From Massospora cicadina (Eukaryota; Entomophthoromycota; Entomophthoromycetes; Entomophthorales; Entomophthoraceae), in the NCBI GenBank assembly GCA_022478985.1, contig JAKSZP010008012.1, forward strand, positions 116,414-180,413: a stretch of 64,000 bases of DNA, in the 5' to 3' direction. Below the pieces are notes generated by a model. The model saw nothing but the letters and a program-made list of their open reading frames with translations. It was not told the DNA's origin and did not search any database. A program made the translations under genes and the position numbers. Below are positions 1 through 64,000 of this stretch, one piece after another. How positions within the stretch are numbered: the first letter of the stretch is position 1; every line of letters begins with the position of its first letter.

Positions 1-22
1 TTCATCCACATAGTATAGTTGC

Positions 23-1050
23 TGATATAATTGGTTGATAATAGTATGACGACCATTATCTGTAGTTAAATGAAATTCTTAGATCTCATCCCAACGCTCA
101 ACCAGTATTTCTACTCAAAATACTTGTGATGTCTCAAATTAGGATTCATTCCCTCGTACCATCTAACCCAATCTTCTCTGAGATTTCCATTGACAGTTCT
201 CCTGTTTGACACATAGTAAGTAGCAATCACCAATTTTTTTCTGCTTCTTCTCTGAATCCCTGCTCAGATCCTTACTCTTTTCCTTAAAGAGTTTTCCAAT
301 TATCACACACAGCAATAATATCCCTGAGAAAGAATAGAACAAATGGATGCTGGAGTTTATTAAACTGGTATATCTACTATTTACTTTATAAGGTACAAAA
401 ACTGTTTTTTATTATGAGTGAACTCTAGGGAATTTATAGTGAGGGATTCAGTCGTCTTACCCTCAGTTGACACCTATTTGATTAAACGGCAACCATTGCC
501 ATTGAATCACCCATCCTCATCTCAGCAGCGATGGTCTTCCCCATCCTGGCTAGGATTCCATCATTGGGCATCCTCAAGACCTAAAACGATGAGTTGGAGA
601 ACGTGTCCCTAACATTTTCCTCTTGATCCAAGCAAACCAACCATATTTGGCTAGCGACCTGCTTAGGTAATGGGACTTGTTACCAATTAAGGCAGATCAC
701 AAACCAACTGATCAATTTGCTAGTTGCGGGAGGCATCACTCACCTCATAACTTACTACTTACATTCCCAATCTTTTGGTGAAGATACCTGACCAATCCTA
801 ATTGGTACACCTAATAGTTAATCACTATCAGATGCCCCTATTTCATTGGCAATGCCACCCAACAAGATCTTAAGCTTTCATTTGAAATGAGCCCCAACGG
901 ATCTGATCAGGCAAATATCCTAAAATCCCCCAAATTTAGTTACCCCAAAATCAGGGTCAACAAATTCCTAATTCTCCTAGCATTAGGGAATTATCTCCTA
1001 GCAATTCCTGGTAATTTAGCCGGCTGGGAATATGGGCAAAAATACCAACA
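23..1050. repeat. Solo-LTR-like repeat, copy 1 of 3
   Basis: This is the first of three same-orientation copies of an about 1-kb repeat; the others are at 19692-20689 and 43781-44780. Matching landmarks include the block around 430-720 (near a stretch reading ATTTATAG, then CAGTTGACACC or TTGGCGCC) and the later block CCAACTGATCAATTTGCTAG. The best-fitting ends are TGATA at the left and CCAACA at the right, the TG...CA ends of an LTR. The flanks read gttgc on the left and gttgg on the right, a possible degenerate 5-bp target duplication. I found no internal coding region next to this copy, so a solo LTR is the simplest reading. The strand of the parent element is unknown. The short open frames inside are probably spurious. 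Confidence 0.6.
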
Positions 1051-1914
1051 GTTGGCCTTCAGGATGAGTTATTATCCAAAGCACCTGCTAGAATACCTCT
1101 GGTACAGCCATCTATATTGAGGGATGCAATGAGAATAGTGAACTTGCAAGACCTAGCCAGGAATTCCTAAAATTAAAAACATTGTCTTTAGATATCCATC
1201 AAACTTTTTAAATTCATAAATACATTTAAATTTTTAAAGACTTATATCTAAACTAAAAATGTAAAGGGTATAATTGGAGCAATAGTGGAACCTGTCAGAG
1301 TCTGCTGCATTATAAGCATATTAACATAGAGAAAGGATCAAATGCGTTTGCTGAAAGGGAAAGTTTCGTGATCCAGCTATGGTAGACTAACCTTTTAAAT
1401 TTTATGACACTGGGATGGTTTCATACCGTCCATCTGACTTAGGATCAAATTTTGCCAACAAGTTTTCTCCTGGCACAATTCCAATTGGTGGATTGGTGAC
1501 ACTTCATCTGGTGTGTGGCTGGGTGCGCCCATGTCCAGGTGACACATGGGATCCCAATTGAGTAGTGAAGGGTTTTATTAAAAATTTCTTTATCAGATAT
1601 GGACTTGCGATTGCTGGCAACAGAGTGAAATGACGTGAGGATTTCAAAGCCTGAAACTGACTTGACCTTTTTGTTTTTGCCAGATATCAATTTCAATTTA
1701 TCAGAAGAACTCTAACCAACAAAGACTACCTCTTGCAGGGAAGAATCCCTGCCAACCCTCTGCTGGCAATGGCTCCTGGCCACTACCACTTCCCAACGCA
1801 CAACCAAATTTTCTGGACCAATCTCAGGTGGTTGGAAAAGGGGTGAGGTGCGATTTTCAAGGGGTACGCCATAATCCACCTCCCATCTACCATGTAGGCT
1901 AAGTTTCTCAGGGT
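1051..1914. other. Stretch without recognisable gene
   Basis: About 860 bases of AT-rich sequence between the solo-LTR-like repeat and the 5' LTR of element M. The only open frame of note (minus strand, 1696-1445) shows no motif I recognise, and no match to other parts of the window was seen. Confidence 0.5.
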
Positions 1915-2472
1915 TGTTGAGATCACTACCTTAATTAAATATTTGAGTACATCTTATGACAGTAATTGAAATAAATCTAAAGATTTAAATTGAAACTAAA
2001 GTCAGGAATAATCACTGATTAAAGTTATCAAGGCCTCCTGATATTGGGGTTCAAACCTGACTTATGCAATTAAATGTTGCTCGACAGAAACATTATGATG
2101 TTGGGTTCCAAACTTAATCTATGAGGTGATTAAATAATTTTTAACAGAAGTAACTAGAATGTCACAAAATCCCCACTTGCTTCTATAGATCAATTTGTAA
2201 ACAATTGAAGATATTTCCCTATATTATGCCCTGATCTCCTAGATAAATTGTTTTTTTGAGAAAATAGAAAGATACTCTCTTTTTGTCATCTATTATTAAC
2301 TTACTATATTAATTTAGGAACAAAAATTTATGGATATGCCTCTCAAAGAATTTCACCATGAAGAAAGACTATTTATAAAAAGTAGTTAATTTTAAGTAAT
2401 AGCCATCAAGTACTTTGGGTGTCCTAGTCTATTTCTTGAAGAACGTTTTGATTAAAGATTCCTACGTTCTGA
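1915..2472 (+). repeat. 5' LTR of element M
   Basis: Read on the plus strand, this matches the reverse complement of the element L LTRs (4048-4597; 14717-15055 plus 16956-17162). It begins TGTTGAGATC where L begins TGTTGGGATT or TGTTAGGATT. Shared blocks are the GTACATCT region near 1950, the AATGTCACAAAATCCCC block near 2158 and the TGTCCTAGTCT block near 2420. The right edge, about 2472, is inferred from alignment with the end of the L LTR and may be off by some bases. It opens the + strand element M, whose gag follows and is cut by the insertion of L at 4048. Confidence 0.65.
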
Positions 2473-4047
2473 CAAAACGGGTTCTCCCTACCAGGTTACA
2501 TCATATTTCCATTAAAGTTATTAGAAATTAACAATAACAATTCAGTGTTGGACAACTTCATAGATTATGATGCCGCTTGCCTCAATGATTAAGAGGTTAA
2601 TATGCATGTAGGAGATATGGCAGCAACTTACAACCTCTTATTTACAACATTGATGTAGATAAACCTCCCCTCTCCTCACATGTAGCAATATCAATTATTA
2701 AACTATGACTTCGCTGAAGCTCTCCAGCTCCACTTTCTGAAGCCTTCATCCCTAGGGTCAAACAAATAGAAGATGAGCACTCGTGGTACCATCCCATATA
2801 ATGAGTTTAACAGAAAGTTCCTCGCTAGATGGAAAACAGGTCAAAGAAGGATGTTTGAAACACTAATACATCAATTCGTACATTCCACCCTGTACCATCT
2901 ACTATGAGTAGTTGGGTTCCATCATCAGGAACTGCTTCAGCATTTACAACAATTGGGAACTCTACATTTAGAACTTCTCCACTTCTATTAATTCAATTTC
3001 CTCTTCAGCCTTGAAAACTGAAGTGCCATATTTAAAAATTGGCGACTCATCAAAAATATGCAGGTTGTGTAACACATCTAGATGAAGGAATCACGGGAAT
3101 GTTCAAATGGAACTTTACAACTGTTTTAGTCAATTAAAAATTGTAATTTATAATCAGATAGGAGATCATACCATTAGAGTACAAACTCAAATTGATAAAC
3201 TTTATGCCATCCATAGATGAACGTCTTATTCTCTCAAAGAGTTAATCTATGACATACACAATTCTCAAGAAAATATTCGTTCCTCTGAACCACTGGGGAT
3301 GCCAGGTGACGCTGGCCCTCCTGGAATGCCTGGAGAAACTGGAGCCCTGGTCATGATGGCCTACCTGGCTGAGTGGTCCCCTGGACACCCAGGGCCACCA
3401 GAACCTACTGCTGATTAAGAAATCCCAGACAATCACCTTCAGTAATTTTTTTCTATATTTAAAATCTTGATTTCCAGATTAAGACGTGTAGCTCAAGTTG
3501 TGCAACTCAATTGAAGTGAAGTGCATCTCCTCCATGAAGTTTGTCTGAATGCTCATTATGAACGTCTTGACAGCTTGACTACTTTACTAGCTGTGTACTA
3601 GGTTGGAGCAAAGAATTGCTATCACTGAGCAACTTCAACTCAAACTTTGAGATATTACTGCCAGTTTAAAAAACACTGTTTTGGCAATTACTATCTCTTC
3701 ACCACGAAATTGGCTATTCATTCCACCTATATCCTAGTAGATTTAGTCATTGAAGATATTGATGACTTTGGAAGTCAAGTGATGCTCTTCATCCCAACAA
3801 ATATTCCGGAGATGCCTTTTCCTCTTTGGGAGAAGGAGCGCCCCCAGTGTTGGTTCATGTCGTTCAGCCTTCATTTCCTGCAAATAACACGTTTAAACCT
3901 TCAACTAAAGAGAAGTACATCCCATGAGAAGGGGAGCATCTTATTTTTTATATTGTTTATAAAAGTGTTATGGAAGAAGCCACCAATAACCAACAACTTA
4001 AAACATAACAAATTGCCTTAGCCACATAACTTAGGACATTATAAGGA
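2473..4047 (+). pseudogene. gag: Element M gag, 5' part, with collagen-like region
   Basis: A decayed gag (structural polyprotein) of a Ty3-like element. It aligns along its length with the L gag on the opposite strand (13522 down to about 12060). A coiled-coil-like stretch (QTQIDKLYAIHR then SLKELIYDIHNSQENIRSS) at about 3185-3285 leads into Gly-X-Y triplets at 3287-3415: GMPGDAGPPGMPGETG, then after a frameshift and a stop GPPGHPGPPEP. A second helical region follows (ISRLRRVAQVVQLN). The frame carries stops and shifts, so it is dead. The sequence ends at the L insertion and resumes at 17163. A host collagen-like gene is the alternative, but the LTR upstream and the L copy make gag much more likely. 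Confidence 0.7.
3287..3420 (+). other. Collagen-like Gly-X-Y segment in M gag
   Basis: Glycine falls at every third residue over about 12-14 triplets. There is one frame change after GETGA (alternative frame GHDGLPG, then a stop) and a return to GPPGHPGPP. Proline is enriched at X and Y. It is homologous at the DNA level to 12640-12780 on the minus strand, so the two triplet runs share an origin. Confidence 0.75.
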
Positions 4048-4597
4048 TGGATGGGGTGTTAAACCAATAGTTCTTTATTTAAGGAGTCCAGGAGACCTGA
4101 AGTTCCTGGGTGAAGGTTTAAAGGCCTTACTTTTCTTATAGAAAAGTCTACACAAGACAAAATTCCTTGAGTGATAAATCCTAAAGAAGTTTCATCATTA
4201 ATTGAATATAGGTAGACTAAAATTATAATGAAAAAAGAGAGCAATTTATTTTCATAAAAAATGGATTATATAGAAGATCAGGAAGTTATTCTTGGATAAA
4301 ATCTCCAAGCATTTATAAGCTGAGATCTATACTAAATACTAATTGGGGTTCTGCGACGCTTTGGTCACTTCTGTCAAACAGGATCTGATCTCTGCATAGA
4401 GCAGATTAGAATCCTGATATACGGAGGTTTTGGTCAAGTAACACTCAATTTCATACATTGGGGTTAAACCTTGATATCAGAAGGCTTTGCTATATTTGGG
4501 GTTTCTCCCAACATTAGTTTTAGCTATATTTTTAAATTGGGTTCAAATTCCATCATCAGATGCACATAAATCTTTAATTTGGGCCAGAATCCCAACA
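4048..4597 (-). repeat. 3' LTR of element L
   Basis: A direct repeat of 14717-15055 plus 16956-17162 (550 versus 546 bp once the LINE satellite is removed). On the plus strand it starts TGGATGGGGTGTTAAAC and ends AATCCCAACA. Shared internal blocks include ATCTCCAAGCATTTA near 4302, CTTCTGTCAAACAGGAT near 4367 and AATCTTTAATTTGGGC near 4569. Confidence 0.75.
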
Positions 4598-4649
4598 ACG
4601 CCCAGCTCTAGATCTTGGCGCAAGGGAAAATGGCTGGAGAAATTGACTG

Positions 4650-5610
4650 TGTACTTGATTTATCACAGTTCCCTGAGCAACCTCCACAACTGAGTTTTCA
4701 TTACCTCATTTATAAATAACATTGTAGGGCCCTGACCAATTGGTTCTCATTTTTTATTATCGCGACCATCAGGTCAATAATGGTAGAAAAGAGCTAGTTT
4801 GCCTGGTTGTAAGGTATTAAGAGGAACATGATTATTGTTTACTGAAAGTTTCTCTAGTAATTGTAACAGACAAATTCTCAGAAGCCAGGGCTTGAAGTTA
4901 AATAATCTAATTGGCAATACTTCTCATAATAACTTCAAGGGGATAGGGGGAAGATTGATCTAACATGGGCTGTACTTTAGAAAAAAGCTGGAAATTCCTT
5001 CCATAAAAAGTTTTCAATTGAGACAACTTGATAATATGATGATAGCTTATTTGATAGGCCCGAATTTCACTAGGCAAATTTTGGGGCCAATGAAGAGGGT
5101 CTGTCATGGCCATTTTCCAGAGGGTTGAGGTTAAAGTACCATTTACATGCTCTACCTATCCATTATTTTCAGGATGGTGAGGGTGGGAAATAACTTAGCG
5201 GACTTCATTAGTTCAGCCTAATCATTCACCAAAAAAATAAAAAATATGACTATTAACAGAGATAATTATTTTAGGGAACCCATACTTAGTGATAATTTGA
5301 TTATATAGGAACGTGGCGGTAGCTTTTGACAAAGTGGATGGTAGAGGTACAGCTTTTATCCACTTAGTTAAATGATTGACAGCTAAAAGGAGGAACAGAT
5401 AAACATTTGAGGCTCAAAGGAGAGGTTTCACAACGTCAATACTAATAGTATGGAGGGGTTCACAGGTTAGATCCAATGGATGTTTAGATTGGGGATTAGG
5501 TCCAACTTGACTTTTACATAGCATATAGTACTCTAATACATCTTGAACTGAGATGAGCATTCCTTCCCAATAATACTGAGCTTGATCCACTAGTGAGTTT
5601 TCCAAATTTC
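4650..5610 (-). pseudogene. Element L integrase relic
   Basis: Integrase inserts the cDNA copy into the genome. The minus strand shows the lead-in to the core (QYYWEGML, then HTISIDVVKP with the first catalytic Asp) near 5590-5420. The core is decayed through about 5400-5150. The C-terminal domain has PYNVIYK near 4720 and VEVAQGTVINQVHSQFLQPF ending near 4640. The VHSQFLQPF ending resembles VHTKFLWPY at the end of the element E integrase, so the two are related. No chromodomain follows. Several frames are needed to read it, so it is inactive. Confidence 0.7.
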
Positions 5611-5869
5611 TCCATGGATGAGTTGTAGATGTCCCTTAAATATGATGTTGGTAAGAGCTGAAGATCATATGTAGGGTAACCATTGAGATATGATTTTGTA
5701 CTGATTACAATTTCTAGCCTTAGTTTTGTCAACTTTTTTGCTAATTCTTTTTGATAGGTTGGGGACTCATTTTTCCATAATTGTGGTTGGGTTAAGAGAT
5801 CGTAGAGCTGATCTTCCTCATGGTTGAGTAAAGTTAATATGGAGAGCTGTGATAGACAATCCATACTTT

Positions 5870-7290
5870 GTTGTATGGGCTCTGGACAAATGAATAAAGG
5901 AAAAAGTGTAGTTTTGAAGTTTTAACACCCAGCGCTAACCTCTTATCAGGATACTTCATTTTTGAATCCATTGTAATGAAGCATGGTTGTTAATTATGGT
6001 GATATGATTCTCATATAAATAAGGTCAGATATGATTTATGGCCTTTAGTATCACCAAACATTCTCGTTCTGTAACACTATAGTTGCATTCATCTCTGGAT
6101 AAAGTTTTATTATAATAGGCGATGTGATGATCCACTAAGTATTCATTATGCTGGGATATTATAGCACCTTTAGGTAAATCGCTAGCATCAGTAAAAAATA
6201 AAAAGTTTTTGTAAAAATTAGGACGTATAAGTACTGGTGAGTGGGAGAGAGCTGCATGTAGTAGGTCAAAGGCAAGCTATTGCTCTTCTTTCCATTAGAA
6301 AGGTATAACCTTCTTCAACAAATATTAGAGGCTCAGAGGTATTAGCAAAGTGTAGATAAACTAGTGATAACAACCCACCATCCCTAAAAACCTGTACATC
6401 ACATTTAATTTTGAGGGGTGACATCTTAGAAATGTTCATAACTTTGTCATCCATCAGGGATATTCCAGCTTTAACTACCTTATGGCCCAAAAAGTAAATT
6501 TCACTTTGGAAAAAGGAGAATTTTGTGGCTTTTTTTAGGGAAGCTTGTCATAACTGCCAGAAAACTTACCTTAGATGTTCCAGATGATTAGTAAAAGTTC
6601 TAAAAACAGTGATATCAATGAGATAAACTAGCACACAAGAGCGTTTTTAAATCTCCTTAAGAACTATCCATGGTTCTTTGGAAGGTGATAGGGGCGTTAC
6701 AGAACCCCTTCAGCATTCAGGTAGGCTCAAATACTTTTTTACTTGGAAAAAGGGTGCATTTTTCATGGTCTTCAGGCATTAAATCGATTTTTAGAACCAA
6801 CTGGTGAGATCCATAGCTGAAAAATAATGGGATCATAACAATAAGCATAAAGAATCATCTATACGCTGCAAAAGTTAATTATCTTTTTTGTTTATGGAAT
6901 TTAGTCAGTGATAATCCATGAAAACATGGTGTCCGCCATCCTTCTTCTGAATTAAGAAAAGTGAGGAAAGCCAAAGGCTTTTGAAAAGGCACAAGTAACC
7001 CCATTTCCAGCAATTGCTTTAACTCTAGGGCTACATGAGATTCTTCAACTTTAGATTTTCAGTATACTTAAGATTTAAATGTGTAGTAATTCTCATTCTC
7101 AATTTGGTGAACTACTCCTGACATTTTTCTGTAGTCACTTGGTCCCAAAGAAAAAATGTTGCTGTATTCCTTAAGGAGGTCTTCAAAATTCTGGCTTTTG
7201 AGGGGAGTAAGGTCGTCTTAAATTTTACTTTTGACAGAGCTAATATGTGTATGGGATTGAACCATAAATCTTGTGAGGAGCCAAAACTGC
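5870..7290 (-). pseudogene. Element L reverse transcriptase and RNase H relic
   Basis: Ty3-type RT with its lead-in (SNIFFLGPSDYRKMSGVVHQIE) near 7190-7110, FSAMDL near 6805, a palm motif reading VYLIDITVF near 6620 where YLDD is expected, and the thumb (LGHKV-like GHKVVKAGISLMDDKV) at 6490-6440. A connection and RNase H region runs to about 5870. The first Asp of YLDD is Ile here, and many stops interrupt the frame, so the enzyme is dead. It lies directly downstream of the dUTPase segment. Confidence 0.75.
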
Positions 7291-7299
7291 TCATGTCAG

Positions 7300-7570
7300 C
7301 AATATTTTCAATAGAACATAATTTTATATAGGAGATGGGGTCATACTGAGGTACTTAAATGTGTGTTTCATTAGACTCCTAATAAAATAGTGATAGATTT
7401 TTCATAGGCGGGATCCAAAATCCTAGGGCAGTTCAACGCTTCTTTGATAAGAGAGTTTGGGTGTCAACTTAGCTCTAAAACTTGATTAGGAGGAATTTTA
7501 ATCTTGATCCTCAAAACCATATTTACTTGAGTAAGTGGTATTTTGATGTGATGGGGGGCATATATGGGTA
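7300..7570 (-). pseudogene. Element L dUTPase domain
   Basis: dUTPase hydrolyses dUTP to dUMP, limiting uracil in reverse-transcribed DNA. On the minus strand I read PHHIKIPLTQVNMVLRIKIK, then IPPNQVLELS, a stop, SLIKEALNC and PRILDPAYEKSITILL. This follows the trimeric dUTPase plan: hydrophobic strand, IPP turn, serine motif, then a GVIDPDYRGEI-like motif. It sits immediately upstream of the RT lead-in, as in elements A, B, E and I. One stop codon and a worn C terminus show it is inactive. Confidence 0.65.
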
Positions 7571-7614
7571 TCCCACCCTTGGCGTCCAAAGCCTAAGGTG
7601 GTAGCAGTAATTTT

Positions 7615-7792
7615 CAATTTATTTGAGGCAAGCTGACCAGAGATGGACTTTACTGAAGAGAGAAAGCATTGACATAAAACCTGAGTAGGGTAAACCCTGT
7701 CAAAGACAGTTATCCACCACCAGATTGGGACTCTGATTTTTTCTGATTACGTCATTTGTAAGGTTTTTAGTTTTTAGACCTAATAACCGCCA
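7615..7792 (-). mobile_element. 5'-truncated SINE
   Basis: Matches the body and tail of the full-length SINE at 62069-62352: the GGCAAGCTGACCAG tail block, CCAGATTGGGACTC, and TAGACCTAATAACCGCCA. It lacks the tRNA-like head. It is flanked by an imperfect duplication, gtggtagcagtaatttt (7598-7614) and gtggtagcttaatttt (7793-7808). Its minus-strand tail ends in AAATAAATTG, like the other LINE-dependent elements here. It lies between the L dUTPase and the older ORF1-only insertion. Confidence 0.7.
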
Positions 7793-7809
7793 GTGGTAGC
7801 TTAATTTTA

Positions 7810-9390
7810 GCCTCAAAGTTTTGATACTCTACTAAATAAAGAAGTTAGGGTTCTTCTTATTAATGGTCTAGTAGTATGTATTACCTCAACATATTGGCTA
7901 TTTGAAATTCAGCAAAGGAAATAAGATTGGGCACATAAGTAAAAATTGATGCGCCGGTGGGGTTGGGGTAGTTGAAGCCATAAAGCAAATCTTTCTGAAT
8001 CAAAATGCATGTGCGGCCAGCTTTAAAAGATAGCTCTTCAATATCAAATTTGGCATCCTTGGGGATTTCTATAGGGAAGTTAGGTAAAGGAAAGTCCTCA
8101 AAAAGTGGCACAAACGCTGTATAGAGGGCTTGGCGAAAGAGGGAGTCAGTGGTGGCAGCGGCTGCATCAACAGCCTTTTGATGAATTGATTTGTAGACAG
8201 TTAAACCATTATGAGGATGGAAATGGCAGTGGGGAGTTGAACAGGAGGGATAGATAAAAATCGTGACCAGGCAAAGCTAAGTTTAATTCTGTAAGTAATT
8301 TTATCATCGTTGATCCATTCAAAGGCATCAAATGGACTTGTTGTGGCCAACTCTAGGCCAGCGACAGGAGATAGCAGGGTGGCTGGAGCTGATTGACACG
8401 CACTGTGGACCATGACAATTACGCCGTTGCATGAGCAGCCATCTGCTCAGGATTATTTGGGAGGTCAACACTTGGTTTGGTGGAGCAGTTGGAGAAACAC
8501 TTGAAGTAGTCAAGGGGGAAATTGATCCTCACGTATAAATTAGTGAAATAAGAGGCAGGGCTTACACTAGAGGGAGGAGCGGCGAAAACAGCATTTGCGG
8601 AAAGCGCTGGGAATTTGTGATTTAAGTGGTTGATAGTGCAGCACACATGACAAATAGAGGTCGTTTTAACATGTGCCCAGAAGGGATGATCAGGAGTGGA
8701 TCTGATCATGGCGTGGGGGTATTGTGAGCCAGGTGTTGTGGCAGAAAGGGCGGATTATCATGAATGCATGAGGCCCAGCAAGATGATCAATGCCATTTGG
8801 CACCACAAACTGCGCATGGGGTTGGCGCTATAGGCAGCCAAAACTATCGTGAGCTTGTGGTGAATGTGTTCAGGGAAGAGGTGGGAAGGAAAGTGGATAA
8901 ACTTTACCATAAGTATGGTCGCATCCAGAAATCAAGTTCTGATAATTGGTATATGTGAGCTTTTATAGATCAATGGCAGCTGTGCTGCTGCCATGGCTTG
9001 GGCTTCACAAGAAAAGTTAATATTAAAGAACTCCTTAAAGGGGCGGAAATGATTAATCCGGCAGGTTTGTAGACCGCCATGGCCATCTTAATGATGGCCG
9101 CGCTTGTGTAGTATAAAATGTTCCCATACTTGACCCAAAGGCCAAAAATGCAGGTTGCTCTGAGGGAGTACCAAGGGGATTCTGAGTACCGCCTGGGAGT
9201 GTGCAAGGTGGTGGGATAAGTCCTGAGACGTGATGTAGAGATTTGTATTTGTGGGGCCAGCTGGGCCGTCCCAAGGGCGTTTTGGTGGTGTCCAATAAAT
9301 GACAGGAGGCAGAGCACTGACGCCCCATGTGTGACAGTGGGTGTCAATCTAGTTGACATAGACTAGGCTTTGGTGAGGGCGAAGCAATTA
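7810..9390 (-). mobile_element. Older ORF1-only LINE satellite (ORF1 pseudogene)
   Basis: A minus-strand decayed protein of the same plan as the element at 15056-16937. A domain reads AAIIKMAMAVYKPAGLIIS near 9110-9050, where the relative has KAIIELATVAFAPAGFIDF. About 410 bp later a zinc-knuckle reads CHVCCTINHLNHKF near 8660-8620, a CCHC pattern whose last Cys is Phe. A C-terminal region continues to 7881 (FEDFPLPNFPIEIPKDAKFD). Spacings match the younger copy. No LINE ORF2 is present. Edges are approximate, and no target duplication was recognised. Confidence 0.55.
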
Positions 9391-9829
9391 AGATTAAAAA
9401 CTTTTTTAAAATTTGAATTTGATCAAATAAGTGATTGAAACAAAAGAGATTTAGCAAGAGGTATTTTCTTTATGGTTAAAAATACAATTAAAGTCCCACA
9501 TAAGTTGTACTCCAAAAAGCAGTCTATAGTTATTTTATCTAACACAGTAGCAGAAGTGGTAATTAAAAGTTTTCCAAATTGGAGGTAAAGCAGAAAACGC
9601 TCCCATTGCCTTAGTCAACTGATTACCTGCCATCCCATATCCAGCTTCATAAATAAAATCTGGAGCCATTTTTACTTTCTGGATAAGTTGTGAGGATAAT
9701 ATATTAGCTGGTTGACTGGTGATTTTTATAACCAGTACCTTAACCTTTTAAACAAACTCTACTTAAACCACAAAGAGCTCAATTGTGAATTAGCAGCTAA
9801 TAAACTCCTGTTAGTAAATTGTAGTTTTC

Positions 9830-9874
9830 TTTTTTAGTACTAGATGGTCCCAACCCAAGGGGGGATTCATCGAT
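9830..9874 (-). mobile_element. 45-bp micro-insertion ending TAGTACTAAAAAA
   Basis: On the minus strand the insert ends GGGACCATCTAGTACTAAAA plus a short A run. It is flanked by near-identical duplications gttagtaaattgtagttttc (9810-9829) and gtagtaatttgtagttttc (9875-9893). The same 3' end occurs at 19224, 21351 and 47200. The structure is that of an extremely 5'-truncated retroposon copy. Confidence 0.75.
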
Positions 9875-9899
9875 GTAGTAATTTGTAGTTTTCAAGCGG

Positions 9900-12800
9900 A
9901 GGATTTTGGCCATGACCAAACTCAGGGTTTTCAATGTGTTTGAAGGTTTTATTGGCTAACGCTTGTCTCTCCATAGAGGAGCTGACAAAGAATTTATTTG
10001 GGTAGTTTACCAAAATTAAAAATAAATAAAGCTGAAGGTCCTTATTTCTTAAAATATTAAGCGGTGATTTATTTTCTCATGAGCAGCTATCACAAAACAT
10101 CCCAAGATATTAAGCATAGAAATAGACCTAAAATGAGAAGATTGAGTCACTTAATTGTCTTCAGCATAGGGGGCCTCCTACCCTATACTGACTGATCTTT
10201 TGCCAACTTATTTTGATGAATACAAGAAAAGTTTATAGTGTGGTTGTTTTCTTACAATAAGTATAAAATAATTTCGGTGTAGGCAATTTGGGGCATAACC
10301 AATAAAACTTGATCCACGGCTTATTAAAAAAACGTGTTGCCCAGTGAGGTTAAATAGTTTGGTAGGAATCTCAAAGATGGCTTTCTTGATATGGAGGAGA
10401 GATGTAAGGTTGGATCTCATTTCTTTAAGATAGTTTAGTATCAGGCATATTATTAAATGCTGGAAATGAGGCAGTGATGATGTGAAATTTTAAGAATTGC
10501 TCGCTTGATTATTTAATTCCTGAATGCTTAATAGAGCTGAAGTTCAGCTGAAGGATCCCCAAATTTGCGAGTGGCTTACAGTATTTTGACCGTTCAGAGA
10601 CTCACTAGACATCTTCAAATAGCCCTGACTCTTCTGGCCGTTTTTGGGCTTGATTTTTATGCTGTAATTAGGAACTTCAACTGATGCAGGAAAAGATGCA
10701 AGCTGTGGATCTTGAATCCCAGCTTGCCGACACTCTCAAGAGCAACTTAGGATAAAAGCCAAGCGAAGATATAATAAAATAAATCTTTATTTTAGATTAG
10801 TTACTTGATAATTATTTATTAGGATAGGCGCCAGTATTTATACCTCTAGGGCATCTCCTGGCCACATTCAAGAATGCAATCTCACAGATTATTTTCCATT
10901 TCAGTTTGGCTCTTAAACTGATATGACTGAGACCTATTGTTAGGTTTATTTGTGGCAAAAAATTCTCATAAATGTGAGCTTTTCAGGGACAAAACTGCAA
11001 CAATGAGCGTGCAAAATGGTCCTAAGATCATCTCAAAAAGAGTTTAATCATAATGCTGACAAAATATAAATTCTGGGAGATTTTGTGGTTTTTTTAAATA
11101 ATGATGTACCCTTAATCAGGCTGTCAGCAGGCCTCTTAATAGCACTAGGTACTCCTACTTGGGAGGTCCATGTGAAAGTGCTATCGTGCTGGTTACGCAT
11201 ATCAACATATGAAAATTATTTTAGGACCAGCTCAAATATGTTTTCATCATACAGCTGATGAAAACAACTACCTGATGGGTTTTCAACTGGCCCTCTCAAT
11301 AGCACTAGGTACTTACATTTATGCAGTCCATAAGCAAGTGCTATTGCACTGATTAATTTCTTTTTATCCTTTTGTTTATGTGATTTGTAGATGTTATCTT
11401 TGGGTCGATCCTGAGCAATTTCTCATGCTGATTTCTTAATATTGGTCAAATTAGTCAGGACTAGTTACTGAGGGATTTAGTGTAGCTGTAATCAGCCCAA
11501 CTGTGTAAGTGTATTTGTCCTGAGCTTCCAATAGATTGATTGGATTGATTTGATGTTGAGTTGATAGGCCCATGATGAGTAGTTGCAGTGAAGATTGGCC
11601 TGAATGTGCAGGGGTATTTTGCCTGGGGTTAGGTATTATAATCAAATCCGCATTGTGATAATTGTCCTGTTCCATGTTATTGCAATAGGCTATAATTAGA
11701 GTATTAGCTCAAGCATTAGGAGGGAAAATTGGCCCAATCTGTAGTTTGTTAAAGGCTTCTTTTTAAGTCAATAAGAGAATCTGACAGATGACATCATCTA
11801 GTGTAAGATGATTCCACGCAACCAAAGTTTGAGCCTCAAGGTTAATTCAATGGGCGAAATTATTTATGGTTTTTCACCATTTGAGGTTTATTCCCATAAA
11901 AGTTTGTTTTTAATTTGATAAGATTAGTTTGCTTTTTAATTTCTAAAGCCAAAATTCTTGGATTCATTCTAAGTATGGCAATGAATTAGATGACTTATCA
12001 TAATTTCTTGAGCTATGCGGCTAAGACTGTTTTGTCAGGTGTTTGAGCCATAAATTGTTATGCCTTCTTCCATATCACGTTCATAACAATTATGATAGAG
12101 AGATGTTATCTTTCCTGGGTTTTACTTCTTGTTATATGGAGGTTTAAATGTGCTATATGGAGGGCTTATGGCCAAAAAAGTGAATTGACACCAGGTGCAC
12201 TCCTTTGCCTAGATAGGAAGCATTATTTCATAATCTTTCATTAAGATGAAGAGAATTTACTTGATTTCATAGTCATTGATTTCTTCAATTAGTGAATCTA
12301 CTAATCATAGGTGGCACAAAGAGCTGATCTCATGGCGATGAACTGGTTTAACTGACAAATTTCGCTGATTAAATTGGTAGTCTCACAAAGTTTGAGTAAA
12401 TGTTGCTCAGTGGTTAGCATTCTTTAGATCAAGCCTTGCAACACAGTGGGTAAAGTAGCCAAATTTTCAAGGAACTTTTGATGAGTTTTTAGAGAAACCT
12501 TAAGGAAAGAGAGGCACTTCAATCTATGTGATTAGCACTCCTTGAGCTATGAGTCCTAGTTGGAATCAAGATTTTGAATTTCCCAAATTAATGACTGGAG
12601 ACGCTCATTGGCTTCCTGGGGCAGCACTAGGTCCAAGAGGGCCAGGGGGTCCCAGTGGCCCAGGGGTTCAGGGGATCCATGTTGACCAGCTTGACCATTG
12701 CAACCAGGGGCTCTTGGCTTTCCCGGAATTTTAGAAGGGCTAGCATTGCCCGCCATCCCTAGCGGCCCTGAGCAACGGATATTCTCTTGAGAATTACATA

Positions 12801-13522
12801 CATTATAGAATAACTCTTAAAGAAAACGGAGGCATAAACCATAGAATTCATAAACTTACAATTTGAGTTTGTACCCTGATTATTTCGATCTACAATCTGA
12901 TTAACAATATCTTCTAGTTGACTAAACTGATTTAAGAGTTTTATTTGAATGAATCTCATAATTACCTCATCCAGACGTGTTAACATAATTGCATCTCATT
13001 GATAAGCTGTTAATTTATAATATGGCGATACGTTTTAACTGCCAAAGAGAGAGAAATATTGATAGAAATGGAGGAGTTATGAATGTAAAGCCCCAATAAC
13101 TGTAAATGCCAAAGTAGGGCCTGATGATAGGAACCCATTACTTATAGTAGAAGGTATAGGGTGGGATGTAAAAATTAATTTAAATAGTGTTCCAAAAATC
13201 CTGCTCTTGTCTGTTCTCCATCAATTGAGGTTTATCAGCTTACTCATCATAGGGGCTGGTACCAAGAGTGATTGTCTTCTATTATATAAGCCTTTGGGGA
13301 TGAATACCTACAAAAAGAGGAGCTGAAGAGCTTCAGCGAAGTCTGATAATTGTAATTTGTTATTGCTCCATGGAAAGAGTGATAAGGTCACCTCTAAGAA
13401 GTGGTAAAATAAAAGGTTGCAAGTTAGTGCCATCTCTCCTACATTATATTGATTGCCCAATTACTGAGATGGGAGACATCATGATCCATCGAGGTTTCCA
13501 AAACCAAAATTGTTAAAATCCA
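9900..13522 (-). pseudogene. gag: Element L gag with collagen-like segment
   Basis: The inferred start is the ATG at 13522 (MDFNNFGFGNLDG). The order is: N-terminal region aligning with M; a predicted coiled coil (LLNQFSQLEDIVNQIVDR, about 12945-12890); Gly-X-Y triplets (12780-12640); a second helix (ERLQSLIWEIQNLDS, about 12630-12580); then capsid-like sequence at about 12000-11450 (INLEAQTLVAWNHLTLDDVI). A further region near 10430-10200 (NLTSLLHIKKAIFEIPTKLF) aligns with M at about 17455-17530. Stops and frameshifts are frequent. No zinc knuckle or protease was located; the older LINE satellite occupies that place. Confidence 0.6.
12640..12780 (-). other. Collagen-like Gly-X-Y segment in L gag
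   Basis: The minus-strand frame reads GPLGMAGNASPSKIPGKP, then RAPGCNGQAGQHGSP. One frame shift later it reads GPLGPPGPLGPSAAPGSQ. That gives about 17 triplets with two or three lost glycines. Helical, coiled-coil-like sequence lies on both sides, which is the usual layout of a trimerising collagenous stalk. Confidence 0.75.
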
Positions 13523-14716
13523 TTGTAATATTAATTTCACTGGGAACTCAGGTTAAATCTGGCAGGGCTCACCATTGTTGGTATTTTTGCCCACATTACC
13601 CAGCTTCATGATTATGTTAAATATTCTTTTTAAATTGGGTATTGATTCCACAGGTGGATGTTGAATTTATCATTTTTCATAAGATAACTATTGTATAAAA
13701 TATTCCAACGAATACTTTTAATCCAACGGATTATAATCTGCCAGATTGATGAGTATTTCATTAGGGGTGATCCCCAACGATAAACAAGCAATTGGGGAGT
13801 CAATTCCAATACTAATAACTCAATTGACTTGCAGGAGTCAATCTGTTTTTGCTGCTGATTGACTAAGGGGTAGATGAATTGCTGTTGAGTACTGCCACCT
13901 GTTATAGAGCAACCTTTTTTGTTAACCTTTTTTTGGATTGCAATCTGCTGTTTAAGGGTATGAGTACCATTACCTAAGCAGGTATTTACCAAGTAAGGGT
14001 AATTCAAATAGAGTTGAGTGAAGACGTTGGGACACATTCTTTTCTTCAACTCAGAAGAGGTTGCGGCAAAGTAGGGGAGAGAAAACCATTAATTTGATGA
14101 AGAAGATCATAGTTCTGAGATACCCTGGAGGGTAAATTCATTGGCTTCAGCCACCAAACAATTAGTGTGCCAACCTAAGTGTTGTGCACCGAATTCCATA
14201 TAAGTTCCCAATAGTTCTTTTATCATAATGTAGATCTGATAGGAACAAACAATTACCAATAAGGTTTTATAACTTAGACTGTTAACTTTTGTAATTAGAA
14301 TTGAAAGAAGAAGCAGATCCTTTGTCTATATTATTGTTATACTCTGCAGACTTTGCATGATGAGAATGAAGAAGAGCCTATGAACCTTACCCTAGGTTAA
14401 TTTTTACCAGACGAGATAGGGAAGAAGTCCAAATCATTCCAGATGAAGTTAATATCAGGATAAGCATCAGGTTGGCATTGGACCTAATTACTATCTTAGC
14501 TATCAGCTCAACAAGAATAGTAGTTTTCATACTACTATTGCATATTCTAATATACAGTATCAACAAGTTGAGCAATGTACATACAAGGAAACTGAGCAGT
14601 TGAATAAGGGAGCTGAAGAGATATTTATTCAGAAAGAAGAATGAAATCCCAAACTTTATCAATTGTGCTCAATAAAAGCACAGGCTCCTTGAATTTAACA
14701 ACCAGTTTTGATAAGA
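13523..14716 (-). other. Long extra leader in L between 5' LTR and gag
   Basis: In M the gap between the LTR and the first gag codons is only about 50 bp; here it is about 1.2 kb. It contains a 139-codon open frame (14049-13630, starting MKKRMCPNVFTQLYLNYPYL) and a 91-codon frame (14662-14387, hydrophobic N-terminal half). I recognise neither, and chance open frames are possible. The block may be an unrecognised insertion. Confidence 0.4.
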
Positions 14717-15055
14717 TGGAGGGGTTGTTAAACTACTCATCCTTTATTTAGAGAGTCTAGGATACCAAAGTTCCTGGATAAAGAATAAAACTATTAGCTT
14801 TTATTAAAAAGCTTTTTTCAAACAGGATAAAAATCCTTATGTTAAATACTAAAGATGTTGAATCTCTAATTGAATAGAGGTAAGGTAAATTATTAATTGC
14901 AAAAAAGATTCACATTTTTTTAGAACAAGATTGTATAGGATATGCAGGATTTATCAGGATAGAATCTCCAAGCATTTACAATCTGTGATCTATACTAAAT
15001 TGCAATCGGGGATTCTGTGACATTTTAATCACTTCTGTCAAACAGGATTTGTTCG
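14717..15055 (-). repeat. 5' LTR of element L, first part
   Basis: Collinear with 4048 to about 4385 of the 3' LTR, starting TGGAGGGGTTGTTAAAC on the plus strand. It stops at the 18-bp duplication TCAAACAGGATTTGTTCG (15038-15055), where the LINE satellite entered. Confidence 0.8.
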
Positions 15056-16937
15056 ATTTATTCAAGGTACACCAACCAGGGGACAGATAGTATTAAACAT
15101 AACACTCAAAATGACAAAACAAAACTACTAACCAAGTGGGAAGCAGAAACTGCTAACCCACCATGGCAGAGGGTGAGGAGGGGTCAGGGGTTGGTTTTCA
15201 GAAAGACCCACCTCAATCAAGGGATGTTGGTTACAGTACCAGATCAGAGCAGAGAGCCAGGGCGTTGGGGCATCCGCATAGTGGGGGTTGAGGTCAGCGT
15301 AGTAGGAGTTTTTCTCTTCCACATCAAGATAATGATGGGAAAGTGTTTTAACAAAAGCTGCAAGGAGAACTTCAGCTTCTTTGCGGGCTTCAGGAAGTTG
15401 GGTGAACAGGGAGATACTGTGGCGGGTGATTTTGGCTGAGGGGTTGAATGAAGCAATTGTTGCAACATTCATAACAGCAACTTCAGCATCATCGAGTAAG
15501 TTTTGAGATGTCACTTCAGGGAGATTCAGGGAAGTCAGGGGGGAAGAAGAGGGTGGGCAGGCCATGCTGGAGCTGAGCCACTGACTGGGCCACCGCAGTT
15601 CATAGTTTCAGGAAATGAGGAGAGGCCACCGCAGCTAAGGCGAGCTGGTGATCGCTTTGGAAGGGGGCTGTATTGGGCAAAGGAGCGAAATGGCGAGGGG
15701 TGGGGGTTTCATCAAAGTCAGGAAGGAAAAATTCTGCCTGAAAATAATCGCCTTGGTAGAGAGGTTGACTTGTATGCTTACTAATGAGGACATTACCTGA
15801 TTCATCAGTTTCAGCCAATAGATCCCAAGGATTTAGGTTCACTGGAATAGTGGCGTTCAAATTTGGGTGGGTGGGAATGGGCGAATGGGCAGCTGCTTGG
15901 GTGCCAATGGTGGTCCAAGCATTACTCTGATTGGCTGGGGTAGATTTAGGTGGGAGAGTGAGGCTGGAGGTTTTGGGGGGCTGAATTTCCATGTGGGCCC
16001 ACTGAACGATATTGGAGGGTGGGAGGGGGCAGCAAAGCGCCCCATACTGAACCTCCAGAAGGAGGCTCAGAAGCCGCAGCGGAGAACTTGACCTGAGGGC
16101 ACGTTCTTTTTGCATGGTCGAGGCCAAAGCAGAGGGAACAAATCTGCTTACCATTATTGACCCGAGCCTAAAAGAAAGGATCTGGCGCTGCAGCCACACT
16201 AGCGTGGGGTGGGATTTGTTGAGTTATGGTAGGGTGGTGTGGTATGATGGTGGCTGTTGCATGAGGAGCAGCAAGGCGTTCTGCACCAGATGGAATGGCA
16301 AAGATGAGGTTGGGCTGAGTGCCATAAGCCATGAGCCCCGCGACCAACTGGTCATACAAAACCTGGGGTGGAAGGTGGGATGGGAGATTTGCAAAGGATA
16401 CCACCAGTGTGTTGTGTGAAGGGAGGCGAGTACGGGTTGTGGGAATGGGGTTTTTTTTATAAATCAGAGGAGTTTGTGCTGCGGCTCAGCATCCTCCTCA
16501 GATTGGAACCCAACGTCAAAGTAGCCCTTAAAAGGGTGGAAGTCTATAAAGCCAGCTGGCGCAAAGGCCACAGTGGCTAGCTCAATAATTGCCTTATAAG
16601 CATATGGGAACAAACGCCTATAGTCCATTATGAGGCAATAGCGAATGGCAGAGCGAAAGAGGGTGAGAGGATGGGGGCGAGAAGGGTGGACGCGCGCCAG
16701 GTGGAGCGCTAAGTCCCGTGGGGGGGACAAAACGGTTGGAAGCAGTGGGCGGGCTGTTTGAGCCCATCTGAACGCGCTTGCCCATGGGGCGGAAAATGCT
16801 AGGTGGGGGTGCACTGCTGCCCCACACTGGGGTGGCAGGCGGCGGAGCCAAGGACATCAAAGAATAGGTTTGGGCAGACAGCTGTGGATAAATAAAACTT
16901 TAAATTTAAAATCGCTCAAAAGTGACTTTGAGCGGTA
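15056..16937 (-). mobile_element. ORF1-only LINE satellite, complete insertion
   Basis: A 1,882-bp insertion flanked by a perfect 18-bp duplication, TCAAACAGGATTTGTTCG, at 15038-15055 and 16938-16955. The minus-strand product has a proline-rich N terminus (~16860-16650), a domain with PYAYKAIIELATVAFAPAGF (~16600-16540), a region reading NLPSHLPPQVLYDQLVAG (~16395-16340), a CCHC knuckle CSLCFGLDHAKRTC (~16145-16100), and a C terminus ending NSYYADLNPHYADAPTP (~15260-15210) and closing at 15128. Frameshifts break it. There is no endonuclease or RT, yet the 3' tail (TACCTTGAATAAAT) lies directly after ORF1. It therefore looks like a mobile half-LINE that depends on enzymes supplied by another element. 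The 5' end carries a short hairpin (GCTCAAA/TTTGAGC). Confidence 0.8.
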
Positions 16938-16955
16938 TCAAACAGGATTTGTTCG

Positions 16956-17162
16956 CCTCATAGATTAGGTTTGAACCCCAATATTGGGGTTTCAGTTAAG
17001 TAACACTTAATCACATAAGTTGGAGTTAAACCCTGATATTAGGAGCCCTTAATTTTAGTCAGGAAATTATCCTCAACAATATTTTTGACTATATCTTCAA
17101 AGTGGGTCCACATCCTATCACCAGATGCACAAAAATCTTTAATTTGGGCTGAAATCCTAACA
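16956..17162 (-). repeat. 5' LTR of element L, second part
   Basis: Continues the alignment with the 3' LTR (about 4390-4597) after the LINE satellite: AGTAACACTTAATCACATAAG, the CCAGATGCAC block, and the end AATCCTAACA at 17162. Confidence 0.8.
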
Positions 17163-18900
17163 GATATCATGTTACCTCATCTGATGAATTATCATACCTG
17201 AAATTATGGCAAGGCTTCTCTGCTTCAGGAATTTGGGAGGGACCTAATTTTATCCAACAAGAAACATACATATATGGATATAAACCTTAACTGATGAAAC
17301 CATTAATGAGTTTTCTCATTAGTTTTATTTTGATGCTGAGACTTTGGTTGTAGAAAATCATCATACATTGGATGATGCTATCACTGCCTTTTTTAGCTTT
17401 TAAAGATATGCTAAATTCCTACTCTACCTTAAAGCGGTGAAAACAATCCTTACGTCTCTCCTGCATATTTAAGAAGCTATCTTGGAGAATACTTTTAAAC
17501 CGTTTAATTCAACTGGGCCACCGCGTTTTAATAAAAACATGGGCCTCAAATATTAGCAAGTTACATCCCCTGACATGCCTATACTCAAGAAGTTTTCACT
17601 TATTTCAAGAAAAACAACTACACTATAAACTTTTGTCAAATATATTCAAACAAAGGAAGCAAAAGATCAGTCAGCATAGGGCAAGAGGATATCTGCTGAC
17701 ATTGATCAAAAGACTCCATCTTCTAGTTTTAATTATATGCCCAGTAAATTAGGCTATTTTGTGTTAGCTGCTCCTGCAGAAATTGAAGTACTTCTTACCT
17801 TTTAAAGAAATAAAGGACTTCAGCTTTTTTATTTTTGTATTGGCAAAAACCTAATCAAAACCTCATTTTTAGTTCAAATAGTGATACTCAAGCATTATTT
17901 AAAAAACTTTCAAACACATTTTTCAGGATTCTCCCTATACAATATGGAATTCTTTCCCCAGGGAGAATATCAGCCAACGCCAATATTTAGGAATTTACTT
18001 TCAAGCGGCTAAATGGGCCCAAAAGTTCTGAATTAAAGTTTAATTATTTTTTTCAATTTAAAATTTGAATTCAATTTACCATTTGTATTAATCAAAATTT
18101 GATTAACCATTATTATATTTTTATTCTCCCTTGCTTTATCTAAACCTAAAACAAATTCTGAATCCACAGATCCAATAAATGAAGATCCTGCCATTTGGAG
18201 ATCTCTTAGATTTACATTCTCTACTAAATTAACCACATACAGCGACTATCTTCCCTTTCCAACGTATCTTACAATGAAACCCTTTTTTTCGCCTTGATTC
18301 TGATTCTCTATCATTGTCAACCCAAATAGTCCCCTTAACTATTCAGCTGTTGCTTTGTGAACAATACCAGAAAATCCAAAAACTCAATTCTTTTTGTAGG
18401 ATAATGGTTAAGTTACTTAGAATCCTAAATTACTTCTTCCATTTCCCAATAATCCTAAAATCTCCTTGTGTCTTAAGAGTACTATAATTAGTACTGAACT
18501 AACTTTTTCAAACAAAGCACTCTTTCCCTTAAATTTATCCATCTATCTTATATTTATTTAAGAATTTGTTTGTTCTAATGGAGAAAATCTTTTACAGCGC
18601 AGCAATCTTTGAAGCCCTGCCCTAAGATGCTTGCGTTGCCAGTGATTTCACCCTGGTAGCGCAACAAAGTGGTGCTATTTGCCAAGTAGCTTCTAAGTCA
18701 CACCTAAAGAACATAGCTTACAACATGGAATAAAATAGTCAATTTACAGCTGGAACTCCTAACCCTGATCTATTGTTCTATTTACTTTGGAATGGCCAAG
18801 ATCAAATATCCATGGAAGTAACTTCACCAAGAAGCTCAAGTATGTCCCAGAATATGGCCCTGTGCAATTCAAGACACCCAATCAGCTAAAGCCTATACTC
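17163..18900 (+). pseudogene. gag: Element M gag, continuation after L
   Basis: Starts exactly at the L edge and continues the family sequence where 4047 stopped. Plus-strand blocks match the L gag region: HHTLDDAITAFF near 17365 (L has NHLTLDDVI), LTSLLHI near 17455, then CCGCGTTTTAATAAAAACATG and AAAAGATCAGTCAGCATAGGG near 17660, and the run to about 17960. Farther on (18590-18840) a weak frame reads SDFTLVAQQSGAICQVASKS, possibly more of the same polyprotein. No pol of M is seen before the next repeat. Dead through stops and shifts. Confidence 0.55.
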
Positions 18901-19691
18901 AATTGACTAAATATGTATAACAATTTTTGAAAAAGATTTGATTACCAAAAAATTCATCATCATAATTTAAAAAAAAATTCAAAGAAAATATAAAAGTAAA
19001 TGAGGTGGGTTGAGACTCAAAGAAGATATAATTATCATGAAAAATAGCTTGAAGTATCAGGATATCTTGGGACAAAACACAAAAAGAGTTGTGGGAAGAT
19101 ACCACACTTGAGAATGACTACTGGCTTCTAAAATTTGTTTCCTGGGATTAGAAAACTCTCTACGAAGGTTTCTCCAAACTGGCCCATTAAAAAACAAGTT
19201 ATTTAAATTTAGCCTCTACCATAACCATCTAGTACTAAAAAAAAAAATGAAAAGATCAATCCTGTCAGAATGCTCAATACTTATTAAAATTTAATACTTT
19301 CTAATACTAACATTAATATTTATTTAGATGATCAAAAACGAAACTCATATCTAATTGTCATTTCCCACTCTACTGCTTCAGAAAAGAAAACTAAATGAAG
19401 ATTATTGGCTGTTTAGGCCCAAAAAGCCTAACGGCAAATTAACATTGGCCAACAAGCCTTAAAATTGCTAAGGAGTTAATCCTTTTGGGACAAGTCAAGT
19501 GTTAGTTTCTGAACTTGACAACATAATCCAACTTTGAGAGCCCAATGGGATCTCCAAATGCCACCATCACATTAAATTATCAAAAGTGCCAACCTAATTG
19601 CATGGAACCTATTTGTTAAAAGCTGGATTCTTCGCTGATTGTTTCCATAAGTTACTTGCACAGGTTTTTTATGAGCATGATTCGCGTTGCT
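18901..19691. other. No recognisable gene; one micro-insertion
   Basis: AT-rich sequence with no motif that I can place, apart from the micro-insertion at 19224-19247. It may be worn-out M sequence. Confidence 0.4.
19224..19247 (+). mobile_element. Micro-insertion ending TAGTACTA plus A-run
   Basis: ACCATCTAGTACTA followed by a run of eleven As in all, the same 3' end as at 9830, 21351 and 47200. No flanking duplication was recognised here. Confidence 0.5.
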
Positions 19692-20689
19692 TGATAGATA
19701 TAAATGAGTTATAATACAAGATAATTATTATCTGTAGTTGTTAAATAAACCAGATGTGGTCCAACACTAAAATTGGAATAATCCGCAAAATACTAATTTG
19801 CCAATTAAAAAACTTTGACCCTATTGCGCTGAACTAACCCACTCTCAAATTCAGAGGTTACCAGCCTAAGAACACGTCACACTGAGTCAGCAGAGATCTA
19901 CGCAAAGGTTCTGCTTCTCTTTTAAGGATATCCAATCCTTATTCCTTATCCACACAAAAGAGTCCAAAATTATTGTACTACAACAATAATTAATTGAAGA
20001 TTAATAAAGATTAATAATGCTATTGTAATTGTAACCATCTGCTTTATATTATAAAATGTTAGGAGATTTATAGGGGGAATTTAGCACCCAACCCCTCAGT
20101 TGGCGCCTCAGCCAAGAAACAACAGCCGTTGCCATTGAATTTCCCTATGCCATCTTTACTGGTGATGGTTTTCTCCATTGGAATAATGATTCTTCTTTTT
20201 GATATCCCAGAGACCTAAAAACAGAAAGAGCCATAAACGGGTCACTAATGTTCCCTCTCAATCACAGATAGCCAACTACATTTAACTAGTGACTGCTTAG
20301 GTAATGGGACCCTTTACCATATGTAGCAGGTTGCAAACCAACTGATTGATTCTCTAGTTTCAGCAGCATCATGCGTTTCACAACTGCTGATTAAATTCCC
20401 AATCAGTCAGTGATGAAACCTGACCAATCCCAATTGGTACACCTGGATATTTAATCAGCTTTTAACTATCAGATGCCCAATGTTGTCAGCAACTCTGCCC
20501 AACGATATCTTAAGCATTCATACTGATCAAAATTCAATGATAAAAACCCATCAAATTACCCAAAATCCTCAGGCATTATCAACTCAGGATCAAGGTCAAC
20601 TAATTTCCAATTCATTTGCTAATAGGCTTATCCCCTAGCGAACTGGCAGATAACTTAGAAAGCTTTAAAGATAGACAAAAATCCTAACA
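19692..20689. repeat. Solo-LTR-like repeat, copy 2 of 3
   Basis: 998 bp, beginning TGATAGATATAAATG and ending ATCCTAACA. It aligns with 23-1050 and 43781-44780 throughout (GAATTTAGCACCCAAC near 20080; CCAACTGATTGATTCTCTAG near 20338). No matching 5-bp flanks were found. Confidence 0.6.
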
Positions 20690-20751
20690 CATCTACCCTC
20701 AAACCTAGTTTGGAATCAAGAATAGGATTAAGACATGGGAATGCCACCTAG

Positions 20752-21085
20752 GACAGGTCAAATACTTCTTTATTTCATGCTGAGTATGGTCAATCAGTAC
20801 TCAAAGCTGCTCAGGACAACCTCTGGCCTGCGGATCTCCTCCTTTTCTTCCTCACTACTGCCTCTTCAGACCGTGGTCCTCATGACCCACTGCCGTGACA
20901 GTCTAGTTGGTTTATTTGTGATGATGCTAGTCCCAGAAAGCTGGTTTTCTACCCAGTTAGGGCATATGACCCTTTGTCATATTCAAGATCTTGTTTTAAC
21001 GTCCTTGATTCCATGATCTCCCTCCTCATCCTTGACAGGATATTACTACATCGATGTCTTTCTCATGGAAAAAATAAGAATGATT
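20752..21085 (+). other. Possible coding fragment, unrecognised
   Basis: Between 20760 and 21085 one frame runs with a single stop and a protein-like composition: AEYGQSVLKAAQDNLWPADL, then SSWFICDDASPRKLVFYPVR, then SYSRSCFNVLDSMISLL. I do not recognise the family. It could be an exon of a decayed host gene or a fragment of an unlisted transposon. Confidence 0.25.
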
Positions 21086-22250
21086 AAATATATCTGTTTT
21101 TGTTATTATTTCTTCAAATAACTTTTTTGCTCATATCATACTTTGATTTTCTTGAAGAGTTTATTTTATAAAAATAGAAATTACTTGCACCAAAGTTAGA
21201 GTAAATCTGAGCTTAATTTTACTCAAGTGTATAATGTTGACAATTATAAAAAGTCTGACATCTTCCCTCTTGTCCAGCTCATATTTCAAATTCTAGATCT
21301 CAGTACTAATAATATCTTGACAATCTTTATTATGAAGATGCCCATCTCATACCATCTAGTACTAAAAAAAAGATGCCCATCTCATCCAACTAATAAATCG
21401 TTCTGCTCAGAGAAATCTCTTTTATGGTCTCCACAGACCCATATTCCTGTTAAGCGCATGTAGATAGTCCTTCCACTACATTTTGGAAAGGGTTAATAAT
21501 CCTGATAAAACCAGAATAGCGACCATCTCAAACAAATCATGGCTGATTCTCCCTTTTCCACCAGTTCCCAAATTGTACTTTGATACTCTGTTAGATTCAG
21601 ATCAGGTGCCATATTGGGAGTATTCAGGGTTAACTCCAACTGCCTCTTTCTTATCTGTTGCTTTCCTCCCCAACCTGAAATATAGCATTTGGCAAGTACT
21701 GACATCTCAATTTCTCTTCCCTTCATTATGTTCTCTCAGGTCTTAGCTTTTGCTCAATGAACTTGGCTTCAAATAGGTCTAGCCCTTTAAAGTGTTCAAT
21801 TTTAAATAGATTTTGACGGGTTATTTACCCCTACTATCAAACTTTTCCCTCCACAGTAGGTACATCGATAAAATTAACCCAAAATTGAGTATAACCAATA
21901 AAAGGTATATAAAATATATGACTATTTATGTTTTTTACTTCCTTATCCATATTTTATCAATTTTTTATTTTATTTTTCTTATTTTTATATAGACATGACC
22001 TTTACTCAGTTCAGCGGTCTATATTTTTAATTATTATCACCCAAACTGACTCCTAGATATACTATGACCTACCAGTTATTATCATTCAGAGGTCTTATTT
22101 TTAATACTTAATCAATTTTTACTTAGTTCAGCAGACCTTTTTTAGGAATTTCTTCAAAAAATTTTCAGGACATAACCATATCAATGGTTCTGCGATCCAT
22201 TGAAAACTCACGTTTTTTCCTTGGATCCACTACTTTAGGTACTTTCATGG
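21086..22250. other. No recognisable gene; contains a micro-insertion
   Basis: AT-rich. The short frames at 21483-21746 show only a weak PDLNLTEYQ string on the minus strand. The 3' LTR of element A would be expected here but I could not match it to 45748-46400. Confidence 0.4.
21351..21370 (+). mobile_element. 20-bp micro-insertion with perfect 15-bp target duplication
   Basis: The insert is ACCATCTAGTACTAAAAAAA, flanked by AGATGCCCATCTCAT at 21336-21350 and 21371-21385, identical on both sides. It ends in an A run like the copies at 9830, 19224 and 47200. Confidence 0.85.
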
Positions 22251-22259
22251 ACCCTGTTA

Positions 22260-24109
22260 ACAAATTTCATATGCAATGTTTTTAATGGAATATGCATCTA
22301 TCACCATCTTGTAATACTTTACAATGGACCTGACCACAGTGCATCTAATTTATTTCTTCTGAAAAACCATGCGTGTATAAAAAGCTACCCTATCGCCTAC
22401 ATGGTATATAAATAATGCCAGTCAGTTCTTATTGTCTGCTGTCTTGGCCTTAATCCTTTTCTTCAGAGTCATATTGAATGCTACCAACTGTATTGCAATC
22501 AGGATGTTCAAAAGTTGGATTAATTACTGCTCAGAACTCATCCCAAATGTTGTTTAAACTACTAAATATAAAATTGGTGCTAACGCAGCCTTCCTTCTGT
22601 ACAACAATTTGAATGGCATTTTACCATTGCTGTATGGTGACTAATGTATGCAAATGTCACTAAGCTTAAGTAGGTTCCCCAGGGGACCACTTAGTGCTAA
22701 AAAAGAGATAGGTTTACCAGGTGGAAGTATCTCCAGCAACCAGCTTCCTCAGCATCGTGGCAAGTATTCCATTTACTCATTCTCCCAGTCTGTACATATC
22801 CAGCCAGTAGGGTACTGACATGACTCCTTGGATTCCCATTATTTTGTTCAACCTAAGAATCATGTGGAATGTAAATTCGTCCCCTTGTCACTCAGTAATA
22901 CTTGCAGGCATCCATAGAAGTATAAGACTTGATCCAGAATAAACTGTGCAGTGATTGTAGCATTCACTTTCACCAGGACCTTCATATCGACCCATTTAGT
23001 TAGATGATCAATTGCAACTATATTATATTTGACTTTACTCATGCTCATAGTCTGTGGTCCCATAACGTCAAAGGACACTGTATGCCAGGCAAGTCCAGGT
23101 CGGGACAGTCGATATCTGGTCATGTTCATGTTAGGATTTTACAACTAGCACTTCACACAGCAAATCAGATAATATGCCATATCATAGTTGATGGACTCCC
23201 AGTACTAGTACTGGCAAATGTGGCGGTAGTCTTCCTCAGGCCTCCATGACCAACAACCTTATGTTTGGCTTGAAGATTGCCGCTTGTTTTGACAGTCTTG
23301 TATATAGTAAACATTTTTAATCAATCATCTTAACAACTTGTACATCTTTGGTCTTAGTGTTTCCATTGCTTTCTGAAGTGAACCTTAATTTTTTTGGGGC
23401 TTGTTCCCAATTTCTCCATCAACCATCTTCTGGAACAGCTCATCAGTTGAATGGTATACCACTTGGACCATTGGTAACCTTGATAAGCCATCCGCATTCT
23501 GGTGAGAAGCTCCCACTCAGTAAAATATCTCATATTTGTAAGTTTGTAGCTTCACGCACATCAAGCCAGTCATCCTTCCAGTTCCCTTAGATTAGCAGCC
23601 AATGCAGCGAGGAGTGGTCCATCACCGCTTTAAATTGCATTCCATGAATATACACCTGAACCTGTTTACTTGCATAAATTACTGTAAGTAATTCACGCTC
23701 AGTAACAGTGTAATTCCTTTCATCTGCTGATAGTGTCTAGCTCACATAATCTACCAGATGCTCATCCCTGAGCTCATGGAATTGACTCAGAATGGCGTTA
23801 ATCACTATTTACAAAGCGTTGTTCTGCTCTATAAATTCTCGATCAAAATTTAAATATTTCAATATTAGATAATATGTCAGATAGCTGCGTTACTATCAAA
23901 AGAACTCTGGGCATCTTCATTACAAATGAATCCTTTCTTCAGATCCTCCAGCAAATGAAAGAGGGGCTTAGTAATCCTCACAAAATCCGGTATAAATCTT
24001 CAGTAGTATCTGACCATTTTAAGGACACTTGGATACCTTGGACACTTATTGGGATGATCATTCACTCTATGGCCTCAATTCTATGGGCTTGCGGCTGCAG
24101 TCCACTAGA
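22260..24109 (-). pseudogene. Element A: RT thumb, RNase H and integrase relic
   Basis: The 3' half of a minus-strand Ty3 pol. It resumes at the B insertion point with INSSGLQPQAHRIEAIE (24109-24060), then the thumb and RNase H down to about 23500. Next come the integrase core (WHTVSFDVMGP near 23095, IVAIDHLTKWVD near 23010, LSDKGTNLHS near 22870) and the C-terminal domain (YHVGDRVAFYTRMVFQKK, about 22410-22355). Stops interrupt it. Joining 41894-42430 to this part across element B restores a continuous RT frame at the five duplicated bases. Confidence 0.75.
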
Positions 24110-24114
24110 GTTGA

Positions 24115-24638
24115 TGTTAGATTTTAGATGTTCTTAAGCTCTCTGGTGAGTTGGGCCTAAAAAACAACAAATAGGGGATTAAAAATACTTGTTATAATAA
24201 AGATAAATATATACTACTAACTAGAAAGCTTTTTTTCTATAGTTTTATTAGTTATCATGGGGGTAAGAAATGAACCCTCTTTATAAAGCTGATATTTAGT
24301 ATTTAGAGTTCAAGGCTTAAAGTTCAGATGGCTTAGTAACATCCAAATTGGGGGATATTAATATTTAATGAATTAAAACTCGGAAGCTTCACTTTGATAA
24401 GATGCATGATGGAGGGCAGGTAAAATAAGTTCATGAAGTACAGTTTTGATGGATTGCACCCAATTAGTGGGCTGAAAAGTTTAAACTTGGTTGGACACCC
24501 TCCAACCCTATAAAAGGGGCTGGGCTTCAATGCGTAAGTTGTACTAAAGTGGAAGTAGCCTGGAGAGGCGCTTCCAATGGACTTTCCAAATTTGGACAAC
24601 GTTTTAGTACAAGGGTCAAAGTTAACCATTTTCCTATT
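24115..24638 (-). repeat. 3' LTR of element B, truncated
   Basis: A direct repeat of 41227-41765. Shared blocks are TAAGCTCTCTGGTG, CTATAGTTTTATTAGTTAT, AGAAATGAACCCTCTTTATA, GATGGCTTAGTAACATC and TTTCCAAATTTGGACAACG. About 120 bp of the LTR start is missing where element E begins. A TATAAAA box near 24500 lies on the strand opposite to the B genes. Confidence 0.8.
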
Positions 24639-25166
24639 TGTCACGATTTCAATATTACTGGATGATAAGCTAGTGTTCTGGCAGATCGTAATTCAGATAT
24701 GATGTGAGCTCTGAGGGCGAAAAATAGGTTAGATCAATGTGAGGTGAATTGATCAAATCAATCAGGGTTCAGTAATCAAGGAAATTCCGTTGAAGCCACA
24801 ATGATTGAAAAAACTCTACATTGATAGCGGATAGAGATTGGATAAGCGAAGTGTGTCAAATACATTGAAGGATATTGAGGGTTAAAGGTTGAGTGGGAGA
24901 GAGAAGTCAGGGAGTTTTTTAGAAGAAGAGAAGAGAGGAAGAAAGAAAAAGGGAGTAGGAGTAAGTAAAGATTGAAAAGCAGAGAGGGTCTTCTGGTTGT
25001 ATCATATTAAACAAGTAGCGTAGCTGGGACAATTGCCTCATATTTTATAGTTTATTAAGTTTATTTGGGGGACCAACGATCTCCATATCGTTTGGCCGTT
25101 GCTCAGTGGGCTAAACCTGGTGCAACTCGTTCGGCGGAAACAAGCCATATCCACCAAAAGTTAACA
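24639..25166 (+). repeat. 5' LTR of element E
   Basis: Nearly identical to 30237-30766, ending CCAAAAGTTAACA. The first six bases may belong to the B LTR, because the strong match between the two E LTRs begins at GATTTCAATAT. Confidence 0.85.
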
Positions 25167-25167
25167 G

Positions 25168-25183
25168 TGGTGCTCACTACAGG
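25168..25183 (+). other. Primer binding site of element E
   Basis: TGGTGCTCACTACAGG one base after the 5' LTR. The TGG start fits pairing to a tRNA 3' CCA. Elements A and B carry close variants at the same place, which supports the call. The tRNA species was not identified. Confidence 0.7.
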
Positions 25184-25225
25184 GGGGCCCATTGATCTAC
25201 TATTAACAACTTCCTTATTGCACCT

Positions 25226-26267
25226 ATGGCGCAACCAGCTTGCTTTGATGTGGCACTACCCCTCATTTATCAAATAGTCTCTATATGAGGAGTTGAAGCT
25301 TGCTTTGGATACCTTACTCCAGGCGCAAAAAGTGCTTTTTCTTGAGAATGAAAATATCACTGAGCAGCTCAACCATGCCTTCCGCCAACTGCACCTAGTA
25401 GGTGACCACACCAACCAACTTGTCAATCTCTTGAGCATCATGACGGAGCGTCTAGACTGTGTAGAGTATAAATTAAACAAGGCTGTTAAGGAGGAAGAAA
25501 TATGCAGTCACAAGCTGCCCCATTTAACCGTGATGGTAACATAAATGGGTTTTTCAAGTGGTTTGAGTTTTCCATGGAGGTGGCCAATTGGAGGAAAGCT
25601 AAACTGTTGTTATTCGCGTTAGATGTTTCAAGCACTAATCAAGTTATATGTTATCTGAAAAATAGTACTGTAGCTTACCAAGAGGTCAAGGAGACTGTAA
25701 TCCGCCTGTTTGGGGGCAAAGCAAAAATGGCTCAGTGCAAAGCGAACTTTTTTTAACAATATCTTTTTTAAAAAGATGAGTCTTAAATACAGTTTTTGGA
25801 GCGGTTCACTAATGAGGCTAATGTGTTGTTGGGTGCGAATGTCTTATCTAATGAGGAGGTGGGCATAGCAATAGCGGCGGCTATCAAGCCCTATCGCAAA
25901 CTGCATAATGATATGGCATACACTCTTCAGGAAAATGTGGAGTTACTCAAAATCATCTATCATTTACACCATCTATCCATCACCTTTAGTGCTCCCAACG
26001 TGGAGCGGAAAGATCCTGCATCTGCCACAAAAATCTGCTAAACAAAGGACCCCAACAATATGGGGGCAATTCGTGGGTTACTCCTCAGTCACTTAACTCA
26101 TGGGCGGGTCCTTTCCATACCTATTACAATTAATCCGCTTATTTTTGGGCCCAAAATAAACTATGGTTTAATAGTAGACTTGGTCTTCTGAGGTGATTCA
26201 GAGATGAGTGCTGGTCCCAATTGTTTGTTTCTCATGTGGCCAAACAGGCCATTATGCGATTAGTTAT
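25226..26267 (+). pseudogene. gag: Element E gag
   Basis: Gag forms the particle that packages element RNA. Start ATG at 25226 (MAQPACFDVALPLIYQIV), then after a frameshift a long helical region (LYEELKLALDTLLQAQKVLF; TEQLNHAFRQLHLVGDHTNQ) predicted to be a coiled coil. Capsid-like sequence follows at about 25520-26040 (NGFFKWFEFSMEVANWRKAK; ERFTNEANVLLGANVL). A zinc knuckle reads CFSCGQTGHYAISY at 26226-26267, with the last Cys of CCHC changed to Tyr. At least three frame breaks. No collagen-like repeat is present, unlike L and M. Confidence 0.75.
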
Positions 26268-26733
26268 TAGGCCAAAACAAAGGTTCATTCAGTAAGTGTT
26301 ATCTCAAAGGAACAGGGAAAAGGGCAGGCGGTGTAGAGATGGTACGATCTGCTTCCGCTTATTCAAATTTCATTGTCCCTGATGCTTATTATGAGTCACT
26401 TTGTGTTGGCCTTGGGGTACACTCTGAGGATTTACTATATCAACAGATCTCTTACCATCTCTTGGCCTCAAGCAGAGGGAGAGACCCCAATAACACAGAC
26501 AAGGGGTTCCGCTGAGATGTGCATAAGCCGTACACCTGTAAAATCCTTGAGCAGAATGGTATGGTCAATGGTGAACCCTCACCATATGTCGCAGCTCTGG
26601 AGGGGGTGGAGGTGGCGATTCCTGTAGAAAAGATTTCCTAGTAATATCCTCATGTTGGGGCTGGTATGCTCAATTTTCTGAATAATCAAACACCCTTAGA
26701 TGTTTATGTACAGCCACCTAGGGTTCTTCTTAT

Positions 26734-27117
26734 TTGAAATGTACATATTGTGACACATTCGTACAAAATACCAAAATCCAGGTGATCATCAATACAGGTG
26801 CTCCTGTCAATATAATATCCACCAAGATTATGGCTAAGCTTCCTCTGAAGCCAGATGTGGACCACCAAGTATTTTATGGGACTGTGGGGGCACAGAGTAC
26901 AGTGTCAGAAGGCGCATATAGCTCATTGCCTTTGAAGTTTGAGTCAGCCAGCGCATCTGCTCCAGCTTTGGAGTTGTCTAATGACTGCTATAACATGTTG
27001 ATTGGTGCTGCATTTATGCGGCGCTTTGGGGCTATAGTTAATATGGCAGATGAAACCATCAGTATCCTGGGACAACGGAACCCTAATCTATTCTACTTCC
27101 AGCGGAGTCCCAGATGA
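26734..27117 (+). pseudogene. Element E protease
   Basis: Retropepsin-like aspartic protease that would cut Gag-Pol. The frame is open for 127 codons. The active-site loop reads VIINTGAPVNIIS, so the catalytic Asp of DTG is Asn (codon AAT after a C, as expected from deamination of a CpG). A second hydrophobic motif is MLIGAAFMRRF. Despite the intact frame, the missing Asp means no activity. Confidence 0.75.
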
Positions 27118-27246
27118 CCCAATCCACTCTAGTCAAATTAATCTCTCCTAAAGCGATGATTTGATTCTTGTAAGATATCAGCAGATGAAGTGAAGGACTC
27201 AAACGCTTCCAAACCATATTTACATGACAAAGGGATTTTGGTATGA

Positions 27247-27525
27247 GCCACAAATGCTTTGACTATCCCATCTGGGCATCAAGTCATAATTGGGACAGAG
27301 CTCAAAATTGATATACCGGGAGGTATGTGCGGAGAGGTTTTGAGGCTCTATCAATAATCGCAGCTTGAACCTCATGTGGATCTTGGGTTACTGTTATCAG
27401 GGAAGGAGAAAGTGAAGGTGTTGGTAGCGAATCTGCAGAAGGAGGTGATGAAGGTTCAGCAGCACCAATTGGTGGTTTACCTGCGCCTGATCCCTCTTGA
27501 TAAGGTCCATCAGATACACAACTTT
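27247..27525 (+). pseudogene. Element E dUTPase domain
   Basis: Reads TIPSGHQVIIGTELKIDIPG, GMCGEVLRLYQ, a stop, then VDLGLLLSGKEKVKVLVAN and KVQQHQLVVYLRLIPLDKV. These match the order of the trimeric dUTPase motifs (IP..G strand, P-G turn, GE-V-VLL-N, final hydrophobic strand). The QHQ(L/I)V string recurs in the element I domain. It sits between protease and RT. One stop and shifts show it is dead. Confidence 0.7.
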
Positions 27526-27589
27526 AGCTCTTGGGAAGATCTTTGATTGCCTTTAAAAACCACCTTCAGCATAATGACTGTGGTTCCAT

Positions 27590-28526
27590 GGGAGGCGCTA
27601 ACTGGTCTATCAGAGAATCAGAAAGACAGGGTGATGGATCTGTTTAAGAAGTTTACAGCATTTTTGCAACTGATGATCATGACTTGGGTTGCACTCACGG
27701 GGTTGTGCATCAGGTGAACACGGGAGACCACCCCCTATCAGGTCATGACCTATCCATTGCTCAAAGGCAGTGGAAGAAATTGTATCTGCAGAAATAGATA
27801 CATTGGTGGAATAGGGAATTTTGGAGCCATCAAAAGAGTCCCTGGGCATCCCCCAGTGCTTTTGTCAAAAAAAGATGGCTCCAATTGAGTAGTAATTGAT
27901 TACTTGAAGCTTAACTGAATTAGAAAGATAATTTGTACCCACTTCCACAAATCAATGATGCTTTAGATAGTTTAGGCGAGGCCAAGTATTTCTCTGCTAT
28001 GGACTTGATATTGGGGTACTGGCAGATCAAGTTGCCAGCAGCGGAACAAGAAAAGTGCGCAATAATCACCTCAAAAGTTTTGTTCCAGCCTACACGTATG
28101 CCACAGGGTTTGTGCAATGCCCCCGCTACGTTCCAGCGGGCTATGGACAGTATTTTGGGTGACCTAAAGCTGTCTTGCGTTCTTGTCTACCTTGACAATA
28201 TCAACGTATTTTTGTGGACGTTCATAGAGCATAATGGACATCTAGAGCAAGTGTTCCGCCGCCTTGCTGATGCTAATATCAAGATTAAGCCCCAAAAGTG
28301 CCACTTTTTCAAGGAACAGTTGGAATACCTCGGCTTTGTGGTAGACTCCAAAGGGCTTAGTCCTCATCTGGCCAAGGTGGTTGCCATCTGCAAGATGATT
28401 CAGCCAAGTAATAAGCGGGATATCCAAGTGTTCTTGGAGATGGTCATTTACTACTGGCAGTTCATTCCTAACATTAGCTATATTGGGGCTCCACTATTTG
28501 AGCTATCAAGAAAAATGTTGCCTTAA
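27590..28526 (+). pseudogene. Element E reverse transcriptase
   Basis: The lead-in reads DLFKKFTAFFA, then DDHDLGCTHGVVHQVNTGD across a shift. The main frame 27933-28526 holds YPLPQINDALDSLGEAKYFS, AMDL with the first catalytic Asp, PQGLCNAPATFQRAMDSI, the palm motif VYLDNINVF and the thumb LEYLGFVVDSKGLSP. The usual YLDD is YLDN, a loss of one catalytic Asp. The 197-codon open frame is one of the longest in the window. Confidence 0.85.
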
Positions 28527-28559
28527 ACTGGACGGATCAATGTCAAACCTCTTTTTATG

Positions 28560-28990
28560 TATTATGATTTGCGTTGGCTAGCGCGCCTGTTTAGCAATAC
28601 CCCAATTTTGAAAAAGAAGTTTTTAGTGCAAATTGATGCTTTGCTTTCCGCTGTAAGGGCTGTGTTATCCCAAAAAACGATGACGGTGTGGAGCACCCCA
28701 TTGCATATTGTAGCCTCAGTTTAACCAGCCCTGAACGGAATTACACCATGACCAAGTGAGAGTGTTTAGCAGTAATCTATGCATATAAATAGTTTTGGGT
28801 CACCTCCACAGGGTGAAATTCAAAGTGGTAACAGATCATGCCTCCTTGCGCTGGCTACAGAATCTGTGGGAACCTGAAGGGCGGCTTGCACAATGGGCTT
28901 TGAAGCTCCAAGAGTATGATTTTGAGATCATGCATTGACCAGGGGCGAATCATCAGAATGCGGACTGTTTTTCCAATTACCCACATCACC
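28560..28990 (+). pseudogene. Element E RNase H
   Basis: RNase H removes the RNA strand during cDNA synthesis. Fragments read VQIDALLSAVRAVLSQK (first Asp), HPIAYCSLSLTSPERNYT, then ECLAVIYAYK with the Glu, and the VTDHASLRWLQNLWEPEGR region near 28830-28880. Stops and shifts interrupt it. Confidence 0.7.
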
Positions 28991-29135
28991 ATTTCAGCGG
29001 ATGTAGCAGATATAATGTACAAAGATGATTGTGAGCAAATATCACAATAAGCTTCTGCCCGTGATCAAAGTGTTAGATGGGCTTAGGCAGGATACCTTCT
29101 TGTGAAACAGGGAATTATATAAGTGGATTGGGGAA

Positions 29136-30207
29136 TTGACGCTGAGTTTCCCAAAACCCTCTGCCAGGCCTGCAATAATTATGGATGTTCATAGAGTGGT
29201 AAGTCATGGAGGGTTGAAAAAGACGCTGGAGTTCTTGCAACCCCACTACTATTGGGAGAGTATGCACTATGATGTGCCTGAGACGGTTGGTTGTTGCCAT
29301 CAGTGCCAAGTGAAGAAACCATTCCACCAAAAGACCACATACCAGCTAGCCAAGCCTCATTTCACATGGCATACTGTTTCATTAGACGTGGTGGGGCCTC
29401 TGCTGACTGGCGTGAACTGCTCCAAATATATAATAGTTGACTTTGACCATTTGACAAGAAGGGTGAAAGCAAGAGCTATCAAGGATTTGGGGCTGTCACT
29501 ACCGCCAAGTTCGTCCTGGAGTGTGTCATACAGCTCCATGGTTGTCCATAATTTATTTTAACAGACAATGGGACCAATTTCACATCACATATATTGGCCA
29601 AGTTTAACGAGCTCATGGCAATCTGCAGGGTATAAACTACCCCCTACCACCTTGAATCTAACAATATGGTGGAATGGGTCAGTGGGACCTTGGTAAATAT
29701 TCTATAAAAGCTTGTAAATGAGCTGCTGTCAGACTGGAGCACCCTTTTATCCACCTCTGTCTTTGCGTACAATATCATCTACCACTCAGCTACTGGTAAG
29801 AGTTTATTCCAATTGCTCTATGGATGTCATCCAGCGCTGCCTACATTTCAATACTCCTGTGTGGTGGATACCGGCAGAGTCGAGCCCCACCGCTATTTAT
29901 CTACCTTAACAGACAAACTGATTAAACTCCAAACCAAGGCATATTCCACTAGTCTTGCCAAGAAACATGGGATCATGCAGCTGACCAAAGTAGATGCAGC
30001 AGACTTCTACAGTTTGGGTTAGGGGAATTGGTCCTGTTTCATGATTAACATGGGTTTGGAAGAAGGAACAAGCTTACCAGTATATGGAGCGGACCATTTG
30101 AGATCATCGAGAAGACTGGGGCTGATGCCTACACCATTAAGGAACCTGTGGGTGGTCAGATAATAAACTGAGTACACACAAAGTTCCTTTGGCCCTATAA
30201 GCAATAG
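29136..30207 (+). pseudogene. Element E integrase
   Basis: HHCC domain HRVVSHGGLKKTLEF then CCHQCQVKK (29190-29320). In the core all three catalytic positions are readable: VSLDVVGPL near 29380, TDNGTNF near 29562, and NNMVEWV near 29655. The C-terminal domain reads IWSGPFEIIEKTG near 30080 and ends VHTKFLWPYK near 30200. There is no chromodomain. Several stops and frameshifts. The polypurine tract follows. Confidence 0.8.
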
Positions 30208-30224
30208 GCGCTTATCATCCAGTC

Positions 30225-30236
30225 AAGGGAGGGTAA
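30225..30236 (+). other. Polypurine tract of element E
   Basis: AAGGGAGGGTAA directly before the 3' LTR, the position where plus-strand DNA synthesis is primed in LTR elements. Confidence 0.7.
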
Positions 30237-30766
30237 TGCTGAGATTTCAATATAACTGGATGTTAAGCTAGTGTTCTGGCAAATCGTGATTTAGATAAGA
30301 AGCGATCTCCAAGGGTGAGTAATAGGTTAGAGCAATATGAGGTGAATTGATCAAATCAATTAGGGTTCAGTAATCAAGGAAATTCTGTTGAAGCCTCAAT
30401 GATCAAACGAACTCTACATTGATAGTGAATAGAGATTGACTAAGCAAAATGTGTTAAATCTGTTGAAGAATACCAAGGGCTAAGGATTGAGTGGGAGAGA
30501 GAAGTCAGGGAGGTTTTTAGAAGAAGAGAAGAGAGGAAGAAAGAAAAAGGGAGTAGGAGTAAGTAAAGATTGAAAAGCAGAGAGGGTCTGCTAGTTGTAT
30601 CATATTAAATAAGTAGCGTAGCTGGGGCAATTGCCTCATATTTTATAAAGTTTATTACGTTTATTTGGGGGACCAATGATCTCCATATCATTTGGCCATT
30701 GCTCAGTGGGCTAAACCCGGTGCAACTTATTCCACGGAAACAAGCCATATCTGCCAAAAGTTAACA
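30237..30766 (+). repeat. 3' LTR of element E
   Basis: 530-bp direct repeat of 24639-25166, from TGCTGAGATTTCAATAT to GCCAAAAGTTAACA. Confidence 0.9.
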
Positions 30767-31045
30767 CTAAGTATAGAGATCAGGGTCTCATTTTCTCGTT
30801 CAACAGCAATAAAAAGGGATGAGTTATAGGTGGCTGATAAGAGTTGTATTGCTTCCATGGAGATGGCGAGGAGTTTTACCACACAGAAGTAGAATTTTCC
30901 CATTATCTCAAAGGAGGACATGAGGGAAACCATGTCGCGCAAAGATATATTGATGTAGGAAGGTGGCAGTGGCCTTAGAAGTCTGAGCGAGGAGAGACAC
31001 AGCTTCTACCCATTTAATGAAATGTTATATTACAGCCATGATATA
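30767..31045 (-). pseudogene. Element B integrase, second part
   Basis: Minus-strand continuation of the B integrase beyond the mariner: HFIKWVEAVSLLAQTSKATA near 31020-30960, then KLLAISMEAIQLLSATYNSS and VERENETLISIL near 30900-30790 (the YNP..NG.VER.N region with the catalytic Glu). A stop replaces the second residue of the expected DHF. The frame runs up to the 3' edge of element E, and the C-terminal domain is missing. Confidence 0.8.
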
Positions 31046-31063
31046 CACAGTGCATTCAAAAAG

Positions 31064-31079
31064 TTCTGGAACTAACGTT
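31064..31079. repeat. Target duplication of the LINE, 3' side
   Basis: TTCTGGAACTAACGTT, matching TTCTGGGACTAACGTT at 36384-36399 with one mismatch. Both lie inside the mariner terminal repeat. Confidence 0.8.
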
Positions 31080-31119
31080 ATTTTTTAATTTATTGTGGGG
31101 AAGGCTGACTATGGGACAG

Positions 31120-34100
31120 ACACTTCTGAATATGACTCAGAAGAGACAAAACTTAGTACCAGGGAAGGCACCCTAGAGAAGCGATGCTATCTATTGTTGC
31201 CAGCGGGAACTCCACTTGTGGGGAGGGGGAGGGAACGTGTGGAGGGGCCGTAGCCACAATGGAACACGTGTGGAGAAAGGGGTCTGATTTGATGAACTAG
31301 ACTTGGAACCAGGAGGAGACCAGCTGTTGGCGACGCGGTGGGAGGTATCCAAACATCCACGCTTGAAAGTGGTCCACCAGATGAGACCGGAATCTGTGGA
31401 CAGCTTCTGGGAGGGTGGGGGTGGAGCCTGCGATGGCATCTAAGACAATCGTGTGGATGGTCCACATGGCGATTGCAACCACCAGAGCATGGAGGGAGGG
31501 TGGAAGGGATGAGGCCATTGATAGAGCAAACATATCTCTTGATAGACTGAAGGGATGCGTTTGATCCTGGCCCAGCAGACGTTGAACTTCGCGCCATATC
31601 ACTTTAGAGGTAGGGCACTTCTCCAGGCGGTAGAACAGCGTTCCATACTGGCCACACACGACAAAGGATGAGTGTAAAGCGTTAGAGCGCTCAGCTGTAC
31701 GATACACCCGCCTCAGGCAGTGCCACACATGGGAGCGGATTTGAGGCTGCAACAGGGGATGGTGAGCGTATTTCCAGATAGTTTTTTGGGTCTCAATGGA
31801 GTAAGGGATGTCCATCATGTCCAGGTAGTCCACTCTGGATAGGACATGGGGCCGAATGGGGATCACGCCATCATGGATGGGTAGCCCCTGTACCTTTTGT
31901 GTGAACTGAGGAGAGGGGCGGCCTCTTCAGGTTGTATGTCCGCTAATGCAAATTCTCCACTCAGCGCTCCACATGGAGAGTAGGATTCATTTGTAGTGGG
32001 TTTTAGTCCTGTGAGGAACTATGGTCGATGGGTGTGATGCGAGGTATTTCATCAGGGAGTGGGGGTTCGATGGATTGTTGAGGCCCAAGGCGCGGGAGAA
32101 GTTGGAGCGGGCTGCGCGGGACCAGTGTTGGGAGGGGAGTGTAGGGGCGGTGACGGCCACAATCCAGGTGCCCAGGATCTTGGCAGCATGGGCTTTGAAG
32201 TCAAGCAGGCCCATGCCAACATGATGATGAGGGCCAAACATGACCTCTAGCCATACTGGTGGAGGGCGGCCTGACCAAAGCCATCCTTGCAGCAAGGCAT
32301 ACAAGGATTTGAAGAAGCTTGGGGAGAAGGGGATGGCGTGGGCTCTGAACCAGACTTTGGAGAGGAGCATAGAGTTGGCTAAAACAACCCTGCCACTAAG
32401 GGAAGTAGGGTGGGCTCTGAGAGAGGCGATTCGCTTTGTCACGTTGTGCAGAATACGGCACTCCATTACTGCTGATGCGTATCCTCCTGCCTCCATCCAC
32501 ACGCCCAGATGGCGTACCGGTCCTATGATAGGGAGTGGCACAAAGGGGAGCATCAGTGGGGCGGTGTGTGTTGAGCTGGTAGGGTGAGGACGTGGGCGAG
32601 CAGATGGGCCAGGTTGGGAACTAATTGCTGGGGCCCAGCAGTTCTGAAACCGACCAAGGAGGATGATTTCGGTTTTGGAAGCGTTCAGTGCCGCGTTACT
32701 TACCCGGGAATACTCCTGAATGAGAGCTTCAAGCGCGCGTGCATCTTGATTATTAGACACCCCAACCACGCAATCATCTGCGAATGCCATTATCTTGACT
32801 GGGGCTTGGCCTGGCACATGGACCCCATTAAGTTAGGCATTCACATTTTGTAGTAGTGGGTCAAGGCTGAAGTTGTATAAGAGTGGGCTGAGGGGGTCCC
32901 CTTGTCACAAGCCCCTTTGAGGGCGGACTAATTCTGTTAGGAAGCCAGGGCCACGTACTGCCATTGTTGCAGATTCTGTGAGCAGCATCACCCAGTTGAT
33001 GAAGCGAGGGGGTAAGCGGAATTATTTGAGGCAGGCCCTGAGGTATTCCCAGTCTACTCTATCATAGGCCTTCTGTTGGTCTAAGAATACAAGTGCCCCA
33101 GAGGCTGTGGACTGACATGCATTAGCCACAGAGTGCACGTTGTCCCAAATCGACCTTCTGGGTATGAAACCGAATTGTTCTGGAGAGATGGTGGCAGATG
33201 CTACAGTCCCTAAACGGTTAGCCATGATTTTTGTTAAAATTTTAGTGTCTGTGTTTGTTAAAGAAATGGGGCGTCAGTTGGCTAAGTTAAGCTTATCCCC
33301 TTTCTTCTAGAGTGTGACAGTAAAGGCCTCATGTCCTCCTGGTAGGAGGCGCGTTTCCACCAGGCTTTGGTTAAGTGAGGCGAGCAGCAATGGGGATATA
33401 TATTTGAAATACTTTATGTAAAATTCTTATGGAATGCCATCTGGGCCTGGGCATTTTCAGTTTGGTGCACCGCGAATGGCTGTCCATAATTCGTTTGGAG
33501 TAATCAAATTTATTATTTCTGGGTATTGGAAAATGGTGCAGATGTGGGCTCATTCGAGAAATTCCACCAATTTGGCTAGCTGAATTGGAATGGATTGGTA
33601 CAACTTGGAGCAATACTTTTGTGTTTTGATTGCCACTTTGGCTGGTGTATTCACAATGGAATCATCCGATCTTTGCACCTGTGTGCAGGCCACGCTCTGT
33701 CATGGTGCAAAATTTTTTTAAAGAAATGTGCGGTGCACTTGTTGCCTTTTGTGATGCGTTTGGCCCTGTAATGAACACAAACCCAATGTTTGTGTTGCCT
33801 TTTGAGTGCGTTGAGGTGGGCGGCTGCCTCCGCCCACTTCCAGCCCCATGCAGAGCTGTATCCTGTAGCTGGGATATTAGACTCCAGGTGTGCCAACTCT
33901 GCCAGCGCGTGCAAAATGACCGCTGATGTGGCTCATGAGCGTCTGGAGGAGTGATGGCGAGAGTGGCAGATGGTGTCATCTTTGAAAGTTGCCCATGTGG
34001 AAATGGGGTCTGCACAAAAAGGTGCAACAAACTCTTTTGCCAAAGTTGCCGCTTCCACCCACGTGGAAAATCCTGGCAACGTGAGCTCGGAGGGGCGGAT

Positions 34101-34843
34101 TTTGCACCAATGTGGGGCCTTAGCAGCTGTGACAGGTAGGTGGTAGGTTAATGAGACCAGTCGATGGTTGGAGAATTCCATTATGTTGTTTTGAAGTGGG
34201 AGATGTGGGGTTGTAATTTCGCCAGCATTAAGATAAAGTTGATGTGGGTCATGGACCTTAATTGACCATTGTGGACATGGGGACGCATCATGTTTTTGAG
34301 CAGTGGGGCATATCATAGCAGTGCATCCATTAAACCTAGGGTGGCCTTTAGAACGCGCAGTTCTACGTGACCCTGGGGGGCGTACGGTGAGGAAGGCCAC
34401 CAGTTTGTTGGTGTGTTTAGCCAACAGTTCATGTCGCCAACTATGAAAGGGTCTGGGGGTAGCGGGAGGGATTTGACTGATGAGAAAAATTCCTGATGCT
34501 CACGTGCACCATTTGGGGCATAGATGTTGACGATTAAGTGCGCTACGTTGGCCCACGAGAAAGTGACAATGAGAACTTGGCCATTAAGGAATGTTTCTGA
34601 CAACAAAAATTTGAAAAAATTATTTTTCCAAATTAGTACCCCACAGTGCTTTGACCAAAAGGATAGGGATGGGAGGAGCATTGTTTTCCAAGCTTCCTTG
34701 GAACCTCATGGACAGTGGGACTCCTGGATGGCCAGGATATCCATGGGTAAATTGTGTTTTAAAAAACTCAGTTTTCTAGCACAGGACGGGGAAGCCTTGA
34801 GTCCGGCAATATTCAATGTCCCTAAAGTGAAGGTTTCCCCCAT
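31120..34843 (-). pseudogene. LINE ORF2: endonuclease, reverse transcriptase, zinc finger
   Basis: Makes the target nick and copies the RNA onto it. Start ATG at 34843. The APE-type endonuclease shows TLNIAGLKAS, AIQESHCP, IVNIYAPNG, VGDMNCWLN, and SNHRLVSLTY where SDH is expected. RT shows EQFGFIPRRS, FLDQQKAYDRVDWEYL, a stop inside the GLRQGDPLSP motif (32905-32907), and an intact FADD near 32775. The C-terminal region has HVWHCLRRVYRTAERS and CGQYGTLFYRLEKCP, a CCHC-like finger. The frame 32817-31987 is open for 276 codons. Two stops are TGA where CGA is expected. Confidence 0.9.
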
Positions 34844-34849
34844 CGCACC

Positions 34850-36261
34850 TTAGGTGCAAGGGGGTGGGCACCTGGGCCCACCAGCCTCCTCTAGATCCCC
34901 ACAGGCCTTCACAGCAGTGTGGATGTTAGCAGCAACGCTATCGGGATTTTTGTTAATTTTTGTGGAAAGAGTTGCATTGGCTTTAGCCTTCACTTTTTGT
35001 TTTTCTGATGTCAGACAAATTTTTTGCGGTGCAGATGAGTTTGGTGCACCGTTGAGCAGGGTGAAAAAAATTTCAGTTAGGATGGGTCCCAAGTCAGTTT
35101 TGACTGGAGCTTGGGTGCAACAATTGGGTGAGATTGAATCCCCCAATGAATCCTCAGATTGATTGGCCCACTCGGCATGGGCTTCCCAATCTGATTGGTT
35201 GATGGATTCCTGAGTTGCTTCCGCCACAAAGGTTTCAATGTCCTCCTGGCATTGTGAGTGTGGGATAGCAGTGGTGGCTTTGGCTGCTTCCTTGGCCGCG
35301 GCCTGTGGGCCTGATTGGCCTTCTTCCACTCTTGCGGGGAGATAGGCTTTACCAGTAGGTAGCAGCCTTGTGCTCCCCACGGGAAAGCCTCTTTGGTGCT
35401 TGCAGTTGGTTTGTAGTGCGCCTCTCCACTGGCCATGGCCGCCGAGGGGTGCTCTTGGAATGTGACGCCCTCCTTGGTGGGACATGCGTGTGCCTTATGG
35501 CTGAATGCATCACAGTGGGTGCAAATGAGGGGCGCGCTGTCCACGGTCACCTGGAACGGGTGGGTGGTATGCCCTGCGATATCAATAAAAGTGGAGTGCG
35601 GGATCTGGGTTAGGTCCTTCATGATCTCCTTGGTTGGGGTCAGGACTGTAATGGCTTTGCCAGTACACAGGTGTGGCATCAGCGTGAAGCGTTACATTTC
35701 AAAAGATTGGATTTTGCCATATACTATGAGACCATCTTTCAGGTGTTGTTCCAAAATGTCACGTTTTACCGTAGTTGGAAAAAAGTCAAACGTGAGAAAA
35801 ATTTGGTTTGATTTTGTCCATCTGGTGCATTTGGTTTCAACAACCCATTGCCCTTTGGGGAGGTTAACCACTACATGCACCACAGCAGCCTTATCAGCTG
35901 CCTCTTTGATTTCAAAACCTAGGTCCAGCCAACCGTGTGACATGGAGTGAGGTGTGACATACACCACAGTCAGGAAAATTGTGTGCCCATCTTCACAAAA
36001 TTTTTCCCATAAGGCCATTTGTTGGATGTCCAGAAACACGTGGACTCCAAATTCCACCAACAAAAGTGGCTGGGAGTGTGGCGTGTTGATGTACTGGTTG
36101 CATCGTGCTTGCTATGTGAGTATTTCTGGGGAAATAGTGACCGCCGGTTCTTTAAAAATTTTGTCTATTCTGCCAGTTTCTCCAGGGCGTTTTCTAACAT
36201 TGGAGGCCGCGGGCCTTCCATCTGCTCCTCTTACCTTACTTGCCCAACTGCTCCCTGACAT
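34850..36261 (-). pseudogene. LINE ORF1 with CCHC zinc knuckle
   Basis: RNA-binding ORF1 protein. Start ATG at 36261 (MSGSSWASKVRGADGRPAAS). In the middle, VVVNLPKGQWVVETKCTRW and FLTFDFFPTTVKRD suggest an RRM-like fold, then comes the knuckle CTHCDAFSHKAHAC (CX2CX4HX4C) near 35525-35480, then a lysine- and proline-rich C terminus ending PRCPPPCT. In-frame stops lie near 36115 and 35690, and there is a shift near 35480. The TAA at 34852-34850 is followed six bases later by the ORF2 ATG in the same frame. Confidence 0.85.
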
Positions 36262-36383
36262 GGGCGCAGACTAATCTCCTCTGTGAGATTATCAAGCTAG
36301 ATATAGTATTGAATTGAAAAGGTTGCAAAAGTGATTGCAACGAGAAAGAAAAGTTCAGTTTGGGAGAATAATAAAAAGATAGA

Positions 36384-36399
36384 TTCTGGGACTAACGTT
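36384..36399. repeat. Target duplication of the LINE, 5' side
   Basis: TTCTGGGACTAACGTT, partner of 31064-31079. Confidence 0.8.
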
Positions 36400-36921
36400 T
36401 TAAAGACGCAACTTTACAAGTAAATAAACTTTCTTTTATCATAATCTAACATACAACCTTTCCCTCTCTATACATATTTATATTGCTAAAACTATTGTTA
36501 AAAGTTATGCACATAGCTCCTATTTTGTATAACCATGTTTAAACCAGCTGTCACATTCTTCTGAATTGTCTCTACTTTATCAAAAGGATGAACCTTCAGT
36601 GCCACCTTCAGATTAGAGAACAGAAAGAAGTCAGACAGAGCCAAATCTGGTGAATAGGGTGGATAATTAAAATCTGAAGGTGGCACTGAAGGTTCATCCT
36701 TTTGATAAAGTAGAGACAATTCAGAAGAATGTGACAGCTGGTTTAAACATGGTTATACAAAATAGGAACTATGTGCATACCTTAAAACAATTTTTTTAGA
36801 TTTATAAAAATAATAGAGAGGGAAAGGTTATACGTTTAAATTATGGTAAAAGAAAGTTTATTGATTTGTAAAGTTGTGTCTTAAAAACTTTAGTCCCAGA
36901 ACTTTTTGAATGAACTGTGTA

Positions 36922-37320
36922 TTGATTGCCCCCAGTAATCTGAGGAAAAGAACCTACCACATACAAACTTATGGTGTGGAAGGGTTGTTGGGGCGTTGCA
37001 GGTTGGTACTGATAACGTGTCTTAAAGCTATCTTGTTTTATTTTCAGGTCAAACAAGCATCCAGGACTTCAGCTATGGTCTCTATGATGCCCTCCCAGTG
37101 ATACTGCTCTTTAACCCAATCATAGATTTTTCAGACTTTGCCATGGCCCATGATAGTGTGAGACTCCATGATTATAGGTATTTGCTCGGATGCTGGAGAT
37201 AAGGCCACCATTTTACTTCTACTTCTTATATAACTTCCCGCTCTTCACCTTGATGTTGTGGGAGTGCCGTTCAAACAACTTTTGTACTGGCTTATTTTCA
37301 TCAACCCATACGTCTGGAGT
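36922..37320 (-). pseudogene. Element B integrase, first part
   Basis: HHCC-type region (HTIMGHGKV then IYDWVKEQYHWEGIIETIAE, near 37170-37080) and the start of the core (PFHTISLYVVGSFPQITGGN, 36985-36930), where SLD of the catalytic motif is SLY. It stops at the TA next to the mariner and resumes at 31043 with the strand that normally follows. Confidence 0.8.
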
Positions 37321-37349
37321 CATTAGGAGGTCATGCAACCTCTCTGCTT

Positions 37350-38824
37350 TGCTATTGTTAAGGTGAAGGACAGGCAGCCAAGTCAACCCAACAACATTCA
37401 TATGACATGTTCCATCTCGACAATCAATGGCCATATCATAGTGCTGGAGCATTAGAGCCCAGAGAGCCAACCGCCCAGTGGGGTCCTTCATAGTTTGTAG
37501 CCTTTTCAATGATACGTGGTCAGTAATTACTTTAAATCAAGACCCATATAATAAAGGATGGTAGAATTTGACAGTGAGCAGGACTGCTAAGCACTCCTTC
37601 TCAGTGGCGCTGTAGTTGCACTCAGATTTGGAGAGCATTTAACTGAAATAAGACACATGATGATTGACTCCATTTTCATCCAACTGAGCCAAGATAGCTC
37701 CAACGGCTTAGTCAGAGGCATATGTGATCAACATGGAAGGCTTTCCATAGTCATAGTGGAGGAGTATTGGCCTTTTTGCAATAGTGCCTTCAGGGTCTCA
37801 AAAGCGGCCTTTTGTTCAGCACCCCAATAAAAGGGGGTGTCCTTATCCAAGAGACATACGAGGGACTCATTAAGCTGGGCGAACTTGGGGATGAACAGAT
37901 GGTAATACCCCATCATACCAAGAGTATCTGGATGTCACAAAGGTTTTGGACGCGGAATTCTTGAAAATTGCTTTAACTTTATCTTGTAGAGGTTATATCC
38001 CATCTTGTGAGATGGCGTGCCAAAAAACCTTTGTGACATCCAGATAAATGTGCATTTAGAGGGCTTTAATTTGATATTAGAAGCCCGCAAGCGTTGAAAC
38101 ACCTTCTTTAGGCGCATGAGATGCTCGTTGAACTTTTTGAAGAATACTGTGAAGTTATCAAGGTAGACAATCACACAGATCAGCTTAAGGTCCTGGAGAA
38201 TGTGATCCATGGTCATCTGAAAAGTATCAGGCGCATTACACAAACATGAGGTAGCCAAGTGGGTTGTAATAAACCCTCGCTGCATATAAGGGCGCACTAC
38301 TCCTGATCCTGTGGAGTAAGGTCCATCTGCTAATACCCGCTAGCCAAGTCAATGGAGGAAAAGAATTTAGCCCTGAGAGTTGGGCCATAGCATCATCAAT
38401 GCGGGGGATAAGATAACGGTCCCTCTTTGTGAGGTTGTTCAGTTTGTAATAGTCCATAACAACTTGACGCCTTTATTTTTCTTTTTATCAATAGGAGCGG
38501 GGATGACCAGGGGGTTTTGGAAGGCACCAACGACCAAGCACCCGGTAGCTGTTTGAGCTCAGCCCACATCTTTAGCTCCTCAACTTTGGAACTATGATAG
38601 GGTTTGGGGTGTATAGGGCGAGCATCCCCCACATCAATGGTATGAGTCCAACCTTTCATGTGCCCATAGTTGGTGTCAGAGGTGAAGAAGATGTTGCTAT
38701 AGGACTCCACTAAGTTGTGGACCTTGTCAAGCTCGGCGGGGGTTAGTTCATCAGAAACATTGACAGTAGGATGACTTTCATAGTGATTGGTCTGCTGGTA
38801 AGCCCACATTAGCCATAGATCCAA
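37350..38824 (-). pseudogene. Element B reverse transcriptase and RNase H
   Basis: The lead-in is at 38824-38600 (ESYSNIFFTSDTNYGHMKGW, THTIDVGDARPIHPKPYHSS). RT shows RIDDAMAQL near 38395, CNAPDTFQMTMDHIL near 38235, VYLDNFTVFFKKF near 38165 (YLDN for YLDD), and the thumb MMGYYHLFIPKFAQL at 37916. The RNase H end reads LALWALMLQHYDMAIDCRDG near 37470-37410. An inverted duplication (37926-37949 against 38020-38045) sits at the palm-thumb border. Stops are frequent. Confidence 0.85.
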
Positions 38825-38856
38825 TACAGTAAAATTGTTTTATTCCTTATAGAGGA

Positions 38857-39100
38857 ATCAGCATACTTCTTTCGATCTCTTGATACTTTTTTACAACTAT
38901 ATCCTTCTTGGGAAGATTTTCTAACACAAGATTTATAGGTCTTTGATAGGCAGGGTCTAGAACGCCCAGTCAAACTCTGTGCTCCAAAGAACTAACTCCG
39001 TCATTAATAGTTAGATGCAATAAAAAGTTGGTGGATTTGTAAGGTAATCTTAGTATCAGCTACTCGATGTTCACCCGCTTTAATTACTACCTCTTCAGAA
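38857..39100 (-). pseudogene. Element B dUTPase domain
   Basis: Reads VVIKAGEHRVADTKITLQIH, then after a shift INDGVSSLEHRV, LGVLDPAYQRPINLVLENLP and KKDIVVKKYQEIERSMLIPL. The GVLDPAYQRPINLVL string is close to the GVIDPDYRGEI-VLL motif of dUTPases, followed by the hydrophobic final strand. Its place between protease and RT is the same as in elements A, E, I and L. Confidence 0.7.
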
Positions 39101-39419
39101 GCATTCAAAATGGATACCTTCGAGGGCGTCCACTTAGAGAGGCAACATTTTTATGCTGTCCTGCCATGGTGTAATGTAATTATAAGGCGTAAGAGGGAAC
39201 TCAACGGTGCAAGCATAATACTTAAGTTAAAATCATCATCTGTTAAAATCAGAGGGACCTTGTTTTAAGCAAGAAGATTTAACCCTTCTTCAATTTAATA
39301 ACCCCTTCATATTAGAGCATTAACAGGGTACCAATGAGTAGATCATAGGTACTGTTGGCCAAAACAACCGCGTGAGCTGAGAGGAGATGTTTCATAAATT
39401 GGATAGATAAATATGAGTA

Positions 39420-39580
39420 GCCCCTATGACACAAGTGTTGTTTGGCCCTGCGGTTCTAAACTCTTGTGTAGAGTCGAAGTCAGAGGCCAACTTAATTTTT
39501 TTCAAATGGATAGATGACACAATGTTCACAGGGGACCCAGTGTCAAGAGTAGCCTTAACCCATACTCCATTTACAATGAC
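39420..39580 (-). pseudogene. Element B protease
   Basis: Aspartic protease fragment VKATLDTGSPVNIVSSIHLK, with the catalytic DTG intact at 39536-39544, followed by KIKLASDFDS. The GVN... part that follows is worn. It lies between gag and the dUTPase. Confidence 0.75.
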
Positions 39581-40119
39581 CTCAACTTTAGTTAAATTCT
39601 ACCTAAGTTGGGGGGAAGAGTGAGGACCTCCTTCAGCAAGAGAGTAGAAGCAAGATGATTGGCAGTAAAAGAATTTATCCTGGATAGACTGTAGTGTATA
39701 CACACTCTAAGTGGGCCAGATCATTGTGGCAATGAGCTAGTCAGCGTCACAGGTGGTATCAATAACCTCCAGGCCTCTCAACACCTGATAAAAATATATT
39801 TGCCGGGGTATCCTAGCCCAATTCACTCTCTCCAGGTTTAATCAGTTGGGTACCTCTACTTCACTTGGGGCTCCTAAAACATAATGACTCACATTTTCAC
39901 TACCCCCTTCAGATCTGTTATCAGAGGGGTTATCAATGAATGTTAGGGAGCCCATAGGAGTTGAAGTAGGTTCAGGGCTTCACCTAGGGCAAGATAGGTT
40001 TTGGGGTTGTTCCTCCACCTTACTAACTTTGGGGAGGCGTTGCCATTGTGACAGCTCGATTTTCGACCTTTAAAGTAGGAGGCTTATGCTGCCTCATGGA
40101 GATAGGGTTCATACTAAAT

Positions 40120-41130
40120 TTAGTTAGATAAGAGCTTAAGGGAGGTAGCGCTGTGGGGGTTATGCTTTAACTTCAACAGCTTTAGGTCTTTCAGTGGCTG
40201 AGTGCTTTTTGAAACAGGCGGTTTAGCCTTTGTGACCTGGTCATCTAACCCATTATTAGTGGGGGCGATTGGCACCCAAGAAGGGGATTTAGGCTGAAGA
40301 ACAGGCTTTGAAACCACTTGGGACGGCTTCTTAGAAGAAAAATATGGGCAGGGCAAAGTGACAACTGCTTTCACCAATTGAGCTTTCCGTACTGGAATGG
40401 AGGGGAGCATTGACTCGTCACAGCCATTACCATCTGATTATCGTTATTATAAGAAGAAGCAGTTTGTAATGGCAACTCTTTAGTAGCAGGTTTCAAGAGG
40501 GAAGCTGCCATAGTAGAGGCTAAAATGGTCAGCGTAGATGCTTGGCTCAGAGACCCTTGCATATGGTCAAGTTTATAAATTTCATCCACCTCTAGAAAGG
40601 CTTCCTTGATATCACGTACACCTCGAAATGAGCGCTATACAGAAGAGAGACGCATTGCCAAGGAGTTATGAGACGCCAAGCTATCCAGATAGCCTCAATA
40701 GCATCATATAGGGGTAGCATTTTAGCAAGCAATAATGGTTGGCTTTATTTTAAAAGCGTTCAGCAAAAGAAGAGATGAATTCGCCCTGTTGCAGGCTAAG
40801 GCATATAATGGCCTGTTTTTCCGGTTAAAATTTTGTAAGGATCCGAATTCTTTAGTGAATTCTTGCTTCACCTCCGCCCAGGTGGTGAGGGTGGCCATGT
40901 GCAAAACCATTATCTCTTGAGCACCATGACTCAAGCGGGGAAGGAGGTACTTTATTTTAAGATGGTCCGTTGCCCCTTCCATAGCAGCTTCATACATAAA
41001 GAGGAAAGAAGCAACTTCCCTAACCCAATGTAAATTTGTCTCTAAAAGGGGGTTTATGGATACTAGGAGAGGTCCATAAGGTTCTTGCAATGAGTGCTGC
41101 TCAAGACTTTTGAGGCAGAGACAAAGCATT
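40120..41130 (-). pseudogene. gag: Element B gag
   Basis: Open frame 41129-40722 (135 codons) with capsid-like sequence (WVREVASFLFMYEAAMEGAT; AEVKQEFTKEFGSLQNF). A lysine-, proline- and serine-rich region follows at 40410-40120 (PPVSKSTQPLKDLKLLKLK). No zinc knuckle was found. It starts within 100 bp of the PBS. Confidence 0.65.
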
Positions 41131-41206
41131 ATCTAGCTGGAGTATAATAAAGCTAGCCTGGGGTTTATTTCCATTGTATTATTTGTTTTTTTGTGGTGTA
41201 CAGGTT

Positions 41207-41224
41207 CCCCTGTAGTGAACACCA
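41207..41224 (-). other. Primer binding site of element B
   Basis: Minus strand TGGTGTTCACTACAGGGG, two bases inside the 5' LTR. It differs from the E site at one position over the first 16 bases. Confidence 0.7.
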
Positions 41225-41226
41225 CT

Positions 41227-41888
41227 TGTTGGAATTTAGGGGTTTTTAAGCTCTCTGGTGCATTTGGGCCTAAATATCAATACTTAGGGGACTTAAACTA
41301 CTTTTCATAGTAAAAATTAATAAATACTAAAAACTAGAAAGTTGTGTTTTCTATAGTTTTATTAGTTATTGTAGGAGGTAAGAAATGAACCCTCTTTATA
41401 ATTTAATAATTAGTATTTAAAGTGTTAAGGCTTCAAGTTTAGATGGCTTAGTAACATCTAAATTAGAGAATATTAATATTTATTATTGGATCTTGGGAGC
41501 TTCACTTTGATGTGATGGTCAATAGAGGGCAGGTGAAATAAGTCCGTGTGGTAAGGTTTTGATGTATTTCACCCATTAAGTGGGCTGTAAAAATTTTGCA
41601 CTTGGTTGGACCCCCTCTGACCCTATAAAATGGGCTGGGTTCCAAGGTGTAGGATTTACTAAAGTGGAAGTGGCCTGGGAGGCGCTTATGATGAACTTTC
41701 CAAATTTGGACAACGATATAGTACGATCCAATTGCCCAAACTCATTTTGCTTTCCCAATTTTTATTAAAAAGTGTTACTCCAATTTGAGGAGATCCACTG
41801 GGAATCAGCCAGGGTCTTTTGGCCAATGTTTTCATCATTTACCTTCAAACCACAATTTTCTATACATTGGACTTGTGATTGTCCAACT
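41227..41888 (-). repeat. 5' LTR of element B
   Basis: 662 bp. On the plus strand it starts TGTTGGAATTTAG and ends CCAACT (probably CCAACA before mutation), next to the duplicated GTTGA. It matches 24115-24638 over its first about 540 bp. Confidence 0.75.
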
Positions 41889-41893
41889 GTTGA

Positions 41894-43010
41894 TAATAAA
41901 TCACAGATATTCCAACTCTTTTTTTGAAAATGGCACTTACTCAGCTTGATTTTTAGATTAGCTGCAGTCAGTCTCTTGATTTCTTCCAAGTTCTGCAAAT
42001 GGTCAATAAATGTCCTACTGAACAAATTTATCTCATCCACTTACACCAGGATGCATGATAACTTCAGGCTACTTGATATGGCGTCCATGGCCCTCTGGAA
42101 TGTCGCAGGCACATTACAAAGACCTTGGGCCATCATAGTCAGATGATATAGCCCCTGCATAATAACGATCACGCATTTCTCTTGGTCCTGCTTTGGCAAA
42201 TCTATTTGCCAAAATATGGATATCAGATCCATTGTAGAAAAATACTTCTCTTCTCTCAATTGATCTAACGCATCATTGATGCGTGGTAATGGATAAAAAG
42301 TTTTTTTCATTACCTTATTCAGCTTCCAATAATCTATCACCACCTGATTAGAGCCATTCTTCTTCTCCACAATCAGGTTAAGACTCTCCCAGGGACTCAA
42401 CAATGGAACTAGAATCTCATGCCTCACTAGTTTGCTGTACTCTTCTTACACTACCGCTTTGGCAAACTTTGGCCATCAAATTGGTCTCATTCTAATTAGC
42501 AATTTTTCCTGGTGTTGACTTTGTGGATGACATTAATTGCTTATCTCAAATCATGGTCATCCTGGGAGAATATTTCCCAATACTTTTTGAATATTTTTAT
42601 CATTACCTCCTACTGTCTTTCTGTCATATCAGAGAGTTGCTCTCAATCAACTGATAAGTTGATACTCTTAGCCACCCCTACCAGTAATCCCATCTCATTG
42701 AGTGGTCCCATAATCATAAATTTCCTCAAAATCGCCTTTGAGATCAGATGAACAAACATGATGATCTTATTCTTCTTGATTTTCATCAGTTTTCACACAA
42801 AGTCGCCAAGAGAACTCAAATTTCATCATGACCCAGCATAATTATTCCTGGAGCCACCCAAGGCTCTACTTTGGACTTCTTTCAGAGGCTTCCAACTTCT
42901 CTATACAACAGCTTGGGTATCTCTAATATCAATCTCATGTCAACTAGGATCTGCAATCCCATCAGTATGATCCTCAAATTCTTGATTCCCAATGAAGTTC
43001 CCAATTTTCC
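41894..43010 (-). pseudogene. Element A dUTPase and RT, first part
   Basis: dUTPase-like segment at 42990-42760: LVDMRLILEIPKLLYREV, PGIIMLGHDEI, a stop, VLLATL, then IKKNKIIMFVHLI. The RT lead-in reads KYWEIFSQDDHDL and AINVIHKVNT. RT 42427-42041 is open for 128 codons (VVIDYWKLNKVMKKTFYPLP, YFSTMDLISIFWQIDLP, GLCNVPATFQRAMDAI). The YLDD position reads stop-V-D-E. The frame goes to FIINS at 41894 and continues at 24109. Confidence 0.75.
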
Positions 43011-43775
43011 AGGATTTCCGTTAGCATGTCTCTTAATTGAAATGCAATCCAATACTCTTATTTGATTGTTTTACATATTAATTTCAAACAATCTATCAAC
43101 TAGTGTCTCATCTAAACACCTCGCTCCTCAAAACTATTTTAAGTGGACCCAATTTCAACATAAGTTGGCCCAACTGAAAATCTTACATCTTAAGTAAATA
43201 TTTGGTGGAACATGTTCTCTTTCAGCGCTAAAAAGTTTTATATCTAGGCTGTAACTCCTTTTGACAAATCTTGAGTATCTTTTTCAGTGTCATTCACCAT
43301 ATAGGGGTCACATTTGCATCTATGAATTTACAAACTCATTGACTTGCTTCATTAAATGCTCTATGTCTGTGCTGAATAAAAGCAATTGAACATGATCCGC
43401 TTCATGTTCAGTTTCTAAGAATAAATTTCTTTAACTAGATCGCCTTATTTCTTATTTAATGACGTTATTTTCCCTAGCAACTCATTACTGAAATTAGAGA
43501 CGTCCTTGACTACTTCCTCAATCTTGGCAACTCTCTCCTCCAAAGAAGCAGATTCTCTGTGACTGCTTGAATTTAAGTTGTTCTTGTTGACTGTTGTCAA
43601 CTACATCCAGAGTTTTCTTAACTCGTTCTTGTATGAAATCTTATAATGGTGTATCCTACTTAACTACCCCCTTTGGTGAGCATTAATTATCAAGATAGAG
43701 GACTTTCAATGATCAGTAAAGACATATAGTTCCCCAAAAGCTAGCTTCACAGGTTCAATATATGCACATTTCACG
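43011..43775 (-). pseudogene. Element A gag or gag-pol linker, worn
   Basis: Minus-strand pieces such as QERVKKTLDVVDNSQQEQLK near 43640-43580 look helical, like the E gag N terminus. No protease motif was found. Read as part of A from its position between the dUTPase and the gag region. Confidence 0.35.
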
Positions 43776-43780
43776 CTTTC

Positions 43781-44780
43781 TGATAGTAGTTGATAATTTA
43801 TTGATAATAGTATGAAATCTAATATCTGTAGTTGATTAAATAACCCATTATAGTACAATAATAGACCTGTACTTCTCCTATGAATTACTCTTGATGTCAA
43901 CTATAGGGACTTCTTCCCTTAACCCCTAAGTTGATTTACGCTCAGATCCAGAAGGTTACAGCCTTTCCTCTTGTGAAATGTAGTCTGCAGCAATTCACGT
44001 CTAAGTTTATTTCTCTTTAAAGGATCCTCAATTCTTACTATTTATCCAACAAAAGATTCCCCAATTATTGCACTCAGCAATAATTTCTTTGCAGATGGAT
44101 AGAACTTATCACAATAATGAATTCCAACTTTTATTTTTTATTAACGTGAATTATCAGGGAATTTTATAGAGAAATATGGCGTCCAACCCTTGTTTGGCGC
44201 CTCAGCCATGAAACGGCAGCTGTTATCATTGAACTTCCCTTTGACATCTCACCAGTGGTGCTCTTCTCCATCTGGTTAGGATTCCTTCGTCAAAAATCCT
44301 CAAGACCAAAAATGGACAGATTCAGAAAGCATGTCCCTATCGTTTCCTACTTAATCCCAGAAACAACCATATTTGGCGAGCAACCCACTTAGATAATAGT
44401 ACTTGTTACCCGTTATAACAGGTCGCTAACCAACTGATCAATTCACTAGTTAAAAGTGACATCACTCGCCTTGCAACTGCTCATTAAATTTTCTAATTGG
44501 TCATTGATGAAACCTAACTGATCCCAAGTGATACACCTAATAGTTAATCAATGAACAACTATCAGATGACCCATTTTTTGGCAATTCCGCCTGATAAGAT
44601 TAATAATTTACCCAGATCAATCCCTGATGGATCCAAACCTGGCGAAATACCCAAGATTCCCAAACATTACTAACCCAAAATTGGGTTCAACCTATATCCA
44701 ATTCACTTGACATTGGGAATTATACCCTAGCGATCCATAGATAATCAAGGAGGCTGAAAAGGTGGGTAAAACTCCCAACA
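43781..44780. repeat. Solo-LTR-like repeat, copy 3 of 3
   Basis: 1,000 bp from TGATAGTAGTTGATAATT to ACTCCCAACA, aligning with 23-1050 and 19692-20689. It lies inside the gag part of element A, so it is probably a later insertion. No 5-bp target duplication was recognised. Confidence 0.6.
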
Positions 44781-44784
44781 TTAC

Positions 44785-45640
44785 CTGAGCTTCTTTCTCA
44801 CATCTGCTAACCTGTAGGTGCTAAATATTTGGTATTCTCAAGAGAAGCTTTATAGGTTACTCCTTGCCCAGTTGAGCAACCTTGAACTCTTAAGCGGGGG
44901 TACCCTATAAGGTTCTGCACCAGACGCCGCTTAAGTTCTTCAACATGGGACAAGACTTAAAACAGTTTCTGCTCCACCATAGCTACGCGTTAATAATCCC
45001 CAGGTTAAGGATTGGTGCATCCAGCAAGAGTTTTCTGTGAGTCTGCTCTTCATGCTTTACAAGTTTCTTGGCATAATGATTAAGTAGAGATTGGGTGCAA
45101 GCAGCAGACAAGTTTAGTTTATTGCGGAAAAAACTTCATAGCCTCTTCTACATACTTCACTACACCAGTATACATGGTGGTGAGCCACCATGAAACTAAA
45201 TGATCTATGTGCGGTTTGACTCCACACCAGATTGCGCTTTTCAGTATGCTCAGAGGTCAGATTGCATAAATTATCATAGGCTAATATTAAAGCATCATGG
45301 TTTGTCAGGTGATGGTGCAACTCCTCTGATGAACACCTAAAAGGTGTATCATGTAGAACTTAGCAGGATGGGCAATATTGCAAACATAAGTAGTTAGGTT
45401 AATAGGCTGATTATAGGTATCTGGAAGGATTTGAGTCTCATAGAGGTACATTAGACAATCCTCTACAGAAGAACCTCTTTCATGGGAAGAAATGTTTCTG
45501 GGGTTAAACACGCCATGAGTTAAGTCCCTTACTACAACAGCTGCAGGCCAGGTAAGGCGGCGGGCCTCAAGTATAATTATTCTTTCAAACTGTTCTTTTT
45601 CAAAAGATATGGTTGGGGCTATCCATAAGGTCATCCTCTA
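44785..45640 (-). pseudogene. gag: Element A gag, N-terminal part
   Basis: Two minus-strand frames, 45634-45305 (EKEQFERIIILEARRLTWPA) and 45320-45114 (YDNLCNLTSEHTEKRNLVWS), lie directly behind the PBS, where gag belongs. Similarity to other Gag proteins is weak, so the call rests on position. Confidence 0.45.
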
Positions 45641-45727
45641 CCTTATCTCCGTTTCTCACCCAACAGTGACACTTCCAGCAGGAACGCCCTCCATTTTGAC
45701 TATATTTAACTTGTGGTGTACAAGGAG

Positions 45728-45744
45728 CCCCTTAGTGAGCACCA
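45728..45744 (-). other. Primer binding site of element A
   Basis: Minus strand TGGTGCTCACTAAGGGG, close to the E and B sites and placed just inside an LTR-like end (TGTGTGAATC at 45748). Confidence 0.65.
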
Positions 45745-45747
45745 CTT

Positions 45748-46400
45748 TGTGTGAATCTTGTTAGCTAATGCTCGCAAGTGCTGATATGCAGCAGGGTTTC
45801 CCCAACTGGATTGGTTTAATTAATTTTTTCAACTAATTTGGCGGATTTCCACTATGTAAAACTAATAGTAAATTATAGTTTTTCCCAAGTCGCGGCTCAA
45901 AGTGATAAATTAAACTTTATTACTATGCTTTCCCCTAGTATTTATGGTCTACAAAGGCTAATAGTGAGGTAATTATTGAATTTAATTTAGTCTGGGTGGC
46001 ACGGCTTAGAAAGTTTGATGATCCGGGTAATTCACACTCAGGAAAGTCATTTTACTTCATATGATAATGACATATTATTATTGGTCCATAGTAGGTAGGA
46101 TAAAACAATGGGGAAGTTTTTATATATCATACCCAATCATTTGCATCAGATTTAAGCTCTTATTGGCTGATCTCCATATGCTTCACTCATGATTGGGGGT
46201 AAAATTTATTCACCCTTTGCAACCCACTTCAAACCTATAAAGGAAGGTGTTTATGCTAAAGACAAACACACAGAATTAGTGCTAGGGCTTGGGCTAGCCT
46301 CAAACTCAGGTGGGGGATTCCTCCGAGGTTGTGAAGCGACAAGGGAAGCCTGATCTGCCCAGGTTGATGAAAGGCTAGAAGTAAAAAAATACTATGAGTC
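45748..46400 (-). repeat. 5' LTR of element A (right edge uncertain)
   Basis: Shares layout and scattered blocks with the B LTR: GGCACGGCTTAGAAAG against GATGGCTTAGTAACATC, and ACCTATAAAGG against CCCTATAAAAGG. The edge at about 46400 is estimated from B LTR length. No matching 3' LTR was found. Confidence 0.45.
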
Positions 46401-47184
46401 AAATCCTTTTGCTGAGAGTTAGGCTGCTTTGTATTTAATAAATTCAAACTATTCTCATCCAAAACATTTAATCTCACAAATTTGAGATGGCAATTGTCTA
46501 AAAGGCGGTTAATCCATGTTGATTAATTGTAAGCATAAACATATAATGTTTTTTATGTCAGTGCGGGGCAATAAAATGAGAAGTAAAATATATTATAAGT
46601 GATATGAAAACCAAGGCGCAGGGAAAGGCAATCATGATATTAGAGGATTGAGTTGCAACAGGGGGATTATAGATTTGGAATCCTGTTTTTATAGAATAAT
46701 CTGATGAAGTGATTATGGTTTCTAACTGTTATTTTATTCAATTTCAGCAACCTCCTATAAAAACGTGGGTCTTGTGAGGAAGTATCTTAAGTAAACCCTT
46801 TATCTGAGTAATTGCTACATATAAAATCACCTAATTATATATGATTTTTGGTTAAACCAATTATGACACTCATCTGAGTATTCTACATGTCATGATATCC
46901 TAAATGACCCTTTAGGAATGGTTTTAATTCTCATAGATCAGGTAGATCCTGCTATCAACTCCTATCACATATTGCTTGTCCATCAAGCGTAAGAAAAGCG
47001 TCGCAAGGATCCAGTTTATAAGGAACTCTCATATGTGCGAACCTTATCCAGACCTATAAGCACTTGATTCTATTCCTCTATAATTTTCTGGGGCAGCGGC
47101 TATGCTCACTCATTTCATCAACAGATAATCCATGGTGATAAGAGCTCTAAGACTAAGAAATAGATTTCTAACCTTCGTTCCATC
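46401..47184. other. No recognisable gene
   Basis: AT-rich sequence between element A and relic K. Nothing matched elsewhere in the window. Confidence 0.4.
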
Positions 47185-47199
47185 AATATATTGAACAAA

Positions 47200-47229
47200 C
47201 TTGGGTTGGGACCATCTAGTACTAAAAAA
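47200..47229 (+). mobile_element. 30-bp micro-insertion with 15-bp target duplication
   Basis: The insert runs from CTTGGGTTGGGACC through ATCTAGTACTA to a short A run, flanked by AATATATTGAACAAA at 47185-47199 and 47230-47244, identical. It has the same 3' end as 9830, 19224 and 21351, and agrees with 9830 further upstream (CTTGGGTTGGG). Confidence 0.85.
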
Positions 47230-47289
47230 AATATATTGAACAAAATTTACGTTTATTTCTATATTCCTTATTTATATTTTGGTAGGACA

Positions 47290-49860
47290 GCTTAAGGCAA
47301 TATTTACTTCTCTATTGGACACTGGTGCCACATGAATTTCATTGATCTAAAGGTTATGTAAGTTTTAAATCTAAAGTTACCCAGGTTCCTCTGTCATGGC
47401 TAACTCAAGTTCCCATGCTCACACTGTATCTCTTTAATGGAAGCGATTTTCTGGTGATTTCTAAAAGTCAAATGTTTTTCTACACTTGATCTGGTGAACG
47501 CTTTTCATTAGGTTCGGGTTAAATAAGGCCAGGAGTGGCTGAGATAAATTTGCATTCAGCATAGAATATAACAGTCTAAATTTTTGTCTATGGTCTAAAG
47601 AACACCTCAGCAATTTACTGCTCCAAATTAATGATGCCTAATGGAATCTCTTATTCTTCTGTACTATTGCTAGTTGTGAATGAAATCTTGATTCACTCTC
47701 TCAGTGCCCAACAACACAGAAAATACTTAGTAGCAGTTGCTGCATATTCAAAATTCTGGTCTGGTTTCTAAGCCATCCAAGTGTGAGTTCTTCAGGATGA
47801 AGTACAATTACTGGCTAATTTGATATAAGTGGATGTTCAAGACATTGCACTTTCTAAACTTTAGTTCATCCACTAATGTCCCACTTCAGTAACGCAGAAG
47901 CAACTGTGTATATTTCTGGGAAACATCTTTTTTTCTTATGAAGTTTTCACTAGCAAATTCAGTGCTGTTTTCATCCCTTCTCTTCTCACAAGTAAGAACG
48001 TCCCTTCATCTGGACCCACAGAATGCCAACATGCGTTTTAGGCCATAAAAAGAAGTCTTCTTACCATTCCTGTTCATCATCAAGCTGATTAATACAAGCA
48101 TTTTTACTGTGGCTTGAGATGCCTCTAATACTGCGTGTGGTGCTGTAATCCTACAGGAACATGAGGAGCGTGAACATCCTGTGGCTTATTTTTATGGAGT
48201 TTAGTGTCACGGAGAAGGCCTGGACCATATATAATAGTGAGTTGGCTGTTGTTTCTTGATCCTTGATCCACTTGCGGTCCTTTAACAGGCTGCAAAACAT
48301 ATAATGGTTGTGCGTTGGACCATAGATCACTTACATATCATTGAAAATCCTATAAGTTGGCTCACAGGCAGACCAATACTTTTTGCGACCTTTTAAACTT
48401 TAATTCCAAAGATGAGTTTGCCAAGGGGGCCGCCCAAGTTTGCCAGATATCTTGAGCTGAAACCTTTAATGAGTCTCACTGTAGATACAGACTCTTAAAT
48501 ATACACGGTAATTTCCCCTTAGAATGTCATAGCTCTTCCCATTCCAGCCATTAACAAGCTAGTATCCCCTATCCCAAACCTAAGACTAAGCTTAAGCCAA
48601 AATCTAAATCTAAATCCAATTCTAAATCATGCAGTTCCACATCCCCCAGTATCCCTGTTACTACTATGAAGTCTGAGAATAAGTTACTCCATCTGAACTA
48701 GTTTTGCATCCTCTATTAATTAAGGTTCTCTCCTGGATGCTGTTTTGGTATTCCAGTCTAAAGATCCATATGGGCGCAATCTCATAGCGAAACTTTTTTA
48801 CAGCTCCTTCTGGATGATATTCCCAAAAGGATAGGGCTTATGTTTTCATGACTAAGTATGGATTTCCCTGAGATGCATTCTCGCGTTTCAAAGGAACATT
48901 ATGACACCAACCATGAGTCATCCTGAGGCAAAAAATGTATCAACTTAATTAAACAAGGGTATGTCTATATGGGCTGACATAAGAACTCCAGCATGGATTT
49001 AATAATTCTTGATCTGTGGTATCTCCCCAAGTCAACTAGTACAGGATTCATGGCCTTCTCCACCCTCTTCGACAGGCAACAGGCCCATGGAAATTGCTGT
49101 CTGTGAATTTTATTGTAAGTTTACCAATATCTCTTGGTATGATGTGATAATGGTGATTGTAGATCGCTTTACAAAGTAAACTATCTTTTTCCTTGTATAT
49201 CGTCCACTAGGGATGAGGCCATGTCATGGCTCTTTAGCACATGTGTTTGCCCTGTTTGGGTTTCCCAGGAAGAAGTCAGAATTTTGGCCTCAGTTTACCT
49301 TTCAATTCTAGTGGGCTAGTGTAAAATGCTGAAAATTAATCCCTGGAGTCCTTCAGCTTATCATCCCCAGTCAGATGGGCATACAAAGCATATCAACCTG
49401 TTCTTAGTGAGTAACTTTAAAGCTATGCTACTGCTTTACAGGATAAATGGGCTGAGGGCAACTTTCTAGCCCAACTTACATACAATAACTCACTTCATTC
49501 ATCACCAAGAGTGTTAACCATGTATGCTTACTTGGGATACAACCCTTATTTCACTATTAGGCCTCAGATTTTTTTATAATTATCTAGCTGAAAAAAATCT
49601 TTGACGCACTTAATTAGAAGGTTCATCAAAAGGTTCAGAGCCAGATGACTCAAATTAACCAATGGCGAGTAGCATCTAAGGATAAGAATCAACATGAGGC
49701 ACCTCACTACCAGATGGGTGTTTTATTTATGGTGAATACTAAGAAATATCACCTCATAGTAACATGCCAGAAATTAGATCACTAATGTTAAGGAGCATTT
49801 CCTATCACCAAGGTCTTGAATAACGAAGCTTTTTACTTAGAGCTGCCCCCAAAGTGTAGA
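47290..49860 (+). pseudogene. Element K: Ty3 pol relic
   Basis: Plus-strand pol. The protease motif SLLDTGAT is at about 47309-47332. RT is mostly unreadable. RNase H-type sequence is at 47950-48340 (FSAVFIPSLLTSKNV; NSELAVVS). The integrase core has DVIMVIVDRFTK near 49140 and AYHPQSDGHTKHINLF near 49355, and there is a C-terminal region to about 49800. DRFTK and YHPQSDGHT are typical of chromovirus-type integrases, as in J. Heavily mutated. No LTRs were found. Confidence 0.7.
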
Positions 49861-49891
49861 ATCCATGTATTATTCTAAACCTCTTCACTTT

Positions 49892-50223
49892 GAAGCTGAA
49901 ATTCTCCTAGCAGCTTTTGTTAAATCACTTTACCATCATCATTTTGATGAGGAAGTGGAAAACTCTTACTACGCTGACCTCCACCCCCACTATGCGGATG
50001 CCCCAACACCCTAGCTCTCTGTTCTGGTCCGGTACTGTAACCAACATCCCATGATTGGGGCGGGTCTTTCTGAAAACCAACCCCCCTACCCCTTCTCACC
50101 CTCTGCCATGTTGGGTTAGCGGTTTCCACTACCCACTTGGTTAGTAGTTTTATTTTGTTTGTTTTGGGTGTTGTGATTTGGTACTGTCCATTCCTTGGTC
50201 AGCGTACCTTGAATAAATTCCAC
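49892..50223 (+). mobile_element. 5'-truncated ORF1-only LINE satellite
   Basis: 332 bp matching the 3' end of the 15056-16937 element: EILLAAFVKSLYHHHFDEEV, ENSYYADLHPHYADAPTP, then the tail TACCTTGAATAAAT. Flanked by the 13-bp duplication ACCTCTTCACTTT at 49879-49891 and 50224-50236. Confidence 0.85.
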
Positions 50224-50300
50224 ACCTCTTCACTTTCCCCTTTTAAGGGCAAGAAACCTTTGAGGTTGAGCTCATCATGGTGAGAGGAGCCTATAAGTCA

Positions 50301-51268
50301 TGGGGAGAACACCCTGCACCTCATTTGTGAGTAGTTTCATTAGTGACAATGAAGGGGTTAAGGAGGCAGCTGTCACTCTTGTTTCCCAGGGTGATTTAGC
50401 CCGTGTGGTAGATGAGAGGTGTATGATGGCTACCCTCTATAAATTGCTCCCCTAACTCCTCTTCATACCACCCAGGAGTTGGTGCAGAAATTGGGGGGAG
50501 TGTTTGGAGGTGTCAGCGGTAAGAAACCATCTCCAGCGGGAAGTTTGTAACTGCTCCAATAACCACGAAATTCTATCTTCTAATTCAGGTTTTTTAATAT
50601 TGTTAAATCAATACCTTTTGGAACAAAAGCGTCCATTGTACGCTTGGGTTCAAAACCCTGCCAATTTGGTTTCTTTATACCAGAGAAGGTTAGCCCATTC
50701 TTAACAGGCTCAGGTATAATAAATTCTTTAAATACACAATGACCACCTCTACCTACCCTGGCCATGGGTGCACCCAGTCATTTTCTGGACAAAACGTTGT
50801 TGATCTTCCAAGCGATTTTTGCTGAAGTAAAAAAATCAAAATTTGAGACTATTTAGTTAGTCAAATTACAACCAAATCAGCATCATGAGCGGATCAAGGT
50901 GTCAATCTACTCGTTTACTGTTGCTTAGATACATCCCAGGAAAACGCCAATTTTTTTTATTCATTAGATGTTGAGCGAATAAAACAATCCCTATCAGGAA
51001 CTGCTGTCACTCCTTTTATTATCTACCTTCACTTGGTGCTTTACTAAAAAATCCAGTGATTTTCTTAATTTTAATTTGATTAAATAATTTTGGATATTAG
51101 TTTCCAGCTATATGTACCAAATAAGGGTTATTTGTCAGGTGGCGGTTTCATTCCTTATTCAATTTTAATAAAACTGTGTGGATGGCTGTACCAACGGTAT
51201 TCTGGCTGTTGTCTGGATGGTAACTCATCCTTTGTTCCAGCACATCCTTATTATTATCAGCATGCTCA
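50301..51268 (+). repeat. 5' LTR of element J
   Basis: Direct repeat of 55224-56192. Shared blocks are GTAGATGAGAGGTG, AAATTGCTCCCCTA, CTACCCTGGCCATGGG, AGGAACTGCTGTCACT and TTATTATCAGCATGCTC. Edges are approximate. Confidence 0.7.
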
Positions 51269-51879
51269 ATGACATAGTGGAGTGACCTAAATTTCTCATC
51301 CTTTTTCACCATCCTCTATAAGTTGGGTAAAGCGAAGGTTTTGTTTTATAAATTCAGGTCTAACCTTTGATTAAGGTGGTAATTGTTGGAAGGATGGCCT
51401 TTTCTTTAGATCACAGTCATAAGCCGTGGCTAAGGAATATCTCTTGACTCAAACAACGTTGGGTTACCTCTTTTATCAAGCGTAAAGGAGCTCAGTATAT
51501 CTTTACTCTACGTTCCATCCAGCTTGGATGGGTTATGAGTGTGGTTGTGTTGCTTGTCCCTGTTGCTACTTATCCCCCTCCCTTCCCTCTGTTTTGTGGT
51601 CTGGTGAAAGTATGTACCACTGTTATTCTGCAACTCTTGGTAGGCATATATTGTTAAGTTTATAGCCTTTGTTGTTTGCAGTACAACAGGCGGAAGTGGA
51701 GGTTACTCAAGTGGTTGGAACCATGACCTCTTCACTAGAGTTTGATCTGTTGGATATGCCATTGATTGCCCCTCCCTCACAAGTTATGTCCTGAAAAGCT
51801 GCTAATAAACAATATCGTGCATATTTTTGTTGCCTGTTAAAATTCAGTTTGGATCCAAAGTGGTATTTGTTGAGTTTTT

Positions 51880-53520
51880 TTGGATACAGGAGCAGTCAAA
51901 AAAATGTGAGCTTGTAGGTCGTTCAGGATTTGGGCTAGATCTTGACTTTAGGTCCTCGGTATTGAGTGCATTGTTGGCCTTAATGACTTGCTATGCAGTG
52001 AAATGCCCATAACATTATCAGTGCACGAGTTTGGCTTTTATGACCAGTTTACAGTGGAGTTGGATTTGTTATTTTCTGCTATTTTAGAAGTGGGTTGGTG
52101 GTGGCTGCAACAGGTTAATATCCATCTGGAGCTTAACCTCTTGCTATTTGAGAAACCCTACTCAAGCGGCGAGTTCCCACTTATTTACTTACTCTCTTGT
52201 ACCACAATGGTGGGTTCTATCTCTGCTACTACCTCCCCCAATGACCTACCTCCTAATTTTACCTTGGTGTTGTTGCAGTATAAGGATATATCTGATTTAA
52301 ATAAAGCTACTCACTTCCGCCCCATTCCAAATATGGCTTGTCATTCCATTTGACAATGGATGTGATCAATATCAGCTGTCCTTTGTATCCTTACATGAAG
52401 CAGGAAGATAAGGTGCTAAAAGTGTTGTTAGAAAATAATTTAAAAAAAGGTGAGTGTTTCAGAAATCCTCCCCTCATAGCTTCCTTTATGGTTTTGCTCA
52501 TAAGGCCAATGGAACTTTACGCCCCAGAATAGACTATGGACATTTAAACAACATTACTGTCCATGACCTTTATCCCCTACCCTCGAGCAGACCATCAGCA
52601 GGTGATTGGAATATCCTTGGTGTTTCTAAAGCTAGTTCTAATAACCGCTTTCAACCAAATTCAGGCTTTGGAAAGTCAGGAGTTTCTTGCTGCAATTTGT
52701 ACCGGAAGGGTATCTTCCAGATCCGCACAATGCCTTTTGGCCTCAATAACGCCCCTGCCACGTTCCAACATATGGTTGATGATGTGCTTGAAGATTGTTG
52801 TTTACCTGCACAGTAGCATATATATTATTAATATCCTTGTTCATTCACTTATCCTGAGCAGCATGAGAAGAGCCTTGAGGCAGTGCTGGTTGCGCTGCAC
52901 AAGGTTGACCTCTAAATACCTCTAACTTCAATTTTTCAGGTAGGAAGTTACCTTCTTGGATAACTTGGTCTTATATGGGTACGCCATTCACCCAAAAATA
53001 TTGAGGATATCCTCTCGTGGCCACTCCTATCACCCAGAAGCAGCTGGTAAGCTTCTTGAGCATAAGAATATCCTTTGAGAAACTTTCCCCTGCGCTCATG
53101 CAGTTGGCAGCATCGCTTCACCCTTGATAAAGAGGATCGTTTCTAATATAGAAGTATGGAGGATTGTAACGCGCATTTGATGCCATCAAGGAGTTGTTTC
53201 TGGTGCCTCATTTTCTCAAGTATGCCAACCCAGCCATACCTTTTATTGTGGCATGAAATGCCTCTTTGGAATTAGTGGGGGCAATGGGCTTTAGTACATG
53301 ACGGTTTGAAAATCTTGTCACTTATTTACTGTGCAAGTTCACTTCTTCTAAAAAATCCTGGGCATTTATAATAAGGAGTTGAACGCTGTGGCATGGTCGC
53401 TCACTCAATGGCAGTATCTTCCTTAGAGCGTTTGGCATGAAGTGATTGTGCAGACAGATTATCAGCCCTTATGTATTTCAGAAACTGCAGAAGTTGGCGC
53501 ATCATCAGGCACAGACATAT
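51880..53520 (+). pseudogene. Element J protease, RT and RNase H
   Basis: Protease FLDTGAVKKM with DTG at 51883-51891. The lead-in is LPPNFTLVLLQYKDISDLNK near 52250. RT shows GTLRPRIDYGHLNNITVHDL YPLP near 52510-52580, IRTMPFGLNNAPATFQHM near 52725, and a palm motif read as YIINILVHS near 52820, where YIDDILV is expected. Thumb and RNase H fragments reach about 53500 (MQLAASLHP; KSWAFIIRS-type frame changes). Dead. Confidence 0.75.
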
Positions 53521-53869
53521 TGCAGCCTCACCAAATTTTCTCTTCAGATACAATTAAGGGTTCAATAAAAGACATTCACGATTAGTTGAGCTGAATCCCT
53601 TTCTATAGTCCAGTGGAAGAGGATTCACTGGAGCTAGCTACGATAATTCCACAGACCAGATCAGCTATTGCTCCTCCTGCAATTTTGGTGGTGGAATGGC
53701 CCCAAATGTGTCATTAGTTTTTAGGGTATTGATGGGTCAAACGCCCTTATATAGGTGTTGGAGCTGTTTGACCAGCTTATACTTCTGGCGCACAGGCGGA
53801 CCCATTAGCTGTTAGAGGAGGGGACAATTCTGTTCAGATCAAGGGTTTAGGTTCCGCCACAACTCCGTG

Positions 53870-55080
53870 ATGAGGTAATTGTGGCCATCATATCCCCTCA
53901 GCGGTGGGCCACTACAAGGATTAAAAAAGTGCATTTATTTGGTGAGGCTGACATTATACTGGATGAGAATCTCCTAGAATTCTAGTGTGGATCAATAATT
54001 GCATGATTTGTGGGAAAATTTAATAGACCTGTAAAAATAGTATTCTCCTTCCCCTACAGCAGGCATAGTCCTGTGGACCTCAGTATATATTGATTTCATT
54101 GTTGAGCTTCCCAGAACTAATGGGTTACCATACTTATGGCGGTTGTTTCTGCTTTCTAAATTTTCCTTTTTATCCCATGTTTGTCAGCTATTACCTCTGA
54201 GGAAATGGCCCAACTCTTTGTGCAGCATGTGTTCTTAAAGTTTGGCTTGCTTTAAAAGATTATAAGTGACTAGGGGCCACAGTTTACAGTATTTTTGGCC
54301 TTGTTCCTGACTATCCTGAAGATTAAGCCATGCCACTTCATCTAATACCTTCTCAAATATGGTGGCTAGAGAAGAAGTTCAACCAGATCCTCAAACAGTA
54401 CCTTTGCTGTTACGCCTCTGACATGCAGGATAATTGGGCGCATGTTTGATATTGGCACAGTTAGCATAATATAATGGGTTTTATTTATCTTATTAGTTTT
54501 TCACCATAAGAAACCACTATGATGTATAGCCCCTTATTTCCATTAGCCCGTGCCTTTGACCAGAAGTCTCATATGTGGCGGACCATGTGCAGCAATTCTA
54601 GAGCACTCAATCTTTAGTTTGGTCGCACCTACCAAGGCCATCACCGATTACAAGCAGTTTGTGGACCAGAAACATTCATTGCTCATAAATAAAGGTGGAT
54701 TACTCTATCATGTCGGATACACAGCACCTGATTATGAAGGTGTCTTCCCAGAAGTTTGCAAGCAAATATTCTGGTCCTTGTGTGGTGGATGCGGATTTTG
54801 TAAATAGGGCGTTTATGTTGACTCTTACAGCTCACTGGAAGCAGTACCCCATCTTTCACATTTCTCAGTTGTCCCCATTCAAGAGGAAACACAACGCTGC
54901 CATAGCCAATACTGGTGGAGGGATCAAAGGAGGATGAAGACAATGCTATCTTGGTCTCGCAAGAATCTCACCAATGGTAAAGTACCCCATAGCCTGGAAG
55001 GGATTTCCTTTGCATTTGAACAACTGGGTTAGGGCCCATGATTGTGCTCATGGTTGTGAATTTGTGGAGGCCTTCCAAGC
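53870..55080 (+). pseudogene. Element J integrase with chromodomain
   Basis: HHCC and core fragments at 53870-54350 (RLKPCHF-type region; MAQLFVQHVFLKFGLL). The C-terminal domain reads ASKYSGPCVVDADFVNRAFM then LTAHWKQYPIFHISQLSPFK (54755-54885). A chromodomain at 54983-55080 reads YPIAWKGFPLHLNNWVRAHD then EFVEAFQA; the WKG and NNW strings are hallmark positions. Chromodomains steer integration to particular chromatin. Shifts and stops are present. Confidence 0.75.
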
Positions 55081-55223
55081 CCTGAACCTGATGCTCCCCG
55101 CCCTCTCTCAAAGCTTGCCACTCTGTTAATCATCAAGTTGCTGAAGAGTATAAATACCCCACCCTTGCCTAAGTCTCCAGTGGTGGCGCACCCTGAAAAA
55201 AGAGGGCAGGATAACGTAAGTCC

Positions 55224-56192
55224 TGAGGAGCATCCCAGCACCTCAACCATGAGCAATTTTCATTTAGTACAAAGAAGGAGGTTATGAAATTGGATTTTTT
55301 TCTCATTTTTCAAAGTGATATAACCCATGTGTAGATGAGAGGTGGGTGACAGCCCAATCTTTTAAATTGCTCCCCTACTTTTCTTCTCACTACCAAAGAG
55401 TTGGAGCAGAAGATTAGGGGTGTTTGGTGGTAGTGGTAGGAAGCCATTGATAGTGGGAAATTTTTGACTGCTCTGCATACCCAGGAATATTTACCACTAA
55501 AGCAGGTTCTGTCACTATTGATAATTTGATACTCAACGGAACTGAATCAGTCCATTGTATTCTTGGGTTTAGAACCATGCCAACTGGATTACTTTCTACT
55601 AGAGAAGGAAAGCCCATCACCTCAGGTTTGAGTCTAGTAATTCCTTTTGATACATAAGGGCCTCCCCTACCCTGGCCATGGGCTCAACCAGTCATCCATC
55701 AGAAGAAGTGTCATTGATCCACCACTTGAAGTTGCACTAGATACAAACATTTATACAAGCATTTGAGACTAGATTTAGTCTGGCAGGTTGTGACTGAATC
55801 TACATTGTGAGCAAATTAGGGTGTCAATCCGCTGGTTTACTATTGTGTAAATATCCCCCAAGCATTGATGACATTTTCTTTCTCATTAGATATTAAGCTT
55901 ACAACGCAATAGTCCCTGACAGGAACTGCTGTCACTTTATGTTATTATCTTCTTTCCCCTTAGTCTTAATGTTAAAATATTTTATGATTTTCTCAATTTT
56001 AATGTTATTAAGTAATTCATGATATAAAATTCCATCTATGAATGTGTTACCTTTGGATTATAGACAGATGGTATATTGTCCCTACTCATTTTTAGATTAA
56101 CTGCGTAGATGGCTGTACTAGCGGTATTCTGGCTGTTGCTCTGTGTAAAAACTCATCCTGAGGCAGCACAGTCTTATTATCAGCATGCTCTA
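55224..56192 (+). repeat. 3' LTR of element J
   Basis: Partner of 50301-51268, preceded by a purine-rich AAAAAAGAGGGCAGG that may be the polypurine tract. Confidence 0.7.
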
Positions 56193-57690
56193 AGAATGAG
56201 CCCTTTTTTAAGGTAGAGAAACTTCTAAAGTATGTCTAGTCAAATGATAAGTGCACAACCTGGTATTTTGGAAGTATAACCAGCTTATAAAAACAGTTGG
56301 GACCATTATAAGGGTTACATCAACTGCCAGGAGCCTCTGGAGAAAGTTAAAATGAGATTTAAACATTCTATCACCTATACCAGCCAAACCAGTTGCCTTT
56401 TCTTCCATCAAGCTCCCTACGCCCCACAAAAATTATGTCTTTTCATATGTCAAGCAGGGGGTGAACCCTGCCTGTGAGGAGAACGGTAATGTAAGACTCC
56501 AGGCAGTAGCTATCAAGATAGCTAGGGGTTTTCATCTTTTTAGGACAATAAAAGGGCTTTAATCCTAAGGCATTACCTCTCACCCAAATAATTGATCTAG
56601 AGAATACCTTGAATGAGAGATGGGTAGTGGCAAACCCCCTTTCTAGCCTCATCACCTTATAATCACCTATCAGGGAAGAATCCAATATTCTATATAAATT
56701 CTGATCAATTATTGCAAAGAATTCAACAATTCTGCAAATATCTAGGAGTCTTCATAGTAAGGTTACCATGCAAAGATCCCTCCAAAGCATAAGATGCCAA
56801 AAGGCACCATATTTACTGAAGCAAGACTGTCACCTAAGATAAGCACAGTTGAAAACTTCACCAAAGAACTATAGTCAAAAGTTTAAAGGAAATGAGCTGT
56901 GAATTTGAACATTAGTATCAACAAGTTCTGAGGCAAACAAAAGGGATTCAATTAATTACAACTCAAAATGTTTAATTGATCTACAAAACAAACTGCTTGA
57001 GAATAGAATAGGCGCGATACTAAAAGCTAGAATTTCATGCCTCATGCTTCCACCCTCCCAGTATATGAACTGATAACCTTCACTTATTATATTACCGCTT
57101 TATTTTTCTTAGTTTACCTGTTTGTTTAGATATTTTTGTTTAAAAAACTTAATTATTCTAATACTTCCAAAAAATAAACAGTAAATGAGTATCAATTCCC
57201 TAAATCTGCTCTTTTCCAGCTCCTCCCTGAAAGCGCCTCCTCACAGCCCAGAAGACTATTGGTGCCTTGTGGAATGTGGGTGCCTTTATGGGTTCTATCA
57301 TACCCATGAAGGAAGACATGTCTTTCATTAGCATGGTTGGTTCCTAACACGGAATGTCAAGAACTAGTGATGCCAAAAATTAGTAATACTGATCTTTCTT
57401 ACTTGAACGCAAAGATCATCATTATAAAAGGTTTTGAATAGCATAGATGATGATTACCAGGAATACCGCTTTCCTCAACATATATATTTAATAAGAACAA
57501 ATAATTTTAAAGTTTTTCGGCTGTTTCTAATTATGGCTCAGATTTTACTTGGCACAAAAGTTCTAAACTATAATGCATAAATCACCCACTTCAATGCTTG
57601 CAAAACCAACAAAGAGCCTTTACTAGGTTATGCTACCATTGTTAGATGACAAATATAATGTTTTACAGGTGTTGAACTGCCTCTTGCATT
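56193..57690. other. No recognisable gene
   Basis: AT-rich. Minus-strand frames at 56685-56443 (VMRLERGFATTHLSFKVFSR) and 56429-56208 could be parts of one worn protein, but I cannot place it. Confidence 0.35.
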
Positions 57691-58064
57691 TCGCTTCAAC
57701 CTTTAATGCACCCAATAAGGGGTAATACAGTAAATGAGACGTCCAAAACAAGCCACCTCAGCGAGAAACCAAAGTGTACCACACAAACACTTCCAGGGCT
57801 AGAAACCCAAACATCTTCCACATTAAATGCCATATATGCATCATTAAAGAATATTACGCTATCCAGTGCAATGTTAAGAGGTCTAAGCTTAAGGTGCACC
57901 ACATGGGAACAGAAGATACCAAAGTACAGGGGAAAAAGTGGCCAAAGTAAAAAATGAGTATTTTACTTCCACCAGATCTCAAAATATCCCCAGATGAACA
58001 CAAGTGTGCCACAACACTCCTGACACTTCAATTTATAATTGTTGATGACGTATTAGCAGTACCA

Positions 58065-58148
58065 ATTGCTCAAGTTTCTGCCTGAGAGAAGTTTATATAA
58101 CAGGCCACACTGTTATATAAACTTCTCTCATGCAGAAACTGGAGCAAT
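58065..58148. repeat. 39-bp near-perfect palindrome with 6-nt loop
   Basis: The arms 58065-58103 and 58110-58148 pair with two mismatches around the loop GCCACA. It lies at the start of the readable part of element I. Confidence 0.9.
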
Positions 58149-58149
58149 A

Positions 58150-60244
58150 TAAATTACCAGTTCCATCTGATGAAATTCCAAAATTGGATGGGGTTAATGT
58201 GGCTAACCATTGAAAAATTAGAGAAATCTAGCCCATTCTGCGAGGAGCTAATGTAATACTTGAGCCAAGCTAAAAAAAACTTGGTGTCCACCATATAAAA
58301 ATTACTGGTATTTTTTATTCTGAGCTTACATAAATCACATTAGTGTAGGTATAATTTGGGTCAGGGCTATAGTAGATAGTGGGGCGCCCAACAATATATA
58401 GTGCTGACTACGCTAGTCAGATATCTTGGGTTAATGCCAGATATTGACTGTTGCAAGGTATATGGAACCGCAGGATCAAATTAACCATTATTAAGGGTCC
58501 TACAACATGCTATTGCTAAGGTTTGGCTTCACAATCATAATGTCTCCCACAATTGTCTTACCAGATAACAAATTAAAACATCCTCATCAGACTATATTCA
58601 TGAGGGCTAACAGAGTCAAAACAATTCATAAGGGAATACTTATAGCAATTTCTTGCCATAAACTCCCAAGTTACTACCAAAGAAGAGGCCAGCAGACTGA
58701 GAGTCAAGCTCCATTATTTGTAAACCTAACCTTTAATGATGGTATCAACCCATTAGGTATCATAAGAGGTGTAGTTGAACCAGATAATTACTGCAGATCT
58801 TCAAGCTGGAAGGGTCTCCGCTGAGCGCTGGCCACCGCCTGAAATACTGCCTGGCCACCAAGTCATTTTGAATATGTATATCAAGCTGAAAATACCACCA
58901 GGTCTATACTTCAAGGATATTACACCCTTCAACCAATTTCACAAAAACTTTAATAGTTCTTGATCTTATCATCCTTGATCATGAGGAGATAAATGTGTTG
59001 CTATCTAACCTTCACCATTCCTGATACGGGTAAAACAGCATCAAATCGTTGCCTTTATTTATATTTTATTAATATAATAAGTGAAAGGAATACATGCCTT
59101 CAGGACACTGTATGATTTTAGCTAAGGGAGGTGAGTTGCAAGGCTGTCAGCTCAGTAATACTAGCAAATTCTTAGACGCCTTGATGGAAGACAAAAAGGA
59201 TTGACAATGGCTTTTCTAAATAAGTACAAGAAAATTTGTTCAATTAACAATTTTGATTTGGGGTGCGCCAAACACGCGCTCCATCATAATACACAGGAAG
59301 CCACCTGCAACATACCTTCATCCTATCTGTCAGTCAAAGGCGGCAGATAAAGTCAACATTGAAGAAACCTATCAGCTGATCCAGAAGGAAGTTCTGGTAC
59401 CTTCCAAGAGCCTGTGGACATTACACATATTAATTGTAAAAAAGCAAGACGCATCTAATAGCATAGTGATTGACTACTGGAGGCTCAACAGTATAAAAAA
59501 AGTTATATCATATCAAAATAATTGACAATGCACTCGCCCAACTAGGCAGATCAAGGTACTTCTCCATTATGGATCTAACCTCCGATTACTGGTAGATAGA
59601 GTTGTATTTGGAAGAACAGTAAAAACTGCTATATTGGTGACTCATGGGCCTTTTTGACCCATGGAAATGGCGTAAGGGCTTTTTAATGCCCCATATACTT
59701 TTCTACAAGCCGTGAATAGTTTACTGATCGCAATCTCAAGTTAATATGCATCCTGGTATACTTAGACAACATAGATGTTTATGAGAACGTTAAATTGAAC
59801 ATACAACACCTGGTGGAAATATCTGCTGGCTTTCTGCCACTAACCTTAAAAATCCTAAGAAATGCTACTTCTTCTGGTAACAACTTGGGTGCTTAGGCTT
59901 TGTTATTGGCAAGAAGTTCTTCAGTCCAAACTGGCCAAAGTAGAGACCATTGAAGAAAAAATGAAGACGCTGACCATAAAGCAAGAATTAGGTCTACCTA
60001 GTAATGCTTTGCTATTACCACGCTTCATAAAAAATTCTTAATAGAAAACAGTTATTTCATCTCTTAATGAGAGAAACTCAAATCAAGTGGACAACAAACT
60101 GTCAGCTGGCTTTTAAATGACTTCGCACTTGCCTTACCACAACGCCAGTGGTAATGTACCAAATATCAACAAAATTTTTATAATATACAAAATAATGCAT
60201 CCCTCACCACCGTGGGGCTGCGCTGTCTCAGTCATGACAAAGGG
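58150..60244 (+). pseudogene. Element I: Ty3 pol relic with dUTPase
   Basis: Plus strand. The protease motif AIVDSGAPNN is intact (DSG 58375-58383). The dUTPase is at 58844-59080: ILPGHQVILNMYIKLKIPPG, LYFKDITPFNQF, then DHEEINVLLSNLHHS and KQHQIVAFIYILL. The RT lead-in is NIEETYQLIQKEVLVPSKSL near 59355, then IVIDYWRLNSI, ALAQLGRSRYFSIMDL near 59530, and VYLDNIDVYEN near 59757 (YLDN for YLDD). The RNase H start is at 60185-60230 (NASLTTVG-type, DAS expected). It is cut by the LTR of element H at 60245. Confidence 0.75.
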
Positions 60245-61014
60245 TGTTTGGACAACAGGAGTTCTGAAGGTTGGTCTCTGGAGCATTCAGGTTGATAGAT
60301 GAGAGTGAGTTGGACTTTTCCAAAGTTAGTTTAGAGGACCTTGTATAAATATTTGGAACTTATCTAGATAGAGGCCAGAAGTACCCAGAGAGAGTAGATA
60401 AATTAGTCACGCTGGCCAATGCAGAGCGGGGAGAGTTGGAGGCAGTAGGGATTCTGGTAGATGAATTCCATGAAACTTACTCTAAGTAGGTTCATAGTTC
60501 CTGAGAGAGAAAGTAAATGAACTTCACAAAAGTTAAAAGAGGTAAAAGAGTAGATTTTGATTATTGAGTAGATTATTGAACCTTAAAATGGTGCTGGCAA
60601 AATTGGAATAAAATAGGTGATATAATAAATGGCCAGTGTAAGTACTGTTGGAGCTGGGAACATATTAGAAAAAATTATTTTAAAACTTTTACATTATAAA
60701 TTGAAGTAGCAACAGATAAAGGCAAACATAAGATAGGGTGAAATTAAAGATAAAGTAAGATAAAAGTTTAATAGGGATTGCTCCCTATAGCAAAGAATAA
60801 TAGTTGAGATTTGAAGTATCATCCTGGAATAACGATTAGTGGAACACTTTAAAAGCAATTTGCCTCAGGCTCATTGGTTTGTGAATTTAAAATTACTATT
60901 TTAAAATGATCAATGCCAGATAGTTTGAAGCTATTAATAATTTTTGGACTTATTACCAACATAGCATTTGGTAATAAGTCCAAAAATTATAATAGTAAAT
61001 GCTAGTTAAGATTG
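60245..61014 (-). repeat. LTR of element H, left (3') copy
   Basis: A direct repeat of 63238-64000, starting TGTTTGGACAACAGGAG where the other reads TGTTGGGATAACAGGAG. Shared blocks are TATTTGGAACTT, CTAGATAGAGGCCAGA, GCAGAGCGGGGAGA, CAACAGATAAAGGC and CATAAGATAGGGTGAA. The right edge is uncertain because the partner runs off the window. Confidence 0.75.
60937..60990. repeat. 23-bp perfect hairpin in the H LTR
   Basis: The arms 60937-60959 and 60968-60990 are exact inverted copies around CATAGCAT. The other H LTR has no such perfect partner at this place. Confidence 0.9.
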
Positions 61015-62051
61015 CCCAAAGTAAACTATAAATTGAATACCCCAAGTCAATGCTTTTGAAACTATTGAGAATCCTGAAAACGTCCCCTCCAAGCCTTGAC
61101 AGGGGTTAAAATTTACATTTCCCAAGATTGATAGGTTATTCATAGTCCTAGAACTTCAGAGTTGGGATGAATATAGCCCCTTGAGGTATTTTGGATAATT
61201 TTGGCCCGAAGAGTATGAAGAGAGTAGGTTTGGGCAGTCAGCGGTGTGGCAAATTATTTTATGAATTATAAACTCATTTGCCTTGAAAAAGCTTGATATT
61301 AAAGATCTGGTGGTCTTAAGACTTGATTAATTAACCCATCTTAGGAATTACAACTTTAAACTTGGCATTGATACTGAAGGGCTGATTAGGAGGATAGAAG
61401 GAATTAGGCTTAGGCTCTGAATAGAGTTGCATGTTGAGATTTTCAAAGTGATATATGTTCTGACTAAGACAGTCAATAGCAGCAGCTTGAAAATTGAGAT
61501 AGATAGAGGACATGGGCGCATAGGCAGACTTCTGATTTTTCTGAAAAATGGGAGAAATGATGAAGTAGAGGGGGACAGAGAAAAAATAGCAGAAAGGCTA
61601 TATGATGTAGCTATACGTATATTCACAACCAGCCATGAATTTGAGCCTGAAAGCTGCTTTAGGGATAGAGGAAGTGGTATGTCACAGATAGGAACCTCAG
61701 CGTCCTCCTTGGGAACATTAAGGGTGAGCTCGCGGTAATGAGGAGGCTCAGTAGTGAAGCAAACAATCATCCCATTTTTATAAACATCAGTGACATTCTT
61801 GAAAATAGTGGATAGTTTAAGCTCATTGCCTTCGATCTCAAATTGGTTTGGGTTTGTAGCATTGCTACCCAACTTAATGGAGTTCTAGCTCACTTTGATG
61901 AGAGGGGAGCATGAGGTTATGGATGAGGAGATAAATGCAGCTAAAATGGTTCAAAAAGCTTTAGGTTCTAAAGAGAAAAAGGGGAAATTATTTATCAGGT
62001 AGGCAAAGGCAGTTAAAAATGAGAATAGCGTTGCATTAATATTTTAAGATG

Positions 62052-62369
62052 GTAAGTGGCAGCTTTTTTTATTTAACCGAGGCAAGCTGACCAGGGGACA
62101 GGCATTACCAAAAGAAAGAAACGACATGAAACCTGAACAGGGTCAACTCTGTCAAGTAAAGTTTTTCCACCTCCAGATTGGGACTCAAATTTTTCTGGTT
62201 ACATCATGGGTAAGGTTTTCGTGTTATTAGACCTACTAACCGCCAATAGCTTCCTTTGGCTGGCACCCCGATTGATGTGCTAAGGGCGGGAATCAAACCT
62301 GCAACCTTCAGGTTGGTAGCCGTACGCCCTTACCAACTCACCTTCCACCCCTGTAAGTGGCAGCTTTTT
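62052..62369. repeat. 17-bp target duplications of the full-length SINE
   Basis: GTAAGTGGCAGCTTTTT at 62052-62068 and 62353-62369, identical. Confidence 0.9.
62069..62352 (-). mobile_element. Full-length tRNA-derived SINE
   Basis: 284 bp on the minus strand. The head resembles a tRNA: GTGAGTTGGTAAGGGCG is an A-box-like block and GCAGGTTTGATTCCCGC a B-box-like block (both near 62280-62340), so RNA polymerase III promotion is inferred. The body (CCCAATCTGGAGGTGG) matches the truncated copy at 7615-7792. The tail CTGTCCCCTGGTCAGC...TTAAATAAAAAAA resembles the LINE and LINE-satellite tails. SINEs encode no protein and rely on LINE enzymes. It interrupts the internal frame of element H. Confidence 0.85.
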
Positions 62370-63210
62370 AATTATCTTTAAAACTGTATTAAGGTTTGTC
62401 AGAGATCCTGTTTTCTCTAATGTTGGCAGGAAATTTTAAAGTTTAGTAAAAATAAATTTGAATAATAAATAAAAGGCTAAGAATAATTAAAGCGTAGAGG
62501 AGTGAAATATGATCTTTAGGCATAAGATCAGTTAGTATGAGCAAAGTAAGGGGGTTTTGACAGCCTTTAAAATAGAAAACCAAATTTGGAACCAAATCAT
62601 TTAATCCAGTTGGCCCATTTGAGTAGTTGTACACCTCAGCGTCAGGAAACAAAGCAGCAGAGGAGTCAATTGGTTTGGCTGCTTCATTTTGCTCATCAAA
62701 GGCCAGAAGCTTGGCCACCAAATTAAACCCAAGATTTTATTGGACTTCATCTATGATAACATCCGATTTGTCAGCTACAGTAACCCAAGTTCTTCTTGGT
62801 GATCTTCAGCAAGGAAATGAGAGTCACTCACACCAAATTAGGAAGATTTATTTTAAACTTGACCCAATTGCTCTTTGCAATAATTGTCAGCAATGTGGAT
62901 TGCTCCAATGGTGTCTCGTAAATGCTTTATTGACAGCTGTAGGCCATTAGTTACTTCTTGTTTAAATACCAAAGCTTTAATAATAGCCTCATTGTTAGAT
63001 TTTTCAGTTAAGTCTTCAGCAAGTTAATAAGAACATGCCCATCCAAGAGGGCTTATATGGTGAGGCAAAAGTCTTTCCATGCCATTATCTATTAGCTTAA
63101 AGTTATATATAATTTGAACCAGAAGATCTTAATAACTGGGAAGCTGATTGGTTTTCCATTTTAATTTTTTGTTAAAAGAGAGTGTATTAAGCTCTGAGGG
63201 CAGCTAGGAA

Positions 63211-63233
63211 TGGGACCTAGTAGGGATCACCAG
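63211..63233 (-). other. Possible primer binding site of element H
   Basis: Minus strand CTGGTGATCCCTACTAGGTC a few bases inside the right LTR. The TGG start and position fit a PBS; this supports a minus-strand orientation for H. Confidence 0.45.
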
Positions 63234-63237
63234 TTTT

Positions 63238-64000
63238 TGTTGGGATAACAGGAGCTCTGAAGGTTAATCCTTTGAAGCGTGCAGGGTTGAGAAGAGGAGA
63301 GAGTGAGTAGAACTTGACCAATGTTGGTTCAGTGGTACTTGTAATAATATTTGGAACTTGGCTAGATAGAGGCCAGAGTTTCCAAAAAGCGTAGATAATT
63401 TAGTCCTACTGGCCATGGCAGAGCGGGGAGATCTGGAAAGCAGTAGGTATTTCCAGTAGATGATATTAACAAGGACTTAACCAACACAGGTTCAGAGGTT
63501 CCAAGAGCTTAAATGAACATTACAAAGTGTTACAAAAAGAGATAAAAATGTAAATTGCTTTTTTAAATAGATTGATTTTCACCTTAAATGGTGCTGATAA
63601 AAATATGGGATAAAAAGGGTTAAGGAATGGAAGCGGAAGGCCTGTTAAAAACTGGGAACATATCAAAAATATTTTTCTATACTTTTACCAAATAAATGGA
63701 AGTAGGCAACAGATAAAGGCGTTCATAAGATAGGGTGAAGTTAGAGATAAGGTGAGATGAAATTGAGGAAGAATTCACTCTGCAGCAAAGAACAATAGCT
63801 GAGATAGGGAGTATTAGTCTGAAATATCAATTATTAAAGCATTTCTGTAGCAATTTATCACAAGTTATGCAGTTAAGGAGTTTAACATTATTGATTTGAT
63901 TTTCTAAATGCTAAATAATTGAGGTTAATAGGATTTTTGGGCCTTAGAGCTGACATAGAATCAATCAATGAAATAATTATATCTTTTCTTAGTTGAGATT
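63238..64000 (-). repeat. LTR of element H, right (5') copy, cut by window end
   Basis: Partner of 60245-61014; at least 763 bp, running off the window. Confidence 0.75.

Follow-up and report, generated by a model that had tools for sequence, protein, structure and literature searches.

'Stringent' LINEs such as UnaL2 have structured 3' ends, and mouse L1 and other LINEs carry tandem monomers at their 5' ends. The cause of LINE truncation is a long-standing question, for which processivity, template breakage and host repair are the candidates. Among human and chimpanzee L1 insertions, 16.2% are full length and more than half are 5'-truncated (PMC2912911). The LINE of Massospora cicadina described in the present study resembles L1-clade (APE-type) LINEs, such as human LINE-1, in its PF03372, RVT_1 and C-terminal zf-RVT domains, its A-tail, its target duplications of mostly 15–18 bp and its 5' truncation, but it differs from human and chimpanzee L1 in that truncation is almost wholly restricted to the first ~45 nt, with few intermediates. 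As in the stringent LINEs, a short stem-loop is predicted at the very 3' end, but in Massospora it sits where copying seems to abort. The 376-bp tandem 5' monomers, which vary in number between copies, recall the layout of mouse L1. No earlier description of this pattern was found in the open-licence literature, which was examined in part, and its absence from print is not claimed.

Four short inserts in the window

The window, a stretch of 64,000 nt of Massospora cicadina DNA, contains four exact copies of the terminal 14-mer of the LINE, ACCATCTAGTACTA, at positions 9835–9848 (minus strand), 19224–19237, 21351–21364 and 47211–47224 (all plus strand). When up to two mismatches were allowed, five matches were found against 0.45 expected, and none of 100 shuffles gave five. 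The features at these sites are as follows.

9812–9829, minus strand: site 1, target duplication on the A-tail side, 18 bp, one mismatch to its partner
9830–9875, minus strand: site 1, micro-insertion of 46 bp, LINE 3' end from CATCGATG to TACTA plus A-tail (the '42-nt class')
9876–9893, minus strand: site 1, other copy of the target duplication, 18 bp, one mismatch to its partner
19224–19247, plus strand: site 2, 14-mer of the LINE 3' terminus followed by an A-tail, without a recognisable target duplication
21335–21350, plus strand: site 3, left target duplication, 16 bp, perfect
21351–21369, plus strand: site 3, micro-insertion of 19 bp, 14 nt of LINE plus As
21370–21385, plus strand: site 3, right target duplication, 16 bp, perfect
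47185–47199, plus strand: site 4, left target duplication, 15 bp, perfect
47200–47229, plus strand: site 4, micro-insertion of 30 bp, about 25 nt of LINE plus As
47230–47244, plus strand: site 4, right target duplication, 15 bp, perfect

A preliminary description of this DNA had reported one 3' end at four sites, three of them with flanking duplications, two perfect, and both points hold: the exact 14-mer is present at all four, and target duplications of 15–18 bp flank three, those of sites 3 and 4 being perfect. At site 2 a convincing flanking repeat was sought and none was found. The upstream sequence said to be shared by the longest insert and the 30-bp one proved to be CTTGGGTTGGG, which precedes the 14-mer at both sites 1 and 4. 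The same description had proposed a genome-wide search for the motif, and in the 1.47-Gb Massospora cicadina assembly the exact 14-mer occurs 31,225 times. Since the reversed control occurs only 16 times, a chance origin is excluded, as the low number expected in the window also indicates.

The parent LINE and its micro-insertions

The longer parent element that had been predicted from the shared 3' end was identified as a LINE of 6.1–6.45 kb, with an endonuclease, a reverse transcriptase, a zf-RVT domain and the 5' monomers. Four full-length copies were read, with target duplications of 13–17 bp and A-tails, and a self-comparison of the element revealed the 5' monomers as its only repeats and no LTRs. 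The endonuclease domain (PF03372, 3.1e-10) lies in L031:5170-6084, and the RVT_1 domain scores 8.8e-34. In the four full-length copies ORF2 is broken across several frames, but since the assembly was built from Nanopore reads (PMC9584336) these frameshifts may be errors. Compared with solved structures, the reverse transcriptase matched four human L1 ORF2p sequences and one chain named only 'RNA-directed DNA polymerase' (1.6e-37 to 8.6e-37), with R2 proteins scoring from 2.4e-28; judged by these sequence scores, from which the clade placement is taken, the element appears to be L1-like, with human L1 ORF2p the nearest among the named solved structures. The window's own LINE (~31.0–36.2 kb, minus strand) was considered as the parent and rejected because its 3' end is different. 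A BLAST search of the parent against the window returned, besides the micro-copies, only two short matches of 80–83%, both within that resident LINE.

The micro-insertions sampled are 3'-end copies of this one L1-like LINE family, inserted with target duplications, in agreement with their first interpretation as extremely 5'-truncated retroposon copies. They end in the 3' end of the LINE followed by As and, far from the motif occurring mostly without duplications, strong duplications, mostly of 15–18 bp, flank 70 of the 76 micro sites read individually, compared with 7 of 675 control A-tracts. The insertions show a target preference for AAGAA. For several of them paralogous empty sites are present in the same assembly, the best being 97.5% identical (L045 versus L044), and one such site lies within a LINE monomer (L060). 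Loop variants are common to micro and long copies: TTGGG was found in 15 micro and 5 long copies, TCGGG in 2 and 1, and TCAGG in 3 and 2, respectively.

In being short, A-tailed, flanked by target duplications and present in very high copy number, the micro-copies resemble SINEs and other short retroposons, but they consist of the LINE 3' terminus without a body of their own. A separate SINE was rejected on this ground, as the insert bodies, a few extra junction bases aside, match the 3'-terminal stretch of the LINE. A related proposal, that a self-contained SINE-like or MITE-like element of ~45 bp has only its 3' end in common with the LINE, is very improbable: it would account for the discreteness of the 42-nt class, but inserts with other body lengths (5, 13–29 and 37–39 nt) are nested in the 3' end of the LINE and have the same variants as the LINE. 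In addition, 45 nt would be too small for a tRNA-type internal promoter, and the sites in the window gave no tRNA or Rfam match.

A scan for A-tailed, repeat-flanked inserts was made over 361 kb that, the window excepted, had been chosen for containing the 14-mer. It recovered 74 inserts of this LINE family and 54 others, where a shuffled control gave 4. Among the 54 is a 5-nt insert, TACTA, of the same family; the rest, inspected by eye, look mainly like SINEs and repeats of tandem or satellite type, and no second family of micro-insertions was noticed by eye in these 361 kb. In a test for shorter bodies, two of 44 other sites with TACTA plus AAA passed, including one within a tandem-like repeat, against none of 317 for eight control words.

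Distribution of copy lengths

Moving inwards from the 3' end, 14-mers of the LINE were counted genome-wide at about 29–42 nt (6,837; control 28), at 58–71 nt (3,025; control 0) and at about 1 kb (2,797; control 4), along with 4,602 sites of the 5' monomer (control 4). The number of monomer-bearing elements is estimated at 2,800, scaled from 59 elements per 97 listed sites, and a monomer was present at the right distance upstream in 50 of the 57 listed 1-kb sites (contigs C1–C88). Individual reading of 84 copies gave 76 micro-insertions, all chosen for ending in the exact terminal 14-mer, and 8 long copies; in the 72 micro-insertions with a measurable boundary the LINE body is 13–44 nt, most commonly 13–25 nt. 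Copy length is sharply two-state, either micro (up to ~46 nt) or nearly full length. Because the counts stay level between 58 nt and the 5' monomers and seven of the eight long copies reach ~5 kb or more, truncation is largely confined to the first ~45 nt and seldom occurs later. The size range is wider than the 20–45 bp given initially, as the 5-nt body and the prevalence of bodies of 13–25 nt demonstrate.

The same data bear on the 'very poor processivity' first ascribed to the element, which the long copies and the flat counts do not support. A constant fall-off rate would yield mostly very short copies, as 76 of the 84 sampled are, but it is already at odds with the survival curve. When hazards were fitted to the 72 bounded micro-insertions and 8 long copies, a two-phase model, with 0.063 per nt up to 46 nt and 2.4e-5 beyond (a ratio of ~2,600), improved on the constant hazard by a log-likelihood of 257, so that plain low processivity is scarcely credible.

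A possible abortive start of copying

The best reading of the copy lengths, and one we consider probable though with some reserve, is that target-primed reverse transcription usually aborts soon after its start and, where it does not, goes on processively. The LINE endonuclease would nick the strand opposite AAGAA, and a primer with a TTCTT end would anneal to the LINE RNA at its short A-tail, where reverse transcription would begin. In about nine of ten starts synthesis would halt within the RNA 3' end, mainly on entering the 3' strand of the predicted terminal hairpin, leaving bodies of 13–25 nt, and otherwise at one sharp point ~42–44 nt in, at A-CATCGATG. The aborted cDNA would still become attached to the target, second-strand synthesis would follow, and a target duplication would result, whereas starts that pass ~45 nt would turn processive and usually get to the 5' end. 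Such a course would be akin to the abortive initiation and promoter escape of RNA polymerases, with target-primed reverse transcription having an 'escape' step of its own. That the abortive phase is intrinsic, the enzyme having to break free of its 3' RNA anchor in the first ~45 nt, failing nine times in ten and having its failures sealed as scars with full target duplications, is suggested more tentatively. The same scars would be left if the templates had already been reduced to 3' fragments or if a host factor intervened.

The 3' strand of the predicted terminal hairpin coincides with the stops at 13–21 nt, and in five folds the hairpin showed no extra stability over shuffled sequence (z −0.41 to 0.32). 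In a longer fold this strand pairs elsewhere, and the 42–44-nt end falls in an unpaired A-rich stretch, so that the sharp stop there is unexplained by the fold. The predicted hairpin thus suits the shorter stops and not the sharp one.

Discrete 5' ends without an explanatory fold, above all A-CATCGATG and its variants, at which 20 of the 76 micro sites start, could also arise if a faithful enzyme were mostly given short 3' fragments of LINE RNA with preferred 5' ends, produced by host RNases or RNAi or left as a stretch protected by a bound protein. The scarcity, judged by eye, of extra bases at A-CATCGATG-type junctions (present in L065 and L024) would agree with this. However, the first mode is spread across 13–25 nt and sits in a base-paired region of the predicted fold, and 10 of 70 junctions have unmatched bases of 1 nt, with some microhomology as well, so truncated templates seem unlikely, if still deserving of some weight. 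Microhomology of at least 1 nt, found at 18 of 45 templated junctions where a permutation null gives 24%, is what might be seen if a host repair or defence activity removed or displaced the nascent complex in the first ~45 nt and repair then sealed the short cDNA. Since target duplications flank even the shortest inserts, completion needs no long cDNA, which would also suit such an interruption; but a near-identical stop at 42–44 nt at many unrelated targets is not obviously expected from it, and we regard it as distinctly improbable.

In this one LINE an early zone of failure, the first ~45 nt, stands apart from a subsequent phase of high processivity. The genome holds some 27,000–28,000 micro-insertions with 5' ends readable to within a base or two and, if the reading of an abortive start is true, each would be the record of an abortive event, together amounting to a natural footprint assay of how LINE copying starts, by which early target-primed reverse transcription would become accessible to statistics and in vitro tests. 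Evidently, very large numbers of insertions this short can arise and be sealed with target duplications; such inserts would escape ordinary repeat annotation, and in other genomes they could pass as random indels.

Micro-insertions in the window and across the genome

The terminal 14-mer of an L1-like LINE, ACCATCTAGTACTA, has four exact copies in the window, and bears out the preliminary description, which had placed very short, A-tailed retroposon copies at four sites:

9830–9875, minus strand, micro-insertion
19224–19247, plus strand, micro-insertion
21351–21369, plus strand, micro-insertion
47200–47229, plus strand, micro-insertion

When up to two mismatches are allowed there are five occurrences versus 0.45 expected. 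Two of the inserts are bordered by perfect repeats, of 16 and 15 bp, a third has 18-bp repeats with one mismatch on both sides, and at site 19224 no target duplication could be recognised by script or by eye.

The phenomenon is real and much bigger than the window alone reveals. In the assembly (1,469,884,898 bases, 16,968 contigs) the exact 14-mer is present in 31,225 copies (15,535 + 15,690), the reversed pattern, as a control, giving 9 + 7. The sample studied comprised 80 of the first 100 listed 14-mer places and the four window sites, 84 distinct sites altogether, of which 76 are micro-insertions and eight run on into a longer element. Target duplications (finder score of at least 10) were detected by script at 70 of the 76 micro-insertions and, with the same finder, at 7 of 675 other A-tracts used as a control; on visual reading, five of the script-negative loci (L026, L030, L037, L044 and L052) have duplications that are imperfect, shifted or short. 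Most duplications (51/70) are 15–18 bp long, and their 12 mismatches per 1,110 duplicated bases point to recent insertion, notwithstanding the bias of the finder towards good matches. The motif AAGAA is preferred at the empty site, so the nicked strand would end in TTCTT. A-runs are short, with six As at 38 of the 76 micro sites, the lengths of homopolymers (A-tails, C-runs) and any frameshifts being uncertain because the assembly, almost certainly that of M. cicadina MCPNR19, is described as Nanopore-based with Illumina polishing (PMC9584336). Six additional As were seen at the 5' junction of the micro-insertion in locus L045, near 8886 (minus strand).

Several insertions have paralogous empty sites. 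The clearest two are L045, which matches the empty site in L044 at 97.5% across 320 bp, and L060 (C4:508930-509430), where a micro-insertion sits within a 5' monomer belonging to a long copy of this LINE; the rest are for the most part 66–78% matches to old repeats.

The parent LINE and other elements of the window

Four long copies could be read end to end; they measure 6.1–6.45 kb, are 91–99% identical across aligned LINE pieces, carry tandem monomers of 376 bp towards the 5' end, and have duplications of 13–17 bp. Another three long copies agree with the parent at two points, about 2 kb and about 5 kb upstream; in all, seven of the eight thus extend to some 5 kb or beyond, and the eighth, L006, is a long-class copy of 0.5 kb. 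The LINE encodes endonuclease, RVT_1 and zf-RVT domains, and its ORF1 is without a Pfam match. Among named solved structures, its reverse transcriptase is closest to L1 ORF2p, and none of the 120 listed of 609 protein relatives (7,991 candidates scored) exceeds 40% identity. Loci L034 and L014 hold a full-length LINE with a normal 3' end that lacks about 116 bp of 3' UTR directly upstream of GGCGTAATTC. A LINE expansion later than a Ty3 burst has been reported for M. cicadina (PMC10515909).

Other elements were also recognised in the window:

62052–62368, minus strand, full-length, tRNA-derived-looking SINE; its insert of 285 bp lies between perfect target duplications of 16 bp and ends in GGTTAAATAAA
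about 31050–36300, minus strand, second LINE, degraded, with its own 3' end ACAATAAATTAAAAAA
36384–36901, large inverted-repeat element, arms of 141 nt (93%) and of 66 nt (89%)
27933–28526, plus strand, reverse-transcriptase ORF (RVT_1), resembling a Ty3-type element

Elements similar to the SINE are found in L017, L035 and L044. The second LINE is bordered by 40-bp pieces of another repeat (31043–31082 and 36883–36922), and the two database matches of its retroelement protein (70% and 82%) are Massospora cicadina proteins.

A two-state distribution of copy length

Body lengths, measured from duplication boundaries, were obtained for 72 micro-insertions, four micro sites being without a script boundary. 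Fifty bodies are 13–29 nt long and 22 are 37–44 nt, with none above 44 nt among those measured, and among the copies sampled none had a measured length from 45 to about 500 nt. Twenty of the 76 micro sites start with ACATCGATG or a variant of it. The shortest copy seen, in L037 (at 562), consists of TACTA and As alone, flanked by perfect repeats of 16 bp, so the 14-mer count misses shorter copies.

Exact 14-mers along the LINE, counted genome-wide, number 31,225 at the 3' end, 6,837 at about 29–42 nt, 3,025 at 58–71 nt and 2,797 at about 1 kb. The monomer 14-mer has 4,602 sites, an estimated 2,800 elements at the ratio of 59 elements per 97 listed monomer sites in contigs C1–C88. In these contigs 57 of the 1-kb sites were listed, and for 50 of them a monomer lies on the correct side at the correct distance. 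A 1-kb 14-mer or monomer lies at a fitting distance (either strand) from 46 of 53 listed 71-nt sites, and the seven without a partner, L006 among them, may be truncated or mutated. Only six of the eight long copies carry the 71-nt 14-mer, so the long share of all copies is maybe about 13% rather than 9.7%, with 8 of 84 in the sample; the count at about 42 nt likewise misses variants. A two-phase hazard of 0.063 per nt up to 46 nt, a break point picked from the data, and 2.4e-5 thereafter beats a constant hazard by 257 log units.

Junctions and possible origin

The micro-insertions originate from the LINE, with target duplications and a two-state distribution of lengths. On the preferred reading, copying probably aborts early in target-primed reverse transcription. 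The 3' strand of a predicted terminal hairpin (GAUG...CAUC with CCC/GGG) coincides with the first length mode; its predicted stability is ordinary, in a longer-context fold this strand is predicted to pair instead with an upstream pyrimidine tract, and folding gives no explanation for the sharp stop at 42–44 nt. Interruption of copying by the host is an improbable source of the short copies. Microhomology of at least 1 nt occurs at 18 of 45 templated junctions versus 24% in a permutation null, and a further 25 of the 70 sites have unmatched 5' bases (a single base in 10); several others count as unmatched only through LINE variants absent from the comparison list. That the short copies were made from templates already truncated is unlikely, if somewhat less so than host interruption. 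Loop variants TTGGG, TCGGG and TCAGG are common to micro and long copies, so more than one source element probably makes micro-insertions.

As a kind, 5'-truncated LINE copies are already known. Human and chimpanzee L1 insertions, by comparison, are described as mostly 5'-truncated, with 16.2% full length (PMC2912911). Within a limited literature search, the near-absence of intermediates and the dominance of an ultra-short class are unusual.
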